Part shown: one piece after another, positions 1 to 64,000 of the stretch
Layout of the letters: every line of letters starts with the position of its first letter
How positions within the stretch are numbered: the first letter of the stretch is position 1
Assembly: GCF_000746255.1 (NCBI RefSeq)
Contig: NZ_JQKW01000006.1
Coordinates: forward strand, 186,001-250,000
DNA length: 64,000 nucleotides
Direction: 5' to 3'
DNA from: Thermodesulfobacterium hydrogeniphilum
Lineage (GTDB): Bacteria > Desulfobacterota > Thermodesulfobacteria > Thermodesulfobacteriales > Thermodesulfobacteriaceae
Program-made: the position numbers and the translations under genes
The notes under the pieces: model-generated
What the model saw: only the letters and a program-made list of their open reading frames with translations
Database searches by the model: none
Told to the model about the DNA's origin: nothing

Positions 1-1815
1 AGTCCAGAATTTCCAGCGAGTTAAATGATGAGGAGGAAAATCAGCTATCCACCATTTGTATTTTTTACATCCCTTTGCCAGATTTTCAAATTTATAAAAA
101 GAAGGACAGCTTAAAAGTAAAAAGCCATTTTCTTCAAGCATGGAATAAACATCTTGTAAAAATTTCAAGGGATTATCCAAGTGTTCCAGAACTTCAAAAG
201 CTGTAATTATATTATAAGGACCTTTAAATTCTTCAGGTAATTCTTCAAAGCTTGAGGCTTGGACTACATTTAATCCAAATTTTCCTTTTGCTATTTCCAC
301 GGCATCTTTTACAGCCTCTATTCCATAAACCTCAAAACCTCTTTTCCTTGCTAATAAAAGAAAATTACCAGAACCACATCCTATGTCAAAAAGTTTACCT
401 TTGGGAAGAACAGAAAGAATGGGAAGAAGAATATTAAATCTTGGATGTTTTTCCCATTTTTCTATCTCTTTTTCTTCTTCTAACACATTTTTAGTCCAGC
501 TATAATCCATATTACTGACACTTAATAAATCTTTTTCTTCTTCTTTTTTATAAGCTTTATTGTAATCCATAGCTTTAAAAGGGTATGCGAACTGTAAATT
601 GCAGGAAGGACACTCAAAAATTCTGTGTTGATTAATAACCTCAAATAAACTAAAATTGCCTTCATATCCACAAAGAGGACATTTTTCAGGCTTTGGATGG
701 TCTTTTTTGCAAGCAAGCTCAGCATCTTTTAGTGCAAAATAAATTACCTTAGGAGGAATACTATCTAAGCAGGGGCTGTAAAATTGCTTTTTTATTTTGG
801 CTTCATTGCATGGTTCTTCCAAAGCATGAATCATACAGGGGGAACTGCAGGTTTCTCCTTTATAATTAGGTCTTACAGGAATAACCGTTGGATATGTTCC
901 GCATCTTAATTCTGGCTCAATAGCTCCTGAAATAAGAACTGTAGGCTTTTTAAATGCTGCTGCAATGTGAACGGTTGCTGTATCTGCTGTAATTACTGCA
1001 TCAGATAAACTTATAGCAGCTATTAAATATTTAATGTTTTTCATAAAAGAAGAGAGATTGGCTGCTCTAATTCCATAAACATCTAAAGCAACTTCAACAG
1101 TTATATCTTCCTCAGGTAAACTGCAAATTACAGGTGCATATTCATCCCAAATTAAATCTTCTATATATTTAAGCAGCCTGGGAGGCAAAGTTCTGTGAAT
1201 GGAGGAGGCAAGATAATGAAAAATCAAAACTTTTTTTCCACCAGACACTTCTCTTATTTTAGCAAAAACCTCTTCAAGTTCTTTTTTTATATTTTCATCA
1301 ACTACAACATCAGGTGTTTCATCTTCTGCAAAGTAAAGATGCATTTTCCAGAGGAAGTATTGCACCATATTCATATTGTCAAACTGGGGCTTTCCTACCA
1401 TTTCTACTGCTTTTACTAAATAGTCAGCCTTTGTTACTTCTTTAAGAGGAGAGGGATGTGGAAGGAGCTTATCTATGTAAGGCAAGCCTTCAAGCACCGG
1501 ACGGGCTCTGCCTGAAATTGCCACCCATAGCTTCATCTCAGGAAAACGCCTCTTTATCTCTCTTAAAGCAGGGGTCATACACAAAGCATCTCCAATTGCA
1601 GCTTGAGCAAAAACAAGTAGTATTTTTCCATTTAAATCCTCTCCTTCATAAAAAGGAGGAAGCACACTATGAGCTTTTTCAAATTGTATCTGTAAATCTT
1701 TTGGAAGAAGTGCAAATACATCATTTGCAAAAAGAAGCTTTTCTTTCCGTTTTAATTTAAATTCATATCCATTAAAAGAAAATTTAAGAGGCGTTTTTGC
1801 TTTGGCTACAAGCAT
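1..1815 (-). CDS. Glycosyltransferase family 9 / zinc-binding / SAM methyltransferase fusion (3' truncated)
   Basis: The reading frame is open for 605 codons from an ATG at 1815 and runs off the window edge without a stop, so the C-terminus is missing. A GGAGG lies 7 nt before the start. Residues about 60-345 look like an ADP-heptose:LPS heptosyltransferase (GT9) fold, with AQAAIGDALCMTPALREI near residue 65 and DTATVHIAAAFKKP in the donor-binding half. Two cysteine pairs follow (CPLC at 379-382 and CPSC at 402-405) and suggest a zinc ribbon. From about 470 a class I SAM methyltransferase begins, with motif I DIGCGSG at 477 and a later FEVLEHL segment. The likely job is modification of a surface glycan or LPS precursor; the acceptor is unknown. 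The fold assignments come from motifs, and the fusion itself is directly visible in one frame. Confidence 0.8.
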   Translation of the reverse strand, partial: MLVAKAKTPLKFSFNGYEFKLKRKEKLLFANDVFALLPKDLQIQFEKAHSVLPPFYEGEDLNGKILLVFAQAAIGDALCMTPALREIKRRFPEMKLWVAISGRARPVLEGLPYIDKLLPHPSPLKEVTKADYLVKAVEMVGKPQFDNMNMVQYFLWKMHLYFAEDETPDVVVDENIKKELEEVFAKIREVSGGKKVLIFHYLASSIHRTLPPRLLKYIEDLIWDEYAPVICSLPEEDITVEVALDVYGIRAANLSSFMKNIKYLIAAISLSDAVITADTATVHIAAAFKKPTVLISGAIEPELRCGTYPTVIPVRPNYKGETCSSPCMIHALEEPCNEAKIKKQFYSPCLDSIPPKVIYFALKDAELACKKDHPKPEKCPLCGYEGNFSLFEVINQHRIFECPSCNLQFAYPFKAMDYNKAYKKEEEKDLLSVSNMDYSWTKNVLEEEKEIEKWEKHPRFNILLPILSVLPKGKLFDIGCGSGNFLLLARKRGFEVYGIEAVKDAVEIAKGKFGLNVVQASSFEELPEEFKGPYNIITAFEVLEHLDNPLKFLQDVYSMLEENGFLLLSCPSFYKFENLAKGCKKYKWWIADFPPHHLTRWKFWT

Positions 1816-1845
1816 TTAAATTCCTCCAAATTTTATATTAAAATT

Positions 1846-1874
1846 AATTTAAACAAGTTATTTTTGAAAGTCAA
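1846..1874 (-). promoter_or_regulatory. Sigma70-type promoter for the GT9/methyltransferase gene
   Basis: Read on the minus strand, TTGACT (1869-1874) and TAAATT (1846-1851) are separated by exactly 17 nt, about 30 nt upstream of the ATG at 1815. The same TTGAC(A/T) -35 form recurs before the other well-defined transcription units of this window. Confidence 0.5.
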
Positions 1875-1937
1875 ATTTATTCAATGTAAATGCAAAATTA
1901 ATACCCAAAAAGAATAAGAAAGAATTTTTAAATAATT

Positions 1938-1972
1938 TTTGATCTTGGGAAGATCAAAGTCAAATTTTTGAC
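1938..1972. repeat. Two adjacent inverted repeats in the divergent spacer
   Basis: TTTGATCTT-GGG-AAGATCAAA (1938-1958) is a perfect 9-bp stem with a 3-nt loop. GTCAAA-TT-TTTGAC (1959-1972) follows it directly. There is no gene on either side within about 100 nt, so neither repeat is obviously a terminator. They could be an operator for the divergent promoters or the end of a small transcript. Function unknown. Confidence 0.4.
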
Positions 1973-2180
1973 AAAGAATAAATATAATAAAAAAATTATA
2001 TGATACCATGGATTTACCATTAGTTTTTAAAATGTCATATTTAAACACATATTGATGCAATTTAATTGACAGAAATGTTTTCATATTTATAGAAAAATTT
2101 TTTTATATCTCTATAATATATAGAATCTTTACAAGCAAAAAGATTGAATTATAAATATGACAACTTATTTTATTAAACTC

Positions 2181-2208
2181 TTGACTAATTATTTAAAATC
2201 TGTATTAT
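2181..2208 (+). promoter_or_regulatory. Sigma70-type promoter for the pilM operon
   Basis: TTGACT (2181-2186) and TATTAT (2203-2208) are separated by 16 nt and lie about 40 nt before the pilM start. No other promoter-like pair is evident before the tightly spaced pilMNOPQ genes. Confidence 0.5.
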
Positions 2209-2247
2209 TTTCTTAAAAATGTCGTGATTTTAAAGTGAAAAATTAAA

Positions 2248-3297
2248 ATGTTAGAACCTTTATTAACTAAGTTAAAGACCAAAATTAAAGGTGCAAAGAA
2301 AGGGATTTTAGGAATTAATTTTGGAAATTTTTCCATAAAAATTGCTGAGATCAAAGTTATAAAGGATAAGCCAGTTTTAACAGGATTTATTCAAGGAAGA
2401 TCTTTTGAGAATGTTATCCTTAATGGAATAATAAATGATATGCCTTTATTAGTAACAAATATGAAAAATATTTTAGAAAATTTGCAATCTCATATAAAAA
2501 ATGTCAATATTTCTTTACCCTATGAATTGATAATTTTTGATTTTTTTAAAATGAAATCTTTACCTCAAATAGAAGAGATAAAAGATAAAATTAATGAAGA
2601 AATTCCTTATAAAATTGAAGATGTTTATTATAGCTATTATATTTTACCTGAAGAAGATACTTATAAGATTTTTTATTTAGTGGCTAAAAAAGACATAATA
2701 GATCAATATGTTGACTTAATAAACAAGCTTGATCTAAAGATTAATAATATAGATGGAGATTTTATCAATTTACATAATTTGATTGAATTTTTATATGGAA
2801 ACAAAAGCAAGTTAATAATAGATTGGGGTTACAGCAAAATTAAACTTTTGATTTCAAATAACCAGCATCCTATATATAGTAGAGAATTATTTAATTTAGG
2901 AATCAAAAAATTAGAACAAAAAATTATTAAAAAGTTAAGAGTATCTCCAGAAGTTGCAGAAAAATTGTTAATAGATCCTAAAAAAAGTGATCAGTTTAAT
3001 CTGTTAAAAAAAGAATATATTAACTATATTAAAGAAATAAAAGAAGAGATAGAATACTCTTTAGAATTTGTTAAGGAAAGATTTAGAGTGAGTATAGAAA
3101 CTATATTTTTGGTAGGTGGAGGTGCCAGAATTCCCGATATTGATAATACTATGACAAACCTGTTAAATATAAAAACTCAAAAGATAAAAATAGAAGATAA
3201 AATAGATATAGATTCCAATATAGATCCTGAATATTTAGAAATAATTAATTCTCAAGGAGCAATAGCAGTAGCTACAGCTATAAGGGATTTTATATGA
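2248..3297 (+). CDS. pilM: Type IV pilus inner-membrane platform protein PilM
   Basis: PilM is the cytoplasmic actin-like ATP-binding protein of the type IV pilus alignment complex; it binds the N-terminus of PilN. At 349 residues this is of normal family length. The actin-like pattern is visible: GILGINFGNFSIKIAEIK near residue 20, a phosphate-binding strand LIIDWGYSKIKLLIS near 190, and IFLVGGGARIPDID near 290 matching the adenosine motif. The stop overlaps the pilN start by 4 nt (ATGATAA). It is first in an operon whose order M-N-O-P-Q is the conserved one, which makes the assignment firm. No pilus ATPase or prepilin peptidase gene lies in the window. Confidence 0.92.
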   Translation: MLEPLLTKLKTKIKGAKKGILGINFGNFSIKIAEIKVIKDKPVLTGFIQGRSFENVILNGIINDMPLLVTNMKNILENLQSHIKNVNISLPYELIIFDFFKMKSLPQIEEIKDKINEEIPYKIEDVYYSYYILPEEDTYKIFYLVAKKDIIDQYVDLINKLDLKINNIDGDFINLHNLIEFLYGNKSKLIIDWGYSKIKLLISNNQHPIYSRELFNLGIKKLEQKIIKKLRVSPEVAEKLLIDPKKSDQFNLLKKEYINYIKEIKEEIEYSLEFVKERFRVSIETIFLVGGGARIPDIDNTMTNLLNIKTQKIKIEDKIDIDSNIDPEYLEIINSQGAIAVATAIRDFI

Positions 3298-3833
3298 TAA
3301 TAAAATTTAATTTATTACCTAAAAAGGAAGAAGCTTTTGAAGAAGAATTAAAAAAAGAGCATATTTTTTTAAAAGTTTTTATAATTTTAATAGTTTTATC
3401 GTTTGGTTTTATAATTGTTGAAACAATCAAAATGAGCTACGAAATTAAGCATTTAAAAAAAGAAAAAATTGAAAAAGAGAAAAAATTTAAACAATACCAG
3501 CTTATTGATAGGCAGATAAAAAATTTAAAAATAGAAAATGAAGAAATTAAAAGACGCATAGAAACTATAATTAGTTTGAGAAGAGCACAGGTAGAACAGC
3601 TCAAAAAAATAGAGACTATAATAGCTTCAATTAACAATAACAAAGTGTATTTAAGTCAATTAGTTTTAAATACAAACCATGCTAAAATAGAAGGTATATC
3701 TTTCAATTTAAAAGAAATAGCTAATTATTTAAATAACCTTGAAAAACAGAAGCCTGTTATTAAAGAAGTAAATATTGAAGAAATAAAAAGACAAAATAAA
3801 TATATCTCTTTTAAAACATATGTAAAATTTTAG
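3294..3833 (+). CDS. pilN: Type IV pilus assembly protein PilN
   Basis: This is a 179-residue bitopic inner-membrane protein. The N-terminal IIKFNLLP matches the short NLLP motif that PilN inserts into a groove of PilM. One transmembrane helix follows at about residues 27-45, then a charged, lysine/glutamate-rich predicted coiled coil (about 50-100) and a small periplasmic domain. It is expected to form heterodimers with PilO and connect the cytoplasmic ring to the PilP/PilQ channel. It overlaps pilM by 4 nt and is 3 nt from pilO, consistent with translational coupling. Confidence 0.9.
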   Translation: MIIKFNLLPKKEEAFEEELKKEHIFLKVFIILIVLSFGFIIVETIKMSYEIKHLKKEKIEKEKKFKQYQLIDRQIKNLKIENEEIKRRIETIISLRRAQVEQLKKIETIIASINNNKVYLSQLVLNTNHAKIEGISFNLKEIANYLNNLEKQKPVIKEVNIEEIKRQNKYISFKTYVKF

Positions 3834-3836
3834 CCA

Positions 3837-4424
3837 ATGGTTTTATTAGAAAAAATTAAAACTTGGGAAAAAACTGCTACAACAAGAGAAAAAATTTTAA
3901 CCCTTGTAATAGTAATTATATTGCCTTTATTTTTATTTTTAAAATTTTATTATTTTCCCACCAAAGAAAAAATAGCCATATTAAAAAAAGATATAATTAA
4001 TTTAAACTTCAAAATAAAAAGATATCAAAATTTAGTTAAAAAGCGAGAGATTTTAAATAAACAGCTAATTCAAAGAAAAAAATTTTTAGAATTTGTTAAA
4101 AATATTTTACCTACAGAAAAAGAAATTCCAGATCTTTTAAAAAGTTTAGCCTATACTGCTAAAAGAAACAACTTGGAGATTATATCATTTAAGCCAGTTG
4201 CAGAAAAGTTTAAAGATTATTATAAAGAAATTCCTATAAGTATTGAGTTTGCTGGTGATTTTAAAGATATAATAAATTTTTTTAATGATATAGAAAATAT
4301 GGCACGTTTGATAGTATTAGATAGAATAGAATTTAAAGAGAATAATAACGAATTAAGAGTATTTGCTGTGTTTAAGACCTTTCAGTATACTGGTAAAATA
4401 ATAAGTAAAAAAAGGAAACCATGA
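3837..4424 (+). CDS. pilO: Type IV pilus assembly protein PilO
   Basis: This 195-residue protein has a short cytoplasmic N-terminus, one transmembrane segment (about residues 22-40, ILTLVIVIILPLFLFLKF), a coiled coil, and a C-terminal ferredoxin-like periplasmic domain. Order and architecture match PilO, the partner of PilN in the pilus alignment subcomplex. The final codons overlap pilP by 4 nt (ATGA). The assignment rests on architecture plus operon position, because PilO sequences are poorly conserved. Confidence 0.85.
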   Translation: MVLLEKIKTWEKTATTREKILTLVIVIILPLFLFLKFYYFPTKEKIAILKKDIINLNFKIKRYQNLVKKREILNKQLIQRKKFLEFVKNILPTEKEIPDLLKSLAYTAKRNNLEIISFKPVAEKFKDYYKEIPISIEFAGDFKDIINFFNDIENMARLIVLDRIEFKENNNELRVFAVFKTFQYTGKIISKKRKP

Positions 4425-4885
4425 GGAAATATTCATTAAAGATTATTTTAAGCATAATTAGCATATTGCTTATAGTAGCGTGTTCCAAAAATGAAAAATC
4501 TATAAAAAAGCCAAGAAAGGTTTCTAATATCAAAATTGAAGATAAAGAGTTAAAAATATGGCAGCAGGAAATCAAGAAAGCACCTTACAAAATAAAAACC
4601 AATCTTAAAAATCCTTTTATCACTCCTGCTTTTATGTCAAAATCTTTTGCTCTTGAACCTACTGTTTCTATAAAATTGGTAGGGATTGTGGAAAAGAATG
4701 GTAAAAGAATAGCTCTTGTTCAGGATAATAACAATTTAGGATATTTTGTTAAAGCTGGCACTCAGATAGGAAAAATTAAAATTTTAACAATAGGAAAAAA
4801 CTATATAATAATAAGCCAAAAAATAGTGAATGATTATGGTGAAGTGAAGATGGTTAGGAAAGTATTGGTTTTAAAGAAGGAGTGA
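4421..4885 (+). CDS. pilP: Type IV pilus inner-membrane lipoprotein PilP
   Basis: The protein has 154 residues. The N-terminus is a lipoprotein signal: positively charged MRKYSLK, a hydrophobic stretch, and a lipobox ending in IVAC with Cys21 as the acylation site. The remainder includes TNLKNPFITP (about 60-69) and a beta-rich C-terminal domain, VSIKLVGIVEKNGKRIALVQ, typical of PilP domains that touch the N0/N1 domains of the PilQ secretin. It sits between pilO (4-nt overlap) and pilQ (3-nt gap), as in other pil operons. Confidence 0.88.
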   Translation: MRKYSLKIILSIISILLIVACSKNEKSIKKPRKVSNIKIEDKELKIWQQEIKKAPYKIKTNLKNPFITPAFMSKSFALEPTVSIKLVGIVEKNGKRIALVQDNNNLGYFVKAGTQIGKIKILTIGKNYIIISQKIVNDYGEVKMVRKVLVLKKE

Positions 4886-4888
4886 GAT

Positions 4889-6838
4889 ATGAAGAAATTT
4901 CTGTTTTTTATTTTTATATTTTTATTTACCGGATTGGTAAAAGGTTATCCAGTTGAAAGAATGTATCTAAAAGATGTAATATTTTTAACAAGACCAGTTG
5001 ATAAATTGGTTTTAGAATTTGATAAAAAGCCAGAATACAAAGTTAATCAAAAAGATAACAAATTAGTATTTGAACTTTTTAATGTTATTCCAGAAACTTC
5101 TTATTGGATAAAAAATTTACCTAAGAACATTTTTAAAGAAATTAATGTTTCTTTTGAAAAGAATAAGCTTATTTTAGAATTCACAATAAGTAAAAAATTT
5201 AATTTCAAAATAACACCCTTAGATAATAAAATAATTACTGAATTTATATGGAAATCTTTTAAAAAACCTGTAAATATAGCTATAAAAGGTAAAAAAGTAG
5301 AAACTTTAGAAGAAAAAGCTTTATCTGAAATCAAATCATTAGAAGAAAAAGTGCAATTTCCTCAATATAAATTATATTTTGAAAATAAAAAAATAAAATT
5401 ACCTTTAACTACAAAGAAATATCACGGAATTCCTATTACTGTGGATTTTCAGGATGCTGATATACATGCAGTCTTCAGACTTCTGGCAGAGATAGGCAAT
5501 ATAAACGTAATTGTTAGTGATAAAGTAAAAGGTACAGTTACTTTAAAAGCCAAACAGGTTCCCTGGGATTTACTTTTAGATGCTATTCTTGCTAATAATG
5601 GTTTAGTTAAGTTAAAAATAGGCAATATAATCAGAATTAGCACCTTAGAAGAGATTAAACAACAGGCTGATTTATATAGATCTTATATGGAATCTATAGC
5701 TCAAAGCAAAGAAAGTGTAAGAACTGAAATGGAAGCTCAAAGAGAAATTTTTAGAGCTTTAAAAGAGCTTCAAGAGGAACAGAATATCCTTATTACTAAA
5801 ACTTATAAATTAAAATATTTAAGAATAGGGAAAAATTATTTAGGAGGTCCTTCAGGACAGGGTGAGGGTCAGAGTTCACTTTTGGTTGATCGTTTAAAAG
5901 AGCTGGTAAAAGGTGATAATGAAATCACTTTTGATCCTTTTACAAATACTGTTATTGTAAAAGCTACTCCTAAGGTTTTGAAAGAAGTGGAAAGAGTGAT
6001 TAAAGAGCTTGATAAACCAAGACCTCAAATTTTAATAGAAGCTCGCATTTTGGAAATAAGTGATACTTATATACATAATTTGGGCATTAAATGGGGAGGA
6101 GCAGCTTGGAAAGCTACAGAACATAGCATTTGGGGAGTCTCTCCCAATCCATCTTCTGATATAGGGTCTACAACTTATAACTATCCCGGAGGTGGTTATA
6201 CTACAGGTAATAATACTATAAACATACCTTCCTCAGCTATTGTAGATCTTGGAGTTTCTGGAGCTACAAGTCAATTGGGAATAATTTTGGGGCATTTTGG
6301 CAAAACAGCAGAGGTATTGGATATGCAGCTATCAGCTTTGGAACAAAACGGAGTGGGAAGAGTTATTTCTAAACCTAAGGTTCTTACTTTGGATCAAGAA
6401 CCAGCTATAATTCAACAGGGTTATAAAATCCCATATTTGCAATGGCAACAAAATGTAAGTCAGGCAACTACAGCCTTTATAGATGCAGGATTAAAATTGC
6501 AGGTTGTACCATCACTTACTCCTGAAGGTAAGTTGCTTCTTGATATTTATCTTGAAAGATCTTATCCTGATTGGTCTCACACTGTAAACGGAGTTCCCAC
6601 TTTAATAACAGACACAATTCAAACAAGTGCTTTGGTAGACAACGGAGAGACTTTAGTATTGGGAGGAATTAAAATGAATGATATATATGAAGCTCTTGAT
6701 AAAGTTCCTGGATTAGCTGATATTCCGGGCTTAGGAGAACTTTTTAAAAGAAAGGGTAAACAATGGAAAAATTCTGAATTGATGATATTTATTACTCCTA
6801 AAATAGTTTATTATCCTGTTAAAGGAATAGATTATTGA
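4889..6838 (+). CDS. pilQ: Type IV pilus outer-membrane secretin PilQ
   Basis: PilQ forms the outer-membrane channel through which the pilus fibre passes. The 649-residue protein has a signal peptide (residues 1-19), one AMIN-like beta domain (about 20-115), and an STN/N0 domain beginning [20 protein letters not shown] near 188. An N1/KH-type domain near 310-375 is followed by the secretin beta-barrel. [13 protein letters not shown] near 590 is the conserved secretin C-terminal signature. Only one AMIN-type region is apparent, fewer than in some PilQs. It is last of the five pil genes, and trmFO follows 4 nt later, so trmFO is likely co-transcribed. Confidence 0.93.
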
Positions 6839-6842
6839 TTTT

Positions 6843-8165
6843 ATGCAAGAAATTATAATTATTGGAGGAGGATTAGCAGGCTCTGAGGCAGCTTGGCAGA
6901 TAGCTAAAAGGGGCGTAAAAGTCAAACTCTATGAAATGCGCCCCTTTAAAATGACTCCGGCTCACAAGACAGATAAATTTGGAGAACTTGTCTGTTCTAA
7001 TTCTCTTCGTTCTAAAGAACTAACCAAAGCTATAGGTCTTCTTAAAGAAGAATTAAAATTGCTAAAATCTCTTATCATGAAAGCAGCTCTTAATTGTGAA
7101 ATAGAAGCTGGAAAGGCTTTAGCTGTAGATAGAGAATGCTTTGCCAATTATATCACAAAAAAAATTTCAAATCACCCTTTAATAGAAATCATAAGAGAAG
7201 AAGTAACAGAGATTCCCAAGGACAAAATGGTAATTATTGCTACCGGACCTCTTACTTCAGAAGCCCTGGCAAGGTCTCTGTCAGAATTGATTGAAGTTCC
7301 TTATTTACATTTTTATGATGCTATAGCACCTATTGTTTATGCTGATTCTATAAATTGGGATATAGTATTTGTTTCTAATCGCTATGGAGAAGGAGAAGGG
7401 GCTTATGTAAATTGCCCTATGACCAAAGAAGAATATGAAAAATTTGTAGAAGAACTTCTTAAAGCGGAAAAAGTGCCTCTCCATCCTTTTGAAGAACCCA
7501 AATATTTTGAAGGGTGTCTTCCTATTGAAGTTATGGCTGAAAGAGGCAAAGATACTTTGAGATACGGACCTATGAAACCTGTAGGGCTTATAGATCCAAG
7601 AACTGGAAAGGAGCCCTATGCTGTAGTTCAACTTCGTCCAGAAAATAAAGAAAAAACACTTTATAATTTAGTAGGATTTCAAACCAAATTAAAATATCAC
7701 GAACAAGAAAGAATTTTTAGGATGATTCCAGGGCTTGAAAAAGCAGAATTTGCACGATTTGGCTCTATACATAGAAATACCTTTGTTAATGCTCCTTTAG
7801 TTTTAGAACCTACTTTGCAGCTTAAAAATTATTCTAAAATTTTTTTAGCAGGGCAAATTACAGGTGTAGAGGGATATGTAGAATCAACTGCTATGGGGCT
7901 TTTAGCAGGTCTAAATGCTGAAAGATTAGTCAAAAATAACCCTCTTTTAATTCCTCCTAAGGAAACAGCTATAGGGGCTTTGGTTAATTATTTAACAACA
8001 GCTAACCCAAGACACTTTCAACCTATGAATATCAATTGGGGACTCTTTCCACCCTTGAATATAAATAAAAAATTACCCAAACAACAGAAATATTTAAAAA
8101 TGGCAGAAAGAGCCTTGCAAGTTTTAAAAAAGTGGATAGAAGAAAATCATATTCTTACTGATTAA
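6843..8165 (+). CDS. trmFO: Folate/FAD-dependent tRNA (uracil-54-C5)-methyltransferase TrmFO
   Basis: TrmFO makes ribothymidine at position 54 of the T-loop of tRNA, using methylenetetrahydrofolate as carbon source and FAD as reductant. The 440-residue length is normal. The N-terminal [21 protein letters not shown] is the FAD-binding Rossmann motif. [19 protein letters not shown] near residue 45 is family-specific, and [22 protein letters not shown] near 340 is the second FAD contact region. The gene follows pilQ by 4 nt. Its 3' end overlaps the convergent yajC gene by 11 nt. Confidence 0.95.
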
Positions 8166-8496
8166 AAGGTCCAGCAATATAACCTTTTACCACAGGTATA
8201 TTGATATCTTTATCTACTTCTAACCAGATTATATCTCCTTCAATTTTAACAACTTTCCCTACAATTCCTCCTGAAGTGATAACTTTTAATCCAGGTCTTA
8301 ATTGAGCAAGAAATTGCTGATGTTCTTTCATTCTTTTTTGCTGAGGTCTGATGAGAAGAAAATAAAAAATAAGAAAAATAATAAAAAGAGGAATTAAAGA
8401 GATAACAAAACTTGCCAATCCTCCACCTTGAGGAGCTTGTCCTTGGGGAGCTCCCATAGCCCATACACTTCCAATCAAAAAATTCAATAAACCCAT
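8155..8496 (-). CDS. yajC: Sec translocase accessory protein YajC
   Basis: The 113-residue protein has an N-terminal segment ending in a Gln/Gly/Pro-rich stretch, one transmembrane helix (about 29-49, [20 protein letters not shown]), and the hallmark [17 protein letters not shown] just after it. A small beta domain with [17 protein letters not shown] follows. YajC associates with SecDF-YidC at the inner membrane. It is the last gene of an aminotransferase-tgt-yajC operon; tgt-yajC linkage is common, but secD and secF are not in this window. Its 3' end overlaps trmFO convergently. Confidence 0.92.
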
Positions 8497-8505
8497 AAAT
8501 ACCTC

Positions 8506-9633
8506 CTAATCTAAGTTGTTTTTGTGATAATACTCTGCTAAATTATTTCTTAACTCTCTAAGAGATTCAGTTTTAATAGCTTGTTTAATAATTCTCATTA
8601 GTTTAGCATAATAAAATAAATTGTGAAGAGTTAAAAGATGATATACTAAAAGTTCCTTAGAATGAAAAAGATGTCTTAAATAAGCTCTGGAAAAGTTTCG
8701 GCAGACATAGCAATTGCAATCTGGATCTATAGGCTCTGAATCTGATTTAAAATCAGAAATTTTTATAGAAAGTGGACCTTTTGAGGTAAAAACCGTTCCT
8801 CTTCTTGCATTTCTTGTGGGTAATACGCAATCAAACATATCAACACCTCTTATAACTGCATCCACAATATCTAAAGGGGTTCCCACTCCCATGAGGTATC
8901 TTGGTTTGTTATAAGGCATAAAATCCGTGCTTATTTCTATCATCTCATTTCTAATTTCTAAAGGTTCTCCTACTGACAACCCTCCTACAGCATATCCCTC
9001 AAATTCTAAAGAGGTTATAAATTTGGCACTTTCTTTTCTCAATTTTTCAAACATTCCTCCCTGAATAATTCCGAATATGGCTTGTTTATTATTGAAATGC
9101 CTTTTTTTATATTCATAAGACTCTAAAGCCCATTTATGAGTAAGATCTGTTAAATATTTAGTCTCTTCATAAGAAGAAGGGTAGGGAATACATGTATCCA
9201 GAACCATCATAATATCAGATCCGAGCTTCTTTTGAATCTCTAAGGTTTTTATAGGAGTGAAAAAATGTTCAGAACCATCTAAATGAGATTTAAAAAGAAT
9301 TCCTTCTTCTGTAATTTTTCTGAATTGAGAAAGACTATAAACCTGAAAGCCTCCACTATCAGTAAGAATAAGTCTTTTCCAGTTCATAAATTTGTGAAGA
9401 CCTCCAAGTTCTGCAATAATTTCTGGGCCAGGTCTTAAATAAAGATGATAAGTATTAGAAAGAATTATACTATAGCCAAGTCCTGCAATAATTTCAGGAG
9501 GCATAGCTTTAACAGTAGCTTGAGTGCCTACAGGCATAAAAACAGGTGTTTCAATAACGCTTCTATGAGTGATAATTTTTCCAATACGAGCTTTGGTATT
9601 TTTGCTCTGATAAACTATCTTGAATTTAAACAT
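8506..9633 (-). CDS. tgt: Queuine tRNA-ribosyltransferase (tRNA-guanine transglycosylase)
   Basis: Tgt exchanges guanine-34 for preQ1 in GUN-anticodon tRNAs. The 375-residue length is normal. Seen in sequence: LILTDSGGFQVYSL (about 88-101) with the general acid aspartate, the GGLSVGEP loop near 217, the LMGVGTP loop near 250, the nucleophile region VDMFDCVLPTRNARRG near 270, and a zinc site CNCYVC plus a downstream histidine near 307-340. The start overlaps the stop of the upstream aminotransferase by 1 nt (TGATG), and yajC follows 9 nt later. Confidence 0.96.
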   Translation of the reverse strand: MFKFKIVYQSKNTKARIGKIITHRSVIETPVFMPVGTQATVKAMPPEIIAGLGYSIILSNTYHLYLRPGPEIIAELGGLHKFMNWKRLILTDSGGFQVYSLSQFRKITEEGILFKSHLDGSEHFFTPIKTLEIQKKLGSDIMMVLDTCIPYPSSYEETKYLTDLTHKWALESYEYKKRHFNNKQAIFGIIQGGMFEKLRKESAKFITSLEFEGYAVGGLSVGEPLEIRNEMIEISTDFMPYNKPRYLMGVGTPLDIVDAVIRGVDMFDCVLPTRNARRGTVFTSKGPLSIKISDFKSDSEPIDPDCNCYVCRNFSRAYLRHLFHSKELLVYHLLTLHNLFYYAKLMRIIKQAIKTESLRELRNNLAEYYHKNNLD

Positions 9634-10826
9634 CAGATTTTAGCAATTCTAAAGGCTTTTTCACAGGCTTTAATAAAATTGGGCTCCATTTTTTCTAAAA
9701 TATCTTCTGAAACACAAAAAGAAAGTCTTATATGATTTGGAGTGCCAAAGCCTTTACCAGGAACAGCCAGAATTAACTCTTCTTTTAAAATTTCACAAAA
9801 TTTTACATCATCAATAGGAGATTTGGGAAAAATAAAAAAACCCCCTTTTGGTTTGATAAAAGAAATACCTGCTTTTTTAAGAATTCTGCATAAAATATCT
9901 CGTTTTTTTTGATAGGTAGCTACATCCACTTTAGCAAAGGCACAGTTAGCAACTATTCTTTGAGCAAGAGCAGGAGCATTGACAAAACCAAGTATTCTGT
10001 TGCAGAGGATTAATCCTTCCAAAATTTCTTTTTTAAACTCTATTTCAGGATGGATTGCTATAAATCCTATTCTTTCTCCAGCTAATGAGAGTTCTTTGGA
10101 AAAACTGTAAGCTATAATGCTATTGGAATAAAATTTAAAGATGGAAGGGACTGTGTAATTATCAAAAACTAAATTTCTATAAGGCTCATCTGAAACAAGA
10201 TAAATAGATTTTCCTAATTCTTTGCTTTTTTGGGATAAAAGATCTGATAGAGCTTTAAGTTCTTTTTCAGAATAAATCTGTCCTGTAGGATTATTAGGAG
10301 AATTAATAAGAACTATTTTAGTTTTAGAAGTTATAGAGGCCTCTAATTTTTCTAAATCAAGACTAAAATCTTCTTTTGTTTGAACAGGTTTGGGAATTCC
10401 CTGATGATTTTCAGTGTAAAAAAAATACTCTACAAAAAAAGGAGAAGGGAAAATCACTTCTTCTCCGGGATTTAAAAGAGTTTTAAAAATAACATTTAAA
10501 CCACCAGCAGCTCCACAGGTCATTACGATTTCTTCTGAGCTTACTTTTATATTCTGTTCTTTGCTTATTTTTTCAGCCATTATTTCTCTAACAAAAGAGA
10601 ACCCCGCATTAGGCATATAACGATGAAAAAAAGGATTATAATTTTTAACCATCTCTTCAAGTGTATTTTTAACTTCAGGAGGGGGAGGAAGATCAGGATT
10701 TCCCAGACTTAGGTCAAAAACTTTATCTTCTCCATATTGTTTTTTAAGTTTTAATCCCTCCTCAAACATTTTTCTGATCCAGGAACTTTTTTCCAGATAA
10801 TTTAAAATTTGGGCAGAAATTCCCAT
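9633..10826 (-). CDS. PLP-dependent class I/II aminotransferase
   Basis: This is a fold-type I aminotransferase of 397 residues. Visible motifs are SLGNPDLPPPPEV near residue 40, the cofactor-stacking region TCGAAGGLN near 105, NNPTGQIYS near 180, and the Schiff-base lysine in YSFSKELSLAGERIGFIA near 250. The substrate cannot be read from the sequence; aspartate, alanine or an aromatic amino acid are all possible. It overlaps tgt by 1 nt and heads that operon. TTGACA on the minus strand (10900-10905) lies upstream, but the only good TATAAT-like box is 31 nt away, so I do not call a promoter. Confidence 0.88.
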   Translation of the reverse strand: MGISAQILNYLEKSSWIRKMFEEGLKLKKQYGEDKVFDLSLGNPDLPPPPEVKNTLEEMVKNYNPFFHRYMPNAGFSFVREIMAEKISKEQNIKVSSEEIVMTCGAAGGLNVIFKTLLNPGEEVIFPSPFFVEYFFYTENHQGIPKPVQTKEDFSLDLEKLEASITSKTKIVLINSPNNPTGQIYSEKELKALSDLLSQKSKELGKSIYLVSDEPYRNLVFDNYTVPSIFKFYSNSIIAYSFSKELSLAGERIGFIAIHPEIEFKKEILEGLILCNRILGFVNAPALAQRIVANCAFAKVDVATYQKKRDILCRILKKAGISFIKPKGGFFIFPKSPIDDVKFCEILKEELILAVPGKGFGTPNHIRLSFCVSEDILEKMEPNFIKACEKAFRIAKI

Positions 10827-10921
10827 AGTATTTCTCCTTGGTATTTAAAATAATTTAAAAAAATTATACTTAATTTTTTAAAAAAATGTAGTCTGATTTT
10901 GTCAAAGTAAAAATTAATTAT

Positions 10922-11272
10922 TCAAAATACACTACTACAGGAGATAGTCCCAGAAGTTTCGTTGTAGGAACAAGTGAAGTTTCCTTGAGAGGAAATGGCT
11001 TTAAGCTGAAGAGGATCTTCTGATTCAAGGATAATTTGCTGGGTGTATTTAGATTTTGAACAATTGGAAACAATTTCAGAAGTTGTGGCATTATCTTCTA
11101 ATTGTTTTGTGGCAATAATTTGTGTTAAACAATTTCTAAGGTCTGAAATAAGAGAAGCACGGATAGCAGAAGGAAGATATTTTCTGTAATATAAAGTAAT
11201 AGCCATCCCTGCCAGAATAGCAAGGATGGCTATTACTATAAGAAGCTCAATAAGAGTAAAAGCTTTGGACAT
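10922..11272 (-). CDS. Type IV pilin-like protein (second pilin)
   Basis: The 116-residue protein begins MSKAFTLIELLIVIAILAIL, a type III (prepilin) signal with a very short leader and the conserved Glu5 of the mature protein. The usual glycine at -1 of the prepilin peptidase site is alanine here (A|FTLIE), which could reduce or alter processing. The globular part contains several cysteines (for example CLTQ, NCSK and TCSYNETSGTISC). It lies 12 nt after the first pilin gene and is probably co-transcribed. It may be a minor pilin or a second fibre subunit; the sequence does not decide. Confidence 0.85.
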   Translation of the reverse strand: MSKAFTLIELLIVIAILAILAGMAITLYYRKYLPSAIRASLISDLRNCLTQIIATKQLEDNATTSEIVSNCSKSKYTQQIILESEDPLQLKAISSQGNFTCSYNETSGTISCSSVF

Positions 11273-11284
11273 AAATTTACAATG

Positions 11285-11647
11285 TTAAGAGCACTCTATA
11301 GTTCCATTTGCATAAATTTTACAGGTAATACCACTCGCAGCACCTTTACAATCGCCTTGTGCTAATACACTCCCATCAGTAGCAGAAGGATCTAATGTTG
11401 TAATATCTACATTTTGTGTGTCATTATAATCAGTACCTTCAGTACAGTTATTTTTACTAGCATCTTCAGCTAAAGCAGCAGCACATTGAGTTACAGCATT
11501 TCTTAAATCAGCAATACATGCTGCTTTAGCTGCATTTCTTCTATACTTGCTAAACTGCGGGATAGCAATGGCTGCCAAAATAGCAATAATAGCAACAACA
11601 ATTAAAAGCTCAATCAAAGTAAAACCTTTACTTCTGTTTTCCTTCAT
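11285..11647 (-). CDS. Type IV major pilin-like protein
   Basis: The 120-residue prepilin has a six-residue basic leader (KENRSK), the canonical G|FTLIE cleavage site and a 20-residue hydrophobic helix, followed by AIPQFSKYRRNAAKAACIADLRNA-type pilin sequence and a short C-terminal domain with five more cysteines. A strong AGGAGGGAGG precedes the ATG. It has its own promoter and lies about 4.5 kb from the pilMNOPQ cluster, on the opposite strand. By length and canonical site it is the better candidate for the main fibre subunit. Whether the fibre conducts electrons cannot be read from sequence. Confidence 0.9.
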   Translation of the reverse strand: MKENRSKGFTLIELLIVVAIIAILAAIAIPQFSKYRRNAAKAACIADLRNAVTQCAAALAEDASKNNCTEGTDYNDTQNVDITTLDPSATDGSVLAQGDCKGAASGITCKIYANGTIECS

Positions 11648-11685
11648 ACCTCCCTCCTTTTAAAAATTTTTAGCTCTTTAAAAAT

Positions 11686-11714
11686 ATTTTATAACATTAA
11701 ACTTAAAAAGTCAA
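11686..11714 (-). promoter_or_regulatory. Sigma70-type promoter for the pilin pair
   Basis: On the minus strand, TTGACT (11709-11714) and TAAAAT (11686-11691) are exactly 17 nt apart, about 38 nt before the pilin ATG. No TGGCAC-N5-TTGC sigma54 pattern, as seen before pilA in some bacteria, is visible here. Confidence 0.5.
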
Positions 11715-11729
11715 ATAAGAAAATTTTGT

Positions 11730-11748
11730 TACCACTTCGTAGTGGAAC
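11730..11748. repeat. Short intergenic palindrome, copy A (TACCACTTCGTAGTGGAA)
   Basis: CCACT-TCGT-AGTGG forms a 5-bp stem in the spacer between the pilin promoter and the next plus-strand gene. Related sequences occur at 39809-39820 (TACCACTTCGTA) and 61171-61185 (CTACCTCGTAGTGGAA), also at gene boundaries. They may be scattered copies of a small repetitive element; the role is unknown. Confidence 0.4.
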
Positions 11749-11858
11749 TTTTTGGGTTAGCCTTGAATTATAAAAAATTTCTTTTAAACTGATTAAATAA
11801 GATGGAGTATAAATGGCTTCCTCCATCTAAAACACACAAATCGCTCTGGGAGGGTAAA

Positions 11859-12290
11859 ATGGTTGAAAAAATTCAGTTAGATAATGGTCTCACCTTGGAA
11901 ATATGGAACTATTCAAGAAAGATAGCTGGAGATCGCTGGTTGGTGGGACTTCTTATTCAAGTAGGAGTTTCTCCTGAAGAAGTCCATTTTTCTAATAGAG
12001 AATACTATCAGATGTTTTTAGAAAAAACAGATGGTAGAGTTTATTATCGTTATAGAAAAGAAAGAACCTTTGTTCCTGAAGATCAGGTTGAATCCCTGTT
12101 TTCTACTATGAAAGAGAATTTTCTTAGTGCTGCACTTCCCTATTTATCACATCCAGATTTTAGAGATAGACTTATAAAACGCGAAGTAAAACTTTTTGAA
12201 CAAAAAATGGATTGGGAAATCTCTATTAAAAAGAAAGATGAAGAGGCAGAAAAGTTGGAAGAACTCTGGAAAGATAGAAAAATATTTTAG
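11859..12290 (+). CDS. Conserved hypothetical protein, function unknown
   Basis: I do not recognise the family. The frame is open from an ATG at 11802 (162 codons), but that ATG has no ribosome-binding site. The ATG at 11859 is preceded by GGGAGGG with 4 nt spacing, so I prefer a 143-residue product beginning MVEKIQLDNGLTLEIW. The protein is soluble and acidic/basic mixed. It has an N-terminal beta-strand-rich part (about 5-65) and a C-terminal helical part with many Lys and Glu. There is no signal peptide, cysteine cluster or nucleotide-binding motif. It lies 19 nt before the phosphoglycerate mutase gene and is probably co-transcribed. Confidence 0.7.
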   Translation: MVEKIQLDNGLTLEIWNYSRKIAGDRWLVGLLIQVGVSPEEVHFSNREYYQMFLEKTDGRVYYRYRKERTFVPEDQVESLFSTMKENFLSAALPYLSHPDFRDRLIKREVKLFEQKMDWEISIKKKDEEAEKLEELWKDRKIF

Positions 12291-12309
12291 TTTGTCAGGG
12301 GGATAATGT

Positions 12310-13530
12310 ATGAATATAAAAAATTTATTAAAAAAAACAAATTCTAAAATCCTTTTGATTGTTCTTGATGGGATAGGTGATCTTCCTCTGAAGGATGGAA
12401 AAACACCTTTAGAATTTGCTAATACTCCTAATTTAGATAAACTCGTTAAAAAATCCGCTACAGGGATGCATATTCCTGTGGATTATGGAATAACTCCTGG
12501 AAGTGGTCCCGGGCATTTAGGAATATTTGGTTATGATCCTTCTAAAATTACCATAGGAAGGGGAGTTCTTGAGGCTTTAGGAGTAGGTATAGATTTAAAG
12601 GAAACAGATGTAGCTGTTAGAGGCAATTTTGCTACTGTAAAATATGAAAAGGGAACACCGATAGTGGTTGATAGAAGAGCAGGGCGTATTCCAACTGAAG
12701 AAAATCAAAGACTTATAAAATATCTTTCAGAACATATCAAAAAAATAGAAGAAGCAGAGGTAATTTTGAAATCCGGTATGGAACATAGATTTGTAGTGGT
12801 TTTTAGATTTCCTCATAAAGTTACTTCTGAAGTAGAAACCATTAATGATACTGATCCCCAGGTGGTTGGTAAAAGTCCTTTATCTCCTTCAGGAAAAGGA
12901 GAGCTTGCTCAAAAAGTGGCTAATATAGCCTCTCAGTTTATTGCTAAAGTAGCAGAGCTTTTGAAAAATGAGCCCAAAGCTAACTATGTTTTGTTAAGAG
13001 GTTTTTCTGTAAAGCCTATTTTGGAAACTTATGAAGAGAGATATAGTTTAAAAGCTGGTTGTATAGCTACTTATCCTATGTATAAGGGGCTGGCAAGTTT
13101 AGTAGGAATGAAACTCATTAAATTTGAAGGAATGGATATAAAAGATGAGATAGAGGCTTTAAAAAGAGAGTGGAATAACTTTGATTTCTTTTTTGTGCAT
13201 ATTAAAAAAACAGATTCTTACGGAGAGGATGGAAATTTTGATGCCAAGGTTAAAATTATAGAAGAATTTGATAAACATTTACCAGAGTTTTTAGAATTAA
13301 ATCCTGCGGTGCTTTGCATTACAGGAGATCATTCTACACCGTGTTTAATGAAATCCCACTCTTGGCATTCTGTTCCAGTGCTTATTTATTCTCCTTATGT
13401 CCTTGGAGAATTATCTAAGAGATTTACAGAAAGAGAATGCTTAAAGGGAGAATTGGGTATATTTTATGCTTATAAGCTTATACAACTTCTTTTAGCTCAT
13501 GCAGGTAGACTTAAGAAATTTGGAGCATAA
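12310..13530 (+). CDS. apgM: Archaeal-type cofactor-independent phosphoglycerate mutase
   Basis: It interconverts 3- and 2-phosphoglycerate in glycolysis/gluconeogenesis. At 406 residues it fits the ApgM branch of the alkaline phosphatase superfamily, not the roughly 510-residue GpmI. Metal and catalytic motifs are visible: LLIVLDGIGDLP near residue 17, DYGITPGSGPGHLGIFGYDP near 60, VHIKKTDSYGEDGNFDAK near 297, and TGDHSTPCLMKSHSWHSVP near 338. A GGGGG-containing ribosome-binding site precedes the ATG. This type is common in archaea and in some thermophilic bacteria, so it supports but does not prove the taxonomic inference. Confidence 0.93.
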   Translation: MNIKNLLKKTNSKILLIVLDGIGDLPLKDGKTPLEFANTPNLDKLVKKSATGMHIPVDYGITPGSGPGHLGIFGYDPSKITIGRGVLEALGVGIDLKETDVAVRGNFATVKYEKGTPIVVDRRAGRIPTEENQRLIKYLSEHIKKIEEAEVILKSGMEHRFVVVFRFPHKVTSEVETINDTDPQVVGKSPLSPSGKGELAQKVANIASQFIAKVAELLKNEPKANYVLLRGFSVKPILETYEERYSLKAGCIATYPMYKGLASLVGMKLIKFEGMDIKDEIEALKREWNNFDFFFVHIKKTDSYGEDGNFDAKVKIIEEFDKHLPEFLELNPAVLCITGDHSTPCLMKSHSWHSVPVLIYSPYVLGELSKRFTERECLKGELGIFYAYKLIQLLLAHAGRLKKFGA

Positions 13531-13647
13531 GAGTGGAAAAGAGAGGTGTTAATTAGGAAAAAATTAAAAATTAAAAGAAAAATAGATAAAAAAGGAGTTT
13601 TAAAAAATTTTTATCAGATTTTTGTTAATATAATCTTCTTTTTACCC

Positions 13648-13676
13648 TTGACAAAATAAAAAAAATAGTTTATAAA
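13648..13676 (+). promoter_or_regulatory. Strong consensus promoter for the first 12-haem cytochrome
   Basis: TTGACA (13648-13653), a 17-nt spacer and TATAAA (13671-13676) form the best promoter match of the window, about 40 nt before the start at 13716. Together with the terminator at 14648-14679 it defines a single-gene unit. Confidence 0.7.
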
Positions 13677-13715
13677 AGGTCTCATACATAAAACTCCCAA
13701 AGGAGGCTATTAAAA

Positions 13716-14618
13716 ATGAATTACAAAAAGGTATTGTTGGGTTTAGGTGCAGTGATTTTAACTGGTGGTTTATGTTCGGTGAATAATGTTTTTTCTGGGC
13801 AAGCTTTAAATTTTCAAAATAATTCTAAAGTAATGTATCTTGCAAAGGCAGAAAAGGGGTCTCAAGAAAAAGTCCAATCAGTTTATAATTTTGAGGCAAA
13901 GCCTTTAAATATAGAGGAATGTGCAAGGTGTCACTATTCCATATTCAAGCTTATAAAAGAGCAAGGTGGAAAGCATAAAAAGGTGAAATGTACTGATTGT
14001 CATACTCAATTTCATGTTTATAATCCTGTAAAGAAAAACTGGGCTGAAATAATGCCCAAGTGCACAACCTGTCATGGTCTTATTCACGGTGGCAATTTTA
14101 CTGCTTGTTTGTCCTGTCATTCGGATCCACATGCACCTATCACTAAATTAAAAGTAACTCCCGAGCTTGCTAAAGCCTGTGCTCAGTGTCATCCTAATAT
14201 ACCTAAGGAAATGAAAGCCTTTCCAAGTAAGCATATGCAGGTTGCTTGTGCTTCCTGTCACCATACTAAACATGGATATATTCCTGATTGTTTAGAATGT
14301 CATAAACCTCATAGAGAAGGGCAGACTACAAAGCAATGTCTTGTTTGCCACCCAGCTCATACACCACTTAATATTAAATTTACCAAACAGACACCAAATG
14401 AAGATTGTAAAGCTTGTCACCAGACAGAATATCATAAGATTGCTATTACAAAGAGTAAACATCACAATGTAGCTTGTGTCCAGTGTCATACTAAACATAA
14501 GGAAATTCCTAAGTGTGAAAGATGCCATGGTAAACCTCATGGTGCATCACTTCATGCTAAGTTCCCCAACTGCTTACAGTGTCATATAGATGTTCATAAC
14601 TTACCTATCAAAAGATAA
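13716..14618 (+). CDS. Secreted dodecahaem c-type cytochrome (copy 1)
   Basis: The 300-residue protein has an N-terminal signal peptide (hydrophobic about 6-27) and 12 CXXCH haem c motifs from residue 69 to near the C-terminus: CARCH, CTDCH, CTTCH, CLSCH, CAQCH, CASCH, CLECH, CLVCH, CKACH, CVQCH, CERCH and CLQCH. Extra histidines (for example SKHMQ, SKHHN and KPHG) can supply distal ligands for bis-His haems. It shares layout and motifs such as HGYIPDCLxCHKPH with the 12-haem protein at 17137-17931, so the two are paralogues. A periplasmic or surface electron carrier is likely. It is transcribed alone from a consensus promoter and closed by a strong terminator, suggesting high or separately controlled expression. 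Confidence 0.93.
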   Translation: MNYKKVLLGLGAVILTGGLCSVNNVFSGQALNFQNNSKVMYLAKAEKGSQEKVQSVYNFEAKPLNIEECARCHYSIFKLIKEQGGKHKKVKCTDCHTQFHVYNPVKKNWAEIMPKCTTCHGLIHGGNFTACLSCHSDPHAPITKLKVTPELAKACAQCHPNIPKEMKAFPSKHMQVACASCHHTKHGYIPDCLECHKPHREGQTTKQCLVCHPAHTPLNIKFTKQTPNEDCKACHQTEYHKIAITKSKHHNVACVQCHTKHKEIPKCERCHGKPHGASLHAKFPNCLQCHIDVHNLPIKR

Positions 14619-14647
14619 CAAAAGTATGTAAGAAATGATATATTTCT

Positions 14648-14679
14648 AAACCCCCAGGTGATATCCTGGGGGTTTTTTT
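14648..14679 (+). terminator. Rho-independent terminator after dodecahaem copy 1
   Basis: AACCCCCAGG-TGATAT-CCTGGGGGTT forms a GC-rich stem in an AT-rich context, followed by a run of seven T. It separates this gene from the next cytochrome gene. Confidence 0.85.
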
Positions 14680-14717
14680 ATTTATTAAAAATTTTTCAAA
14701 ATTTTTTTATCAGCCTC

Positions 14718-14745
14718 TTGACAATTTAAAAATAATTTTTATAAA
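14718..14745 (+). promoter_or_regulatory. Sigma70-type promoter for the first CX5CH-type cytochrome
   Basis: TTGACA (14718-14723) and TATAAA (14740-14745) are separated by 16 nt. They lie about 70 nt before the start at 14818, which has an AGGAGGTG ribosome-binding site. Confidence 0.6.
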
Positions 14746-14817
14746 AATAATTAGAATATAAAAATAATTAGAAACTTAATAATAAAAATAAGAATAGAAA
14801 AAATAGGAGGTGTAATT

Positions 14818-15966
14818 ATGAAACGTTTAATTATTTTTATATTAACATTTTTATTATGTTTTATAGGATTATTTATAAATAAAAATTTACAAGCTAAAAT
14901 TACAGGTCCTTGTAGTAATTGTCATACTATGCATAATTCACAAAATGGTGAACCTATGGCTTATAATAATTCAACTACCCCTTATAGAGCCTTGACAAGA
15001 GGTGATTGTGTAGCATGTCATACAGGGACTAATCCTAATGATGAAAATATTCCTAAGGTTTATTCTACTTCTCAACCCAGTTATACATTTGGAGATGCCT
15101 CTAATAGAGCTACTTTAGCAGGGGGAAATTTTTATTGGGTTACTACAGATGACACCACAGGACATAATGTAAAGGGTATAGCAAATGTGGATAGTGATTT
15201 AGGGACAGTTCCTCCTGGTTATAACAGCAGTTATGCTGAAGATGCTGATAGACCTGCTACTTGGAATTCAACATATCAATTAAGTTGTGCTGGAGCTTAT
15301 GGATGCCATGGAGATCCTTCTAAAGGAACAGATGATTTTGCAGCTATTTCTGGAGCGCATCATAAAAATGTAGATTGTAATGGAACCAATTGTGATGGAT
15401 CTTATGTATATTCAAGTTACAGATTTTTGCTCGGTGTTAAAGGATTTGAAGATACACCTTCTACCACAGGTAGTAGCTTTGGTTGGGAATTAAATCCTGA
15501 TACTACCCATCATAATGGATATTATGCAGTGGATGATCCTAATGATAGTGATACTGATTATAACCATGGTTCTATAAACTGGCTTTGTGCTGAGTGTCAT
15601 GGTAATTTTCATGGAAGTAATGCTGGCTCTGGTTGCAGTCCTTGGTTAAGGCATCCTACAGATTATGATATGAATAACGTAGCTACTAAAGAGTATGGCA
15701 ATTATCCCAATATAGCTCTTTTTAATGGAACTATGGGAGTAAGTGCAGTTCATGATTACTTTGCTGATGTTCCTGTAGGTAATACAGCTGGAACTTTAAA
15801 ATCTACAGTTTTAAGTTCTGCAGGAGATGCTATAGTTCTCTGTCTTTCCTGCCACAGAGCTCATGGTTCTCCTTATGCAGATCTCTTAAGATGGGATTAT
15901 TCTGCTTGTACTGCAGGAAGCCAGAATGCTAATTGTGGATGTTTTGCCTGTCATACAAATAAATAA
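14818..15966 (+). CDS. Secreted multihaem cytochrome with CX5CH motif (copy 1)
   Basis: The 382-residue protein has a signal peptide (about 1-26), five CXXCH motifs (CSNCH at 32, CVACH at 64, CAECH, CLSCH, CFACH) and one CX5CH, CAGAYGCH at 157-164. Its paralogue at 28028-29119 has the same CX5CH (CAGTYGCH) in the same place, so the longer spacing is conserved and may bind a sixth haem. Other shared blocks are CSNCHTMHNSQN, TLAGGNFYWV, SYRFLLGVKG and WLRHPTDYDMNNV. The low haem density and Gly/Asn/Ser-rich spacers suit an extracellular cytochrome, perhaps a filament subunit, but no such homology was tested. It is a single-gene unit with its own promoter and terminator. Confidence 0.9.
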   Translation: MKRLIIFILTFLLCFIGLFINKNLQAKITGPCSNCHTMHNSQNGEPMAYNNSTTPYRALTRGDCVACHTGTNPNDENIPKVYSTSQPSYTFGDASNRATLAGGNFYWVTTDDTTGHNVKGIANVDSDLGTVPPGYNSSYAEDADRPATWNSTYQLSCAGAYGCHGDPSKGTDDFAAISGAHHKNVDCNGTNCDGSYVYSSYRFLLGVKGFEDTPSTTGSSFGWELNPDTTHHNGYYAVDDPNDSDTDYNHGSINWLCAECHGNFHGSNAGSGCSPWLRHPTDYDMNNVATKEYGNYPNIALFNGTMGVSAVHDYFADVPVGNTAGTLKSTVLSSAGDAIVLCLSCHRAHGSPYADLLRWDYSACTAGSQNANCGCFACHTNK

Positions 15967-15974
15967 ATTTTTTT

Positions 15975-16013
15975 AACATAAAAAAGGGGGCTTTAAGCCC
16001 CCTTTTTTATGTT
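15975..16013 (+). terminator. Rho-independent, near-symmetric terminator
   Basis: AACATAAAAAAGGGGGC-TTTAA-GCCCCCTTTTTTATGTT is a perfect 17-bp hairpin with T and A tracts on both arms, so it could stop transcription from either side. It closes the unit of the CX5CH cytochrome and precedes the long operon starting at 16054. No clear promoter is visible in the 40 nt that remain before the operon, so partial read-through is possible. Confidence 0.85.
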
Positions 16014-16053
16014 TATGATCTTTTTAATGAATTTTGAGCATTTGTGAAACTTT

Positions 16054-17133
16054 ATGGATAGGGGAAAATTTTTTTTTTATAAAAAATATGAAATATTGTT
16101 TTTTGTTTTTTTATTTATTTTTTTTATATTTATATCCTTAGGTTTTTCTCAGGAAACATTTGAAGAAAATATTCCTATTAAAGAAGTCAAAGCGATTGCC
16201 ATTCTTAACAAAGATGAATATGGTAAACCCTTTATGTTTCCTATATCTGTTGCTATTGATCCAGTAACCTATGAAATATATGTAGTAGACTCTGGAAAGT
16301 CTGAGATTACTATTTATAGTCCTGATTTTTTTCCTAAGATAACTCTTGATAAAGGCAGAGGACTTAGAGCACCTTATGGGGTTGCTGTAGATAAAAATGG
16401 AACATTTTATGTAATACAGGCTTCTTCATCTGGGAAACCAGCCTGTTTAAGTATTTTTAATTCAGCAGGGCTTTTAGAAAAAGAGATTTATTTTAAAGAT
16501 CTTTCTTTTGAGGGATGTTCAAATTTTATTCCTGTGAGTATAGCTTTAGATAGAAGATATATATACATTGCAGGAGAAGGATTTGAAGGGGTTTTGGTTT
16601 TAAACAAAAAGGGAGATTTTGAAAAAATTATTACTGTTAAAGATAGTATAACTATGGATTTTCCCAAAAAAAAAGCTAAAATTAGAGCAGTTTATGTAGA
16701 TAAGAAGGGTAGGTTATATTTACTTAGTGAGGAAATGGGTAGATTTTATGTATTTGACAGCCTTGGAAATTTTCTTTTCAAAGGAGGGATTAAAGGAGGA
16801 ACTCCTGGTAAATTAAGCAGACCAAAGGGAATAGCTGCAGATCCTAATTTAGGCTTGATTTTAGTTGTAGATTATATGAGGCATTCAGGTCTGGCTTATG
16901 ATTACAATAATGGACATTTTTTATTTGAATTTGGTGGTAAAGGCTGGTCTCCAGGATGGTTTAATGGACCTACTGATATTAAAATAGATCGCTTTGGAAG
17001 AATTTATGTTGCTGATCTATTTAATAGAAGAGTTCAGGTTTTAGTTTTAGGTAAAGAAATAACTCCATATTTGGGACCATCTTTTATAACACCTTTACAA
17101 CCTGTAAGAAAGAGACTAAATAAAGTGAGGTAG
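16054..17133 (+). CDS. Secreted NHL-repeat beta-propeller protein
   Basis: The 359-residue protein has a long hydrophobic N-terminus (about 12-32), a signal peptide or anchor. It carries about six NHL-type repeats, for example MFPISVAIDPVTYEIYVVDS, APYGVAVDKNGTFYV, RPKGIAADPNLGLILVVD and GPTDIKIDRFGRIYVADLFN. Such propellers are protein- or ligand-binding scaffolds and no catalytic residues are evident. It is the first gene of the run that continues to 31742 with gaps of at most 25 nt or overlaps. Two more propellers lie in the same run, so a structural role in a surface electron-transfer complex is a reasonable guess, not shown. Confidence 0.82.
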   Translation: MDRGKFFFYKKYEILFFVFLFIFFIFISLGFSQETFEENIPIKEVKAIAILNKDEYGKPFMFPISVAIDPVTYEIYVVDSGKSEITIYSPDFFPKITLDKGRGLRAPYGVAVDKNGTFYVIQASSSGKPACLSIFNSAGLLEKEIYFKDLSFEGCSNFIPVSIALDRRYIYIAGEGFEGVLVLNKKGDFEKIITVKDSITMDFPKKKAKIRAVYVDKKGRLYLLSEEMGRFYVFDSLGNFLFKGGIKGGTPGKLSRPKGIAADPNLGLILVVDYMRHSGLAYDYNNGHFLFEFGGKGWSPGWFNGPTDIKIDRFGRIYVADLFNRRVQVLVLGKEITPYLGPSFITPLQPVRKRLNKVR

Positions 17134-17136
17134 AAA

Positions 17137-17931
17137 ATGAATAACAAAAGATTAATAGGTTTTTTAATAATCTTCTTTTTCATTTTAGAATTTGTTATTT
17201 ATCAAAAAATAAAGGCTAAGGAAACAACATCAGTTTTAACCGATGCTGATTGCATAAAATGTCATCCTTCTGAGGTTTCTCAAATTAAAACTGAAGGAGG
17301 AAAACATGCTAAAGTAAAATGTATAGACTGTCATAGAGGACATCCTCCTTTAGTTCCTAAGGAAAAAGTAATTCCTTCTTGTTCTGAGTGTCATAAAGGT
17401 AAACCACATTATACTTTAAGTAACTGTACAGGGTGTCATGTTAATCCTCATACACCTTTGGAAATTGTTTTGAAGGATAAAAAATTAAAGAAAGAATGCC
17501 TTAGTTGTCATTCTAAAGTGGGAAAAGAAATGGAAGAACATCCAAGTAAACATGAAAAATTGGCCTGCACTTATTGTCATATTAAGCATGGATATATTCC
17601 CGATTGTTTAAAGTGCCATAAACCACATTTCGCAGGACAAAAATTTGAAGATTGTATAAAATGCCATCCTGTTCATAAACCTACATATATTACCTATGGT
17701 TTGGATGTTCCTAATAGCTATTGTGGGGCATGTCACAAAGATATTCAGAAAATTTTAGAAAGTGGCAAGACCAAACATGCTCTTTTAAACTGTGCTTTTT
17801 GCCATAGAGGTAGACATAGAATTATACCACAGTGTGAAGCTTGCCATGGTATTCCTCATCCACAAAGTATGGTGAGACAGCATAAGGGATGTTTGGGGTG
17901 TCACGGAGATCCGCATAATTTGATAAAATGA
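17137..17931 (+). CDS. Secreted dodecahaem c-type cytochrome (copy 2)
   Basis: The 264-residue protein has a signal peptide (about 5-27) and 12 CXXCH motifs: CIKCH, CIDCH, CSECH, CTGCH, CLSCH, CTYCH, CLKCH, CIKCH, CGACH, CAFCH, CEACH and CLGCH. It is a paralogue of the protein at 13716-14618; both share GGKHxKVKCxDCH near the front and HGYIPDCLxCHKPH in the middle. One haem per about 20 residues implies a compact wire-like protein. It sits 3 nt after the propeller gene and 11 nt before the beta-barrel gene. That position fits the periplasmic or barrel-embedded cytochrome of a porin-cytochrome conduit, which is inference. Confidence 0.93.
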   Translation: MNNKRLIGFLIIFFFILEFVIYQKIKAKETTSVLTDADCIKCHPSEVSQIKTEGGKHAKVKCIDCHRGHPPLVPKEKVIPSCSECHKGKPHYTLSNCTGCHVNPHTPLEIVLKDKKLKKECLSCHSKVGKEMEEHPSKHEKLACTYCHIKHGYIPDCLKCHKPHFAGQKFEDCIKCHPVHKPTYITYGLDVPNSYCGACHKDIQKILESGKTKHALLNCAFCHRGRHRIIPQCEACHGIPHPQSMVRQHKGCLGCHGDPHNLIK

Positions 17932-17942
17932 TTTAAAGCCAA

Positions 17943-19874
17943 ATGATTATATTGTGTATAATTATATTTACAATTTTTTTTTGGATAAATGAAGTTTGTG
18001 CTATTAATCTTTCTGCAAGCTGGCATGGTGTAGAAGCTTCAGAAGCACCTACGGTATTTTCTCAAACCTATTCTTTTAGTTTTTCCCATGAACTTTCAAG
18101 AACCATGTTTTTTACAGGTAGTGTGAGATATTTGCGAACTGATCAAAAAGATGAATATAGAGAGATGATAACTCCATCTTTATTTTATGCTATAACAACA
18201 GATCTTTTTAATTATAATTTCGGTTTTTCATCTTTTCAATCCAGAAGCAATGATCGTCCCACTTTTAAAAATTATTCAATTACAAATACCCTTTCCACAA
18301 AGATAAAAAAAACCCGTGTAAGTCTTTATTATAACTTTGGAAGAAACTGGAATGAAGCGACTCCAAGAACACTGGATAATAAAAATGAAAGCTGGGGACT
18401 TAATTTATCACGCAATTTTTATGAAAAATACTTAAAAAATCTATCTTTAAGCTATTCATACCATTTTAACAAAGGTAAAGATTGTATTAATGGAGGTAAA
18501 ACAGAAACTTCTACTCACACTTTTAATGGACGTTATTCTAAAAATATAGGAAAGTTGAATTTCAGTATAGAACAAAAGTATTCTACTTCCACTACAGAAT
18601 CTTGGTATGCTTTAATTGGTGGAAAAGCAAAAGTGGAGATAGGTTTAACAACTAATGGAACTATACCCAATCCTCTTTATGACACGAATGCAACAATAGT
18701 TAAACTTCCTTCTGATCAATCTATAGATGGAATACAATTTTATACTGATTATGCCAATAGAATAACTATATCTTCTACAGTGTTTTTTGATATTTATTAT
18801 AGTAATGATGGGATCACATGGAACACTTTAGCAACCAGTGTTTCACTACCCTATACCTTTTCTTCTTCAATATCCTACACATGGCTTAAGTTAGTGGTAA
18901 AAAGTGGAGCGGGAAGTCCACCTTCTGGAGGAATAAATTTACCAGATCCCAAGATTGTAGGGTTTTATTATACTACAGAAGGACATACAAAAAGAAAAAA
19001 TACTTTTTATACAACTACCGGAAGTCTTTCTTATACTTTCCCAAAAGATATAAGAACAAACTATTTTGGATATTATGAAGTGCAAAAGTCTGACCCTGGT
19101 AATAAAAAGACTATTCAAAATCATTCCTTTTATACTTCTTGGGGAGGCAATCTCTACTTTAGACCATCTTTTAGTTTTAATATAAGCAAAACCAAGGATG
19201 GAAGTAAGCCGGAAACAAAAAGCACAACCTTTTCCGTAAGTGTATCTTCTACTCCCATAGATACAATTAATTTAGGGGTAGGATATTATAATAATAGATA
19301 TTATGAAGGAAGTAATAAAGTTTTTAAAACTCAATTTTATTCTTTTTCAGGAGTATTTAATATCTTTCCTGACCTTACCTTAAGAACAAATTTGAATTAT
19401 AATAAAAACAAAAGTTATGTTTCCAAGGTTGAACAAAATAGTTACGGAAGTAGTATAGATTTATTTATGAGGTTAAAATCCAATTTAACTGCAGAGTTTA
19501 AAATAAATTATACTCATTCTAAAAACACTTATGAAAATGGAACTGCCACTTCAGCTTCTAATCAAAAATATGGTGTTTTAATAGACTGGAGAATTTCACA
19601 AATTCTGCATTTTACTACTTCTCAATATTTAAACAGTTCTTCGGATAAAACAAATTATACTTTTTTCTATAGTGTATACTTTGCTCCTTGGAAAAGAATA
19701 AGGTTGAGTTCTTCTTATTCCGGTATAAGAAATGATGAAAAAACAGATAATATAGCTTTAAATTTAATCTGGGATTTAGGACCTCATATAAATTTCAATA
19801 CTTCTTATACTTGGAATAAAATTGAAGGAGATACAAAATGGAGCTGGAATTGGACCCTGAATTTAACATTTTAA
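17943..19874 (+). CDS. Large outer-membrane beta-barrel protein (putative conduit porin)
   Basis: The 643-residue protein has a signal peptide cleaved near residue 20 (VCA|INLS) and long runs of alternating polar/aromatic residues typical of transmembrane beta-strands, such as LSLSYSYHFNKG, LTLRTNLNYNKNK and INFNTSYTWNKIEG. It ends in LNLTF, the terminal Phe recognised by the BAM machinery. Residues about 225-346 look like an inserted beta-sandwich resembling a discoidin/F5-F8 type C domain (FFDIYYSNDGITWNTL, then a Trp-containing strand). It contains no haem motif. Flanked by 12-haem cytochrome, propeller and lipoprotein genes, it is the best candidate for the outer-membrane sheath of an electron conduit. 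No similarity to MtrB was tested. Confidence 0.8.
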   Translation: MIILCIIIFTIFFWINEVCAINLSASWHGVEASEAPTVFSQTYSFSFSHELSRTMFFTGSVRYLRTDQKDEYREMITPSLFYAITTDLFNYNFGFSSFQSRSNDRPTFKNYSITNTLSTKIKKTRVSLYYNFGRNWNEATPRTLDNKNESWGLNLSRNFYEKYLKNLSLSYSYHFNKGKDCINGGKTETSTHTFNGRYSKNIGKLNFSIEQKYSTSTTESWYALIGGKAKVEIGLTTNGTIPNPLYDTNATIVKLPSDQSIDGIQFYTDYANRITISSTVFFDIYYSNDGITWNTLATSVSLPYTFSSSISYTWLKLVVKSGAGSPPSGGINLPDPKIVGFYYTTEGHTKRKNTFYTTTGSLSYTFPKDIRTNYFGYYEVQKSDPGNKKTIQNHSFYTSWGGNLYFRPSFSFNISKTKDGSKPETKSTTFSVSVSSTPIDTINLGVGYYNNRYYEGSNKVFKTQFYSFSGVFNIFPDLTLRTNLNYNKNKSYVSKVEQNSYGSSIDLFMRLKSNLTAEFKINYTHSKNTYENGTATSASNQKYGVLIDWRISQILHFTTSQYLNSSSDKTNYTFFYSVYFAPWKRIRLSSSYSGIRNDEKTDNIALNLIWDLGPHINFNTSYTWNKIEGDTKWSWNWTLNLTF

Positions 19875-19899
19875 AAATTTTATACATAGGGGGAACAAT

Positions 19900-20481
19900 A
19901 TGAAACAGGGTATCAGATTTTTAAGGGGGCTAATTTTTCTATGTCTTCTGGTTTTAATATGTTCATGTGCAGAAATCAGGCCTGGGATTAAGAGTTATTT
20001 AAGGCCTGGGATTGATCCAAGATATGTAAAAAAGGTAGCTGTTTTGAAATTTGCTAATCATACACTTGATAAATTGGCTGGAGAGAGGATAAGAGATCTT
20101 GTAATTATGGAAGCACTCGCTTTAAAGAAGTTTGATGTAGTGGAGAAAGGTTTAGTTGATGAGGTTTTGTCTGAAGAAGGAGTAGATGCTACTTTTACTT
20201 TAAATAAAGAAACTATAAAAAGAATAGGAGCTAAATTAAAAGTTCCGGCAATTTTGGTTGGTTCTGTGATTACCTTAGAGAAAAAAAGAGAGGGAAGTTA
20301 TACATATCCTGTTGTGTCTATTTCTTTGAGATTGATTGATGTTGCTTCAGGAGAAGTTATATGGGAAGCGACAGGGGTAGACACAGGTTATAGTGTCTTG
20401 GGAAGAATTTTCGGTTGGTCTCCTAAAAATGAAATAGAAGTTAGTATGGCTTTAATTGAAAAGCTTTTGAAAACTTTTTAA
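19900..20481 (+). CDS. CsgG-like lipoprotein (A)
   Basis: The 193-residue protein has a lipoprotein signal with lipobox LICSC (acylated Cys near residue 23). The mature part has the pattern of the CsgG / nucleotide-binding-like outer-membrane lipoprotein fold: VKKVAVLKFANHTLDKLAGERIRD near residue 44, FDVVEKGLVDEVLSEEG, a long helix, VPAILVGSVI, and VSISLRLIDVASGEVIWEATG. CsgG oligomers form an outer-membrane secretion pore in curli export, and relatives serve as assembly factors. A GGGGG ribosome-binding site precedes the ATG. It is the first of three related genes in a row (19900-22531). Confidence 0.78.
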   Translation: MKQGIRFLRGLIFLCLLVLICSCAEIRPGIKSYLRPGIDPRYVKKVAVLKFANHTLDKLAGERIRDLVIMEALALKKFDVVEKGLVDEVLSEEGVDATFTLNKETIKRIGAKLKVPAILVGSVITLEKKREGSYTYPVVSISLRLIDVASGEVIWEATGVDTGYSVLGRIFGWSPKNEIEVSMALIEKLLKTF

Positions 20482-21951
20482 ATGAAGATGAGATTAAAAA
20501 TATTGTTTTTTACAATTTGTTATTTTTTTATTTTTATAAAAATTGGATTTACTCAAATTGCGGTTTTTCCTTTTGAGGATTTTAGCGGGAATGAAGAAGT
20601 AAATATAAAATTTGCAGAAAAAGTGGCAAGTTATTTGGTTACGCAGGGAATAAAGGTGATTTATCCCCAAGAAGTAATAAAAGAACTTATCAAATTGAGA
20701 ATTAAAAGGATAGGAGTTATTGATAGGGTTGTAGCAAGAGAGATATTTTTAAAATTAAAAGCTCAATATATTTTATTAGGAAGTATTTATGAATTAGATA
20801 AAGAAGTTCCAAGTTTATGTGTAGGGATAAGAATTTTAAAAGCTAAGAATTGTAAACTTGTATGGAGTAAAATTTTTTCATTTTGTGGAAAAGACTATCA
20901 TCCAATTTTAGGTATAAAAAAAATAACTTACGAAGATATTTTAAAAAAATGCTTTAATAATCTATTTGCAGGTTTTAAAGAAGAAAAAATAAATGTGATG
21001 TATTCCTCTCCGGTTTTAGAAATAGAAAATGTAATATTTAAAACAAAAAGTGTAAAACCTGGGAATACAATAGAGGTAGCATTAAAGTTAAAATTTTCTG
21101 GTCCTAAACCTGAGAAATTAATGTTAAATGTGGGTGATGATAAATTGGTTCCTTTATTAAAAACAGGTGCTTATTATATTGCTTTTTGGAGAGCAGATTT
21201 AAAAGAGGGTAAATATCCAATTATTCTTATATCCAAATGGGACAAAAATTGGAATACTCAAAAAAAAATATTTATAGGATCTTACACAGTAGATAATACT
21301 CCTCCGCAGATTAAATTGGAGTTTTGGGGGGTTAAAAAGTTGGCAAATATGATAGCATTTAATAAATATTTAGAGATAAGACCCAAAATTTTAAAAAAAG
21401 AGAAAATAACAAGATGGAAATTAGAAATTTTATCTAAAAAAAATAAAATTGTTGTTATGGAAGAACAACCGGGAGATCTTCCTTCAACTTTTTTTTGGAG
21501 AGGAATAGATAACTCTGGTAAAGCTGTTCCTCCAGGTGTTTATAAACTTAGACTAAGTGTATGGGATGAGGCTGGGAATCTCAAAGTAATAGAAAAGAAG
21601 ATGCTTGTGGTAAAAAAGCTTCCTGAAATAGAACTCAGAGCTTTTAAAATAGATAATAAAATAAGAATAATTATAAATGTGAAAAAGCACATTATTCCTA
21701 TTAGAGAAATGAGAGTGGAGATATGGGATAATAAAGGGAATTTAATTAAAAAGCTTGATAAAAAAGAATTAAAAAAGGGTAAAGTTGTTTTGGATAACCT
21801 GCCTTTAAATTTAAACTATGAAATAGTTGCGATAGATGTTTTAGGGAATAAATTGTTTGTTAAAGACAAAATCAATCCCCAGGTTTTAAAGAAAAAGAAA
21901 AAAGAAGAGAAAAAAACTCCCAAGGCTGAGGAATGGGTTCATGAATTTTAA
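20482..21951 (+). CDS. CsgG-like N-domain plus FlgD-type Ig domain protein (B)
   Basis: The 489-residue secreted protein has a signal peptide (1-24). Residues 25-170 resemble the neighbouring CsgG-like lipoproteins (IAVFPFEDFSGNEEVN, AQYILLGSIYEL, GIRILKAKNCKLVWSK) but lack a lipobox. A middle beta domain follows. Residues about 290-372 match FlgD-type immunoglobulin repeats: FFWRGIDNSGKAVPPGVYKL and then VWDEAGN. The C-terminus is lysine-rich (KKKKKEEKKTPK). It begins directly after the stop of lipoprotein A and overlaps the next gene by 11 nt. The mix suggests a periplasmic or surface scaffold; function unknown. Confidence 0.72.
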   Translation: MKMRLKILFFTICYFFIFIKIGFTQIAVFPFEDFSGNEEVNIKFAEKVASYLVTQGIKVIYPQEVIKELIKLRIKRIGVIDRVVAREIFLKLKAQYILLGSIYELDKEVPSLCVGIRILKAKNCKLVWSKIFSFCGKDYHPILGIKKITYEDILKKCFNNLFAGFKEEKINVMYSSPVLEIENVIFKTKSVKPGNTIEVALKLKFSGPKPEKLMLNVGDDKLVPLLKTGAYYIAFWRADLKEGKYPIILISKWDKNWNTQKKIFIGSYTVDNTPPQIKLEFWGVKKLANMIAFNKYLEIRPKILKKEKITRWKLEILSKKNKIVVMEEQPGDLPSTFFWRGIDNSGKAVPPGVYKLRLSVWDEAGNLKVIEKKMLVVKKLPEIELRAFKIDNKIRIIINVKKHIIPIREMRVEIWDNKGNLIKKLDKKELKKGKVVLDNLPLNLNYEIVAIDVLGNKLFVKDKINPQVLKKKKKEEKKTPKAEEWVHEF

Positions 21952-22531
21952 AAATAAAAAAGTTTTTCATAGGTTTATTTTTTTAATATTATTAATCAGT
22001 CTTTCTTCATGTTTTAGAAAAGGGATAATTACAAAAGAACTTACTTCTAAAAGATTTAAAGTTTGTAAAATAGCTGTTTTTCCTTTTTATAATCTTACTA
22101 AAAATGAAAAGCTTAGTGATATGTTAGTTCAGATGTTTACAATAGATATGGTTAGAAAAGGTATAGAGGTCGTTGAACCTGGATTGGTAAAAAATTTCCT
22201 TTTTAGAGAAAGGATTTTAAATCCTTTATATATAAAGGCAGAAACTTTAAAAAAATTCAGATATGAAACAGGGGCAGATATAGTTATTGGTGGACAAATT
22301 ATTAAAGTTTCACAAGTGGGTGATAATGTAAAATTAGCTTTGTTAATATGGGCAAGAAGTACATCAACAGGAGATTTTATATGGTATACTTTTTACAGAA
22401 GAGAAGGAGAAGATTATAGAAAGGTTTTTCATTTTGGAAAAATATCGTCACTTAGTGCTTTAGCTCAAAGAATGGTAGAGGAAATTATTAAAGATTGGGA
22501 AAATAGGGGGTTTTTTAAATGCGAAATGTAA
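21941..22531 (+). CDS. CsgG-like lipoprotein (C)
   Basis: The 196-residue protein has a lipobox LSSC (acylated Cys near residue 24). The fold pattern matches the two preceding genes: CKIAVFPFYNLTKNEKLSDMLVQ, IEVVEPGLVKNFL, a TGADIVIGGQII strand, and LALLIWARSTSTGDFIWY. It overlaps the previous gene by 11 nt and the SurA-like gene by 13 nt, so these four genes are almost certainly co-translated. Three CsgG-type proteins in tandem could form a hetero-oligomeric outer-membrane ring; the sequence alone does not show this. Confidence 0.76.
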   Translation: MNFKNKKVFHRFIFLILLISLSSCFRKGIITKELTSKRFKVCKIAVFPFYNLTKNEKLSDMLVQMFTIDMVRKGIEVVEPGLVKNFLFRERILNPLYIKAETLKKFRYETGADIVIGGQIIKVSQVGDNVKLALLIWARSTSTGDFIWYTFYRREGEDYRKVFHFGKISSLSALAQRMVEEIIKDWENRGFFKCEM

Positions 22532-24123
22532 TTTTTATATGTATTTTAGTATTGGTTTTGAATCTATTTATTTATAAAAGTGGTTTAGCTAAGGATTATT
22601 TAATCAAAATAAATGATAAAGTTTACACAAAGGAAGATTTTAAAAATTGGTGGAAGTATTGGAAAGATAAAAATACTCCTTTTCCAGAAACTCCTGAGCC
22701 ATTTATTGAATGGATTCTAATGGCAGAAGAAGCTAAAAGGATGAGACTTTATGAAAGTCCAAATTATAAAAGAAAATTAGATGAGTTTAGAAAAGTAAGG
22801 TCTTTGTTATGGCTTAAGTCTGAAGAAATAGATAGCAAAATAGACCTTTCTGATAAAAGGTTATGGGAAGAATATGTTAAAAATTTTACACCAGTTTATA
22901 AAATATATTTTTTAAAAAGTAATAAAAAAGAGGATATATTAGCTTGGAAAAAAGAGATTTCTGATATTCATAAATGTCAAAAATTTGCGAAAAGATTAAG
23001 CCGTAAAAATAGAGCAGAAATTAAGAATATAAGGCCATGGGGAATTCCTGAAAGTTTAAAAAAAGTTTTAAAAGAAGCTAAAGCAGGAGATATTATAGGT
23101 CCTTTGAAGATTAATAAATTTTATTATTTAGTTTGTATAGAAGAAAAAAAAAGTCCTTCTAAAGAGGATTTTAAAAAGATAAAAAGTCGTATTTCTTATA
23201 TTCTAAGAAAAAAAGAAGAAAGCAAGTTAAACAAAGAATTTATTGAAAAATTAAAGAAAAAATACAAAGTGAAAGTAAATGAGAAAATATTAAAAGCTAT
23301 TAGATTTCCTGCTAATTTTTCTGAAGATTTTTTAAACAAAACAGTTATAAAAATAGAAGATAAAACACTTCCGGTAAGGATTTTTATTGATATGTTAAAA
23401 AGAGAAATCTGGTTAAGATATCATAGAAAGAGACCTGAAGATTTGACAGAAAAAGAACTTGAAAGAATAAAAGAATTTTTAGTTAATTCTATAATAGCGC
23501 AAACTTTGGTGGATATAGAAGCTTTAAATAGAAAATATGAAGAGACAAAATATAAGCCTTTGTGGAAATTTTACAAAAAAGAAAGACTTGTGAAAGAGTT
23601 TGAAGCACAGGTAATATGGCCAAGAGTAAAAGTAAGTGAAAAAGAAATGAAAGAATACTATAAAAAACACAAAAGCCAATATTATTATCCAGAGAGAGTT
23701 ACTATTGCTATTATAAGAACCAAAGATAAAAATCTTATAAAAACAATTTATGAAAAAATTCAAAGAGGAAGAGATTTTTTTACTGTAGCTAAGGATTTTG
23801 GCTTCAGAGTTGTTCCCCAAGTATATAATATAAATCAATTAGACTCGAGAATAAGAAAAGTTGTTGAAAAACTTAATGAGGAAGATATTTCTGATATATT
23901 TAAAATTGGAAATGATTATTGTATTGTTAAATTGATTGATAGGGAACCAGGAGGTTATTATCCCTATAAAATGGTAAAAAGATCAATTAAAAATATTTTA
24001 ATAAACAAAAAATTTGAAAAAGAAAGAAAAAAAATAATAGACCAACTTAAAAAATATGCTAAAATAATAATTAATAAAAAAGAGTGGGAAAAGTTGAAAA
24101 AGGAAATGGCAAATGAAAAATAA
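22519..24123 (+). CDS. SurA/parvulin-like periplasmic chaperone
   Basis: The 534-residue protein has a signal peptide (1-24), then a SurA-N-like helical region beginning INDKVYTKEDFKNWWKYW. Two parvulin-type modules are suggested: one near residues 128-240 (KEAKAGDIIGPLKINKFYYL) and one near 380-490 (RDFFTVAKDFGFRV, then LNEEDISDIFKIGNDYCIVK). Helical, lysine-rich linkers separate them. SurA-type proteins escort outer-membrane and secreted proteins. Placement between the lipoproteins and the giant cytochromes suggests a dedicated chaperone for the barrel or the cytochromes. Prolyl isomerase residues are weakly conserved, so activity is uncertain. Confidence 0.78.
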   Translation: MRNVIFICILVLVLNLFIYKSGLAKDYLIKINDKVYTKEDFKNWWKYWKDKNTPFPETPEPFIEWILMAEEAKRMRLYESPNYKRKLDEFRKVRSLLWLKSEEIDSKIDLSDKRLWEEYVKNFTPVYKIYFLKSNKKEDILAWKKEISDIHKCQKFAKRLSRKNRAEIKNIRPWGIPESLKKVLKEAKAGDIIGPLKINKFYYLVCIEEKKSPSKEDFKKIKSRISYILRKKEESKLNKEFIEKLKKKYKVKVNEKILKAIRFPANFSEDFLNKTVIKIEDKTLPVRIFIDMLKREIWLRYHRKRPEDLTEKELERIKEFLVNSIIAQTLVDIEALNRKYEETKYKPLWKFYKKERLVKEFEAQVIWPRVKVSEKEMKEYYKKHKSQYYYPERVTIAIIRTKDKNLIKTIYEKIQRGRDFFTVAKDFGFRVVPQVYNINQLDSRIRKVVEKLNEEDISDIFKIGNDYCIVKLIDREPGGYYPYKMVKRSIKNILINKKFEKERKKIIDQLKKYAKIIINKKEWEKLKKEMANEK

Positions 24124-26017
24124 AAATTTAATTGTTATTTTAGTATTATTAATTTCCTTCTGTTTAAATGTTTCTTCTGCAAGTCCAGAAGAAAAAAGCA
24201 AGGGGTGTTTAGATTGTCATCCGAAATTTTTAGAAAAACTCAAAAAAGAAGGAAGTTGTTTACATCCAGAAGTAAAAAAGAGAAATTGTTATGCTTGCCA
24301 TTATCCTCATGGGATTATTAAAGGAGCATTTCTTAAGAGTAGACCACCTTTTTTGTGTTTGGAGTGTCATAAAGATTTAGAAAACAACCTAAAAGAAGCC
24401 AAAGTAGTTCACACACCTGTTAACAGAGGAGAATGTAATAAGTGTCATGGAATCCATGGAGCAAATTATAAAAAACTCTTAAAAGTCCCTGTTGACAAGT
24501 TATGTCTGGAGTGCCACAAAGATATATTAAAAGGTAAAAAACATAAAGCTCTTGATAAAGGGTGTATTTACTGTCATGATCCTCACACTTCTAAAAACGA
24601 TGCTTTATTAAGAAAAAGTCCTGAAAAACTTTGTTTAGATTGTCATAAACCTGAGGCTTTAGCCAAAGCTCATCATGGGTTACCTGTAAAAACAAGATGC
24701 ATATCTTGTCATAATCCACATTCTTCTGAAAAACCTAAGCTTTTCCAAGAATATATCCATTTACCTGTTCAAAAAGGAGAATGTAATAAATGCCATAACA
24801 AAGGAAAATTAACTTTGAGGAAGCCAGTTCCAGAGCTGTGTTTTGATTGTCATAAAAAAGAAGAATATAAAAATCTACATAAACCTTATAAAACAGGTAA
24901 ATGTAGTGAATGTCATGACTTTCATGGAAGCAAGTATAAATATCATTTAAAAGTAAAACCTGATAAACTTTGTATTACCTGTCATTCCTATTCTTTGAAA
25001 GAACAAAAGAAAAAGCATCATATACATTCTATAGTTAAAGAAGGAAAATGTATAACCTGCCATAATCCGCATGGTTCTAATAGGGATTGGTTTTTAAAGG
25101 CTTCTTCAGGAGATCTTTGTATTAAATGTCATGCTAAGATATTGACAGGCAATAAAAAACATCCACCTGTGGAGCAAAAAAATTGTTTACTTTGCCATAA
25201 TCCTCATGATTCCGATTATCTTCATCTTTTAAAGAAATATCCTACAGAAAAATTATGCTTAAATTGTCATAAGGATATTGAAGTTCAAAAGGAACTTTTT
25301 AGCCTTCATACACCTTTTGCTCATGGAAAATGTGAAGGTTGTCATAATCCTCATTCTTCCAATTATAAAAATTTATTAAAGACTTCAAAAACTAATTTAT
25401 GTGAGACTTGCCACAAAGACTGGTTTAAACTTCAAAAAGGAAAATTGCATGCTCCTGTTAAAAAAAGAGATTGCGAACTTTGTCATAACCCTCACGCAGG
25501 AAACTATGCTCTTCATGCTCCAAAACCTATGGTTGATATATGTTATTCCTGTCATTCTGATGTAAAAAACGAAGTAAAACATAAAAAGGTTGTTCATTTA
25601 CCTGTAAAAGAAGACGAATGTATAAGGTGTCATGAACCTCATAGCAGTAAAGAAATAGCTTATTTGAGAAAGAAACCTCAGAAATTATGTTTATCCTGTC
25701 ATAAAGATATAGATGAATTCTGGAAACAAGGGGTAGCGCATCCACCAGCTAAAAAGAATTGTAAAAATTGCCATGTTCCTCATGCTTCAGATTATAAATT
25801 CCTGCTAAAAAATGATATTTCCAAGACTTGTATAAGATGTCATAAAGTCAATAAAAAATTGATAAATGTTCATGAAGGAATTATACCTGAATCAGGAAGT
25901 TGTATAATGTGTCATAATCCTCATGGAGCTCCTGATGAATCACTTTTATGGACAGGTTCTATGCATTCTCCCTTTGCAGAGAAAGATTGTAAAATATGTC
26001 ATGGAGGAAAAAAGTGA
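24113..26017 (+). CDS. Secreted 26-haem c-type cytochrome
   Basis: The 634-residue protein has a signal peptide (1-23) and 26 CXXCH motifs by my count, first CLDCH at 32-36 and last CKICH near the C-terminus. The motifs come in pairs (doubled CXXCH units) of roughly 45-50 residues with the pattern LCxxCHK, then H-x-P-V-x-x-G-x-C-x-x-CHNPHGS. About 13 tandem units are implied, so the protein is probably an elongated molecular wire grown by repeat duplication. No catalytic domain or lipobox is evident. It overlaps the SurA-like gene by 11 nt, and the following 16-haem gene starts at its stop codon. A periplasm-spanning or extracellular location fits. Confidence 0.94.
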   Translation: MKNKNLIVILVLLISFCLNVSSASPEEKSKGCLDCHPKFLEKLKKEGSCLHPEVKKRNCYACHYPHGIIKGAFLKSRPPFLCLECHKDLENNLKEAKVVHTPVNRGECNKCHGIHGANYKKLLKVPVDKLCLECHKDILKGKKHKALDKGCIYCHDPHTSKNDALLRKSPEKLCLDCHKPEALAKAHHGLPVKTRCISCHNPHSSEKPKLFQEYIHLPVQKGECNKCHNKGKLTLRKPVPELCFDCHKKEEYKNLHKPYKTGKCSECHDFHGSKYKYHLKVKPDKLCITCHSYSLKEQKKKHHIHSIVKEGKCITCHNPHGSNRDWFLKASSGDLCIKCHAKILTGNKKHPPVEQKNCLLCHNPHDSDYLHLLKKYPTEKLCLNCHKDIEVQKELFSLHTPFAHGKCEGCHNPHSSNYKNLLKTSKTNLCETCHKDWFKLQKGKLHAPVKKRDCELCHNPHAGNYALHAPKPMVDICYSCHSDVKNEVKHKKVVHLPVKEDECIRCHEPHSSKEIAYLRKKPQKLCLSCHKDIDEFWKQGVAHPPAKKNCKNCHVPHASDYKFLLKNDISKTCIRCHKVNKKLINVHEGIIPESGSCIMCHNPHGAPDESLLWTGSMHSPFAEKDCKICHGGKK

Positions 26018-27186
26018 GGTTTAGATTATATTTACTTTTTATAATAGTAAGTGTGATAAACCTTATTTGGTTTAAGTTTGTTGTAGCAAAAGAAGTGTGT
26101 TTTAAATGCCATAAAGTTGAAAAATTTAAGAGCAAACTTGTCCATTCTCCTGTAGCTAAAAAGGATTGTGAAGCATGCCATACACCTCATGTATCCAAGT
26201 TTAATAAACTTTTGATTGCAAAGGTTCCAGATATTTGTTATCAATGTCATCCCAATTTTTTAGAAGATATGCAGAAAGCTGAATGGGTTCATTCTCCTGT
26301 AGAAAAAGGAGAATGTTTGAAGTGTCATCAACCTCATGCAGGATATAGAGGTTTATTGAAAAAGTCAGAAAAAGCACAGTGTTTAACTTGTCATAAAAAA
26401 CTAAAAAAAGAATCATTTAAGTTTATTCATAAACCATTTAAAGAAGGTAAATGTCATATATGTCACAATCCTCATTTTTCTCAAAATTCATATCTTCTTA
26501 AGTTTAAGGAAGAGACGATATGTTTAAATTGTCATAAATTAGAAAAGATAAAAAGCACCCATAGATACTATTCCAAAAATATGGAATGTTTAAGCTGTCA
26601 TAATCCTCATGGAAGCAATAATGAGTATTTAATAAAACAGTATATGCATAAACCTTATGCTCAGAAAAATTGTAAAGTTTGTCACGAAAATCTTGCTAAG
26701 GGTTCTGATATGTGCTTTAGTTGCCATTCTGAGGTTAAAAAGGATTTCTTTAAAGTCCATACTCACTACTTACCTTCTAATAAAAAAGCATTTTGTTTAG
26801 ATTGTCATTCTCCTCACACTTCTGATTATAAAACACTTTTAAAAGGCTCTCCTTCATCTGTTTGTTTTAAATGTCATCCAGAAGCTTTAAAACAACAGAG
26901 AGATAGTCTTTATGTTCATCCTTCTCATGATCAGTGTCTTAATTGTCACAATGCTCATGGGTCTGAAACCTTGGGTATGCTTAAAGGAACACAGATTTCA
27001 ACCTGTGGAAGATGTCATAAAAGACATGTAAAATTTACCCATCCTATAGAAAAAGTGAAAGATCCGAGAAATGGGCAAACTCTTACCTGTATAACCTGCC
27101 ATGATCCTATGGGAACAGAGTTTAAAAATAATTTAAGATTAAATGGAGATAAAGAGCTATGCTTAGAGTGTCACAAAGGTTATTGA
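26014..27186 (+). CDS. Secreted 16-haem c-type cytochrome
   Basis: Start: GTG at 26014 has GGAGG six nt upstream and overlaps the preceding TGA. An in-frame ATG at 25996 would add six residues but has no ribosome-binding site. The product, about 390 residues, has a signal peptide and 16 CXXCH motifs: CFKCH, CEACH, CYQCH, CLKCH, CLTCH, CHICH, CLNCH, CLSCH, CKVCH, CFSCH, CLDCH, CFKCH, CLNCH, CGRCH, CITCH and CLECH. The same doubled-motif repeat as in the 26-haem protein is present (CHNPHGSNNEYL, CHSPHTSDYKTLLK), so the two likely share a repeat ancestor. Its end overlaps the next propeller gene by 28 nt if that gene starts at its first ATG. Confidence 0.93.
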   Translation: MRFRLYLLFIIVSVINLIWFKFVVAKEVCFKCHKVEKFKSKLVHSPVAKKDCEACHTPHVSKFNKLLIAKVPDICYQCHPNFLEDMQKAEWVHSPVEKGECLKCHQPHAGYRGLLKKSEKAQCLTCHKKLKKESFKFIHKPFKEGKCHICHNPHFSQNSYLLKFKEETICLNCHKLEKIKSTHRYYSKNMECLSCHNPHGSNNEYLIKQYMHKPYAQKNCKVCHENLAKGSDMCFSCHSEVKKDFFKVHTHYLPSNKKAFCLDCHSPHTSDYKTLLKGSPSSVCFKCHPEALKQQRDSLYVHPSHDQCLNCHNAHGSETLGMLKGTQISTCGRCHKRHVKFTHPIEKVKDPRNGQTLTCITCHDPMGTEFKNNLRLNGDKELCLECHKGY

Positions 27187-28040
27187 TAGGTTTATTTGTT
27201 CTTTTAAGTATTTTATTTTTTTGTAGAAAAGGAAGCTGTTGGGAGTGGATGCTAACATTGTATAAAGCACCAGATGGAACCAATCTCTATCATCCTATGA
27301 GTGCTATTTATGCTAAAAATAAATTTTATGTAGCAGATACAGGCAATAGCAGATTGATTTCTTATAATATTAAAGGAGAACCTTTGGTTGCAGTAAATCC
27401 AGGAGGAAAATTAAAAGCACCTTTAGATTTAACTTTTGATAAAATAGGTAATCTGTGGGTTGTAGAAAGATCAGATAATATGCTTTTAAAAATCAATTTT
27501 AAAGAAAAAAAAGTTGAATCTTTTAAGCTCTATTATAAAGGAAAAATTTTATTTCCTGAAAGAGTGAACTATGTAGGACCTTATTTATATGTGCTTGATA
27601 GAGAAACAGGAGGGGTTGCTTTTGTTAATATAGAAAATAAAAAACCTATGGTTGAAAAAATTTGGATTCCTAAGGAAAAAAATTTTTCAGGGTTTATAGA
27701 TTTTAAAGTAAAAAAAGATGGAATCTGGGCTCTTGAGAGAAATAGTTTTAAAGTTTTTTACTTGGATAAAAATGGCAAAGAAAAGGTATGGAATTTACCA
27801 GAAAGTTTGGTTTATCCCATTTCTATTGAGGTAACAGAAAATCATTTATTAGTTTTGGATAGATATTTAAGAAAAATATTTATTTTTGATTTAAAAAATA
27901 ATTTCAAACTTGCAGGGAGTTTTTTAGAACTTGGCTGGACAAAAGGTAAGGTTTATCTTCCTCGTGAAATAAAAATGAGCTTTTTGGGGCTCTTGATAGT
28001 TGATGAAGGAAATGGTAAGGTAGAAATATGGAAAAAGTAA
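27159..28040 (+). CDS. Secreted NHL-like beta-propeller protein
   Basis: The 293-residue protein has a hydrophobic signal (about 8-24) and beta-propeller repeats such as HPMSAIYAKNKFYVADTGNS, APLDLTFDKIGNLWVVERSD and YPISIEVTENHLLVLDRYLR. The ATG at 27159 lies inside the end of the 16-haem gene; a TTG at 27183 is an alternative start that would shorten the overlap. No enzyme active site is visible. It overlaps the downstream CX5CH cytochrome gene by 13 nt, so it may be a partner of that cytochrome, as the propeller at 16054 is next to a 12-haem protein. Confidence 0.78.
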   Translation: MLRVSQRLLIGLFVLLSILFFCRKGSCWEWMLTLYKAPDGTNLYHPMSAIYAKNKFYVADTGNSRLISYNIKGEPLVAVNPGGKLKAPLDLTFDKIGNLWVVERSDNMLLKINFKEKKVESFKLYYKGKILFPERVNYVGPYLYVLDRETGGVAFVNIENKKPMVEKIWIPKEKNFSGFIDFKVKKDGIWALERNSFKVFYLDKNGKEKVWNLPESLVYPISIEVTENHLLVLDRYLRKIFIFDLKNNFKLAGSFLELGWTKGKVYLPREIKMSFLGLLIVDEGNGKVEIWKK

Positions 28041-29119
28041 AAATAAGCTTGGGAATAATTGTAAGCTTATTTTTAATGATTTTATTCAATACTCAGGGTA
28101 TATGTAAAGTTACAGGTGTTTGCAGTAATTGTCATACCATGCATAATTCTCAAAATAACCAACCTATGGTTTATGGTAATTCTACCATTCCTATAAAAGC
28201 ACTATTAAGAAAGAACTGTTTAGAATGCCATACAGGGAAAAATACTGGTGATAATACAATTCCTTATGTTTTAGATACTTCAGAACCCGGTTATACATTT
28301 GGAGATGCTTCTGGTAGAGAAACTTTAGCAGGAGGTAATTTTTATTGGGTTTATAAAGGCAACTATAGAGATGGTCATAATGTAGCAGGACTGGATCCTG
28401 ACGATTCTTTATCTTCTCCGCCGGGGTTTGATTCAGCTTATAGAAATATTTCATGGTCAGGTCAACAGGTGACCTGTGCTGGAACTTATGGTTGTCATGG
28501 AGATCCTTCAAAAACAGATCCTATTGAAGCTGTTTTGGGAGCACATCATAAAAATGAACTTTGCAATGCCACTCTTGGGAATTGCGATGGTAGCACAGTA
28601 GCAAAAAGTTATAGATTTCTGTTAGGTGTCAAGGGAACAGAGGATCCTGATTGGGAATTACATCCTGATACCCTTCATCACAATGGATATTATGCAGTGG
28701 ATAATCCTACAGGAGGAACTGAAAATTCTGGATCTATTAACTGGCTATGTGGTCAGTGTCATGGAAATTTTCACTCAGATAATGGAGGTGCAAGTCCCTG
28801 GTTAAGGCATCCTACAGATTATGATATGAACAATGTGAAAAATAAAGAGTATGGTAACTATCCCAATATAGCTTTATTCTCTGGCAAATTAGGAGTTTCT
28901 GCAACTTATGATTATTTTGCTGATGTCCCTGTAGGTAATACTCAAGGGGTGGTTCTCAGTCAAGTTCTTCAAAATTCTGGTGATGCTATAGTTTTATGTG
29001 TTTCTTGTCATAGAGCTCATGGTTCACCTTACTGGAAAAGCTTAAGATGGGATTACAAAGGATGGCCAGGAAATGGTGAACTTAATGGTTGTAATGCATG
29101 CCATACTACAAAATATTAA
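28028..29119 (+). CDS. Secreted multihaem cytochrome with CX5CH motif (copy 2)
   Basis: The 363-residue paralogue of the protein at 14818-15966 has a signal peptide (about 1-26), five CXXCH motifs (CSNCH at 32, CLECH at 64, CGQCH, CVSCH, CNACH) and CAGTYGCH at 150-157, a CX5CH in the same position as in copy 1. Conserved blocks CSNCHTMHNSQN, GGNFYWVY, SYRFLLGVKG, WLRHPTDYDMNNV and CHRAHGSPY are shared. Histidines outside the haem motifs (GAHHKN, LHHNGYY, NFH) can act as distal ligands. It lies within the long operon, unlike copy 1, so the two copies may be used under different conditions. Confidence 0.9.
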   Translation: MEKVKISLGIIVSLFLMILFNTQGICKVTGVCSNCHTMHNSQNNQPMVYGNSTIPIKALLRKNCLECHTGKNTGDNTIPYVLDTSEPGYTFGDASGRETLAGGNFYWVYKGNYRDGHNVAGLDPDDSLSSPPGFDSAYRNISWSGQQVTCAGTYGCHGDPSKTDPIEAVLGAHHKNELCNATLGNCDGSTVAKSYRFLLGVKGTEDPDWELHPDTLHHNGYYAVDNPTGGTENSGSINWLCGQCHGNFHSDNGGASPWLRHPTDYDMNNVKNKEYGNYPNIALFSGKLGVSATYDYFADVPVGNTQGVVLSQVLQNSGDAIVLCVSCHRAHGSPYWKSLRWDYKGWPGNGELNGCNACHTTKY

Positions 29120-29134
29120 CAACATGTTAGAAAA

Positions 29135-30445
29135 ATGAGAAAAATTTTGTACCTTATAGCAATTTTTGTTTTACTTAAATTTCATTTATCTTTTGCTGGG
29201 CGAATTTCTGTATTTTGCAATCTTTATCATAACAGTGGAATAAATGCTGTAATGGAAATAAAGGAAATAACAATTCAAGGGGAAAGGGGATATCAGATTT
29301 TGGATCTTAAAAATTCTGAAATTTCAACTCAACTCCCTTTTTCTCAAACTTTGATTGCAACAGGTATAGTTCCTTCAGGAAAATATAATAAAATAAAAAT
29401 AGTTTTAAAGAAAGTTATTTTTGAAGGAAAAAATTTAAAAATTTCTCAAAAAATTATAGAGCTTCCTATAAGTTTTGAATTAAAAAAAGGTGATAGCAAA
29501 AGTTTATTTTTGAACTGGAATGTAGCTGAATCTTTTGGAAATGTTTTTTGCCCAAGATTTTATGTAAGTTTACCTTATAAACCTCTACCCGGAGAAAATT
29601 TGTTTGTTTTTTCCAAAGATACGGTTTGGATAATAGATCCTAACTTAAATCAAGTGATTTATTCATTTGGAATAACAGGAGAACCTCAAGGAGTAGCAGT
29701 AGATTTAAACAATAACAAAATTTATGTAGTTTGTAAAAAAGAAAAGGTAATTAAAGTTATTAATATGAATTCCTTTCAGGTGGTAGAAATTATTCCTATT
29801 CCACTTTTAAAGATTCCTCAATTTATAGCTCTTGGAGAAGAAGGAGAAGCTCTAATAACTTCACCAGAGGATTATATGATTTTGGTAATGGATCTCTCAA
29901 CAGGAGGCATAATTTCTCAAAGAAAGCTTAATTTTATGCCCTATGAAGCCTACTATTTGAAAAGCATTGGGAAATTTATAGTATCTTCTTATGATGAAGG
30001 AGCGGTTTATTTATATGATAGCAATTTATCTTCTGAAACAAGATTAACAGGAGGATTTAGAACTGAGGGATTTGTATCTGATGGAGAATTTCTGTATCTT
30101 ACAGACACTCAGGGAGGAGTTCATGTGTATATTTTGCCTCAGCTTCAATACAGAGGTAAAATTAATGCCTGTGATAGTACTTTAAGAGGGATTTCAGCAG
30201 ATGATAAAATTTTTATTACCTGTAGAGAAGGAAAGGTGATTTTAATAAGTCAAGGGGGTTATGTTGAAAGAACTATAGAGACTGAAGGAAAGATTTTTGC
30301 TATAGTATATCTTCCCAAGAAAAAGTGGATTTATGTAGGATTTAGTGAAGAAGATGCTATTGGAGTGATAGATCTTGTCAGGGAAAAATTTTTAGGCAAA
30401 ATAAGTATTGGAGGGATACCCCGTGAGCTGGCTTCAAGTGATTAA
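29135..30445 (+). CDS. Secreted YVTN/YncE-like beta-propeller protein
   Basis: The 436-residue protein has a signal peptide (1-21). An N-terminal beta domain of about 130 residues (RISVFCNLYHNSGINAVMEI onward) resembles a DUF4382-like immunoglobulin-type fold, but I am not sure. From about 160 a propeller follows with YVTN-like repeats: NLFVFSKDTVWIIDPNLNQV, GVAVDLNNNKIYVVCKKEKV, FLYLTDTQGGVHVYIL and KWIYVGFSEEDAIGVIDL. It overlaps the next cytochrome gene by about 23 nt. It is the third propeller of the cluster. The role is unknown; surface attachment or complex scaffolding is possible. Confidence 0.76.
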   Translation: MRKILYLIAIFVLLKFHLSFAGRISVFCNLYHNSGINAVMEIKEITIQGERGYQILDLKNSEISTQLPFSQTLIATGIVPSGKYNKIKIVLKKVIFEGKNLKISQKIIELPISFELKKGDSKSLFLNWNVAESFGNVFCPRFYVSLPYKPLPGENLFVFSKDTVWIIDPNLNQVIYSFGITGEPQGVAVDLNNNKIYVVCKKEKVIKVINMNSFQVVEIIPIPLLKIPQFIALGEEGEALITSPEDYMILVMDLSTGGIISQRKLNFMPYEAYYLKSIGKFIVSSYDEGAVYLYDSNLSSETRLTGGFRTEGFVSDGEFLYLTDTQGGVHVYILPQLQYRGKINACDSTLRGISADDKIFITCREGKVILISQGGYVERTIETEGKIFAIVYLPKKKWIYVGFSEEDAIGVIDLVREKFLGKISIGGIPRELASSD

Positions 30446-31742
30446 AAAAGCCCTTTTTGTTTTGAGTTTTTTATTTATAGTTTTTTATTTTTATAATTAT
30501 GCAAATTCTGAATCATATTTAAATTCAGCTCATGGGAATGGAACTTATGGAGTAAAAAGAGATGTAACAGAGTTGTCAGATTATTCACAGGGAAATTGTG
30601 CCCATTGTCATGAAATGCATGGAAGTATTAATGGAAATGAACCCAGTCCAGCAGGTGGTAGCCCTTCTCCTTGGGCGTTATTTGCTGACAATTTTAATAA
30701 TGGAACTACCACAGGACCTTACTCTCAAAGTGATGATTTTTGCTTTTATTGTCATGGTCCCTCTTCTCTCCAGTCAAATGGAATTACAAATTATGATTAT
30801 AGTCAAACTTTTGGAGGTGCACCTCAAAATTTAAACGCTACTAATATTATGGATGCTTTTAACCAGCTTTCTTATCACAATTTGTACGATATTTGGAATT
30901 TTGCTAAACAAAATTTTTCTTTTTTTAAAGAAAGTTCCAATCCATGCGTAGCATGCCATAATATTCATATTGCTCAGAGAAGTTGCGGAAAACCTGAAGG
31001 ATCTTTTAATCCTTCATATTCAGCTATTTCTAAACCATCTGATCATGCTCATTTATGGGGAGACAATGATACAGAAAGGATGAATTATTATGCTAGTGGT
31101 TATACTTATCAAGCACCTTACTGGTGTGGTACTACAACTTATTATGAACCTGCTGGTGATACTACTTATGATGGGTCTAATATGCCTGATTATGTCACTT
31201 TCTGCACAGATTGTCATAATAATTCAAATGAAATTTATAGCACTACCTTAGGTCGTAATCTTTATAAAATTGATTGGGAGACTACAGGTGGGGAGAGTGG
31301 AGGTGATAAACATGGAAAAAATACAGCTACTGTTAGCACAAATCTTAAGGCTCCATATAACAACGCTACAGGTTTTGTAGTTTCTTGTTTAGATTGCCAT
31401 GAGCCTCATGGTGCACCAAATGTAATGTTAATCAGACGAGAAGTTAATGGTGAGAAGCTGCCTGGAAATATTACTACTTTAGATACTTCTAACTGGGCTT
31501 ATTTATGTGGACGTTGCCATAAGGATGATTCATATTATGGAGGATCCGCTGGTGAGTTTGAATACATTCACCATTTAGATACTAATGATGCACCATACCC
31601 CGGACCTCCTAAGTCATGTGGTACATGTCATGATTGGGATCATGCACCTATTAAATGCAATAAATGTCATTTTCATGGAGGAGATGATAGCTGGTTGCAA
31701 AATGTTTATCCTTCTGAATATACAGGAAGAAGATGTTTTTAA
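30423..31742 (+). CDS. Secreted octahaem c-type cytochrome
   Basis: I choose GTG at 30423, 7 nt after GGAGGG; a TTG at 30408 is in frame but lies at the ribosome-binding site. The product of about 439 residues has a signal peptide and eight CXXCH motifs: CAHCH, CFYCH, CVACH, CTDCH, CLDCH, CGRCH, CGTCH and CNKCH. SYLNSAHGNGTYGVKR followed by GNCAHCHEMHGS near the N-terminus is a block I associate with large-spacer cytochromes of metal-reducing bacteria, from memory only. The spacers are rich in Gly, Asn, Tyr and Ser, as expected for an extracellular protein. It is the last gene of the cytochrome operon and converges on thi4. Confidence 0.9.
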   Translation: MSWLQVIKKALFVLSFLFIVFYFYNYANSESYLNSAHGNGTYGVKRDVTELSDYSQGNCAHCHEMHGSINGNEPSPAGGSPSPWALFADNFNNGTTTGPYSQSDDFCFYCHGPSSLQSNGITNYDYSQTFGGAPQNLNATNIMDAFNQLSYHNLYDIWNFAKQNFSFFKESSNPCVACHNIHIAQRSCGKPEGSFNPSYSAISKPSDHAHLWGDNDTERMNYYASGYTYQAPYWCGTTTYYEPAGDTTYDGSNMPDYVTFCTDCHNNSNEIYSTTLGRNLYKIDWETTGGESGGDKHGKNTATVSTNLKAPYNNATGFVVSCLDCHEPHGAPNVMLIRREVNGEKLPGNITTLDTSNWAYLCGRCHKDDSYYGGSAGEFEYIHHLDTNDAPYPGPPKSCGTCHDWDHAPIKCNKCHFHGGDDSWLQNVYPSEYTGRRCF

Positions 31743-31750
31743 TCTAATTT

Positions 31751-32515
31751 TTACCCCTTTAAATCCTTTTCAATAATTTCTGCTATTTTTTTACCGCTTC
31801 TGAGCATACCACCAAAAATAGGACCCATTCTGGGAAGACCAAAGATTTCACAAACCGCTATACCTGTTACATAAAGACCTTCTGCCACTTTATTGGTGTA
31901 ATCCACCACCAGTTTTTCTGAAGTTTCACTCCAGTTAGACCTTGTTCCTTTAATATTTATATTAAGCTCTGGATTCTTTTCTGCTGCAATTCTAATGATC
32001 TCTGCATCATGTCCTGTGGCATCCACCAAGGCTTTAGAATGAGTATATAAAGGATCAACATGAAGTCCTGCTATTTCTATGGCACTCCATTTCCAGAGAA
32101 CCCCTACTACCTTTGGTGGATCTTCTCTTACTATCACATCTTCTACATCAACTCCTAAAAAAATTTTAGCACCTGCCTCAAGAGCTCCTGTGGCAAGTTT
32201 AGCAATAAGCTCTGCAGGATCTATGATATATAAATTATTATCCGCCCTTTTATATCTTATTTTGAAATCATTTATAATAGAAAGAGCCTCTTCCTGAACT
32301 ACAACCTTGGGGATCATATTACCACCACCACCAATGCCACCACCAAAAGAAAGTCTTCTTTCATAAATTAAAGTCTTAAATCCTTTTTCTGCTAAATATT
32401 TTGCTGCTGTAAGACCAGAGGGACCTGCTCCAACAATAAGCACATCCACATCACTATATTCATAGAGATCCTCTAAACCATATTTTATAATAGCCTTTTG
32501 AATTTCCAGTTCCAT
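31751..32515 (-). CDS. thi4: Thi4-family thiazole synthase, sulfide-dependent type
   Basis: Thi4 enzymes make the thiazole moiety of thiamin from NAD, glycine and sulfur. At 254 residues it is prokaryotic size. FAD/NAD-binding VDVLIVGAGPSGLTAAKYLA lies near residue 23, FGGGIGGGGNMIP near 57, and RMGPIFGGMLRSGKKIAEII at the C-terminus. Yeast Thi4 sacrifices a cysteine as sulfur donor; here my alignment places His152 (GLHVDP) at that position, as in archaeal catalytic enzymes that use free sulfide and Fe(II). This fits an anaerobe in a sulfidic setting. Archaeal relatives annotated as ribose-1,5-bisphosphate isomerase are an alternative name. It is a single gene converging on the octahaem cytochrome gene. 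Confidence 0.88.
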   Translation of the reverse strand: MELEIQKAIIKYGLEDLYEYSDVDVLIVGAGPSGLTAAKYLAEKGFKTLIYERRLSFGGGIGGGGNMIPKVVVQEEALSIINDFKIRYKRADNNLYIIDPAELIAKLATGALEAGAKIFLGVDVEDVIVREDPPKVVGVLWKWSAIEIAGLHVDPLYTHSKALVDATGHDAEIIRIAAEKNPELNINIKGTRSNWSETSEKLVVDYTNKVAEGLYVTGIAVCEIFGLPRMGPIFGGMLRSGKKIAEIIEKDLKG

Positions 32516-32599
32516 CTTTAAACAGCCTCCTTTTTAAAATTTTTAAATATATTTTAAATCTCTTTTTGTAAAAGATGTTAATTAGTGAAAAAAAATACA

Positions 32600-33976
32600 T
32601 TAATTAATTATATTCCACTTTTTAAGTTTTAGACTAAGGGTTTTTCTATCAATTCCGAGCTTTTTAGAGGCAAGACTTTTATTCCAGTTTAAGGCTTTTA
32701 GAACTTTTAAAATGTAATTTTTTTCCACTTCTTCAAGAGGTAATATATTTTCTGAATCTATTGTTTCTTCTGATGTATTAGAGGCTTTTTTAGAGGGAAT
32801 TTCAAAATCTGCTAATATTAAATCTTTTTTTGTTATTATATTTTTGGTGGAAAAAATGACAATTCTTTCTATCAAATGCTTCAATTCTCTAACATTGCCA
32901 GGCCAGTCATAATTTAAAAATATATTCATTGCTTCTGAAGAAAAACTTTTAATATTTTTATTGAATTTTTTAGAATAGTAATTTAAAAAATAATTGGCTA
33001 AAAGAGGAATATCTCCTTTTCTTTCTCTTAAGGGTGGTAAATGAAAATGAACTACATTAAGTCTATAATAAAGATCCTCTCTAAAATTTCCTTTTTTAAC
33101 TTCTTCTTTTAAATTCTTATTAGTGGCAGCAATAATTCTTAAATTAGCTTTTATAATTTTATTGCTCCCTACAGGACAGAATTCTTTTTCATCTATAACT
33201 TTTAAAAGCTTAGCTTGAAGGTCAAGAGGAATATTTCCAATTTCATCTAAAAACAAAATGCCTCCTTGAGCAAGTTCAATTTTTCCTATTTTAGAAGTAT
33301 GAGCTCCTGTAAAAGCACCTTTTACATGCCCAAAAAGTTCGCTTTCAAATAAGGTGGGAACAATAGATCCACAGTCTACACATACAAAAGGACCTTTGTA
33401 AATGAGATCCATTTCATGAATTTTCTTTGCCAAAAGACCTTTTCCAGTGCCTGATTCTCCTGTGATTAAAATATTAGAATCTGTAGTTGCAATTATTTTG
33501 GCTTTTTCCAAAACCTGTTTTATTTTTGGATCTTCTCCAATAAAAAGAGCCTGTTCCTCTTTTTCTTTTAAACTCAGCTTTAAATAAAGATTTTCTAAAG
33601 TGAGTTTTTTCTTTTCTATAGCCTTTTCTAAAGCCAACTTGGCTTGATAAATAGAAAAAGGTTTTTCTAAAAAGTCAAAAGCCCCCAATTTTATAGCTGA
33701 AACAGCGGTTTCTATGTTTCCATAAGCAGAGATTACTATTATCTGACTTTCAAGATTTAATTCTAAAAACTCTTTTAAAAGATCCAGACCATTTCCATCT
33801 GGTAATTTCAAGTCTAAAAACACTACATCGTATTCATATTTGGAAAACAGATCCAGAGCCTCTTTTTTGGAAGAGGCAGAATCTACAGAATATCCCTCTT
33901 TTTTAAAAAAATGGGATAAACTTTCTCTGATATCTATTTCATCATCAACTACCAGAATTTTGCCTTTATACTTCAT
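32600..33976 (-). CDS. NtrC-family sigma54-dependent response regulator
   Basis: The 458-residue protein has three domains. The receiver (1-120) has DD at 11-12 and phosphoacceptor Asp55 in FLDLKLPDG. The AAA+ domain (about 145-385) has Walker A GESGTGKG, the sigma54-contact loop GAFTGA and Walker B ILFLDEIGN. The C-terminus is a Fis-type helix-turn-helix, NKSLASKKLGIDRKTLSLKL. It activates sigma54 promoters after phosphorylation by the kinase encoded just upstream (11-nt overlap). Targets cannot be assigned; I found no convincing -24/-12 site in the window. It is the last gene of the recN operon. Confidence 0.94.
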   Translation of the reverse strand: MKYKGKILVVDDEIDIRESLSHFFKKEGYSVDSASSKKEALDLFSKYEYDVVFLDLKLPDGNGLDLLKEFLELNLESQIIVISAYGNIETAVSAIKLGAFDFLEKPFSIYQAKLALEKAIEKKKLTLENLYLKLSLKEKEEQALFIGEDPKIKQVLEKAKIIATTDSNILITGESGTGKGLLAKKIHEMDLIYKGPFVCVDCGSIVPTLFESELFGHVKGAFTGAHTSKIGKIELAQGGILFLDEIGNIPLDLQAKLLKVIDEKEFCPVGSNKIIKANLRIIAATNKNLKEEVKKGNFREDLYYRLNVVHFHLPPLRERKGDIPLLANYFLNYYSKKFNKNIKSFSSEAMNIFLNYDWPGNVRELKHLIERIVIFSTKNIITKKDLILADFEIPSKKASNTSEETIDSENILPLEEVEKNYILKVLKALNWNKSLASKKLGIDRKTLSLKLKKWNIIN

Positions 33977-34997
33977 CTTCTCTTAATGCCTCTCTGGTAT
34001 ATAAAGGAAAAGAAATTTCAAAACAGGCTCCACCTTCTCTTGAATTGTATACTTTTACTTTACCTCTATGGTTTTTAATAATTCCATAACATACCGAAAG
34101 CCCCAATCCTGTTCCCTCATTTTTATCTTTTGTAGTAAAAAAGGGATCAAAAATAAAAGGCATAACCTTTGATGGAATTCCTGGCCCTGTGTCTTTTATT
34201 TTAATGAATATATTATCATTTTTTATAAAAGTTTCCACAGTTATTTCTCCATAACCCTTCATAGCCTCAGCAGCATTAATAAAAATATTAAAAAACACCT
34301 GTTCAATCTGTGTTCTATTAGCATAGATTTTTGGTAATTTGTCATATAAATTCCAGTTCATCTTAATATTTTTAAAAATTTCATAACCTGAGAGAACCTG
34401 AAAAACCTTTTTAGCAGATTCATTTATATCCACCCATTCTTTGTTTTCTTTTTCTGGTTTTCCAAAACTTAAAAGACTTGTTGTTATATTTTTGCATCTG
34501 TTGGTTAAATGTATTATTCTGTCTAACCATTCTGTATAAGCAGAATTAGGAGGCAATTCATCTTTTAACATAGTAGCATAAAGTAAAATTCCACTTAAAG
34601 GATTTTTTAATTCGTGAGAAATTTCACCTGCAAGTTTCCCCAGGCTTGCCAATCTTTCTGTATTAAACCAATAAGGAAATTTTAACCATTCTTTTTCTTC
34701 AATAAAAATATGTAGTGTATATCCATAATTAAAAGGAATATTGAATAAATAATAAAACTGATTTTCAAAAGTGAAAAAAGTTAATCCTGATTCATTAAAA
34801 ACAGGCCCAAACAGGTCTTCTAAAAAAATTGCCTCTTCATCTTTTAAAAAATAGATAAAATTTTTTAAAAAAGAAGAATTGTATTCCACAATTCTATGTT
34901 TATTAGTATCCTGAATATTTTCCTTTAAGGAAATAACACAGGAATATTTTATCTTTTCCAGATTTTCTTTTGTAATAGTATAACTACTTTTCTTCAT
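33966..34997 (-). CDS. Soluble sensor histidine kinase
   Basis: The 343-residue protein has no predicted membrane segment and an N-terminal sensor region of about 115 residues that may be PAS-like. The dimerisation/phosphoacceptor helix has LASLGKLAGEISHELKNPLS with His128. The HATPase domain has an N box (FFNIFINAAEAMKG), a G1 box (IKDTGPGIP) and EGTGLGLSVCYGI. It is the cognate kinase of the downstream NtrC-family regulator, which it overlaps. It overlaps mpl upstream by 14 nt. The mix with a peptidoglycan-recycling gene hints at a cell-envelope signal, but this is only positional. Confidence 0.9.
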   Translation of the reverse strand: MKKSSYTITKENLEKIKYSCVISLKENIQDTNKHRIVEYNSSFLKNFIYFLKDEEAIFLEDLFGPVFNESGLTFFTFENQFYYLFNIPFNYGYTLHIFIEEKEWLKFPYWFNTERLASLGKLAGEISHELKNPLSGILLYATMLKDELPPNSAYTEWLDRIIHLTNRCKNITTSLLSFGKPEKENKEWVDINESAKKVFQVLSGYEIFKNIKMNWNLYDKLPKIYANRTQIEQVFFNIFINAAEAMKGYGEITVETFIKNDNIFIKIKDTGPGIPSKVMPFIFDPFFTTKDKNEGTGLGLSVCYGIIKNHRGKVKVYNSREGGACFEISFPLYTREALREDEV

Positions 34998-36393
34998 GGT
35001 TTAATATCTCAAACAACCTATTTACTTCTTTTTCAAAATAAGCACTTGACATAAAGATTAACAAAGTTTTTTCAGAAGAAAATTCCAATAAATTTATATT
35101 TTCATTTAAAAAATAAACTTTTTTACCTTTATTTTTAAGAGATTGTGATATATGACACAAGTTAATTCTTTCAGATTTGGGAATATTTTCTATGCCAGGA
35201 GGTTCTTTTAAATAAATAACATCAGCTAAAGCTAAATTTTCCTCATATTCTTTTTGAAAAATTTTCCTTTTGCTGGAGTTGGTTCTTGGTTCAAATACAA
35301 GAATAGTATTTTCTGGTTTTATAGCTTTTTGTAATTCCCTTAAAGTTATTTTTAACGCTGTAGGATGGTGTGCAAAATCATCAATAATTATCAAATTTTT
35401 ATCAGCATAAAGAAGTTCCTGTCTCCTTTTAACTCCAGGAAAATTTTCATAGGCTTGCCATATTTTTGAATCTAAAAGGTTCAACCCATAAATTAAAGCC
35501 AAAACTGAAAGGGCATTTAAAGCATTATATTCTCCGGGAATACTTAAAGAGAATTCCAAAATCTCTTTAAAAGGGGTTTTTGCTTTTATTTTATTAACAA
35601 ATCTATTTTTTTGAAAGGTGGTAATACTTTCCAAAAGAAGAAAATCAGCTTTAGAGTTTTTTCCATAAGAAATACACCTTGCCTTTATAGAAGCCTTAGA
35701 AATTAAACTCTTTAAACAGGAATCATCATAATTATAAATAATAACACCATCCTCAGGAACTAATTCTATAAGTTTTTTAAAGACTATTTTTAAAGAATTA
35801 AGATCTGGATAAACATCAGCATGATCATATTCTAAACTTGTTAAAATAAGACCAAAAGGTTTATAATGTAAAAACTTGGGATTTTTATCAAAAAAAGAAG
35901 AAGGGTATTCATCTCCTTCTATCACCATCCAGGGGTTATTACCAGTTCTAAAATTGGACAAACTGTGTTTTAAAACTCCACCTACCAAATAGCTTGGATC
36001 AAGTTCTGATTTTTCTAAAACATAACTTAAAAGAGCTGTGGTGGTGGTTTTTCCATGAGTTCCTGCACAAACTAAAACCTTTTTATCAAAGAGGATAAAT
36101 TTTTCTAAAAAAGAAGGAAAAGAATATAAAGGAATTTGCAGTTTTTTAGATTCTAAAACCTCGGGATGATCACTTTTTATGGCATTTCCTACAATTACAG
36201 CATTAGGTTTTATATTTATTATATTCTGAGGATCAAATTTATAAACAGGAACACCAAGCTTTCTTAAAATATCAGATGCAGGTGGGTAAACTCTGTCTTT
36301 TTCTGAACCGTATACCTTGAAACCAGAATTTTTTAAGATTCCTGCTACACCACACATTCCAATGCCACCTATCCCGATTAGGAATACTTCCAT
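34984..36393 (-). CDS. mpl: UDP-N-acetylmuramate:L-Ala-gamma-D-Glu-meso-DAP ligase Mpl
   Basis: Mpl reattaches recycled murein tripeptide to UDP-MurNAc, so it belongs to peptidoglycan recycling. The 469-residue Mur-ligase has an N-terminal UDP-binding motif LIGIGGIGMCGVAGIL, the ATP loop CAGTHGKTTTTALLS near residue 110, and EGDEYPSSFFDKNPKFLHYKP near 160. The last distinguishes Mpl from MurC, which has EADESD here, as in the MurC at 50727. A second Mur ligase of this class outside the dcw cluster also fits Mpl. It precedes the kinase gene with a 14-nt overlap. Confidence 0.9.
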   Translation of the reverse strand: MEVFLIGIGGIGMCGVAGILKNSGFKVYGSEKDRVYPPASDILRKLGVPVYKFDPQNIINIKPNAVIVGNAIKSDHPEVLESKKLQIPLYSFPSFLEKFILFDKKVLVCAGTHGKTTTTALLSYVLEKSELDPSYLVGGVLKHSLSNFRTGNNPWMVIEGDEYPSSFFDKNPKFLHYKPFGLILTSLEYDHADVYPDLNSLKIVFKKLIELVPEDGVIIYNYDDSCLKSLISKASIKARCISYGKNSKADFLLLESITTFQKNRFVNKIKAKTPFKEILEFSLSIPGEYNALNALSVLALIYGLNLLDSKIWQAYENFPGVKRRQELLYADKNLIIIDDFAHHPTALKITLRELQKAIKPENTILVFEPRTNSSKRKIFQKEYEENLALADVIYLKEPPGIENIPKSERINLCHISQSLKNKGKKVYFLNENINLLEFSSEKTLLIFMSSAYFEKEVNRLFEILNHEEK

Positions 36394-36406
36394 TTATAGA
36401 ATCCTC

Positions 36407-37201
36407 CTAATCAAAAATAATCTCTATTTCAGGGTTTTTTAAAACACTTATAGCGGATCCACCATTTATAGCAATTTCCAAAAGATTTTCACTTCCAAAA
36501 AGAGCTACCAGCTCTCCTATTTTAGCATATCCATAACTTTTGACTAAAGGCAGCTCCTTTCCATTTACCAAAACTTTAAAAGATTTGACAGCTAAATCTT
36601 TATGAAAATTTGTTATTATATTACCAAAATGATCTACATACCAGATAGACAGTTTATAACCCTTTTCAGTTTTTTCAGGTAAAGGAAAATCAAGTTTTAC
36701 CAAGCTGTCTCTGGAAAGAGGTTGGCTAAAATCATTTAAAGGTTCATTTGCTAAAATATAGGCTACTACAGGAGCAAAAAGATCTCTTCCATGAAAAGTT
36801 GAACTATAAGGTGGTTTTAAGATTTTATTTGGTAGAATTTCAAAAACTTTAAACTCAGAAATTTCTTTATAAATAAGAGTAAATATTCCATTATCAGGGC
36901 CTACAAAAATATAGTCTTGGGTCTGCAATATGATGGCTCTTCTTTCAGTGCCTACTCCAGGGTCAACTATTGCCAAAAATACAGTGTTTGCAGGGAAGTA
37001 TTTATAAGAGAAATATAAAAGCAAAGCAGCTTTACGAATATCCTGAGGAGGAATTTTATGGGTTAAATCTATAAATTTTATTTGAAAAGGTATTTTTAAG
37101 CTTAAAACATGGGTCAGTTCCTGTAAAATTCTACCTTTTACTACTCCTGTATAATGATCTTCTGTTCCAAAATCTGTAAGCAAAGCTACAGTTTTATACA
37201 T
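36407..37201 (-). CDS. S-adenosyl-L-methionine hydroxide adenosyltransferase family (DUF62/SAM hydrolase)
   Basis: Members related to fluorinase and chlorinase hydrolyse SAM to adenosine and methionine. The 264-residue length is normal. Family motifs seen are LLTDFGTEDHYTGVVKG at the N-terminus, IDLTHKIPPQDIRKAALLL near 46, FLAIVDPGVGTERRAI near 77, VGPDNGIFTLIY near 98 and TFHGRDLFAPVVAYI near 135. The cellular purpose of this enzyme family is unsettled. It overlaps the PP-loop gene upstream by 16 nt and lies 13 nt before mpl. Confidence 0.92.
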   Translation of the reverse strand: MYKTVALLTDFGTEDHYTGVVKGRILQELTHVLSLKIPFQIKFIDLTHKIPPQDIRKAALLLYFSYKYFPANTVFLAIVDPGVGTERRAIILQTQDYIFVGPDNGIFTLIYKEISEFKVFEILPNKILKPPYSSTFHGRDLFAPVVAYILANEPLNDFSQPLSRDSLVKLDFPLPEKTEKGYKLSIWYVDHFGNIITNFHKDLAVKSFKVLVNGKELPLVKSYGYAKIGELVALFGSENLLEIAINGGSAISVLKNPEIEIIFD

Positions 37202-38115
37202 TTTACTTTTTCACCTTGCTGAAGTTTTTGTTTTGCCTTTTTGGAGTATTTTATGAGTAGAGATTTTATAAAATCTTCTGGAGGATCTCCTTCTACAATA
37301 ACAGCTGTAGGAGCAGGAACATTCAGAGTAAAAATAGGAAATTTATTTTTAGCAATTTTTTCTATTTTTTGATTTTCTTCTTGATTCCTTCCAAGAACTA
37401 TCCACCAATCATCTTCAAAATAATGTCTTCCCAAAATAAGAAATTGAGCTGTATCATAATTTAAAAGCCTTTTATCTTTAAGAATTTTGAGGACTCTTGT
37501 TCCAATTTGAGGATCATTTAAAAGGCATCCACCAGAGGGGGTAGGAATGTTTTTAATTCCCCATTTTCTGGCGAGTTCCAGTTGAGTGGTTCTTTTTCTT
37601 CCTCTGATGTCCATAAGTTTTTCTCTTTTGACAAGTCCTTTTATTTCTGGTTCAGTAGGAGCTAAAAGTTTAGCACATAGAGGTCTTAAAACCAATCCTT
37701 TTACCCCGGCTTTTTTTTCTATAAGTTCCAAAGCATTTTTATTTTGACTCATAGGTCTTTGCCCTATCACTTCTCCAGTGGCTATGAAATCTACTCTCAA
37801 TTTTTCCATTAATTCTCTGGCTTTTTTAAACATTAAAATTTTACAATCTATACAGGGATTAGCATAATCTCCGTATCCATATTCAGGCTTTTTTAAAATT
37901 TTTAAAAAATCTTCTGTAATATCCTCTATAATACCCTTTTTAAAGTTTAAATCCTTTATTTTTTTATAAAAACTTTCTGGATTTTCTTTATATTTCCAGC
38001 CAAAGAAAGGAGTAATGAATTTGACTGCTATGATTTCTATATTCAATTTTTTTAAAAGAATACCAGCTAAAAGGCTATCTAAACCATCTGAAAAAAGAAG
38101 GATAGTTTTTGCCAT
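37186..38115 (-). CDS. PP-loop ATPase of the tRNA-thiolation type
   Basis: The 309-residue protein begins AKTILLFSDGLDSLLAGILL, an SGGxDS-like PP-loop in which SDGLDS carries the adenylation motif. A CIDCKILMFKKA motif near residue 90 and NIPTPSGGCLLNDP near 190 follow; cysteines of this kind carry the thiol in MnmA- and ThiI-like enzymes. The C-terminal part (GRHYFEDDWWIVLGRNQEEN) resembles the domain found in NFACT/DUF814-type proteins. A role in tRNA sulfur modification is plausible, but the exact base is unknown. It abuts recN, whose last base is the first base of this gene. Confidence 0.78.
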   Translation of the reverse strand: MAKTILLFSDGLDSLLAGILLKKLNIEIIAVKFITPFFGWKYKENPESFYKKIKDLNFKKGIIEDITEDFLKILKKPEYGYGDYANPCIDCKILMFKKARELMEKLRVDFIATGEVIGQRPMSQNKNALELIEKKAGVKGLVLRPLCAKLLAPTEPEIKGLVKREKLMDIRGRKRTTQLELARKWGIKNIPTPSGGCLLNDPQIGTRVLKILKDKRLLNYDTAQFLILGRHYFEDDWWIVLGRNQEENQKIEKIAKNKFPIFTLNVPAPTAVIVEGDPPEDFIKSLLIKYSKKAKQKLQQGEKVKCIKL

Positions 38116-39755
38116 TAGAGTGTGGTTTGTAGAAAATTTTTGGCTAATTTCAAATTGTCAGGATCTCCCAGCATACGGGCTATTTCTTTCAACCTGTCTT
38201 CTCCTTCAACTTTTTCTATTTTAGTCTGTGTTTTATTTTCTTCAATTTTCTTTTCCACTACATAATGGGAATCTGCCAAAGCAGCAATTTGCGGAAGGTG
38301 AGTAATGCATAAAATTTGATAGTTTTTAGAGAGATTTTTGATTTTTTGAGCTACCTTTTTAGCTGTAATTCCACCTATTCCTGTATCTACCTCATCAAAA
38401 ATAAGAGTTCCAGCTCGGGTTTTGTCTTGCATAATGGATTTACAAGCTAAAAAGATGCGGGACAATTCACCCCCTGAAGCTATCTTTTCAAGAGGTTTTA
38501 GAGGAATTCCTGGATTGGGAGAAAATAAAAATTTTACTTCCTCTAAACCTGAAGAGGTTAAATTTTCAATTGCTGGCTCTTTTGAGATCACCTTTATTTT
38601 AAATTCAGCTTTTTCTATTCCAAGATCTTTTAATTCTTTTTTTAACAAGCTTTGTAATTCAGGAGCACCTTTAACCCTTTTTTTACTTAATTGAAAAGCC
38701 AGATCAAAAAGTTCTTTTTTTAATTCTTCCTCTTTTTTCTTTAATTTTTCATATTTTTCCTCTCCAGAATCTAAAAGATTTATCTCATCCTTTAGTTCTT
38801 TCAGTAATTCTATAAGTCCATGTGTATCCCTTTTGTATTTTCTTTTGAGTTTTTCATATCTGGCAAGTCTTTCTTCTATTTCATTTAAATAGGTATCATC
38901 TTCTGGTAGCTGATTTAGGTAGGAGCTAAGATCTCTGTGAATTTCTTTCATTTCATAATAAAAAGAATAAATTTTAGAAAAATAATCTTTAAAACCAGAT
39001 TCAAAGTTGCTTAATTTTTCAAATATAGAAATAATCTGAGAAAGATTATTATCATTTTCTTCAAAAGCAGAAATAAGGATATGTAAATTTTCTTTTAAGA
39101 AACTTAAATTTTTTAATTTTTCTCTTTCTTTAAGAAGTTTATTTTCTTCTTCAGGATCAGGATTTAATTCTTCTAATTCATTGATTTGAAAAAGGATAAA
39201 ATCTTTTTTCAACTGAGCTTCTGCAATTTTATCTTCCAGGATTTTGATTTGAGATAACAAATTTTTATAATCATTGTATAGGTTTTTAAATTTTTCCAGA
39301 AGAGGCTCCAGTCCTAAAAATTGGTCTAAAAATTCAAGCTGTTTTTCAGGATGAAGAAGTGTGTAAAATTCATGCTGACTTGTAAGTATGATCAAATCTT
39401 TGGTGAGATAAGAGAGTTCACTTAAAGTTATGGGAGAGCCATTAACATAAGTTTTTTGTCTTTTAGGAGAGATAATTCGTCTTACATGAATTTCTTCTTG
39501 GGGAGTGTAACCAATGTTTTCAAGTTTTTTAGACAGTTCTTTTCCACCCCAGATAAGAGCTTCAATTTCTCCATTTTCAGCTCCAGGGCGGATATAATTA
39601 CTTCCCCCTTTTTCTCCTAACAGAAGTTTGATAGCTTTTACCAAAAGAGATTTCCCTGCTCCTGTCTCACCTGTAAATACAACAAAACCATTATCTAAAT
39701 CTAAATGAGCTTCTTCTATAAGCACCAAATTTTTAATTTTCAATTCTAAAAGCAT
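38115..39755 (-). CDS. recN: DNA repair protein RecN
   Basis: RecN is an SMC-like ATPase for double-strand break repair. The 546-residue length is normal. Walker A VVFTGETGAGKSLLVKAIKLL lies near residue 27, followed by a long coiled coil (about 150-370) and then the ABC signature IASGGELSRIFLACK near 430. Walker B with TLIFDEVDTGIGG lies near 455, and ITHLPQIAALADSH (H-loop) near 490. It is the first gene of a six-gene minus-strand operon running to 32600 with overlaps throughout. I see no SOS box upstream. Confidence 0.95.
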   Translation of the reverse strand: MLLELKIKNLVLIEEAHLDLDNGFVVFTGETGAGKSLLVKAIKLLLGEKGGSNYIRPGAENGEIEALIWGGKELSKKLENIGYTPQEEIHVRRIISPKRQKTYVNGSPITLSELSYLTKDLIILTSQHEFYTLLHPEKQLEFLDQFLGLEPLLEKFKNLYNDYKNLLSQIKILEDKIAEAQLKKDFILFQINELEELNPDPEEENKLLKEREKLKNLSFLKENLHILISAFEENDNNLSQIISIFEKLSNFESGFKDYFSKIYSFYYEMKEIHRDLSSYLNQLPEDDTYLNEIEERLARYEKLKRKYKRDTHGLIELLKELKDEINLLDSGEEKYEKLKKKEEELKKELFDLAFQLSKKRVKGAPELQSLLKKELKDLGIEKAEFKIKVISKEPAIENLTSSGLEEVKFLFSPNPGIPLKPLEKIASGGELSRIFLACKSIMQDKTRAGTLIFDEVDTGIGGITAKKVAQKIKNLSKNYQILCITHLPQIAALADSHYVVEKKIEENKTQTKIEKVEGEDRLKEIARMLGDPDNLKLAKNFLQTTL

Positions 39756-39808
39756 AAATAGCTTAATTATTTGAAAATTTTAATACAACCAAAGAAAAAA
39801 ACAAGAAA

Positions 39809-39820
39809 TACCACTTCGTA
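39809..39820. repeat. Short intergenic repeat, copy B (TACCACTTCGTA)
   Basis: The 12 bases are identical to the first part of the copy at 11730-11748, and the right arm is not conserved (TGTTAAAA). It lies between recN and the end of the frameshifted AAA-ATPase/nuclease gene. Confidence 0.35.
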
Positions 39821-39830
39821 TGTTAAAAAG

Positions 39831-41380
39831 CTACACCTGCTCCCAAGAAAATCCTACTATGTTTCTTTCCTTCCGACTAAACTCAACCCCTATGAGATAA
39901 ATTTCACGACAAGAATTTTGATACTTCTCATGATACCTTTTTGCTTTAAGCTGCTCTATTGCCTTTCCTTCAGGTTCAAGCTCAACCACCTTAAACTCAA
40001 ATAAATAACACCTATCCTCAAATTTTACTGACATGTCAAGACGGCCAAAACTTGTTGCATCCTCAACCCTCACATCCACTCCTAATGCAGTAAAATATGC
40101 ATAAAACACACTCGCATAATACCCATCATAGTTCTGTATTTCGCTTTTTTTATACCAGTCATAGGGAACAGAGGCAAAAAAACTTTTAAAGATTTGTATT
40201 AAATCCTCTATCTTTCCTTCCTCTAATACTATATACACACGATCAAGTATTCTTTCTTTTTCAGCAGGAACTTTTGTATACCAGTTAAGTAAAGCATCAT
40301 TGAAACTCATTTTTACTTCAAGATTGGGATAGCCAAGCTTATACATTATTCTTGGGCCACGCCTACGCTTTTCTTTAATTGTCAAATATCCAGTTTGGAA
40401 TAAAAGAGACTCTGGTTCTATATAATCCACATCAAAAGAAGCCACCAAATTTTCCCCTGCTTCAAATTCTTCAAGACGGGGAAGGTAAAATTTTTTTCAT
40501 AAAGAAGCTTTATAAGAAAAGTAGGCGTTCCGGTCTCAAACCAGAAGGAGCGGAAGTCTTTTTCTGCGAGAAAAAGAAGGATATCAAAAGGATTATAAAC
40601 AGGTTCTTTAAGCCAAAAATAGCCATTATACCATTTTTTAACTTCTTCAAGATTTATATCTTTTAGTCTTTCAGCGAAGATTATTTCAAATTCATTTTGG
40701 GTATATCCACAGATAGTGCCATATTCAGGATTTAAAGTAATATCTTGCAAATTGTTCAAGCCACTAAAAAGCGAAACCTTGCTGAACTTAGAAACTCCTG
40801 TAATGAAGACAAACTTAAGGTAAGGGTCTGCATCTTTGAGAACAGAATAGAAGTTTTTGAGGCATTCCCGCATTTCTATGGCAATTTCAGGATTTTCAAT
40901 GTTGTCAAGGATGGGTTTATCGTATTCATCTATGAGAACTACTACTTTTTGGTTGTATTTGCGGTAGAGTTTTAGAATAAGTTCTTCAAAACGTTTTTCA
41001 AAACGTTTGTTATATAGTTTTTCAGCAAGTTCAACTTCATAGTCCTCAGTAAAGCGTCTTAGGATAAAAAAAATAGTTTCAATAAGTTCTTCTTTTGATT
41101 TTACAACTCCAGCTCCAAAACTTATGTAAATAACAGGATACTTCTTAGACCAGTCCCAGTGGTTTTCTAAATAAAGTCCAGTAAAAAGCTCTTTGCGACC
41201 AAGAAATGCCTGTCTTAGGGTGTCCAGAAAAAGAGATTTTCCAAATCTTCTTGGACGAGAGAGAAAAAAGTATTTACCCTCATTTGCAAGTTTTTCCACA
41301 AAAGGACTTTTATCTACATAATAATACCTTTCAGTTCTTATAACTTCAAAACTTTGAATTCCTATAGGAAGTTTTTTCAT
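39831..41380 (-). pseudogene. AAA-ATPase-like / DUF1703 PD-(D/E)XK nuclease-superfamily gene with frameshift
   Basis: The 5' frame (41380 to 40418) encodes an ATPase domain with PIGIQSFEVIRTERYYYVDKS, Walker A SRPRRFGKSLFL and Walker B VVVLIDEYDKPI. The 3' part (about 40490 to 39831), in another frame, encodes LLFQTGYLTIKEK and a PD-(D/E)XK core, GRLDMSVKFEDRCYLFEFKV. One extra base, or a -1 slip, at the A7-T4 run near 40488-40498 would join the frames and restore YLPRLEEFEAGENLVASFD. The lesion may be a real mutation, a sequencing error in a homopolymer, or a recoding site (GAA AAA AAT). The family is common in multi-copy in anaerobes, and its function is unclear. Confidence 0.8.
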
Positions 41381-41545
41381 AAAATGAAATATATATTATA
41401 AATACAAATTTTTATTTATAAAATCCAGCCCTACAAAATGATAATTTGAAAAATTTCCCATTTAATATGTTAAAAAAATTTTAAAAATAATTCAGATTTT
41501 TAGAAAAATTTTATCAAAAAAGATTCTAATTCTTTAAATTTCCTC

Positions 41546-41607
41546 TTGACTTTTTCTTAATTTTTTAATAAGCTTAAGTGGTATAAAGTGGTAAAAAGTG
41601 GAAAAAA
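41546..41607 (+). promoter_or_regulatory. mraZ promoter and triple MraZ operator
   Basis: A TTGACT -35 (41546-41551) is followed by an AT-rich spacer. Three direct repeats of period exactly 10 nt come next: AAGTGGTATA, AAGTGGTAAA, AAGTGGAAAA (41576-41605), with GTGG cores at 41578, 41588 and 41598. MraZ proteins bind GTGG/TGGG-type direct repeats of 10-nt period upstream of their own gene, so this is very probably an autoregulatory operator. A TATAAA at 41582-41587 lies between boxes 1 and 2 and may be the -10, in which case bound MraZ would cover it. The mraZ ATG follows box 3 by 6 nt. Confidence 0.8.
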
Positions 41608-42072
41608 ATGTTTAGAGGAAAATTTAAACACAATATAGATAATAAAGGAAGGTTTAGTCTCCCTTCTAAATTCAGGGAAGTTCTTAGAGTTAAATATGGA
41701 AGTGAAAATCTGGTAATTACTAATTATCCTGATTGTTTAGTAGCTTATCCTATAGAAGAGTGGCAAAAAATTGAAGAAAAATTATTAAGTCTTCCTTGGG
41801 ATGTTCCTGAAGTAAGGCAATATGTTAGATATTTCTTAGGCTCTGCAGAAGAGTGTCAGCCAGATAGACAGGGAAGAATACTTCTTCCTCAGTCTCTTAG
41901 AGAAGAAATAAAACTGGAAAAAGAGGTTATCCTTTTAGGAATGTTAAATCACTTTGAAATATGGAATCCTAAGGATTTAGAAGAAAGATTCAGAGAAACT
42001 AAAAGCAATTTCAATCAAATTATGCAAATTATAAATCCTTATTTAACAGGGGTTAAAAATTTACCATCATGA
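41608..42072 (+). CDS. mraZ: Transcriptional regulator MraZ
   Basis: The 154-residue protein has two tandem SpoVT/AbrB-like half-domains, each with the DXXGR signature: NIDNKGRFSLPSKFRE near residue 11 and QPDRQGRILLPQSLREEI near 92. MraZ forms a ring and represses the dcw cluster by binding direct repeats before its own gene; these are present here. No strong ribosome-binding site precedes the ATG, since the upstream bases belong to operator box 3, so initiation may be weak or leader-short. It overlaps the proposed start of mraW by 14 nt. Confidence 0.95.
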   Translation: MFRGKFKHNIDNKGRFSLPSKFREVLRVKYGSENLVITNYPDCLVAYPIEEWQKIEEKLLSLPWDVPEVRQYVRYFLGSAEECQPDRQGRILLPQSLREEIKLEKEVILLGMLNHFEIWNPKDLEERFRETKSNFNQIMQIINPYLTGVKNLPS

Positions 42073-42919
42073 GCCAGTTTTATTAAAAGAAGTTCTGGAG
42101 TGGTTAAAAGTGGAAAAAGACAAAATTTATGTAGATGGAACTGTAGGATTAGGAGGACATAGTGAAGCTATTTTAGAAGCCTCTTCTCCTACAGGTATTC
42201 TGTATGGATTTGAATGGAATGAAGACTCTTTTAAACTGGCAAAAGAACGTTTGAGTAAATATGGTTCCAGGATAAAACTTTTCAATAAGAGTTTTATTTA
42301 TATAAAAGAAGAATTAAAAAAACAGGGAGTTTTAGCAGATGCTATTCTTTTAGACCTTGGTATTTCTTCTTTTTTGTTAGAAGGATCTGGAAGAGGATTT
42401 TCTTTTCAAAAAGATGAGCTCTTAGATATGAGAATGAGTTATACTATAGATCTTACAGCAAAGAAAATTTTAAATTCCTATACTTTTGAAGAGCTTAAGC
42501 AAGTATTTTTAAAAGGAGAAGTGCCAAGAGCAGAAAAGTTTGCCAAATTTATTTGTGAAAAAAGAAAAAGAGAACCTTTTGAAACTACTCAGGATCTTGT
42601 AAAAGCGGTAAAAGAATTCTATAAAACCTCTAAAAAAGACTTATTAGCAATTATTTTCCAAAGTTTAAGAATTGAAGTTAATCAAGAGCTTAAAAATTTG
42701 GAAGTGGCTTTAAAAGAACTTCCAGATATATTAAAACCTTCAGGAAGAATAGCTATAATATCTTTTCATTCCTTAGAAGATAGATTGGTGAAGTTTGCTT
42801 TTAAAGGAGATCCCAGAATAAAAGTTCTTACCAAAAAACCCATTATTCCTTCCCAGGAAGAAATAAAAAGAAACCCAAGAGCAAGAAGTGCTAAAATGAG
42901 AGTGGGGGAAAGAATATGA
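42059..42919 (+). CDS. rsmH: 16S rRNA (cytosine-1402-N4)-methyltransferase RsmH/MraW, probable ATT start
   Basis: It methylates C1402 of 16S rRNA. Motifs: VDGTVGLGGHSEAIL (SAM loop), LLDLGISSFLLEGSGRGFSF, and ISFHSLEDRLVKFAF near the C-terminus. The first in-frame standard start is GTG at 42110, but that would delete the conserved N-terminus YHHEPVLLKEVLEWL, which is encoded immediately upstream. The frame upstream opens at a TAA (42044-42046) and has no ATG, GTG or TTG. ATT at 42059 lies 6 nt after AGGGG, an ideal spacing, giving 286 residues, close to the usual length. Initiation at ATT is therefore the most likely reading, with a 14-nt overlap with mraZ. Confidence 0.88.
   Translation: MYHHEPVLLKEVLEWLKVEKDKIYVDGTVGLGGHSEAILEASSPTGILYGFEWNEDSFKLAKERLSKYGSRIKLFNKSFIYIKEELKKQGVLADAILLDLGISSFLLEGSGRGFSFQKDELLDMRMSYTIDLTAKKILNSYTFEELKQVFLKGEVPRAEKFAKFICEKRKREPFETTQDLVKAVKEFYKTSKKDLLAIIFQSLRIEVNQELKNLEVALKELPDILKPSGRIAIISFHSLEDRLVKFAFKGDPRIKVLTKKPIIPSQEEIKRNPRARSAKMRVGERI
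42099..42118 (+). promoter_or_regulatory. Second MraZ-like operator inside the start of mraW
   Basis: AGTGGTTAAAAGTGGAAAAA here matches 19 of 20 bases of the operator at 41587-41606. The two GTGG cores are again 10 nt apart. It lies in coding sequence for residues WLKVEKD. It could be a second MraZ site or chance reuse of an A-rich motif. Confidence 0.45.
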
Positions 42920-43266
42920 TAGTAAATAAAGCTTTGCATTACAAACCTGATCTGGAGTATAATAATATAAAATCAAAATCCAAGAAAAAAAAAGAAAAAG
43001 TTTCTTTTAAAGAGCTACTTAAGGAATTCTTTTTAAATGTAGCTCTGTTATTCTTTGCTATTTTGACTGTTATTTTTACAGCAGGTATAGCTTATAAAAG
43101 CTATATACTTTTTAAATTGAAAAAAGAAGTTTATAAATTAACTCAGGAAAATCAAAAATTGGTAAAAAAATACCAATATCTGACCTCACGAGATATAGTT
43201 TTAGAAAAGGCTAAAAAATTAGGACTTAGGCCGCCTCAAAATCGGGATTATCTGAGGTTAGAATGA
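42916..43266 (+). CDS. ftsL: Cell division protein FtsL
   Basis: The 116-residue bitopic protein has a lysine-rich cytoplasmic N-terminus, a single transmembrane helix (about 42-62, LNVALLFFAILTVIFTAGIAY), and a periplasmic leucine-zipper-like helix (LKKEVYKLTQENQKLVKKYQ). FtsL works with FtsB and FtsQ to control septal peptidoglycan synthesis. The identification is by size, topology and position between mraW and ftsI, as is usual for this poorly conserved protein. It overlaps both neighbours by 4 nt. Confidence 0.82.
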   Translation: MIVNKALHYKPDLEYNNIKSKSKKKKEKVSFKELLKEFFLNVALLFFAILTVIFTAGIAYKSYILFKLKKEVYKLTQENQKLVKKYQYLTSRDIVLEKAKKLGLRPPQNRDYLRLE

Positions 43267-44285
43267 TGAATAAAAATAATACTTCCAGAGTTTTAATATT
43301 TGTTACTGTTTTAGTTATTTTATTAACTGGGATATTTAATCTATCTATAAAAAAAGTTAGAGGAAATATTAATAATCTGGAAATAAAAAGAGGCTATATT
43401 TTAGATAGAAATATGGAACCTTTAGCTATAACCTTAGAAAATTATAAAGCCTATTATCTTATAAAAGATGATCTATTATTCAACTATTCTCCTGTTTTAA
43501 AAAAATATTTAAATTCTACTTTAAATCTTCCTAAAAGGGGTCTTATATTACTTTCAGATAATCTTAGTTTAGATGAAGTGGAAGAACTTAAAAAAGAAAA
43601 AAATGTTATCATAGAAAAAAATTTCAAAAGAAAAATTTTGGATTCCAGTTTAACCTTTTTAATAGGAGAAACTTTTAATGGATATGGTGTTTGTGGTTTG
43701 GAAAAAATTTTTGATAAAACCTTACAAAAGGGAAAGCCTGTTATTCTTTCTTTGGATTATAAAATAGAAAAAAAACTTTATAAATGGGCTGAAAAGTTTA
43801 GAGATTATGATTTAGGAATAGGTTTGTTTGATCTGAAAACAGGAGAGTTATTAGCTTATATAGAAAAAGGAGAAGATAAACTTTTTAATCATTTTTATTC
43901 TTCTTCTATTTTCAGAATATCTGAAAAAAATTTGACTGATTTTGAATGGCCCCTTACCAAGGGGAATATAATAGAAATTAATCACAATAGATACATAAAT
44001 CTTTGGTATTTAGCCAAGTTGTATATGGATAAAGTTTGCGATGGTTCTATAACTCCAAAATTAGTTTATATTAAAGAAAAAGATATATGCAAACCAAAAT
44101 TGGACTCCTTTGAAAGAAAAAAACAGATCTATTTTTTTAACAAAGGATTTATTAGTGTATATTTAAAAAATGATAAGATGTTGATTTTGGTTTTGAAAGT
44201 AAATAATGAAACCAGTTTAGACGAGTTAAAAGAGTATGAAGTTTTAAATAAAAAATTTGATAATTTAGCTTATAAAATCTTATGA
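43263..44285 (+). CDS. ftsI: FtsI-like protein lacking the transpeptidase active site
   Basis: It lies at the FtsI position and has FtsI features: one membrane helix (about 10-27), the class B PBP signature KRGYILDRNMEPLAI (42-56), GYGVCGLEKIFDKTL (140-154), VILSLDYKIEKKLYKW and GIGLFDLKTGELLAYI (185-200). At 340 residues it is far shorter than usual FtsI (about 550-650). After residue 200, where the SXXK serine region should follow, there is only a shrunken stretch. No SXXK, SXN or KTG triad appears in order, but NLWYLAKLYMDKVCDGSITPKLVYI resembles the downstream FtsI helix. The frame is uninterrupted and murE overlaps its stop, so no missing exon-like part lies nearby. It is probably a catalytically dead divisome scaffold. 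Confidence 0.8.
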   Translation: MMNKNNTSRVLIFVTVLVILLTGIFNLSIKKVRGNINNLEIKRGYILDRNMEPLAITLENYKAYYLIKDDLLFNYSPVLKKYLNSTLNLPKRGLILLSDNLSLDEVEELKKEKNVIIEKNFKRKILDSSLTFLIGETFNGYGVCGLEKIFDKTLQKGKPVILSLDYKIEKKLYKWAEKFRDYDLGIGLFDLKTGELLAYIEKGEDKLFNHFYSSSIFRISEKNLTDFEWPLTKGNIIEINHNRYINLWYLAKLYMDKVCDGSITPKLVYIKEKDICKPKLDSFERKKQIYFFNKGFISVYLKNDKMLILVLKVNNETSLDELKEYEVLNKKFDNLAYKIL

Positions 44286-45769
44286 AACCCTTAAAAAAGC
44301 TTATTAAAGATTTAGAAATAATAGACTTTTTTCCAAAAAAGCATAGAGATTATTTTTATAATTTAGAAATAAAAGGAATTACAGAAAATTCTAAAGAAGT
44401 AGAATCCGGATATATATTTGTTGCCAGAAAAGGCACTCAATTTAATGGAGAAGAATTTATTGAAGAGGCTATAAATAAAGGTGCTGTAGTTATATTAAAA
44501 GAAAGTCCTATTAAAGAAGTTGAAAAATTTTCAAATGTATTTTTTATACAAGTAAAGAATATCAAAAAAGCTCTTTCTCGCATAGTTTTAAATTTTTATT
44601 CTCATCCAGAAAAAGAGCTAATTTTAATTGGAGTAACAGGCACCAATGGAAAAACCTCAGTCAGTTATTTTACTAAAAATATTTTGAATAAAGCAGGATT
44701 AAAAACAGGGTATATAGGAACTATATTTTACGAAACTGATCGTGTTATTCCTGCTCTGGAGACCACTCCTTCAATTTTAAAAATAGTCTCGCTTTTGAAA
44801 GAAATGGTAGATAAAAATTTTAAAGCCTGTGTAATAGAAGTTTCTTCTCATGCTTTGCATCAGGATAGAATTCTGGGCTTGACTTTTGATATAGCAGCTT
44901 TTACCAATCTTTCAAGAGATCATTTGGATTATCATCAAACCATGGAAAGTTATTATCAAGCTAAAAAGAAGCTTTTTACCTGTTATCTTAAACCTTCTGG
45001 CAAAGCTGTTGTTTCTCAGGAAACAGAATATGGTAAAAGACTAACTAAAGAATTAAAGCCAATTTTAAAGGATAGACTTATTTTGGTAAATAATGAGAAA
45101 ATAAAAGCGGAAATACTGGATAAAAAAAACGGTTTGTTCTTATTAGTAAAGTTTGGGGATAAAGAATATAAAATTTCTACTCAATTGTATGGCGATTATC
45201 AAGCTAAAAATATAGCAACCCTGTGTGGTATTTTATTAACCTTGAGTTATAAAGAAGATCAAATTATTTCTTATTTAAAAGATTTGAAAAACCCCTTAGG
45301 AAGACTTGAGTTGGTAACAGAATATAAAGGAGCCAAAATTTTTGTAGATTATGCCCATACTCCTTCAGCTTTGGAGGAGGTTCTTAAAAGCTTAAAATCT
45401 TTAAAAGATAACAGACTCATAGTAGTTTTTGGATGTGGAGGAAATAGAGATAAAGGTAAAAGGCCTCTTATGGGACAAGTGGCAAGTGTATTAGCAGATG
45501 AAATCATTTTAACTTCTGATAATCCAAGATTTGAAGATCCTCTTGAAATTATAGAAGATATTAAAAAAGGGATAAATGGAAGCAAACCTTATAAAGTCAT
45601 TCCTGATAGAAAAGAGGCTTTGAAAGAAGCTATAAAAAGTTTAAAAAAAGGAGATGTGCTTGTAGTTGCTGGGAAAGGACATGAGACCTATCAGGAAATA
45701 AAGGGAAAAAGATATTCCTTTTCTGATCAAGAAGAGGTTTTAAAAATTATCCGAGAAATAGGAGGTTAA
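44282..45769 (+). CDS. murE: UDP-MurNAc-tripeptide synthetase MurE (meso-DAP type)
   Basis: MurE adds the third amino acid to UDP-MurNAc-L-Ala-D-Glu. The 495-residue length is normal. The ATP loop VTGTNGKTSVSYFTKNIL lies near residue 120, and the carbamylated-lysine region with SSHALHQDRILG near 190. SDNPRFEDP near 420 is the DNPR motif that selects meso-diaminopimelate over lysine. It overlaps ftsI by 4 nt. A ribosome-binding site GGAGG for murF lies in its last codons. The motif predicts A1-gamma type, DAP-containing peptidoglycan. Confidence 0.96.
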   Translation: MKPLKKLIKDLEIIDFFPKKHRDYFYNLEIKGITENSKEVESGYIFVARKGTQFNGEEFIEEAINKGAVVILKESPIKEVEKFSNVFFIQVKNIKKALSRIVLNFYSHPEKELILIGVTGTNGKTSVSYFTKNILNKAGLKTGYIGTIFYETDRVIPALETTPSILKIVSLLKEMVDKNFKACVIEVSSHALHQDRILGLTFDIAAFTNLSRDHLDYHQTMESYYQAKKKLFTCYLKPSGKAVVSQETEYGKRLTKELKPILKDRLILVNNEKIKAEILDKKNGLFLLVKFGDKEYKISTQLYGDYQAKNIATLCGILLTLSYKEDQIISYLKDLKNPLGRLELVTEYKGAKIFVDYAHTPSALEEVLKSLKSLKDNRLIVVFGCGGNRDKGKRPLMGQVASVLADEIILTSDNPRFEDPLEIIEDIKKGINGSKPYKVIPDRKEALKEAIKSLKKGDVLVVAGKGHETYQEIKGKRYSFSDQEEVLKIIREIGG

Positions 45770-45774
45770 ATTAA

Positions 45775-47181
45775 ATGAACATAGAAAATAAGTTTTCTAC
45801 AGAAGATATAGTAAAAGCAACTTCTGGAATTCTCATTAATGGAGATATGGGAATCACTTTCAGAGGTATTTCTACAGATACCAGAACTATAAAACCAGGT
45901 TATCTTTTTTGGGCTTTAAAAGGGACTAATTATGATGGACATGATTTTTGGAAAGAGGCTATTGATAAAGGAGCTAAAGGCTTAGTAATATCTCGTTTTC
46001 CTTCTAAATTTAGAATAGAAGAGCTTCCCAAAACTATATCTGTAGTTTTTGTAAAAGATACTTTAAAAGCTTTAGGAGATCTTGCACATTTTTGGAGAAA
46101 AAAACTGAATTGCTCCATGGTTGCTATTACAGGATCCTGTGGAAAAACCACTACCAAAGAATTAACCTATGAAATTCTCTCAAAATTCTGGAAATGTGCT
46201 AAAAACGAAGCAAATTATAACAATTTGATAGGTGTTCCTTTATCTATTTTATCCATAAAAGAAGGAACAGACATAGGAATTTTAGAACTTGGCACAAATG
46301 CTCCCGGAGAAATAGAAAGGCTTTCTCAAATAGTTTCCCCTCAAATTTCTGTAATTACCTGTATATACCCTTCTCATTTAGAGAGTCTTGGTACTATGGA
46401 AGGGGTTTTAGAAGAAAAAATAAATTTATTTAAAAATACCGATCCAAATGGGATTTTAATATATAATTACGATCAAGATATTTTAAGAGAAAAAATCAAA
46501 AATTTTCCTCAGAAAAAAATTTCTTTTGGATTAAATAAAGGTGCTGATCTTTATGCAGAGAATTTTAAAATTGTTGAAAATGAGTTAAAAGGAGAAGTGG
46601 TCTATTGTAACAAAAAATTCAATTTAAAAATTCCTTATATTGGAAAACACAATTTACAGAACCTGTTAGCAGCTCTTTCTGTAGTAGTAAGTTTGGATTT
46701 AGATTTGGAAAAAATTATTTCAGAGCTTGGTAAAAGTATAAACCTCTTTCAAAGAACCAGATTTTATAAAAAAGGAAATTTTTTAATTGTAGATGATACC
46801 TACAATGCCAATCCTGGTTCTATGAAGGCTGCTTTTGAATATTTAAAAGATTTTTCTGGTAAGAAAAGAATTTGCATTTTGGGAGATATGAAAGAACTTG
46901 GCAAAGAGGCAGAGAAATATCACAGAGAAATAGGAAAATTAGCAGGAGAAATAGCAGATTTATGTTATTTTGTAGGAGATATGGCAGAGGTTTATGGAGA
47001 AGCCTTTTCCATCTCTTCTAAGCCTTTTAAGACCTTTAAAAATACTGAAGAATTGTTAGAAAACTTAAATATTTATGAAATAAAGGAATTTTGCCCAGAG
47101 AGTGGAATAATTTTTGTAAAAGGATCAAGAGCCTTAAAAATGGAAAGGATAGTAGAAAAACTTTTTAAGGAGCTTGATTAA
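45775..47181 (+). CDS. murF: UDP-MurNAc-pentapeptide ligase MurF
   Basis: MurF adds D-Ala-D-Ala. The 468-residue protein has the N-terminal domain FRGISTDTRTIKPGYLFWAL, the ATP loop AITGSCGKTTTKELTYEIL near residue 118, NEANYNNLIGVPLSIL, and DDTYNANPGSMKAAFEYL near 345. It is 5 nt downstream of murE and its stop overlaps the mraY start (TAATG). No ddl gene for D-Ala-D-Ala ligase lies in this cluster, so it must be elsewhere. Confidence 0.95.
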   Translation: MNIENKFSTEDIVKATSGILINGDMGITFRGISTDTRTIKPGYLFWALKGTNYDGHDFWKEAIDKGAKGLVISRFPSKFRIEELPKTISVVFVKDTLKALGDLAHFWRKKLNCSMVAITGSCGKTTTKELTYEILSKFWKCAKNEANYNNLIGVPLSILSIKEGTDIGILELGTNAPGEIERLSQIVSPQISVITCIYPSHLESLGTMEGVLEEKINLFKNTDPNGILIYNYDQDILREKIKNFPQKKISFGLNKGADLYAENFKIVENELKGEVVYCNKKFNLKIPYIGKHNLQNLLAALSVVVSLDLDLEKIISELGKSINLFQRTRFYKKGNFLIVDDTYNANPGSMKAAFEYLKDFSGKKRICILGDMKELGKEAEKYHREIGKLAGEIADLCYFVGDMAEVYGEAFSISSKPFKTFKNTEELLENLNIYEIKEFCPESGIIFVKGSRALKMERIVEKLFKELD

Positions 47182-48260
47182 TGTTTTATTATTTATTTTA
47201 TTCTTTAAGTGATATTTCTATTATTTTTAATGTGTTTAAATATATAACTTTCAGAATGATTTGTGGAGCTATAACTTCTTTTTTCTTGATTTATTTTTTG
47301 ATGCCACCTTTTATAAGGTTTATGAGAAAAAAACAATTTGGACAAATTGTTAGAGAAGAAGGTCCTTCTCATCATAAAATTAAAACCGGAACACCTACTA
47401 TGGGAGGTTTTATAGTTATATTAGGAATAACTGTTTCTGTTTTATTGTGGTGTAAACTTACCAATCCTTTTGTATGGTTGGCTCTTTTTATTCTTTTAAG
47501 CTTCGGGTTTATAGGGTTTTTAGATGATTTTCTAAAAATAAAAAGAAAAAAAAATTTAGGGTTAAGAGCCAGGGAAAAGCTTTTACTTCAGGTTTTGATA
47601 GTAACTGTTTTATATTTTCTTCTGTTTAAAACTTTAAATTTTTCTACAGAATTAATGTTTCCTTTTTTTAAAAAAGCTATAATTAATATAGGTATATTTT
47701 ATTTAATTTTTAGTATGCTTGTAATTGTGGGAAGTTCCAATGCTATGAATTTAACTGATGGACTTGATGGTCTTGCAATAGTTCCTTTCATGGTGGTGGC
47801 AGGAGTATATAGTATTTTAGCTTATGTAGTGGGGAACATTAAATTTGCTAATTATTTATATTTGCCTTTTATACCTTATGCAGGAGAACTTGCTATTTTT
47901 TGTGCTATATTAATGGGAGCAGGTTTGGGTTTTTTGTGGTATAACTGTCATCCAGCAGAAGTTTTTATGGGAGATGTAGGATCCTTAGGATTAGGAGCAA
48001 GTCTTGGTGCTATTTCTATTATGACAAAACAGGAATTTCTTTTGGTAATTGCAGGGGGTATTTTTGTTATGGAAGCTCTTTCTGTTATACTACAGGTAGG
48101 TTATTTTAAATTAACACATGGAAAAAGACTTTTTAAAATGGCTCCTATTCACCATCATTTTGAATTAAAAGGATGGCCTGAAAATAAGGTAGTAGTTAGA
48201 TTTTGGATTATTTCTATTATTTGTGGATTACTTGCTTTAAGCACACTTAAAATCAGGTAA
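47181..48260 (+). CDS. mraY: Phospho-MurNAc-pentapeptide transferase MraY
   Basis: MraY moves phospho-MurNAc-pentapeptide to undecaprenyl phosphate, forming lipid I. The 359-residue polytopic protein has about ten hydrophobic segments. Diagnostic motifs: GPSHHKIKTGTPTMGGFIVI (about 61-80), LGFIGFLDDFLKI near 114, NAMNLTDGLDGLAI near 190, GDVGSLGLGASLG near 265, and HHHFELKGWPE near 325 with the catalytic histidines. It follows murF with a 1-nt overlap. Confidence 0.96.
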   Translation: MFYYLFYSLSDISIIFNVFKYITFRMICGAITSFFLIYFLMPPFIRFMRKKQFGQIVREEGPSHHKIKTGTPTMGGFIVILGITVSVLLWCKLTNPFVWLALFILLSFGFIGFLDDFLKIKRKKNLGLRAREKLLLQVLIVTVLYFLLFKTLNFSTELMFPFFKKAIINIGIFYLIFSMLVIVGSSNAMNLTDGLDGLAIVPFMVVAGVYSILAYVVGNIKFANYLYLPFIPYAGELAIFCAILMGAGLGFLWYNCHPAEVFMGDVGSLGLGASLGAISIMTKQEFLLVIAGGIFVMEALSVILQVGYFKLTHGKRLFKMAPIHHHFELKGWPENKVVVRFWIISIICGLLALSTLKIR

Positions 48261-48266
48261 AAAATT

Positions 48267-49655
48267 ATGGAACTAAAAGAGAAAAAGGTAGTAGTAATTG
48301 GCTTTGGGAAAAGCGGTCAAGCAGCTACCAGATTGCTTTTAAAACAGGGAGCTGAGGTTATTGTTTCTGAAAGTAAAAGTAGAGAAAGTTTAAATGAAAA
48401 TCTTTTGAAAAGTTTTGAATCTCAAGGGGTTTATTTTGAAACAGAAACTCATAAACCTAAAACACTTTTATCTGCAGATTTAATAGTAGTAAGTCCTGGA
48501 GTTCCAAAAGAAGTTTATGAAATAGCTTTAAAAAAGGATATTCCTGTTATTGGTGAACTTGAACTTGCCTGGCAATTTTTATCTTGCAAAGATGAAACCA
48601 TAGCTATTACAGGAACTAATGGAAAGACCACTACTACTGCTATGGTTTCTGATCTTTTAAAATTTTCAGGATATAGAGTTTTTACTGGCGGAAACTATGG
48701 TATTCCTCTTTCAGAGCTTGTTATTTCTGAAATTAAAGTGGATAAAGTAGTGCTTGAAGTATCAAGCTTTCAACTGGAAACCATAAAAACTTTTGCACCT
48801 AAAACAGGGATAATTATAAATATTACTCCTGATCATTTGGAAAGGTATGTCTCAGAAGAGGAATATGCTTATTATAAATACTGTGTATTTAAAAATCAAA
48901 AATTTAAAGATTTTAGCATCCTTCCTTTTGGAGAAAAATGGCTGGAAAAATTTGGATATCTTATTAAAGGGCAAAAAAAGTTTTTTGATGAAAAAGAAAA
49001 TGCTGAAGCTTCAGCATTTTTAAGGGATGAAAGAGGATTTATACTTAAATTAGAAGAGGAAGAAGAATACTCTTTTACAGGATTTAAGCTATTAGGCAGA
49101 CATAATAAATTAAACTTTATGATTGCAAGTCTTGGAGCAAGATTAATGGGAGCAACTCAGGAAAGTATAAAGAGACTTGTAAAGGAATTTACAGGATTTC
49201 CTCATAGGTTAGAGTATATAGGATGCTTTGGAGGGGTTTATTTTATAAATGATTCAAAGGCTACCAATGTAGATGCTACTTTACAGGCTTTAAAGGGGTT
49301 GCAGGCTCCTCTTATTTTAATTATGGGAGGTAGACACAAAGGTGCTTCTTATGCATCTTTAATTTCTTATATCAAAGAAAAAGTTAAAAAATTAATTTTG
49401 ATGGGAGAATCTCGTTATATTATAGGAGAAGAACTCGGTTTGATTACAGACACTTTTATTACAGAAACTTTGCTACAGGCTGTAACTTTGGCACTTAAAT
49501 TGGCAGAGCCAGGGGACACTATACTTTTTTCTCCTGCTTGTTCAAGCTTTGATCAATTTAAGAACTATGAAGAAAGAGGAGAGGTTTTTAGAGAATTGGT
49601 ATTTAAATATGCACCTTTATTTTTAAAAGATACTTCTAAAGAGGTTTATCATTGA
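48267..49655 (+). CDS. murD: UDP-MurNAc-L-Ala:D-Glu ligase MurD
   Basis: MurD adds D-glutamate. The 462-residue protein has an N-terminal Rossmann motif VVVIGFGKSGQAATRLLL, the ATP loop ITGTNGKTTTTAMVSDLL near residue 115, SSFQLETIKTF near 165, and FINDSKATNVDATLQAL near 325. LILMGGRHKG follows near 350. It overlaps murG by 4 nt. In most dcw clusters ftsW lies between these two genes; here there is no room for it. Confidence 0.95.
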   Translation: MELKEKKVVVIGFGKSGQAATRLLLKQGAEVIVSESKSRESLNENLLKSFESQGVYFETETHKPKTLLSADLIVVSPGVPKEVYEIALKKDIPVIGELELAWQFLSCKDETIAITGTNGKTTTTAMVSDLLKFSGYRVFTGGNYGIPLSELVISEIKVDKVVLEVSSFQLETIKTFAPKTGIIINITPDHLERYVSEEEYAYYKYCVFKNQKFKDFSILPFGEKWLEKFGYLIKGQKKFFDEKENAEASAFLRDERGFILKLEEEEEYSFTGFKLLGRHNKLNFMIASLGARLMGATQESIKRLVKEFTGFPHRLEYIGCFGGVYFINDSKATNVDATLQALKGLQAPLILIMGGRHKGASYASLISYIKEKVKKLILMGESRYIIGEELGLITDTFITETLLQAVTLALKLAEPGDTILFSPACSSFDQFKNYEERGEVFRELVFKYAPLFLKDTSKEVYH

Positions 49656-50734
49656 GGTGGCTTATAGTGGCAGGAGGGACAGGAGGACATTTGTTTCCAG
49701 GTATCGCGGTAGCACAGGAATTAATGCGTATGGGAAGAGAAGTATATTTTATTTCAGGTATAAGGAAAGTAGAAAAGGTTATTTTAAAAGATAGCCCTTT
49801 TAAAGTATATGAATTAGATGTAGAGGGTTTCTTAGGTAGATCAGTTTTTAATAAAGGTAGAGCTTTTTTAAAGATGGGAAAAGCAGTTTTAAAGGCTTAT
49901 AAATTGATAAAAAAACTTAATCCACAGGTCATTTTTGCTACAGGAGGATATATTTCTTTTCCTGTAGTTTTAGCAGGAAAATGCCAAGGTAAAGTTACAG
50001 GTCTTCATGAACAGAACATAGAACCAGGTCTTGCTAATAAAGTTTTAAGTAAATTAGTAGATAGAGTTTTTGTAAGTATAAAAGGAAGTGAAATTCACTT
50101 CCCTAAGGAAAAAGTGGTTTTCTCAGGAAATCCAGTAAGAAGAGAGCTTTTACAAAAAAAACAAAGAGAACATCCTGGCAAAGGGCTTTTAATCTTGGGA
50201 GGTAGTTTGGGAGCAAAATTTATAAATGAAATTTCCTTAAAAATTATACCTGAGCTTTTAAAAGATTTCCAGGATCTTTTTGTAATTCATCAAACAGGCT
50301 TAGATGATTATGAAAGAATAAAAGAAATGTATGAAAAAAAATTAAGAAAAGAACAAAAAGAAAGATTAAAAGTCTGTCCTTTTATAAAGGATATGAGCTG
50401 GGCTTATTCTCAAGCAGATCTTGTTTTAGGAAGAGCAGGGGCTACAACATTGGCAGAACTTTTTGCAATAGGTCTTCCTGCTATTTTTATACCCTTTCCT
50501 TATGCTACTAATAATCATCAGGAAAAAAATGCAAGAAGTGTAGCAGAAAAAGGAGGAGCAATTTTGATTAAACAAAGTGAAGCAACTCCTGAAAGAGTTT
50601 TGAGAGAACTGAAAAGTTTATTGAGTTTTCCAGAAAAACTAAAAATGATGGCTCAAGCCATGAAAAGTTTTTTTATAAAGGATTCTGAAAAAATTATTAT
50701 AAATGAACTTGAGAGGTTAGTGGAAAATGCTTAA
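49652..50734 (+). CDS. murG: Lipid II-forming N-acetylglucosaminyltransferase MurG (TTG start)
   Basis: MurG transfers GlcNAc to lipid I at the inner face of the membrane. The 360-residue length is normal. Motifs: AGGTGGHLFPGIAVAQEL at the N-terminus (G loop 1), ATGGYISFPVVLAG near 92, LHEQNIEPGLANKVL near 118, GGSLGAKFINE (G loop 3) near 188, and GRAGATTLAELFAIGLPAIFIP near 260. The start is TTG at 49652, overlapping the murD stop, since no later start would keep the first G loop. It overlaps murC by 8 nt. Confidence 0.95.
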   Translation: MRWLIVAGGTGGHLFPGIAVAQELMRMGREVYFISGIRKVEKVILKDSPFKVYELDVEGFLGRSVFNKGRAFLKMGKAVLKAYKLIKKLNPQVIFATGGYISFPVVLAGKCQGKVTGLHEQNIEPGLANKVLSKLVDRVFVSIKGSEIHFPKEKVVFSGNPVRRELLQKKQREHPGKGLLILGGSLGAKFINEISLKIIPELLKDFQDLFVIHQTGLDDYERIKEMYEKKLRKEQKERLKVCPFIKDMSWAYSQADLVLGRAGATTLAELFAIGLPAIFIPFPYATNNHQEKNARSVAEKGGAILIKQSEATPERVLRELKSLLSFPEKLKMMAQAMKSFFIKDSEKIIINELERLVENA

Positions 50735-52136
50735 AAATTGTTTAAATGAAAAAGAAAAAAAGAAAATTCATTTTATAGGAATTGGCGGAGTTGGAATGAG
50801 CAGTTTAGCTATAATTTTAAATTTTTTAGGACATGAAATAACTGGCTGTGATATTTCAAAAAGTAGATATACACAGATGTTAGAAAAAAACGGTATAACA
50901 GTATATTATGGTCATTCTGAAAAGCACTTGGATGGGGTAGATATAGTGGTTTATTCCTCTGCTATTCCTCAAAACAATCCAGAATTGCTTAAAGCTAAAG
51001 AAAAAGGGATCTGGGTTATTCCAAGAGCTCAGATGCTTTCTGAAGTGATGAATTTATATCCTAAGAGTATTGTAGTAGCAGGTTCTCATGGTAAAACTAC
51101 CACTACTTCTATGATAGCAGAAGTTTTAATAAATTTAAAGAAAAATCCTACTGTAGTAGTAGGAGGAATTATTAATAATATTAAAACTCATTCAATCTTA
51201 GGAAAAAGTGAATACTTAGTAGCAGAGGCAGATGAAAGTGATGGGTCTTTTCTCTGCTATAACCCTTTTATTGAGGTAATTACCAATATTGATAAAGAAC
51301 ACTTGGATTTTTATGCAGATTTCAAGGCAGTTAAAAAGGCATTTATTAATTTTATCAAAAAATGTTCTCCTGATGGAAAGGTGGTGCTTTGTGGAGATGA
51401 TGAAGGAGTAAAAGATGTTTTAGAGGAAATCTCTGGCCCCTTTTTACTCTATGGTTTTTCTTCAGAAAATCATTTAGTAGGAAAAATTTTAGAGGATACC
51501 GGTTATCCTTTAGTAGAAATTTATTATAAAGAAAATTATTTAGGAAATTTAAAACTTTCTGTTCCGGGAAAGCACAATATTTTAAATGCTTTAGCTACTA
51601 TAGGTGTGTCTTTAATTTTGGATTTACCTGTAAAACAGGTTTTAAAGATTTTAGAAAAATTTAAAGGAGCAAGAAGAAGATTGGAATTCAAAGGAATATG
51701 GAGAGGTAATATTTTGTTAGATGATTATGCCCATCATCCTACAGAAATTAAAGCTTCTCTTGAGGCTTTAAGAAAGGTTTATAGAGATAAAAAATTATTT
51801 TTAATTTTTCAGCCTCATAGATATAGTAGGGTAAAAGCTTTATGGGATGAATTTTTATTGGTTTTAAAAGACCCAGAAATATTAGTGTTGACAGAAATTT
51901 ATCCTGCCAGTGAAAAACCTATTCCTGGGGTTTCAGGTTATACTTTTTTTGAAAGTGTAAAAAATTTAAGAGGATCCAAACCCACTTTTTTTGCAAATGA
52001 TTTTGAAGGTATTTTTGATCTTTTAGAAAAAATAGGAGACAAAGAACAAATTATAGTAACTATGGGAGCAGGTAATATTTATAAAATACATAGTAAACTT
52101 TTGCAACAAGAAAAAAATTTAGAAAATGTGGCTTAA
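50727..52136 (+). CDS. murC: UDP-MurNAc:L-alanine ligase MurC
   Basis: MurC adds L-alanine, the first residue of the stem peptide. The 469-residue protein has FIGIGGVGMSSLAIIL (UDP domain), the ATP loop VAGSHGKTTTTSMIAEVL near residue 112, EADESDGSFL near 165 (the feature that separates it from Mpl), and LDDYAHHPTEIKASLEAL near 330. It overlaps murG by 8 nt and murB by 11 nt, consistent with coupled translation. Confidence 0.96.
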   Translation: MLKNCLNEKEKKKIHFIGIGGVGMSSLAIILNFLGHEITGCDISKSRYTQMLEKNGITVYYGHSEKHLDGVDIVVYSSAIPQNNPELLKAKEKGIWVIPRAQMLSEVMNLYPKSIVVAGSHGKTTTTSMIAEVLINLKKNPTVVVGGIINNIKTHSILGKSEYLVAEADESDGSFLCYNPFIEVITNIDKEHLDFYADFKAVKKAFINFIKKCSPDGKVVLCGDDEGVKDVLEEISGPFLLYGFSSENHLVGKILEDTGYPLVEIYYKENYLGNLKLSVPGKHNILNALATIGVSLILDLPVKQVLKILEKFKGARRRLEFKGIWRGNILLDDYAHHPTEIKASLEALRKVYRDKKLFLIFQPHRYSRVKALWDEFLLVLKDPEILVLTEIYPASEKPIPGVSGYTFFESVKNLRGSKPTFFANDFEGIFDLLEKIGDKEQIIVTMGAGNIYKIHSKLLQQEKNLENVA

Positions 52137-53037
52137 TGACTTAGAAAAGAGATTAAAGGAAATGGGAATTTTTTATAAAAAAGAAGAGGTTTTAGCTCCA
52201 TATACTACTATTAAAATAGGTGGTCCCTGTAGCTTAATGATTTTTCCTAAAACTAAGGAAGAAATATTAGAAATTTTAGAATATTTAGAAAAGGAAAATA
52301 TACATAGTTTTATATTAGGAGGAGGAAGTAATCTTTTAGTTGCTGATGAAGGGTTTGATGGAGTGGTCTTAACTTTAAAAGAGTTTAAAGGAATGGAAAT
52401 AGTGAAAGAAAAAGAGAAAGAAGTGATTTTGAAAATAAAAGCAGGAACACTTGTAAATGCATTAATATCCTTATGTTTAAAGGAAGGTTTTTCAGGGATA
52501 GAATTTTTAGCAGGAATTCCAGCAACTATAGGTGGAACCATCAAAATGAATGCAGGAGCCTTTGGTAACACTATATCTTCTTTTGTTAGAACTATAGAAA
52601 TTTATAAAAATAATAAATTATTTATTTTAAAATCCGAAGAAAATTTATGGGATTATAGAGTCTTTAAAGAAGAAGGTGTAATTTTAGAAGTTGAATTAAA
52701 ACTAAAAAAAATGAAAAAAGAGAGGATAAAAGAAAAAGTAAAAGAATATATTCAAAAAAGAAAAAAGAATCAGCCATTTTCTAAAAAAACCTTTGGTTCA
52801 GTTTTTAAAAATCCACCTAATGATTATGCAGGGCGATTAATAGATGCGTGTGGATTAAAAGGTTATAGAATAGGAGATGCTGAAATTTCTGAAAAACATG
52901 CCAATTTTATTGTTAATTTAGGAAAAGCTAAAGCTAAGGAGGTTTTGAAATTAATAAAATTAGCCCAAGATAAGGTTTTTGAAAAGTTTAATATAAAATT
53001 GGAACCTGAAGTTAAATTTTTGGGATGCAGTTTATGA
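52126..53037 (+). CDS. murB: UDP-N-acetylenolpyruvylglucosamine reductase MurB
   Basis: MurB reduces the enolpyruvyl group to form UDP-MurNAc, using FAD and NADPH. The 303-residue protein is of the type II form. FAD-binding FILGGGSNLLVADEGFDGVV lies near residue 63, GIEFLAGIPATIGGTIKMNAG near 125, KKTFGSVFKNPP near 223 with the active-site serine, and ISEKHANFIVNLG near 258. It overlaps murC by 11 nt and ftsQ by 4 nt. Confidence 0.95.
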   Translation: MWLNDLEKRLKEMGIFYKKEEVLAPYTTIKIGGPCSLMIFPKTKEEILEILEYLEKENIHSFILGGGSNLLVADEGFDGVVLTLKEFKGMEIVKEKEKEVILKIKAGTLVNALISLCLKEGFSGIEFLAGIPATIGGTIKMNAGAFGNTISSFVRTIEIYKNNKLFILKSEENLWDYRVFKEEGVILEVELKLKKMKKERIKEKVKEYIQKRKKNQPFSKKTFGSVFKNPPNDYAGRLIDACGLKGYRIGDAEISEKHANFIVNLGKAKAKEVLKLIKLAQDKVFEKFNIKLEPEVKFLGCSL

Positions 53038-53756
53038 TTAGAAAATTTATTAAAAATAAAATATTTTGGGGAATTTTGTTTACTTTAAGTATAATAGTAG
53101 GTATAATTTATATTTTATATTTTACAAACCTGTTTATTCTTAAAGAAATAAAAGTTTTTAATACAAAAAGAGTTGATAAAAATGAAATAATAAAATTAAC
53201 AGGACTAAAAGGAGGAGAAAAGCTATTTAGGATTTCCATGAATAAGCTTAAAAAAAGAATACTTACTAATAATAATATAGAAGATGTAACTATAGTTAGA
53301 CGCTTGCCAGGAACTTTGGAAATTAAAATTGAAGAAAGAGAACCTTTAGCTATCCTGGTTAAAAATAACAGAGGTTATTTAATAGATAAAAATGGAGTTA
53401 TTTTAAGTGGCATCTTACCTGAAGATTATTTCTTTTATCCTGTAGTTGAAATAAAGAATAAAACTTTTGAAAAGAAGTTATTTAATTTTTTGGTTTGGTT
53501 AAAGAATAATAAAAATTATTTGCCTGTATATGAAAATTTAGCTAAAATTATATTAGCTGAAGATAAATTGATTTTGATTACTAAAAATCATTTGACAATT
53601 TATTTACCTTTAATTTCTGAAAAGGATTGGATTTATTATTATAGAAATTTAGACCGAATTATGGCTTATTTATACGAAAAAAAATTGATAGAAAAGATAG
53701 AATTAATAAGATTAGATTATCCTTTGGGAGAGGCTTTAATAAAGTTTAGGAGTTGA
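53034..53756 (+). CDS. ftsQ: Cell division protein FtsQ
   Basis: FtsQ is the membrane-anchored divisome protein that links FtsB/FtsL with the rest of the complex. I choose ATG at 53034, whose ATGA overlaps the murB stop; ATG at 53025 is in frame and would add three residues. The product of about 240 residues has a short basic N-terminus, a transmembrane helix (about 12-32) and a POTRA domain beginning LKEIKVFNTKRVDKNEIIKL. IEEREPLAILVKNNRGYLIDK, in the beta domain, is typical of FtsQ. Position before ftsA and ftsZ agrees. Confidence 0.9.
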   Translation: MIRKFIKNKIFWGILFTLSIIVGIIYILYFTNLFILKEIKVFNTKRVDKNEIIKLTGLKGGEKLFRISMNKLKKRILTNNNIEDVTIVRRLPGTLEIKIEEREPLAILVKNNRGYLIDKNGVILSGILPEDYFFYPVVEIKNKTFEKKLFNFLVWLKNNKNYLPVYENLAKIILAEDKLILITKNHLTIYLPLISEKDWIYYYRNLDRIMAYLYEKKLIEKIELIRLDYPLGEALIKFRS

Positions 53757-53761
53757 ATTTT

Positions 53762-55006
53762 ATGGGCAAAGGAAAAGGGATTTTAGTAATAGATGTGGGA
53801 ACAACTAAAATATGTGCTCTTATAGGAGAGGAAAGGGAGGGTAATTTATGGATTACCGGAATAGGAGTAGCTCCTTCTCGTGGATTAAAAAAAGGAATAA
53901 TTATTAATATAGATGAGGCTACAGAAAGTATAAAAAGTGCTATAGAAAAAGCCCAAGCTCAGGCAAAAGTAAATATTGGATTAATTTACACAAGTATTGC
54001 AGGAAGTCATATTAAAACCATTCCTGGAATGGGAGTTGTAGCTTTAAAAGAAAAACAGGTTACACCTGTAGAGGTAGAAGAAGTTTTGCAGGCAGCTCAA
54101 GCAGTAGATTTACCCAAGGATAGAGTAATTTTACATGTTATTCCTCAAGAGTTTATTGTGGATCAACAGAGAGGAATTTTGCAACCTCTTGGAATGACAG
54201 GAGTTAGATTAGAGGCACATGTAAATTTAATTACCTGTAATCGCTCAACTCTTCAGAATTTATTAAAGTGTTTTGAAAATCTTGAATTAGAGGTTGATGG
54301 AGTTATTTTTCAGGGTTTAGCCTCTGCAGAAGCCATTTTAACTCCAGAAGAAAAAGAACTTGGAGTAGCTTTATTGGATTTTGGAGGAGGAACTACAGAT
54401 GTAGTAGTATATTGGGATGGGGTTTTAAGATATGTGTTTTCTTTACCCATAGGAGGAGAACTTCTTACCAATGATTTAGCAGTGGGTCTTAGAACATCTA
54501 AAAAAGAGGCAGAGAAGATAAAAATCCAAAAGGGAGTATGTTTAAGAGAACTGGTGGAGGATGAAGAGGTTATAGAAGTTCCAGGAATTGGTAATCGGCC
54601 ACCAAGAAAAGTAAGTAAAAGGTTTTTAGCAGAAATTCTGGAACCAAGGGTAAAAGAATTGTTTGAATTTGTAGAGAAAGAATTAAGAAATTACGTTTTT
54701 AAAGAGGGTGAAATGTTTGATATTAAATCAAAAATGGGAAGTGGTTTGGTTATCACTGGAGGTTCTTCTTTGTTGCCAGGATTAATTTATTTAGCAGATC
54801 AAATGTTTGATTTACCAACAAGAGTAGGTTATCCTCCTAAATTATCAGGTTTAACAGAAGAAATTCATCATCCCCAGTTTGCAACTGCTGTTGGTATGTT
54901 GCTTTATGGTTACAGGTTTAAAGAGAAAATTATAGAGGTTGAAAAAGGGGAAGGTTTATTTGGAAAATTAAAAAAGAAATTTCTAAAAATATTACAAGGA
55001 GGATAG
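53762..55006 (+). CDS. ftsA: Cell division protein FtsA
   Basis: FtsA is the actin-like protein that anchors FtsZ to the membrane. The ATG at 53762 is 9 nt after AGGAG and is preferred to a TTG at 53753 that abuts the ribosome-binding site. The product of about 414 residues has ILVIDVGTTKICALIG (phosphate 1), LLDFGGGTTDVVVY (phosphate 2) near 205, and VITGGSSLLPGLI (adenosine) near 325. The C-terminal GLFGKLKKKFLKIL is the amphipathic membrane-targeting helix. A GGAGG at the end serves ftsZ. Confidence 0.95.
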   Translation: MGKGKGILVIDVGTTKICALIGEEREGNLWITGIGVAPSRGLKKGIIINIDEATESIKSAIEKAQAQAKVNIGLIYTSIAGSHIKTIPGMGVVALKEKQVTPVEVEEVLQAAQAVDLPKDRVILHVIPQEFIVDQQRGILQPLGMTGVRLEAHVNLITCNRSTLQNLLKCFENLELEVDGVIFQGLASAEAILTPEEKELGVALLDFGGGTTDVVVYWDGVLRYVFSLPIGGELLTNDLAVGLRTSKKEAEKIKIQKGVCLRELVEDEEVIEVPGIGNRPPRKVSKRFLAEILEPRVKELFEFVEKELRNYVFKEGEMFDIKSKMGSGLVITGGSSLLPGLIYLADQMFDLPTRVGYPPKLSGLTEEIHHPQFATAVGMLLYGYRFKEKIIEVEKGEGLFGKLKKKFLKILQGG

Positions 55007-55008
55007 AT

Positions 55009-56133
55009 ATGATACCTTTTGAACTGTTAGAGGAAGAAATAAAAATTCAACCCAACATAAAAGTAATAGGTATAGGTGGTGCTGGTGGGAATGCTGTGGC
55101 TAATATGATAAAAAATAAACTTGTAGGAGTAGAATTTATAGTAGCTAATACTGATTACAAAGTTTTAGAATTAAATCCAGCACCTATTAAAATCCAACTT
55201 GGTAAAAAATTAACCAAAGGATTAGGAGCAGGAGGAAAGCCAGAAATTGGAAGACAGGCTGCAGAGGAGAGTGAAAAAGAAATTAGAGATGTTTTAAAAG
55301 ATGCAGATATGGTTTTTATTGCAGCGGGAATGGGAGGAGGAACAGGTACAGGGGCAGCTCCTATAATAGCTAATATTTGTAAAGATTTGGGTATTTTAAC
55401 TGTAGCAGTTGTTACAAAACCATTTTCTTTTGAAGGAAAATTTAGAATGAAAATTGCAGAACAGGGCTTAGAAGAACTCTCTAAATTTGTTGATACCCTT
55501 ATAACTATTCCGAACGATAGACTTATTACCTTAGGTTCTCCTCAAGAAAGACTTGCAGATATGTTTAAAAAAGCAGATGATGTATTATATTATGCAGTAA
55601 AGGGAATTTCTGATTTGATTTTGTCCCCTGGATATATTAATTTGGATTTTGCGGATGTAAAAGCTGTTATGAGTGAGAGTGGAGGAGTGGCTTTAATGGG
55701 AATGGGAGAAGCAGTAGGAGAAGGTAGGGCAGAAATAGCTACTCAAATGGCTATTTATAGTCCTTTGTTAGAGGATCTTTCTATTTCTGGAGCTAAAGGA
55801 ATTTTAATTAATATAAGCGTTCATCCTGAAACTTTAACTATTCAAGAAACACAAATTATTACTGGTATGATAACCAAGGAGTTACATCCTGATGCTAAGG
55901 TATATTGGGGAGTGATTTTTGATGATACCTTGGGAGAGGCTTTAAGAGTTACAGTAATAGCTACAGGTCTTGAAGAGGGTGAAGTGCAAGAAGAAAAAAG
56001 TGAAAAAGTAGTTACTATAGAGGAAGGATTAAAAAGAAAAGAATTTAAAGATAAGAAAAAAAAGGTAGATTTAGATTTATTTGATGAGGAAGTTTTGGAT
56101 ATACCCACTTTTTTGAGGAGGAATGCAGATTAA
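55009..56133 (+). CDS. ftsZ: Cell division GTPase FtsZ
   Basis: FtsZ polymerises into the division ring. The 374-residue length is normal. Seen: KVIGIGGAGGNAVANMI near residue 18, the tubulin signature AGMGGGTGTGAAPIIA near 104, the T7 loop region NLDFADVKAVMSESG near 206, and a linker rich in Lys and Glu. The C-terminal conserved peptide contains LDIPTFLRRNAD, which binds FtsA and other partners. GGAGG lies 7 nt before the ATG. Two further genes follow 24 nt later and are probably in the same transcript. Confidence 0.97.
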   Translation: MIPFELLEEEIKIQPNIKVIGIGGAGGNAVANMIKNKLVGVEFIVANTDYKVLELNPAPIKIQLGKKLTKGLGAGGKPEIGRQAAEESEKEIRDVLKDADMVFIAAGMGGGTGTGAAPIIANICKDLGILTVAVVTKPFSFEGKFRMKIAEQGLEELSKFVDTLITIPNDRLITLGSPQERLADMFKKADDVLYYAVKGISDLILSPGYINLDFADVKAVMSESGGVALMGMGEAVGEGRAEIATQMAIYSPLLEDLSISGAKGILINISVHPETLTIQETQIITGMITKELHPDAKVYWGVIFDDTLGEALRVTVIATGLEEGEVQEEKSEKVVTIEEGLKRKEFKDKKKKVDLDLFDEEVLDIPTFLRRNAD

Positions 56134-56157
56134 GAGTTTATTAAAGGGGGTGAAATT

Positions 56158-56940
56158 ATGATTGAGTTAGCCTCCTTTGAAGATCCTGTAAAAAAGCAGC
56201 CTTTAAAATTGGCTTTGTTTAAGATTGATGAAGTTAATAGACCACCTTTCCAAAGAGATATTTCTGAAAGTTTAAAAAAACATTTAGAAATGGCTATAGA
56301 AAAACTTGGTTTTCTTACTCCTATAGTAGTGGTTCAAAAAGATGGAAAATATTATGTAGTAGATGGACAACATAGACTTGAAGCTATGAGAGATTTAGGA
56401 GCAAGAGAAATACTTGCTATAATTGCAGATGAAAGTTTATATCATCATATTTTAGAATTTAATACTGAAAAACCCCCAAATGTAAAAGAAAAGTCCAAAC
56501 AATCCTATAGACTTTATCAGGATCTTTTAAAGAGTGATCCTAATTTAATAGAAGCTGATCTGTTTACTTATTTTAAAGATCCAGTATTTATTACTTTTGG
56601 TTTTGCTTTAGAAGAATATGATCCAAGATTTCCTGCAAGTTTTTATGAAAGCTTTGTTTCTAAAATTGATAATTTTTTAGATATGCCTTTAAGTGAGGCT
56701 GCTGAAGAAAGAAGAAAGAGGGCAGAGGCTTTAATAGATCTTAATAAGGTTGTCAATGAAAAATATGCAGAATTTGGATGGGAAAATGCTCTTATGAAAG
56801 GTGATATAGTAAGAAAATCAGTTCAAAAAGCCTTTGGTATAAGAGTAAGAACAATAGAAGAAGATTTTTATACTGCTGTAGAAAGAGTAAAAGAAGCTTG
56901 TCAGAGTTTAACACCTGAAGATTTTGGAGAGGGAGCATAA
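56158..56940 (+). CDS. ParB N-terminal-domain protein
   Basis: The 260-residue soluble protein has a ParB/Srx-like N-terminal domain: IDEVNRPPFQRDISESLKKH and then LGFLTPIVVVQ, YVVDGQHRLEAMRDLGAREI. The GQHRLEA sequence sits at the place of the GERRxRA nucleotide-binding box of ParB. No classical ParB central helix-turn-helix is obvious in the helical C-terminal part. It follows ftsZ by 24 nt with a GGGGG ribosome-binding site and overlaps the Memo-family gene by 1 nt. A regulatory role linked to division or nucleoid position is an attractive guess, but nothing beyond the neighbourhood supports it. Confidence 0.82.
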   Translation: MIELASFEDPVKKQPLKLALFKIDEVNRPPFQRDISESLKKHLEMAIEKLGFLTPIVVVQKDGKYYVVDGQHRLEAMRDLGAREILAIIADESLYHHILEFNTEKPPNVKEKSKQSYRLYQDLLKSDPNLIEADLFTYFKDPVFITFGFALEEYDPRFPASFYESFVSKIDNFLDMPLSEAAEERRKRAEALIDLNKVVNEKYAEFGWENALMKGDIVRKSVQKAFGIRVRTIEEDFYTAVERVKEACQSLTPEDFGEGA

Positions 56941-58133
56941 TGGAGGAATATAGTTTGGATTTTAAACCTATTTTAAGATATATGGATGCTATTCCAACAG
57001 AACATGAAGGACAACCTGTATTTTTGTTAAGAGATCCTATAGGTATTATAGAGGAGCTTGTAGTTATCCCTCAGAATATAGCTTTTCTTCTTTCTTTAAT
57101 GGATGGAAAGCATGATTTAAGAGATTTACAGGCAGAGGCTACTAAAGCTGCGGGAGAAATAGTTCCTATTGAAGAAATAATTAAAATTGTTAAATTTCTG
57201 GATGAAAAAGGCCTTTTGTGGAGTAAAAATTTTGAAGAGATAAAAAATAAAGCCTATTCTAAATGGTTTTCTTATCCTTTTAGACCAATGGCTCATGCCA
57301 ATCAGGCTTATCCTTTATCTGCTTCAGAAGCTAAATTTTTTGTAGAAGATATTTTAAAATTAGCAAATCCTCATTCCTCTGAACCTCCCAAAATTCTTAT
57401 TGTTCCTCATATAGATATAAAAACTGGTGCTAAAGCTTATGCAGAAAGTTATAGCAGATTTAAAATTCCTGAGGGGTCAAGAATAATCATTTTAGGAGTG
57501 GGGCATCACTTAGATCTACCTTTTTCTATCCTTACTAAGGATATAGCTACACCCTTTGGAACTGTTAGAAATGATAAAGGAGGAATATTTTATTTAAATA
57601 AATCTAAAAAACTGGAAATATTTCCTGATCACATGGCTCATAAATTGGAACATTCTATAGAATTCCAGGTTTTATTTTTACACCATTTATTAGGAGATGG
57701 TTTTGTAGTTTTACCTATTTTAATTGGCCCGCTTCCTACCTTTTTTCCTCAGAAAGATCTTGTGGAAAAATTTGCAGAAGGGATAGCAGAATTGTTAGAT
57801 GATAGCACTTATTTATTGTTAGCTATAGACTTCTGTCATTTAGGCTTAAGATATGGAGATCCCTTTGAAGTTACAGATAAACATATTAACAGAGCTTTAG
57901 AAGTAGATAAAACTTTAATAGAACTTACTTCTAAGGCTTCTACAGAAGAATTTTTAGATAAAGCCAAAGAAGTAGCTCCTATGAAAATTTGTGGTTTATC
58001 CTGTTTATTTTTAACTAATCTTATTTTACAAAAAGTAGATCTAAAAGGTGATTTTAAAATTTATTACCAACAAGCTGTGCCTTTTGGAAAAGGCTCTGCA
58101 GTATCTATAGTCTCTGCAGGATATCATATTTAA
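56940..58133 (+). CDS. Memo-family protein (AmmeMemoRadiSam system protein B-like) with extra N-terminal domain
   Basis: The 397-residue protein has an N-terminal extension of about 125 residues (DAIPTEHEGQPVFLLRDPIG onward, helical), then a Memo/dioxygenase-like domain. Memo motifs: IVPHIDIKTGAKAYAESYSR near residue 153, IILGVGHHLDLPF near 181, EHSIEFQVLFLHHLLG near 236, LLLAIDFCHLGLRYGDP near 290, and APMKICGLSCLFL near 345 with a conserved Cys. The AmmeMemoRadiSam partners (AMMECR1-like and radical SAM) are not adjacent here. It overlaps the ParB-domain gene by 1 nt (TAATG). The molecular function of bacterial Memo is unknown. Confidence 0.85.
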   Translation: MEEYSLDFKPILRYMDAIPTEHEGQPVFLLRDPIGIIEELVVIPQNIAFLLSLMDGKHDLRDLQAEATKAAGEIVPIEEIIKIVKFLDEKGLLWSKNFEEIKNKAYSKWFSYPFRPMAHANQAYPLSASEAKFFVEDILKLANPHSSEPPKILIVPHIDIKTGAKAYAESYSRFKIPEGSRIIILGVGHHLDLPFSILTKDIATPFGTVRNDKGGIFYLNKSKKLEIFPDHMAHKLEHSIEFQVLFLHHLLGDGFVVLPILIGPLPTFFPQKDLVEKFAEGIAELLDDSTYLLLAIDFCHLGLRYGDPFEVTDKHINRALEVDKTLIELTSKASTEEFLDKAKEVAPMKICGLSCLFLTNLILQKVDLKGDFKIYYQQAVPFGKGSAVSIVSAGYHI

Positions 58134-58145
58134 TATAAATTTCTC

Positions 58146-58173
58146 TTGATTTTATTTTATTTATCCTTATATT
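58146..58173 (+). promoter_or_regulatory. Possible promoter for the small zinc-ribbon gene
   Basis: TTGATT (58146-58151) and TATATT (58168-58173) are 16 nt apart, about 50 nt before the ATG at 58223. It is a weaker match than the promoters near the cytochrome genes. Confidence 0.35.
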
Positions 58174-58222
58174 TTAAGACGAGATTAAAACCAGAGTTAA
58201 ATATTTAAATAAAGGAAAAATT

Positions 58223-58414
58223 ATGAAAATAATTGAATTTAGGTGCTGTGTTTGTGGAAAAAAATTTAACAAATTTTTTTGCACTAATTGCAGTAATGAA
58301 AGTTGTAATTTAAAAATAAAATGTCCTTATTGTGGTTCAAATAAAATAGTAAGAATAGTAAACAAAGTTAATCTTTTTCAAATATCTTCAAAAACTTATC
58401 ATAATCATCTTTAA
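58223..58414 (+). CDS. Small zinc-ribbon protein
   Basis: The 63-residue protein has CCVCG near residue 8, CTNCSNESC near 20 and KCPYCGSNKIV near 33, which together give enough cysteines for two zinc-ribbon knuckles. It then ends with a basic tail. It resembles FmdB- or C4-type small regulators only in general character. A GGAAAAATT precedes the ATG, a weak ribosome-binding site. It is isolated between the Memo gene and the convergent trpF gene. The motif spacing and non-repetitive composition argue that it is a real gene, with moderate confidence. Confidence 0.6.
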   Translation: MKIIEFRCCVCGKKFNKFFCTNCSNESCNLKIKCPYCGSNKIVRIVNKVNLFQISSKTYHNHL

Positions 58415-58418
58415 AGAA

Positions 58419-59030
58419 TTAAAAATTCAAAAGAATAAATAGTTTTTTAATTTTTTCATGATCTTTTTTCCCAGGTGAAGCTTCTAAACCTGAGGAAATA
58501 TCCAGAGCATAGGGATTAACAGCTTTAACAGCATTTAAAGCATTATCAAGATTTATTCCTCCTGCTAAAAAGATTTTATAACCCTCAGAAACAACTTTTT
58601 TTGCAATTTCCCAATTAAAGGTTTTCCCGGTTCCTCCTGGAAGATCCTTTATAAAAGTATCAAGAAGAATAGCATAAGCCTTTTTCCAAGGTTTTAAGTC
58701 TTTTAAATTAAAACCCTTATTTTTTACTCTAAAAGCTTTAATAACCCTTTCTAATCCTATTTTTTTAGCAAAATCCAGAGGCTCATTTCCATGAAGCTGA
58801 ATAAGATGAGCTCCGTAATCTAAAGCCTTTTTAACTTCCTCATAAGAAGGATCTACAAAAACAACCACTTTTTTAGCTTTTATTTCTAAGGAAAGTAGGT
58901 CTTTTAGTCTATTTCCTACATATCTGGGAGATTTTGGATACATAATAAAACCTACATAATCTACAGAGAATTGAATAAGAAACTCTATATCCTCTTTTTC
59001 CCTAAGTCCACAGATTTTTATTTTAGCCAT
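58419..59030 (-). CDS. trpF: Phosphoribosylanthranilate isomerase TrpF
   Basis: TrpF catalyses the third step from anthranilate to tryptophan, an Amadori rearrangement. The start at 59030 gives AKIKICGL at once, the usual TrpF N-terminus; an earlier in-frame start at 59054 would run into the DUF2148 gene. The product has 203 residues. Other motifs: VDYVGFIMYPKSPRYV near 20, LIQLHGNEP near 76, ILLDTFIKDLPGGTGKTFNW near 120 and FLAGGINLDNALNAV near 153. No other trp gene is in the window. Confidence 0.94.
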   Translation of the reverse strand: MAKIKICGLREKEDIEFLIQFSVDYVGFIMYPKSPRYVGNRLKDLLSLEIKAKKVVVFVDPSYEEVKKALDYGAHLIQLHGNEPLDFAKKIGLERVIKAFRVKNKGFNLKDLKPWKKAYAILLDTFIKDLPGGTGKTFNWEIAKKVVSEGYKIFLAGGINLDNALNAVKAVNPYALDISSGLEASPGKKDHEKIKKLFILLNF

Positions 59031-59031
59031 T

Positions 59032-59586
59032 CTATTTAACAGGAGGTCTATCAAAATAGATATTTTTTCCTTTTATACTTAATGGTATTCCCATTATGAT
59101 TTGTCCAGGAAGTAATTTTAGCCTTCTGGCAGCAACCCCCACAGTATACATTATTCTATTATCTATACATAAATCCTTAGCTTTAGCAACTGCAGAACCT
59201 ATGGCAATACCCATATCCAGAAGTTTTATAGCACAAACAGGACCTTCAAAATCTGAGTTAGATTTGGATTGTTTTAATATATCTCCACAGGAAAAACCAC
59301 AGGCTCCACAATTTAGACCTAAAGGCTTTTTGAAATCTAAGGAGATTAAAATAACAGCCTCGGAATTTCTCACATTATTCGCATCTCTTTTGAAAAATTT
59401 AAATTTTTCTCCTTTTTCTTCTGCAACTTTTTCCATTTCTTGTGCCAATTTTTCTTTTTCTTCTTTATCTGTAATTAAAGCAAACTGTAAATCATCTACC
59501 CCTTTAGCCTTAGGAGCAGTTCTTGCAGCAACAAGTATTTGTTTAGCAAGATCTTCTATAATTTCTATCTCAGGATTTATTTTCAT
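59032..59586 (-). CDS. DUF2148 ferredoxin-domain protein
   Basis: The 184-residue protein has AARTAPKAKGVDDLQFALI near residue 20 and a cysteine cluster LNCGACGFSCGDIL near 113 with another Cys at GPVCAIK near 137. This arrangement fits an iron-sulfur site. GIAIGSAVAKAKDLCIDNRI and PGQIIMGIPLSIKGKNIYFD follow. The family is common in anaerobes and its physiological function is unknown. It lies 2 nt after the dehydrogenase gene and 1 nt before trpF, so the three form an operon. Confidence 0.85.
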   Translation of the reverse strand: MKINPEIEIIEDLAKQILVAARTAPKAKGVDDLQFALITDKEEKEKLAQEMEKVAEEKGEKFKFFKRDANNVRNSEAVILISLDFKKPLGLNCGACGFSCGDILKQSKSNSDFEGPVCAIKLLDMGIAIGSAVAKAKDLCIDNRIMYTVGVAARRLKLLPGQIIMGIPLSIKGKNIYFDRPPVK

Positions 59587-59588
59587 AA

Positions 59589-60449
59589 CTATCCCTCCTT
59601 GATATTGTTTAATATTTTTAAAGTTTTATAAATAGCTGAAAAATCTTCTTCTCCATATCCCAGATTTTTGGTTAGCTTAAATAATTCCTTTGCCAATGTT
59701 CCTTCTATATAAACTCTTGAAATTTCTTTAAAAAGATCATCAACATAATACAGATCTTTTAGCATGTTATTAACAGAAAAATGGGGAGTAAAGTCTTCTT
59801 TTAAAATCTTTTCTTTTTTGGCATTTAAAAGATAAGAATTACCTGATCCTGAAGAAAGGATTTCTATGATTTCTTCTTTAGTAAAACCTACTGCTTCTCC
59901 AAAATTAATCCCAGAGGCTAAAGAAATTATTAACATTGCTACTACATAATTGTTAATGAGTTTAGCTTTTGTAGCTTTTCCAGGTTCTTCTAAATAAAAA
60001 ATTTTTTGTCCTATAATGTTCAATATAGGCTTAACTTCCTTAAGGACTTTCTCTTCTCCACTTACTAAAATATTTAATAATCCTTTTTCTGCAGGTATAA
60101 CACTTCCTAATACAGGGGTTTCTAAATAAAAACCACCTTTATTTTTTAAAAATTTGTGAAACTCAAGAACAGTGGGAAAATGGTTAGTAGTGATGTCTAT
60201 TATAATTTTATTTTGTAAATTATCAGATAATTTATTTAAGATATCTTTAACAGCTTTACTATCTGTAAGACATAAAATTAATATATCTCTTTTTTGCAAA
60301 AGATCCTCAGGATTTTCTACATAAGGTAGGTTTAATTTTTGAGCTTTTTCAATGGTTCTATTCCAGACTGTAACTTTGATCCCTTGTGAAATCAGTCTTT
60401 TAATTATAGCCTGCCCAAGAGCTCCCAGACCTATAAAACCTACATTCAT
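59589..60449 (-). CDS. NAD(P)-dependent beta-hydroxyacid dehydrogenase-family protein
   Basis: The 286-residue protein begins MNVGFIGLGALGQAIIKRLI, the dinucleotide-binding GXGXXG motif of the 3-hydroxyisobutyrate dehydrogenase family. ETPVLGSVIPAEKGLLNILV near residue 130 is the substrate-binding region. AKLINNYVVAMLIISLASG near 180 carries the catalytic lysine (the Lys of K-L-x-N-N). Glyoxylate/succinic semialdehyde reductases are the nearest well-known members. The substrate cannot be decided here. Confidence 0.87.
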   Translation of the reverse strand: MNVGFIGLGALGQAIIKRLISQGIKVTVWNRTIEKAQKLNLPYVENPEDLLQKRDILILCLTDSKAVKDILNKLSDNLQNKIIIDITTNHFPTVLEFHKFLKNKGGFYLETPVLGSVIPAEKGLLNILVSGEEKVLKEVKPILNIIGQKIFYLEEPGKATKAKLINNYVVAMLIISLASGINFGEAVGFTKEEIIEILSSGSGNSYLLNAKKEKILKEDFTPHFSVNNMLKDLYYVDDLFKEISRVYIEGTLAKELFKLTKNLGYGEEDFSAIYKTLKILNNIKEG

Positions 60450-60467
60450 TTTGTTCTCTCAAGGTAA

Positions 60468-61127
60468 TTAAATAAAACCATGTTCTTTTAAAAAATCCAA
60501 ACTAAGGGTTTTTTGAGAGGAACCTGAAAGATTTTCCAAATAGGGAGAAAGCCATTTATAAACCATTTTAGCAATTATATCTATTTCTATATTTACTAAA
60601 TCTCCTGTCTTTTTAAAACCAAGTGTGGTCATTTTTAAAGTATGAGGGATAATCATTAATTCTATATTATTATTTTTACAGTCATTTATAGTAAGACTTA
60701 TACCATCAATAGCGATAGATCCTTTTTTAACCAGATAAATAGCGAGATTTTCCGGGACTTCTATAATAAAACGATAAAAATTTTCTATAGGGTTGATGGA
60801 TGATATTTTACCTATGCCATCTACATGACCTGAAACAAGATGTCCACCTAACCGATCTCCCAATTTTAAGGCTCTTTCAAGATTAACAGGATCTCCTATT
60901 TTTTTATATTTAAAAGTGGTTTTAGAAAGGGTTTCAGGAGAGATTTGGGCTTTAAAAGAATTTTCTTTCTTATTTATTACTGTTAGACACACTCCATCCA
61001 CAGCAATGGAATCTCCTATTTGAGTATTTTTTAAAGAAAAAGGAGAGGAGACTTCTATAAGAAGTCCACCTTTTTCAGATTGAAGAGCCAAAATTTTTCC
61101 TACACCCTCTATTAGGCCTGTAAACAC
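60468..61127 (-). CDS. ribE: Riboflavin synthase alpha subunit
   Basis: It dismutates two molecules of 6,7-dimethyl-8-ribityllumazine to riboflavin. The 219-residue protein begins with the diagnostic MFTGLIEGVGKI and has two similar lumazine-binding halves. First half: IAVDGVCLTVINKKENSFKAQI. Second half: IAIDGISLTINDCKNNNIELM. GDRLGGHLVSGHVDGIGKI joins them. There are no other rib genes in the window. It stands alone, 18 nt before the dehydrogenase gene. Confidence 0.96.
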   Translation of the reverse strand: MFTGLIEGVGKILALQSEKGGLLIEVSSPFSLKNTQIGDSIAVDGVCLTVINKKENSFKAQISPETLSKTTFKYKKIGDPVNLERALKLGDRLGGHLVSGHVDGIGKISSINPIENFYRFIIEVPENLAIYLVKKGSIAIDGISLTINDCKNNNIELMIIPHTLKMTTLGFKKTGDLVNIEIDIIAKMVYKWLSPYLENLSGSSQKTLSLDFLKEHGFI

Positions 61128-61170
61128 AATTTAAATTATATCAAAAATTTCAAAAAAACCAAATAAAATG

Positions 61171-61185
61171 CTACCTCGTAGTGGA
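61171..61185. repeat. Short intergenic repeat, copy C (CTACCTCGTAGTGGAA)
   Basis: The right half TCGTAGTGGAA matches the copy at 11730-11748, while the left half is shortened by two or three bases. It lies in the spacer between ribE and the HIT-family gene, on the same side of gene ends as the other two copies. Confidence 0.35.
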
Positions 61186-61189
61186 AATT

Positions 61190-61684
61190 TTAAAGCTTTA
61201 CATTTTGAAAATAGGGAAAAAGATCTCTATAGAGTTTTATAAGATGGGTTGAAACCACCCTAACGTCATCCAATACTGCCAGAAAATTTATATCTCCTTC
61301 CCATCTTGGAACAATTTGTAGATGGATATGATCAGGATATCCTGCACCAGCTACTTTACCAAGGTTAAAACCCACATTAAAGCCTTGAGGTTTTAAGACT
61401 TCCTTTAAAATTTTTATAGCTTCCTGACACATTCTCATTATAGATAAAAGCTCATTTTCTGTGAGATCCTCTAACTCAGCTACATGTCTTCTTGGAGAAA
61501 TAAGTAAATGGCCTACATTATAAGGAAATTTGTTCATTATTACCAAAACTTTATCATCTCTGTATAAAATTAATCTCTCTTCATCAGGTAAAGGTGCTTC
61601 AGGAGGGCAAAAGATACAACCAGGATCTTTTTTACCAGCTACATATTCTCCTCTCCAAGGAGCCCAAAGTATCTTTCTTTCCAT
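61190..61684 (-). CDS. HIT-family nucleotide hydrolase/phosphorylase
   Basis: I use the ATG at 61684, because GGGGG lies about 5 nt upstream; ATG at 61714 adds ten residues. The product of about 164 residues begins MERKILWAPWRGEYV and has GCIFCPPEAP (zinc-like cysteines), YNVGHLLISPRRHVAELEDL, and PDHIHLQIVPRWEGDINF. The catalytic triad is His-X-His-X-Gln, as in the GalT branch, not the more usual His-X-His-X-His. AP4A phosphorylase or hydrolase activity is likely from the family. Confidence 0.85.
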   Translation of the reverse strand: MERKILWAPWRGEYVAGKKDPGCIFCPPEAPLPDEERLILYRDDKVLVIMNKFPYNVGHLLISPRRHVAELEDLTENELLSIMRMCQEAIKILKEVLKPQGFNVGFNLGKVAGAGYPDHIHLQIVPRWEGDINFLAVLDDVRVVSTHLIKLYRDLFPYFQNVKL

Positions 61685-61779
61685 AAAACCCCCTTTATAT
61701 TTTAAAACTTTCATTTAAAATATGAAATAATATCATAAAATAAAAGAATGTAAACCAAGATTAATTTTTAAATTATTAA

Positions 61780-62757
61780 ATGTATAAAAATATTTTATAT
61801 GGACTTTTATTAACAATTATAATAGTTTTTTTGTCTTTTTTTTATTTAATCACCAGAAATGTTCCTAAAAATTTTTGTCAAATTTTTCACCTTTTAGATA
61901 AAAAATATATAATTTTAAGTTTGTTGTTTTTATTTTTTTTTCATACTTTTGATAATCTAAGAATTTTTGTTATATCCCGTGCTCTGGGTTTAAAATATTC
62001 TTTTTTTTACGGATATGCTGTATCATTTGTAAGCACTTTTGGTGCCACGGTTACACCTGCTCATATAGGAGGAGAATTTTTACCTCTTTATACACTTAAA
62101 AGAATAGGAGGAAATTTTCATGAAATAATGAGTATTATTACTTTAAAAGGCTTTTCAGGATTATTTTTTTACATAATCTTTTTTCCTTTTACCCTTCATG
62201 TTTTAATAAATAATCCAAAAGAAGCTAAGGATCTTTTAATATTAGTAAGTATAATTATTCTAATTTCTTTATTAATTTATATTATATGGGTAATCTTATT
62301 CAAAAAAAAAGAATCTATTTTTACTAAAGAACAACTTATAAAAATAAAATACACTACTTTTAAGTATTTAATTTTATGCAAAAATTTTTTTAAAAATAAA
62401 AAAAGATATTTTTTCTTGGCTTTGATTTTGAGTTTATTAATGTATTTTTCTTATATTTTTATAGGTATATTTTTAGTAAAAGCTTTTAATAACAATAGTT
62501 CAATGAAAACTTTATTTTTAGATCAATTACCTTTGATTTATGCTATTTTTATAAGTCCAACCCCTGGTGGAAGCGGAGTAGGAGAATTGGGAGCTATTCC
62601 AATATTTGACAATTTCATCGCTCAGGAATGGGTAGGAATATTTGCCATATTTTGGAGAATTGTTACCCAATATTTAGGTGCAATTATTGGGGGTATAATC
62701 TTTTTAATCCTTACCTGGAAAGACATTGCTAATAATAAAAATGTTAAATTATCTTAA
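61780..62757 (+). CDS. UPF0104 / lysylphosphatidylglycerol synthase-like membrane protein
   Basis: The 325-residue protein has about eight hydrophobic segments. The UPF0104 hallmarks are FGATVTPAHIGGEFLPLYTLK near residue 87 and SPTPGGSGVGELGAI near 265. Members act as lipid flippases or as the membrane half of MprF. No C-terminal transferase domain is present, so a flippase-like role is more likely. It is followed directly by lpxK, with which it overlaps, so a lipid A or envelope function is plausible. Confidence 0.85.
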   Translation: MYKNILYGLLLTIIIVFLSFFYLITRNVPKNFCQIFHLLDKKYIILSLLFLFFFHTFDNLRIFVISRALGLKYSFFYGYAVSFVSTFGATVTPAHIGGEFLPLYTLKRIGGNFHEIMSIITLKGFSGLFFYIIFFPFTLHVLINNPKEAKDLLILVSIIILISLLIYIIWVILFKKKESIFTKEQLIKIKYTTFKYLILCKNFFKNKKRYFFLALILSLLMYFSYIFIGIFLVKAFNNNSSMKTLFLDQLPLIYAIFISPTPGGSGVGELGAIPIFDNFIAQEWVGIFAIFWRIVTQYLGAIIGGIIFLILTWKDIANNKNVKLS

Positions 62758-63682
62758 TCCCTATTTTTATATCATCTTCATTAGAAACTTTTTCTACGAT
62801 AAAAATTTTTTTAAAAGCTATAAATTGTCTGTTCCTGTTATTTCCATAGGAAATTTATCTGTAGGTGGAACTGGTAAAACCTCCATAGTTAGGTATCTCT
62901 GTGAAAACTTAGCTGATAATTTTCATATAGGTATTCTTTCAAGAGGATATAAACGAAAAAGTAAAGGCACTCTTATAGTATCTTACATGGGTAAAATTCA
63001 GGAAAACTGGGAAAGGGTAGGTGATGAACCCTTTCTATTAGCTAAAATTTTTGAAAAAAAGGGTCTTCAAATTAGTATAGTAGTTGACGAGAATAGAGTA
63101 AGAGGTGGAGAAAAGGCTATTAAAGAACTTGGAGTGAATTTAATAATCTTGGATGATGGATTTCAACATAGAAGATTAAAAAGAGATTTAGATATAGTTC
63201 TTATAAAAAAAGAGGATCTTGAAAATAAAATTTTACCTTTTGGGAAACTTAGAGAACCTCTTACATCTTTAAAAAGAGCAGATGCAATAGTTCTTACTTA
63301 TCAGGATTATCAACCTTTTGATTACAGTTTCAATGATAAACCAATTTTCAAACTTTATAGAAAAAATTGGAGAGTTTTAAATCATAGGTTAGAAGAAATA
63401 AATCCTGGAGATAAAGAATTTATAGCTTTTTGTGGTCTTGGAGATAATAGACAATTTTTTATAACTTTAAAAAGATTAAACCTGAAAATAAAAAAAATGA
63501 TCTCATTTCCAGATCATTATGACTATTCAAACTTCACTTTGAGTCCTGACGAAAGTTATATTACTACTCTTAAAGATGGAATAAAATTAGAATTTAAAGA
63601 AAATCTCTTTTTTTTGGATTTTTCTATAGAAGTAAAAGGATTAAAAGAATTTATATTGAAAAGACTGGAGTTGTCAGTTTAA
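62741..63682 (+). CDS. lpxK: Tetraacyldisaccharide 4'-kinase LpxK
   Basis: LpxK phosphorylates the 4' position of the lipid A disaccharide at the inner membrane. ATG at 62741 gives MLNYLNPYF; TTG at 62726 would add five residues and lies too close to its ribosome-binding site. The product of about 313 residues has a hydrophobic N-terminus, the P-loop SIGNLSVGGTGKTSIVRYL near 33-51, LSRGYKRKSKGTLIVS, VGDEPFLLAK, and IILDDGFQHRRLKRDLDIVL near 130. It implies a lipid A-containing outer membrane. It overlaps the UPF0104 gene by 17 nt. Confidence 0.94.
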   Translation: MLNYLNPYFYIIFIRNFFYDKNFFKSYKLSVPVISIGNLSVGGTGKTSIVRYLCENLADNFHIGILSRGYKRKSKGTLIVSYMGKIQENWERVGDEPFLLAKIFEKKGLQISIVVDENRVRGGEKAIKELGVNLIILDDGFQHRRLKRDLDIVLIKKEDLENKILPFGKLREPLTSLKRADAIVLTYQDYQPFDYSFNDKPIFKLYRKNWRVLNHRLEEINPGDKEFIAFCGLGDNRQFFITLKRLNLKIKKMISFPDHYDYSNFTLSPDESYITTLKDGIKLEFKENLFFLDFSIEVKGLKEFILKRLELSV

Positions 63683-63735
63683 AATTTATGGTATAAATTA
63701 AAAAATTAGTAAAAAATTTTAAAGAGGTGATTTTT

Positions 63736-64000
63736 ATGAAACCTAAGAAATTTTTGTGCTTAACCTTGATAATTTTATGTTTAATTATTGGTTCTGTTTC
63801 TAATCTTCAGGCTTCATCTTTAAATTTTGATTTTTACACCTATAAAGGTCAAAAATATAATATAGCTGATTTTAGAGGAAAATATGTATTATTAAATCTT
63901 TTTGCTTCTTATTGTCCCACCTGTATGATAGAATTAGGAACTTTAAATAAGATTAATAATAAATGTAGTACCAAAAATCTTGAGATTATTTCTTTAATGA
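63736..64000 (+). CDS. Thioredoxin-fold protein of TlpA/ResA type (3' truncated)
   Basis: The ATG at 63736 is preceded by GAGGTG. The 88 codons visible encode a signal peptide or membrane anchor (about 6-27), then FDFYTYKGQKYNIADFRGKY and LLNLFASYCPTCMIELGTLN with the redox CPTC motif near residue 67. TlpA/ResA proteins reduce cysteines for cytochrome c maturation or related tasks, which would fit the haem-rich content of this genome. The gene runs beyond the window edge, so length and C-terminal motifs are unknown. Confidence 0.8.
   Translation, partial: MKPKKFLCLTLIILCLIIGSVSNLQASSLNFDFYTYKGQKYNIADFRGKYVLLNLFASYCPTCMIELGTLNKINNKCSTKNLEIISLM

Follow-up and report, generated by a model that had tools for sequence, protein, structure and literature searches.

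An OmcS-companion cytochrome cassette of the osc/Oet type in Thermodesulfobacterium hydrogeniphilum, and its possible role in folding, exporting and contacting cytochrome filaments

An operon encoding multihaem cytochromes was reported in the ANME partner bacteria SEEP-SRB1 and HotSeep-1 (Skennerton 2017, PMC5539420), and a conduit termed "Oet," with OetI assigned as the conduit porin, was described subsequently (Murali 2023, PMC10553843); both papers note homologues in Thermodesulfobacteria. The osc genes of Geobacter (in G. sulfurreducens, GSU2504-GSU2493; Shen et al. 2025) are linked, in two further papers, to the folding and secretion of OmcS nanowires (PMC12977616, PMC13194489). As the second of these papers summarizes Shen et al. 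(2025), OscH is involved in folding, OscE, OscF, and OscG in secretion, and OscD in morphology, with OscI and OscJ corresponding to GSU2495 and GSU2494 (PMC13194489). Some caution is in order: OmcS itself is described as the sole protein known to form the wire (PMC12977616), and there is disagreement over what OmcS filaments do physiologically (PMC11077965).

The stretch of T. hydrogeniphilum DNA analyzed here (the window, 64 kb) includes 15 co-directional ORFs, which by the ORF listing span about 18 kb (13716-31742; Table 1). Seven of these encode cytochromes with, in gene order, 12, 5, 12, 26, 16, 5, and 8 CXXCH motifs (84 in total), for which Pfam gives cytochrome c7, c3, and paired-CXXCH domains. 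This clustering is far beyond chance, since no other ORF of at least 80 aa within the window has a CXXCH. Of the 14 intergenic gaps, only two exceed 25 nt, measuring 199 and 87 nt. Much of a preliminary description of the region is borne out: seven cytochromes with 84 CXXCH and two CX5CH motifs (one of the latter in each five-haem protein), genes tightly spaced on one strand, three propellers (Pfam beta-propeller matches in three proteins), a SurA-like chaperone (a PPIC rotamase domain at 22519-24123), and one outer-membrane barrel, for which Pfam gives no clear match and AlphaFold2 a confident large barrel.

Table 1. Genes of the cassette, with positions in the window
Gene product	Position	Strand	Basis and context
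c12a, 12-haem cytochrome, MtrA/DmsE-like repeat family	13716..14618	+	12 CXXCH; orthologues of same family and order
omcSa, OmcS-family cytochrome, putative filament subunit	14818..15966	+	5 CXXCH + CX5CH; family profile vs PDB OmcS
propA, NHL beta-propeller	16054..17133	+	Pfam NHL E 2.9e-15; adjoins 12-haem pair in relatives
c12b, 12-haem cytochrome, c12a paralogue	17137..17931	+	12 CXXCH; MtrA-like profile
Large outer-membrane beta-barrel, OscE/OetI equivalent	17943..19874	+	AlphaFold2; PDB match MtrB
PelC-type outer-membrane lipoprotein (csgG1), OscF equivalent, CsgG/LpoB superfamily	19900..20481	+	Lipobox ICSC; PelC profile match
PelC/CsgG-like N-terminal domain with FlgD-type Ig domain, OscG equivalent	20482..21951	+	FlgD_ig E 5.1e-7
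Small lipoprotein distantly related to csgG1	21941..22531	+	Lipobox LSSC
SurA/PpiC-type peptidyl-prolyl isomerase (PPIase) chaperone, OscH equivalent	22519..24123	+	Rotamase_2 E 4.2e-21; syntenic in 26 named loci
26-haem cytochrome, OscI equivalent, MtrA-type repeats	24113..26017	+	26 CXXCH; PDB match
16-haem cytochrome, OscJ equivalent	25996..27186	+	16 CXXCH; aligns with haems 27-42 of 42-haem fusions
propB, NHL beta-propeller after 16-haem gene	27159..28040	+	NHL E 2.9e-5; same place in relatives
omcSb, second OmcS-family cytochrome	28028..29119	+	5 CXXCH + CX5CH; member of OmcS profile
propC, beta-propeller with N-terminal DUF4382-like domain	29135..30445	+	OscD-like by position; conserved neighbour in relatives
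c8, secreted 8-haem cytochrome	30408..31742	+	8 CXXCH; TTG start

Judged from its sequence, this cluster is the ANME-partner operon or Oet cluster and, by gene content, the osc (OmcS-companion) cluster of G. sulfurreducens, and not a new assembly. The earlier suggestion that it looked distinct is not supported: papers of 2017 (PMC5539420) and 2023 (PMC10553843) already describe this cassette, with its 26- and 16-haem pair, PPIase, and propeller. Of 80 named loci, 26 have the order barrel, CsgG-like, PPIase, 26-haem, 16-haem, among them those of Geomonas, Nitrospira, and an Eth-SRB1 contig, so that conservation of gene order, which had been proposed as a check, is confirmed. In the cultured Geomonas diazotrophica (L095), the order is OmcS, propC, barrel, csgG1, csgG2, PPIase, 26-haem, 16-haem, propB, paralleling GSU2501-GSU2493. 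Compared in this way, through Geomonas and the published account of the osc cluster (Shen et al. 2025), the window has both an OmcS-family gene and the ordered block through the propeller; shared with osc is the order OmcS-like, propeller, barrel, CsgG-like, PPIase, 26-haem, 16-haem. Unlike osc, it encodes three rather than two small CsgG/PelC-like proteins and a pair of OmcS-like proteins whose third haem site is a CX5CH, and it also contains an 8-haem cytochrome, two 12-haem proteins, and a third propeller accompanying these two. With the Skennerton/Oet operon it shares a core of propeller, 16-haem, 26-haem, PPIase, and smaller cytochromes, as well as an OetI-type barrel with adjacent multihaem cytochromes. 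The barrel has a homologue on the Eth-SRB1 contig (L085; 168.9 bits), where the neighbouring genes are alike. In a tree, however, the window genes fall within their own order, and the Eth-SRB1 contig and its neighbours are placed well away from them.

The two five-haem proteins (65% identical) are, by profile comparison, both OmcS homologues: a 32-row family profile matches the PDB OmcS structures 6ef8 and 6nef (E 2.1e-28) across most of its length. They are distant from Geobacter OmcS, and the match required the family profile; single-sequence phmmer searches of the PDB with the OmcS-like and 8-haem proteins gave none. The CX5CH residues (C157, C163, and H164) are invariant across the 32 alignment rows, and align with haem 3 of OmcS and with a CXXCH of a seven-haem subfamily. 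Because of this alignment to haem 3, both proteins are probably hexahaem, with the CX5CH binding a haem at that position; the same alignments disfavour a disulfide. A literature search found no description of haem attachment via CX5CH.

Of the three proteins originally called CsgG-like, one is a clear CsgG/LpoB-superfamily lipoprotein (19900-20481), while the other two are weaker relatives. Even the first, going by its profile, is closest to PelC and not to CsgG: at 193 aa it is short for CsgG, its best PDB match is PelC (5t11, E 8.6e-10) with no CsgG chain at E<=0.1, and Pfam scores it about equally as CsgG (E 1.2e-5) and as LpoB (E 1.4e-5). A PelC-family sequence, an outer-membrane lipoprotein signal, and an adjacent barrel gene all fit a PelC lipoprotein. 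The protein at 20482-21951 has a weak PelC match (profile positions 86-149, E 0.005-0.015). The small lipoprotein at 21941-22531 has no match in the PDB; in relatives, its orthologues share 24-30% identity with csgG1 as well. PelC forms a periplasmic ring of twelve lipoproteins mounted on an export barrel (PMC12141448). The likeness of the window to the PelBC exopolysaccharide export complex (PDB 9h80, 5t11) lies in the small PelC-family outer-membrane lipoprotein beside a barrel; however, nothing marks the window barrel as PelB, and the cargo proposed below is protein rather than polysaccharide.

The barrel model (pLDDT 91.8) has about 28 long strands and a beta-rich insert at residues ~228-344. 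Its best PDB match is MtrB (6r2q_B; Foldseek E 2.7e-10, VIA Z 20.3), with a sequence identity of only 8-11%, and LptD, FimD, and TonB-dependent receptors lie near it (Z 17-20). A likeness to the MtrCAB complex of Shewanella (PDB 6r2q) is seen in a barrel of MtrB size, by fold, and in MtrA-like wires, but the window has no confirmed MtrC-like extracellular subunit, and adds PelC-type lipoproteins, a PPIase, and OmcS-type subunits.

Among these wires, the 12-haem paralogues are 40% identical, and their joint profile has the Mtr complex chain 6r2q_A as its best PDB match (E 1.4e-8), as does the 26-haem protein (E 1.1e-13). In 11 loci a single 42-haem fusion combines the 26-haem protein, as its N-terminal part, with the 16-haem protein; both proteins resemble MtrA, and by structure comparison a modelled fusion matches it. 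The junction of the model is weak (pLDDT about 51 near residue 645, pTM 0.49), so no length was read from it. Separate 16-haem rows, which in the 42-haem alignment fell wrongly on the N-terminal part, were left out of the model. The first 12-haem cytochrome is a lipoprotein in several relatives of the same order, and the 26-haem protein has a lipobox cysteine in relatives; neither window copy has a canonical lipobox, the latter reading ISFC. No window gene could be matched to OetB, described as an outer-membrane cytochrome lipoprotein. Orthologues of the 8-haem cytochrome, at the same place in relatives, mostly have 7-8 haems.

We suggest, with a probability of roughly two-thirds, that in this thermophilic sulfate reducer the cassette serves to fold and export OmcS-type cytochrome filaments and to make electrical contact with them. 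The PPIase would chaperone the OmcS-like subunits (14818 and 28028) in the periplasm, and the barrel would export them, polymerization taking place outside. On its periplasmic side the barrel may bear a ring of PelC-type lipoproteins (19900, perhaps with 20482 and 21941), and the propellers could form a cap for the filament or its base, or give either its shape. The MtrA-type wires would be the two 12-haem proteins and a 42-haem chain made up jointly of the 26- and 16-haem proteins; presumably they would link periplasmic electron carriers to the foot of the filament at the outer membrane. In this host, electrons would probably arrive from outside and end in Hmc-type complexes and sulfate reduction. 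The basis for this in our analysis is gene content, OmcS homology, the MtrA and PelC resemblances, the barrel fold, gene order, and the 26+16 fusion, while the roles of OscH and OscE/F/G are taken from papers on homologues. A fully specified version, in which a PelC ring on an MtrB-size barrel exports the subunits, the 26- and 16-haem proteins form a single 42-haem wire spanning the periplasm with the filament plugged into it, and the CX5CH carries a haem, is unlikely to hold in all its parts.

The preliminary description had proposed an electron conduit. This is very probably a gene set for extracellular electron transfer, with an outer-membrane partner and conserved order, but a simple conduit is an incomplete account of two OmcS-family cytochromes and of homologues linked, in the papers cited above, to nanowire folding and secretion. 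The MtrA and MtrB resemblances of wires and barrel would nevertheless suit a static porin-cytochrome conduit equally well. In a strict Oet-type arrangement, the barrel (OetI) would permanently house an MtrA-type cytochrome and the OmcS-like proteins would dock outside, with no export. Such an arrangement agrees with MtrB as the top structural match of the barrel, with the MtrA matches of the 12- and 26-haem proteins, and with the assignment of OetI as a conduit porin in a cluster noted in Thermodesulfobacteria (Murali et al., PMC10553843). However, the MtrB match is not exclusive, given the scores of the other barrels, and the presence of PelC-type lipoproteins and a PPIase speaks for export and not for MtrCAB; secretion and folding roles are proposed for the Geobacter homologues in those papers, and the 12-haem pair is absent from the cassette in Geomonas and Nitrospira. 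We regard the strict arrangement as quite unlikely. That the cytochromes are not extracellular at all, but serve in periplasmic electron storage or detoxification next to an unrelated barrel and lipoproteins, seems very improbable: several of them do lack a clear membrane anchor, but the order of barrel, lipoprotein, PPIase, and cytochromes is conserved across phyla, and the OmcS homology also argues against it.

The direction of electron flow is not readable from sequence, and the wires may work both ways. In syntrophic sulfate reducers, homologous cassettes are believed to serve electron uptake. Since the host is itself a sulfate reducer, with dsrA and two Hmc-type loci in its genome, electrons are no less likely to flow inward than outward. 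The same machinery could instead discharge electrons outside the cell, onto minerals or another acceptor, as Geobacter does, and the best-studied homologues (the OmcS locus) are indeed those of metal reducers; this is rather doubtful here, in view of the dsrA and Hmc-type loci and of reports of Thermodesulfobacterium species as the electron-receiving partners of ANME-1c or Alkanophaga (PMC9539880, PMC10322722).

Of 13 other genomes in the genus, no more than 2 have parts of the cassette, which lies where synteny breaks: PGAM is followed in relatives by other genes, exbB/exbD/tonB for example, and thi4 is elsewhere. A recent island is argued against by a concatenated barrel/csgG1/csgG2 tree, which places the window with a genus mate, then with its family, then with its order, and by the ordinary GC content of the cluster (31.1%, vs. 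29.8-30.4% in the flanks). For these reasons, vertical descent with repeated loss fits better.

The window cassette is thus a member of the osc/Oet type already known in outline from Geobacter and ANME-partner bacteria. It is an open question how the cell exports cytochrome nanowires and makes contact with them (PMC12307469). Here the conservation of the cassette, the PelC resemblance, and the 26+16 fusions allow two predictions to be put to the test, namely that the barrel bears a ring of lipoproteins and that there is a 42-haem wire. As the genus includes partners of methane- and alkane-oxidizing archaea growing at 70°C, the cassette genes are natural candidates for electron uptake by such bacteria.

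All 15 genes of the cluster in the preliminary description were recovered (see table), as were its haem-motif totals: 12, 5, 12, 26, 16, 5, and 8 CXXCH, 84 in all, plus a single CX5CH per 5-haem protein. No CXXCH was found in any other ORF of at least 80 aa across the 64-kb window. Genes in the cluster are closely spaced, with no more than 25 nt in 12 of the 14 gaps. The proposal that this is a distinct assembly did not survive comparison with published systems: judged by sequence, the cluster is a member of the known osc/Oet kind. It shares its propeller, 16-haem, 26-haem, and PPIase genes with the core found in ANME partners, Geobacter, and Thermodesulfobacteriales (Skennerton et al., 2017; PMC5539420); the Oet-type conduit, with OmcS/OmcX companions, was named by Murali et al. 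(2023; PMC10553843); and G. sulfurreducens is reported to have the same genes (the osc, or OmcS-companion, cluster; Shen et al., 2025, as relayed in PMC12977616 and PMC13194489).

Positions of the cluster genes and of other loci mentioned in the text
Feature	Position	Strand
c12a (12-haem)	13716-14618	+
omcSa (5-haem)	14818-15966	+
propA (propeller)	16054-17133	+
c12b (12-haem)	17137-17931	+
Barrel	17943-19874	+
csgG1	19900-20481	+
csgG2	20482-21951	+
csgG3	21941-22531	+
PPIase	22519-24123	+
26-haem	24113-26017	+
16-haem	25996-27186	+
propB (propeller)	27159-28040	+
omcSb (5-haem)	28028-29119	+
propC (propeller)	29135-30445	+
8-haem	30408-31742	+
Pilus assembly-like genes and pilin-like genes	2248-6838; 10922-11647	+; -
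Cytochrome trio (L184)	3507-6588 of locus L184 (G000:C13:31506-34587)	

In same-order relatives the order barrel-csgG1-csgG2-csgG3-PPIase-26-haem-16-haem-propB-OmcS is kept, and a second module, OmcS-propA-c12b-c12a, adjoins this block or runs divergently from it. The ordered core is present in 26 of the 80 named loci (those found with the 26-haem profile), from Thermodesulfobacteriota, Nitrospirota, Acidobacteriota, one Pseudomonadota bin, and Myxococcota-labelled loci, several of these being old “Deltaproteobacteria” labels. A tree of concatenated barrel, csgG1, and csgG2 follows the kinship of the genomes, despite the rarity of the cassette within the genus (barrel in 1, OmcS-like genes in 2, of 13 other genomes). 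The cassette also occurs, at 44% identity, on a contig labelled Heimdallarchaeota (L068, JAMOVR010000148.1), probably a mis-binned bacterial one.

Both 5-haem proteins are OmcS-family members: when PDB was searched with a 32-row profile, OmcS was matched at E 2.1e-28, with no other strong match. The cysteines and histidine of CX5CH are invariant in the family alignment, the motif falls at the third CXXCH of OmcS, and Geobacter-like relatives have six CXXCH, so that these “pentahaem” proteins are probably hexahaem. Most closer relatives also have CX5CH; the term itself turned up in no paper in a text search, which is weak evidence only.

The repeats of the 26- and 16-haem proteins are of the MtrA type, by a sequence match of the former, and a structural match of a modelled 42-haem relative, to chain A of the Mtr complex; the 12-haem pair is likewise MtrA-like by profile. 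In 11 of the named loci, most of them from Acidobacteriota, a single 42-haem (once 43) protein replaces both. The 26-haem protein aligns to haems 1-26 of these fusions and the 16-haem protein to haems 27-42, which suggests that the two act end to end. In one sister genus the first motif of the 16-haem homologue is CX4CH (CFNGGCH in L046, L048, and L050; CFTQGCH in L051), giving a CXXCH count of 15. The lipobox cysteine of relatives has a non-canonical context here in the 26-haem protein (ISFC) and c12a (GGLC), whose outer-membrane anchoring may therefore be lost.

The first small lipoprotein (csgG1) had been called CsgG-like. Pfam is ambiguous between CsgG and LpoB, but its family profile finds PelC (E 8.6e-10) and, at E <= 0.1, no CsgG chain among PDB matches. 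The second (csgG2) also matches PelC, weakly; the third (csgG3) has no PelC match in the profile search of PDB. PelC itself is a lipoprotein that assembles as a twelve-membered ring on PelB, an export barrel (PMC12141448).

A strict porin-cytochrome conduit is a real rival reading of the cassette, since the barrel resembles MtrB and the wires MtrA. In the AlphaFold2 model (pLDDT 91.8) the barrel has ~28 long strands and, after strand 11, a beta-rich insert that would be extracellular, counting from a periplasmic N-terminus. Its best structural match is MtrB (Foldseek E 2.7e-10; Z 20.3), with LptD, ushers, and TonB-dependent receptors scoring close behind; the matches thus show size class, not family. 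In four loci (L071, L073, L075, L113) a 10- to 14-haem cytochrome adjoins the barrel in place of the 12-haem pair, so this neighbour is exchangeable.

A low GC and nearest named loci labelled Thermodesulfobacteriaceae point to Thermodesulfobacterium as the genus of the host. The host genome (1.687 Mb in 13 contigs, window included) encodes dsrA and a pair of Hmc-like transmembrane complexes (L185, G000:C1; L186, G000:C8), both of which include a 16-haem cytochrome. Elsewhere in it (L184), 8-haem and 13-haem cytochromes precede a membrane protein of 210 aa that resembles cytochrome b; this locus is a candidate site for quinone-linked entry or exit of periplasmic electrons. Left of the cluster lie genes resembling those for type IV pilus assembly, in the order pilM/N/O/P/Q, along with two that resemble type IV pilin genes; OmcS export in Geobacter is reported to require pilin (PMC12307469). 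Candidatus T. torris, an ANME-1c partner whose GC is similar, has cytochromes with as many as 26 haems and strongly expresses a “pentahaem” OmcS-like protein (PMC9539880); six multihaem cytochromes are described in another partner species, Ca. T. syntrophicum (PMC10322722). We infer the direction of electron flow from host sulfate metabolism and from these syntrophic members of the genus.

The function that we consider most likely is that the cassette would export OmcS-type filaments, as proposed from what is reported of homologues and from the match to PelC, and would give them electrical contact, as proposed from wires that are MtrA-like and fused in relatives.
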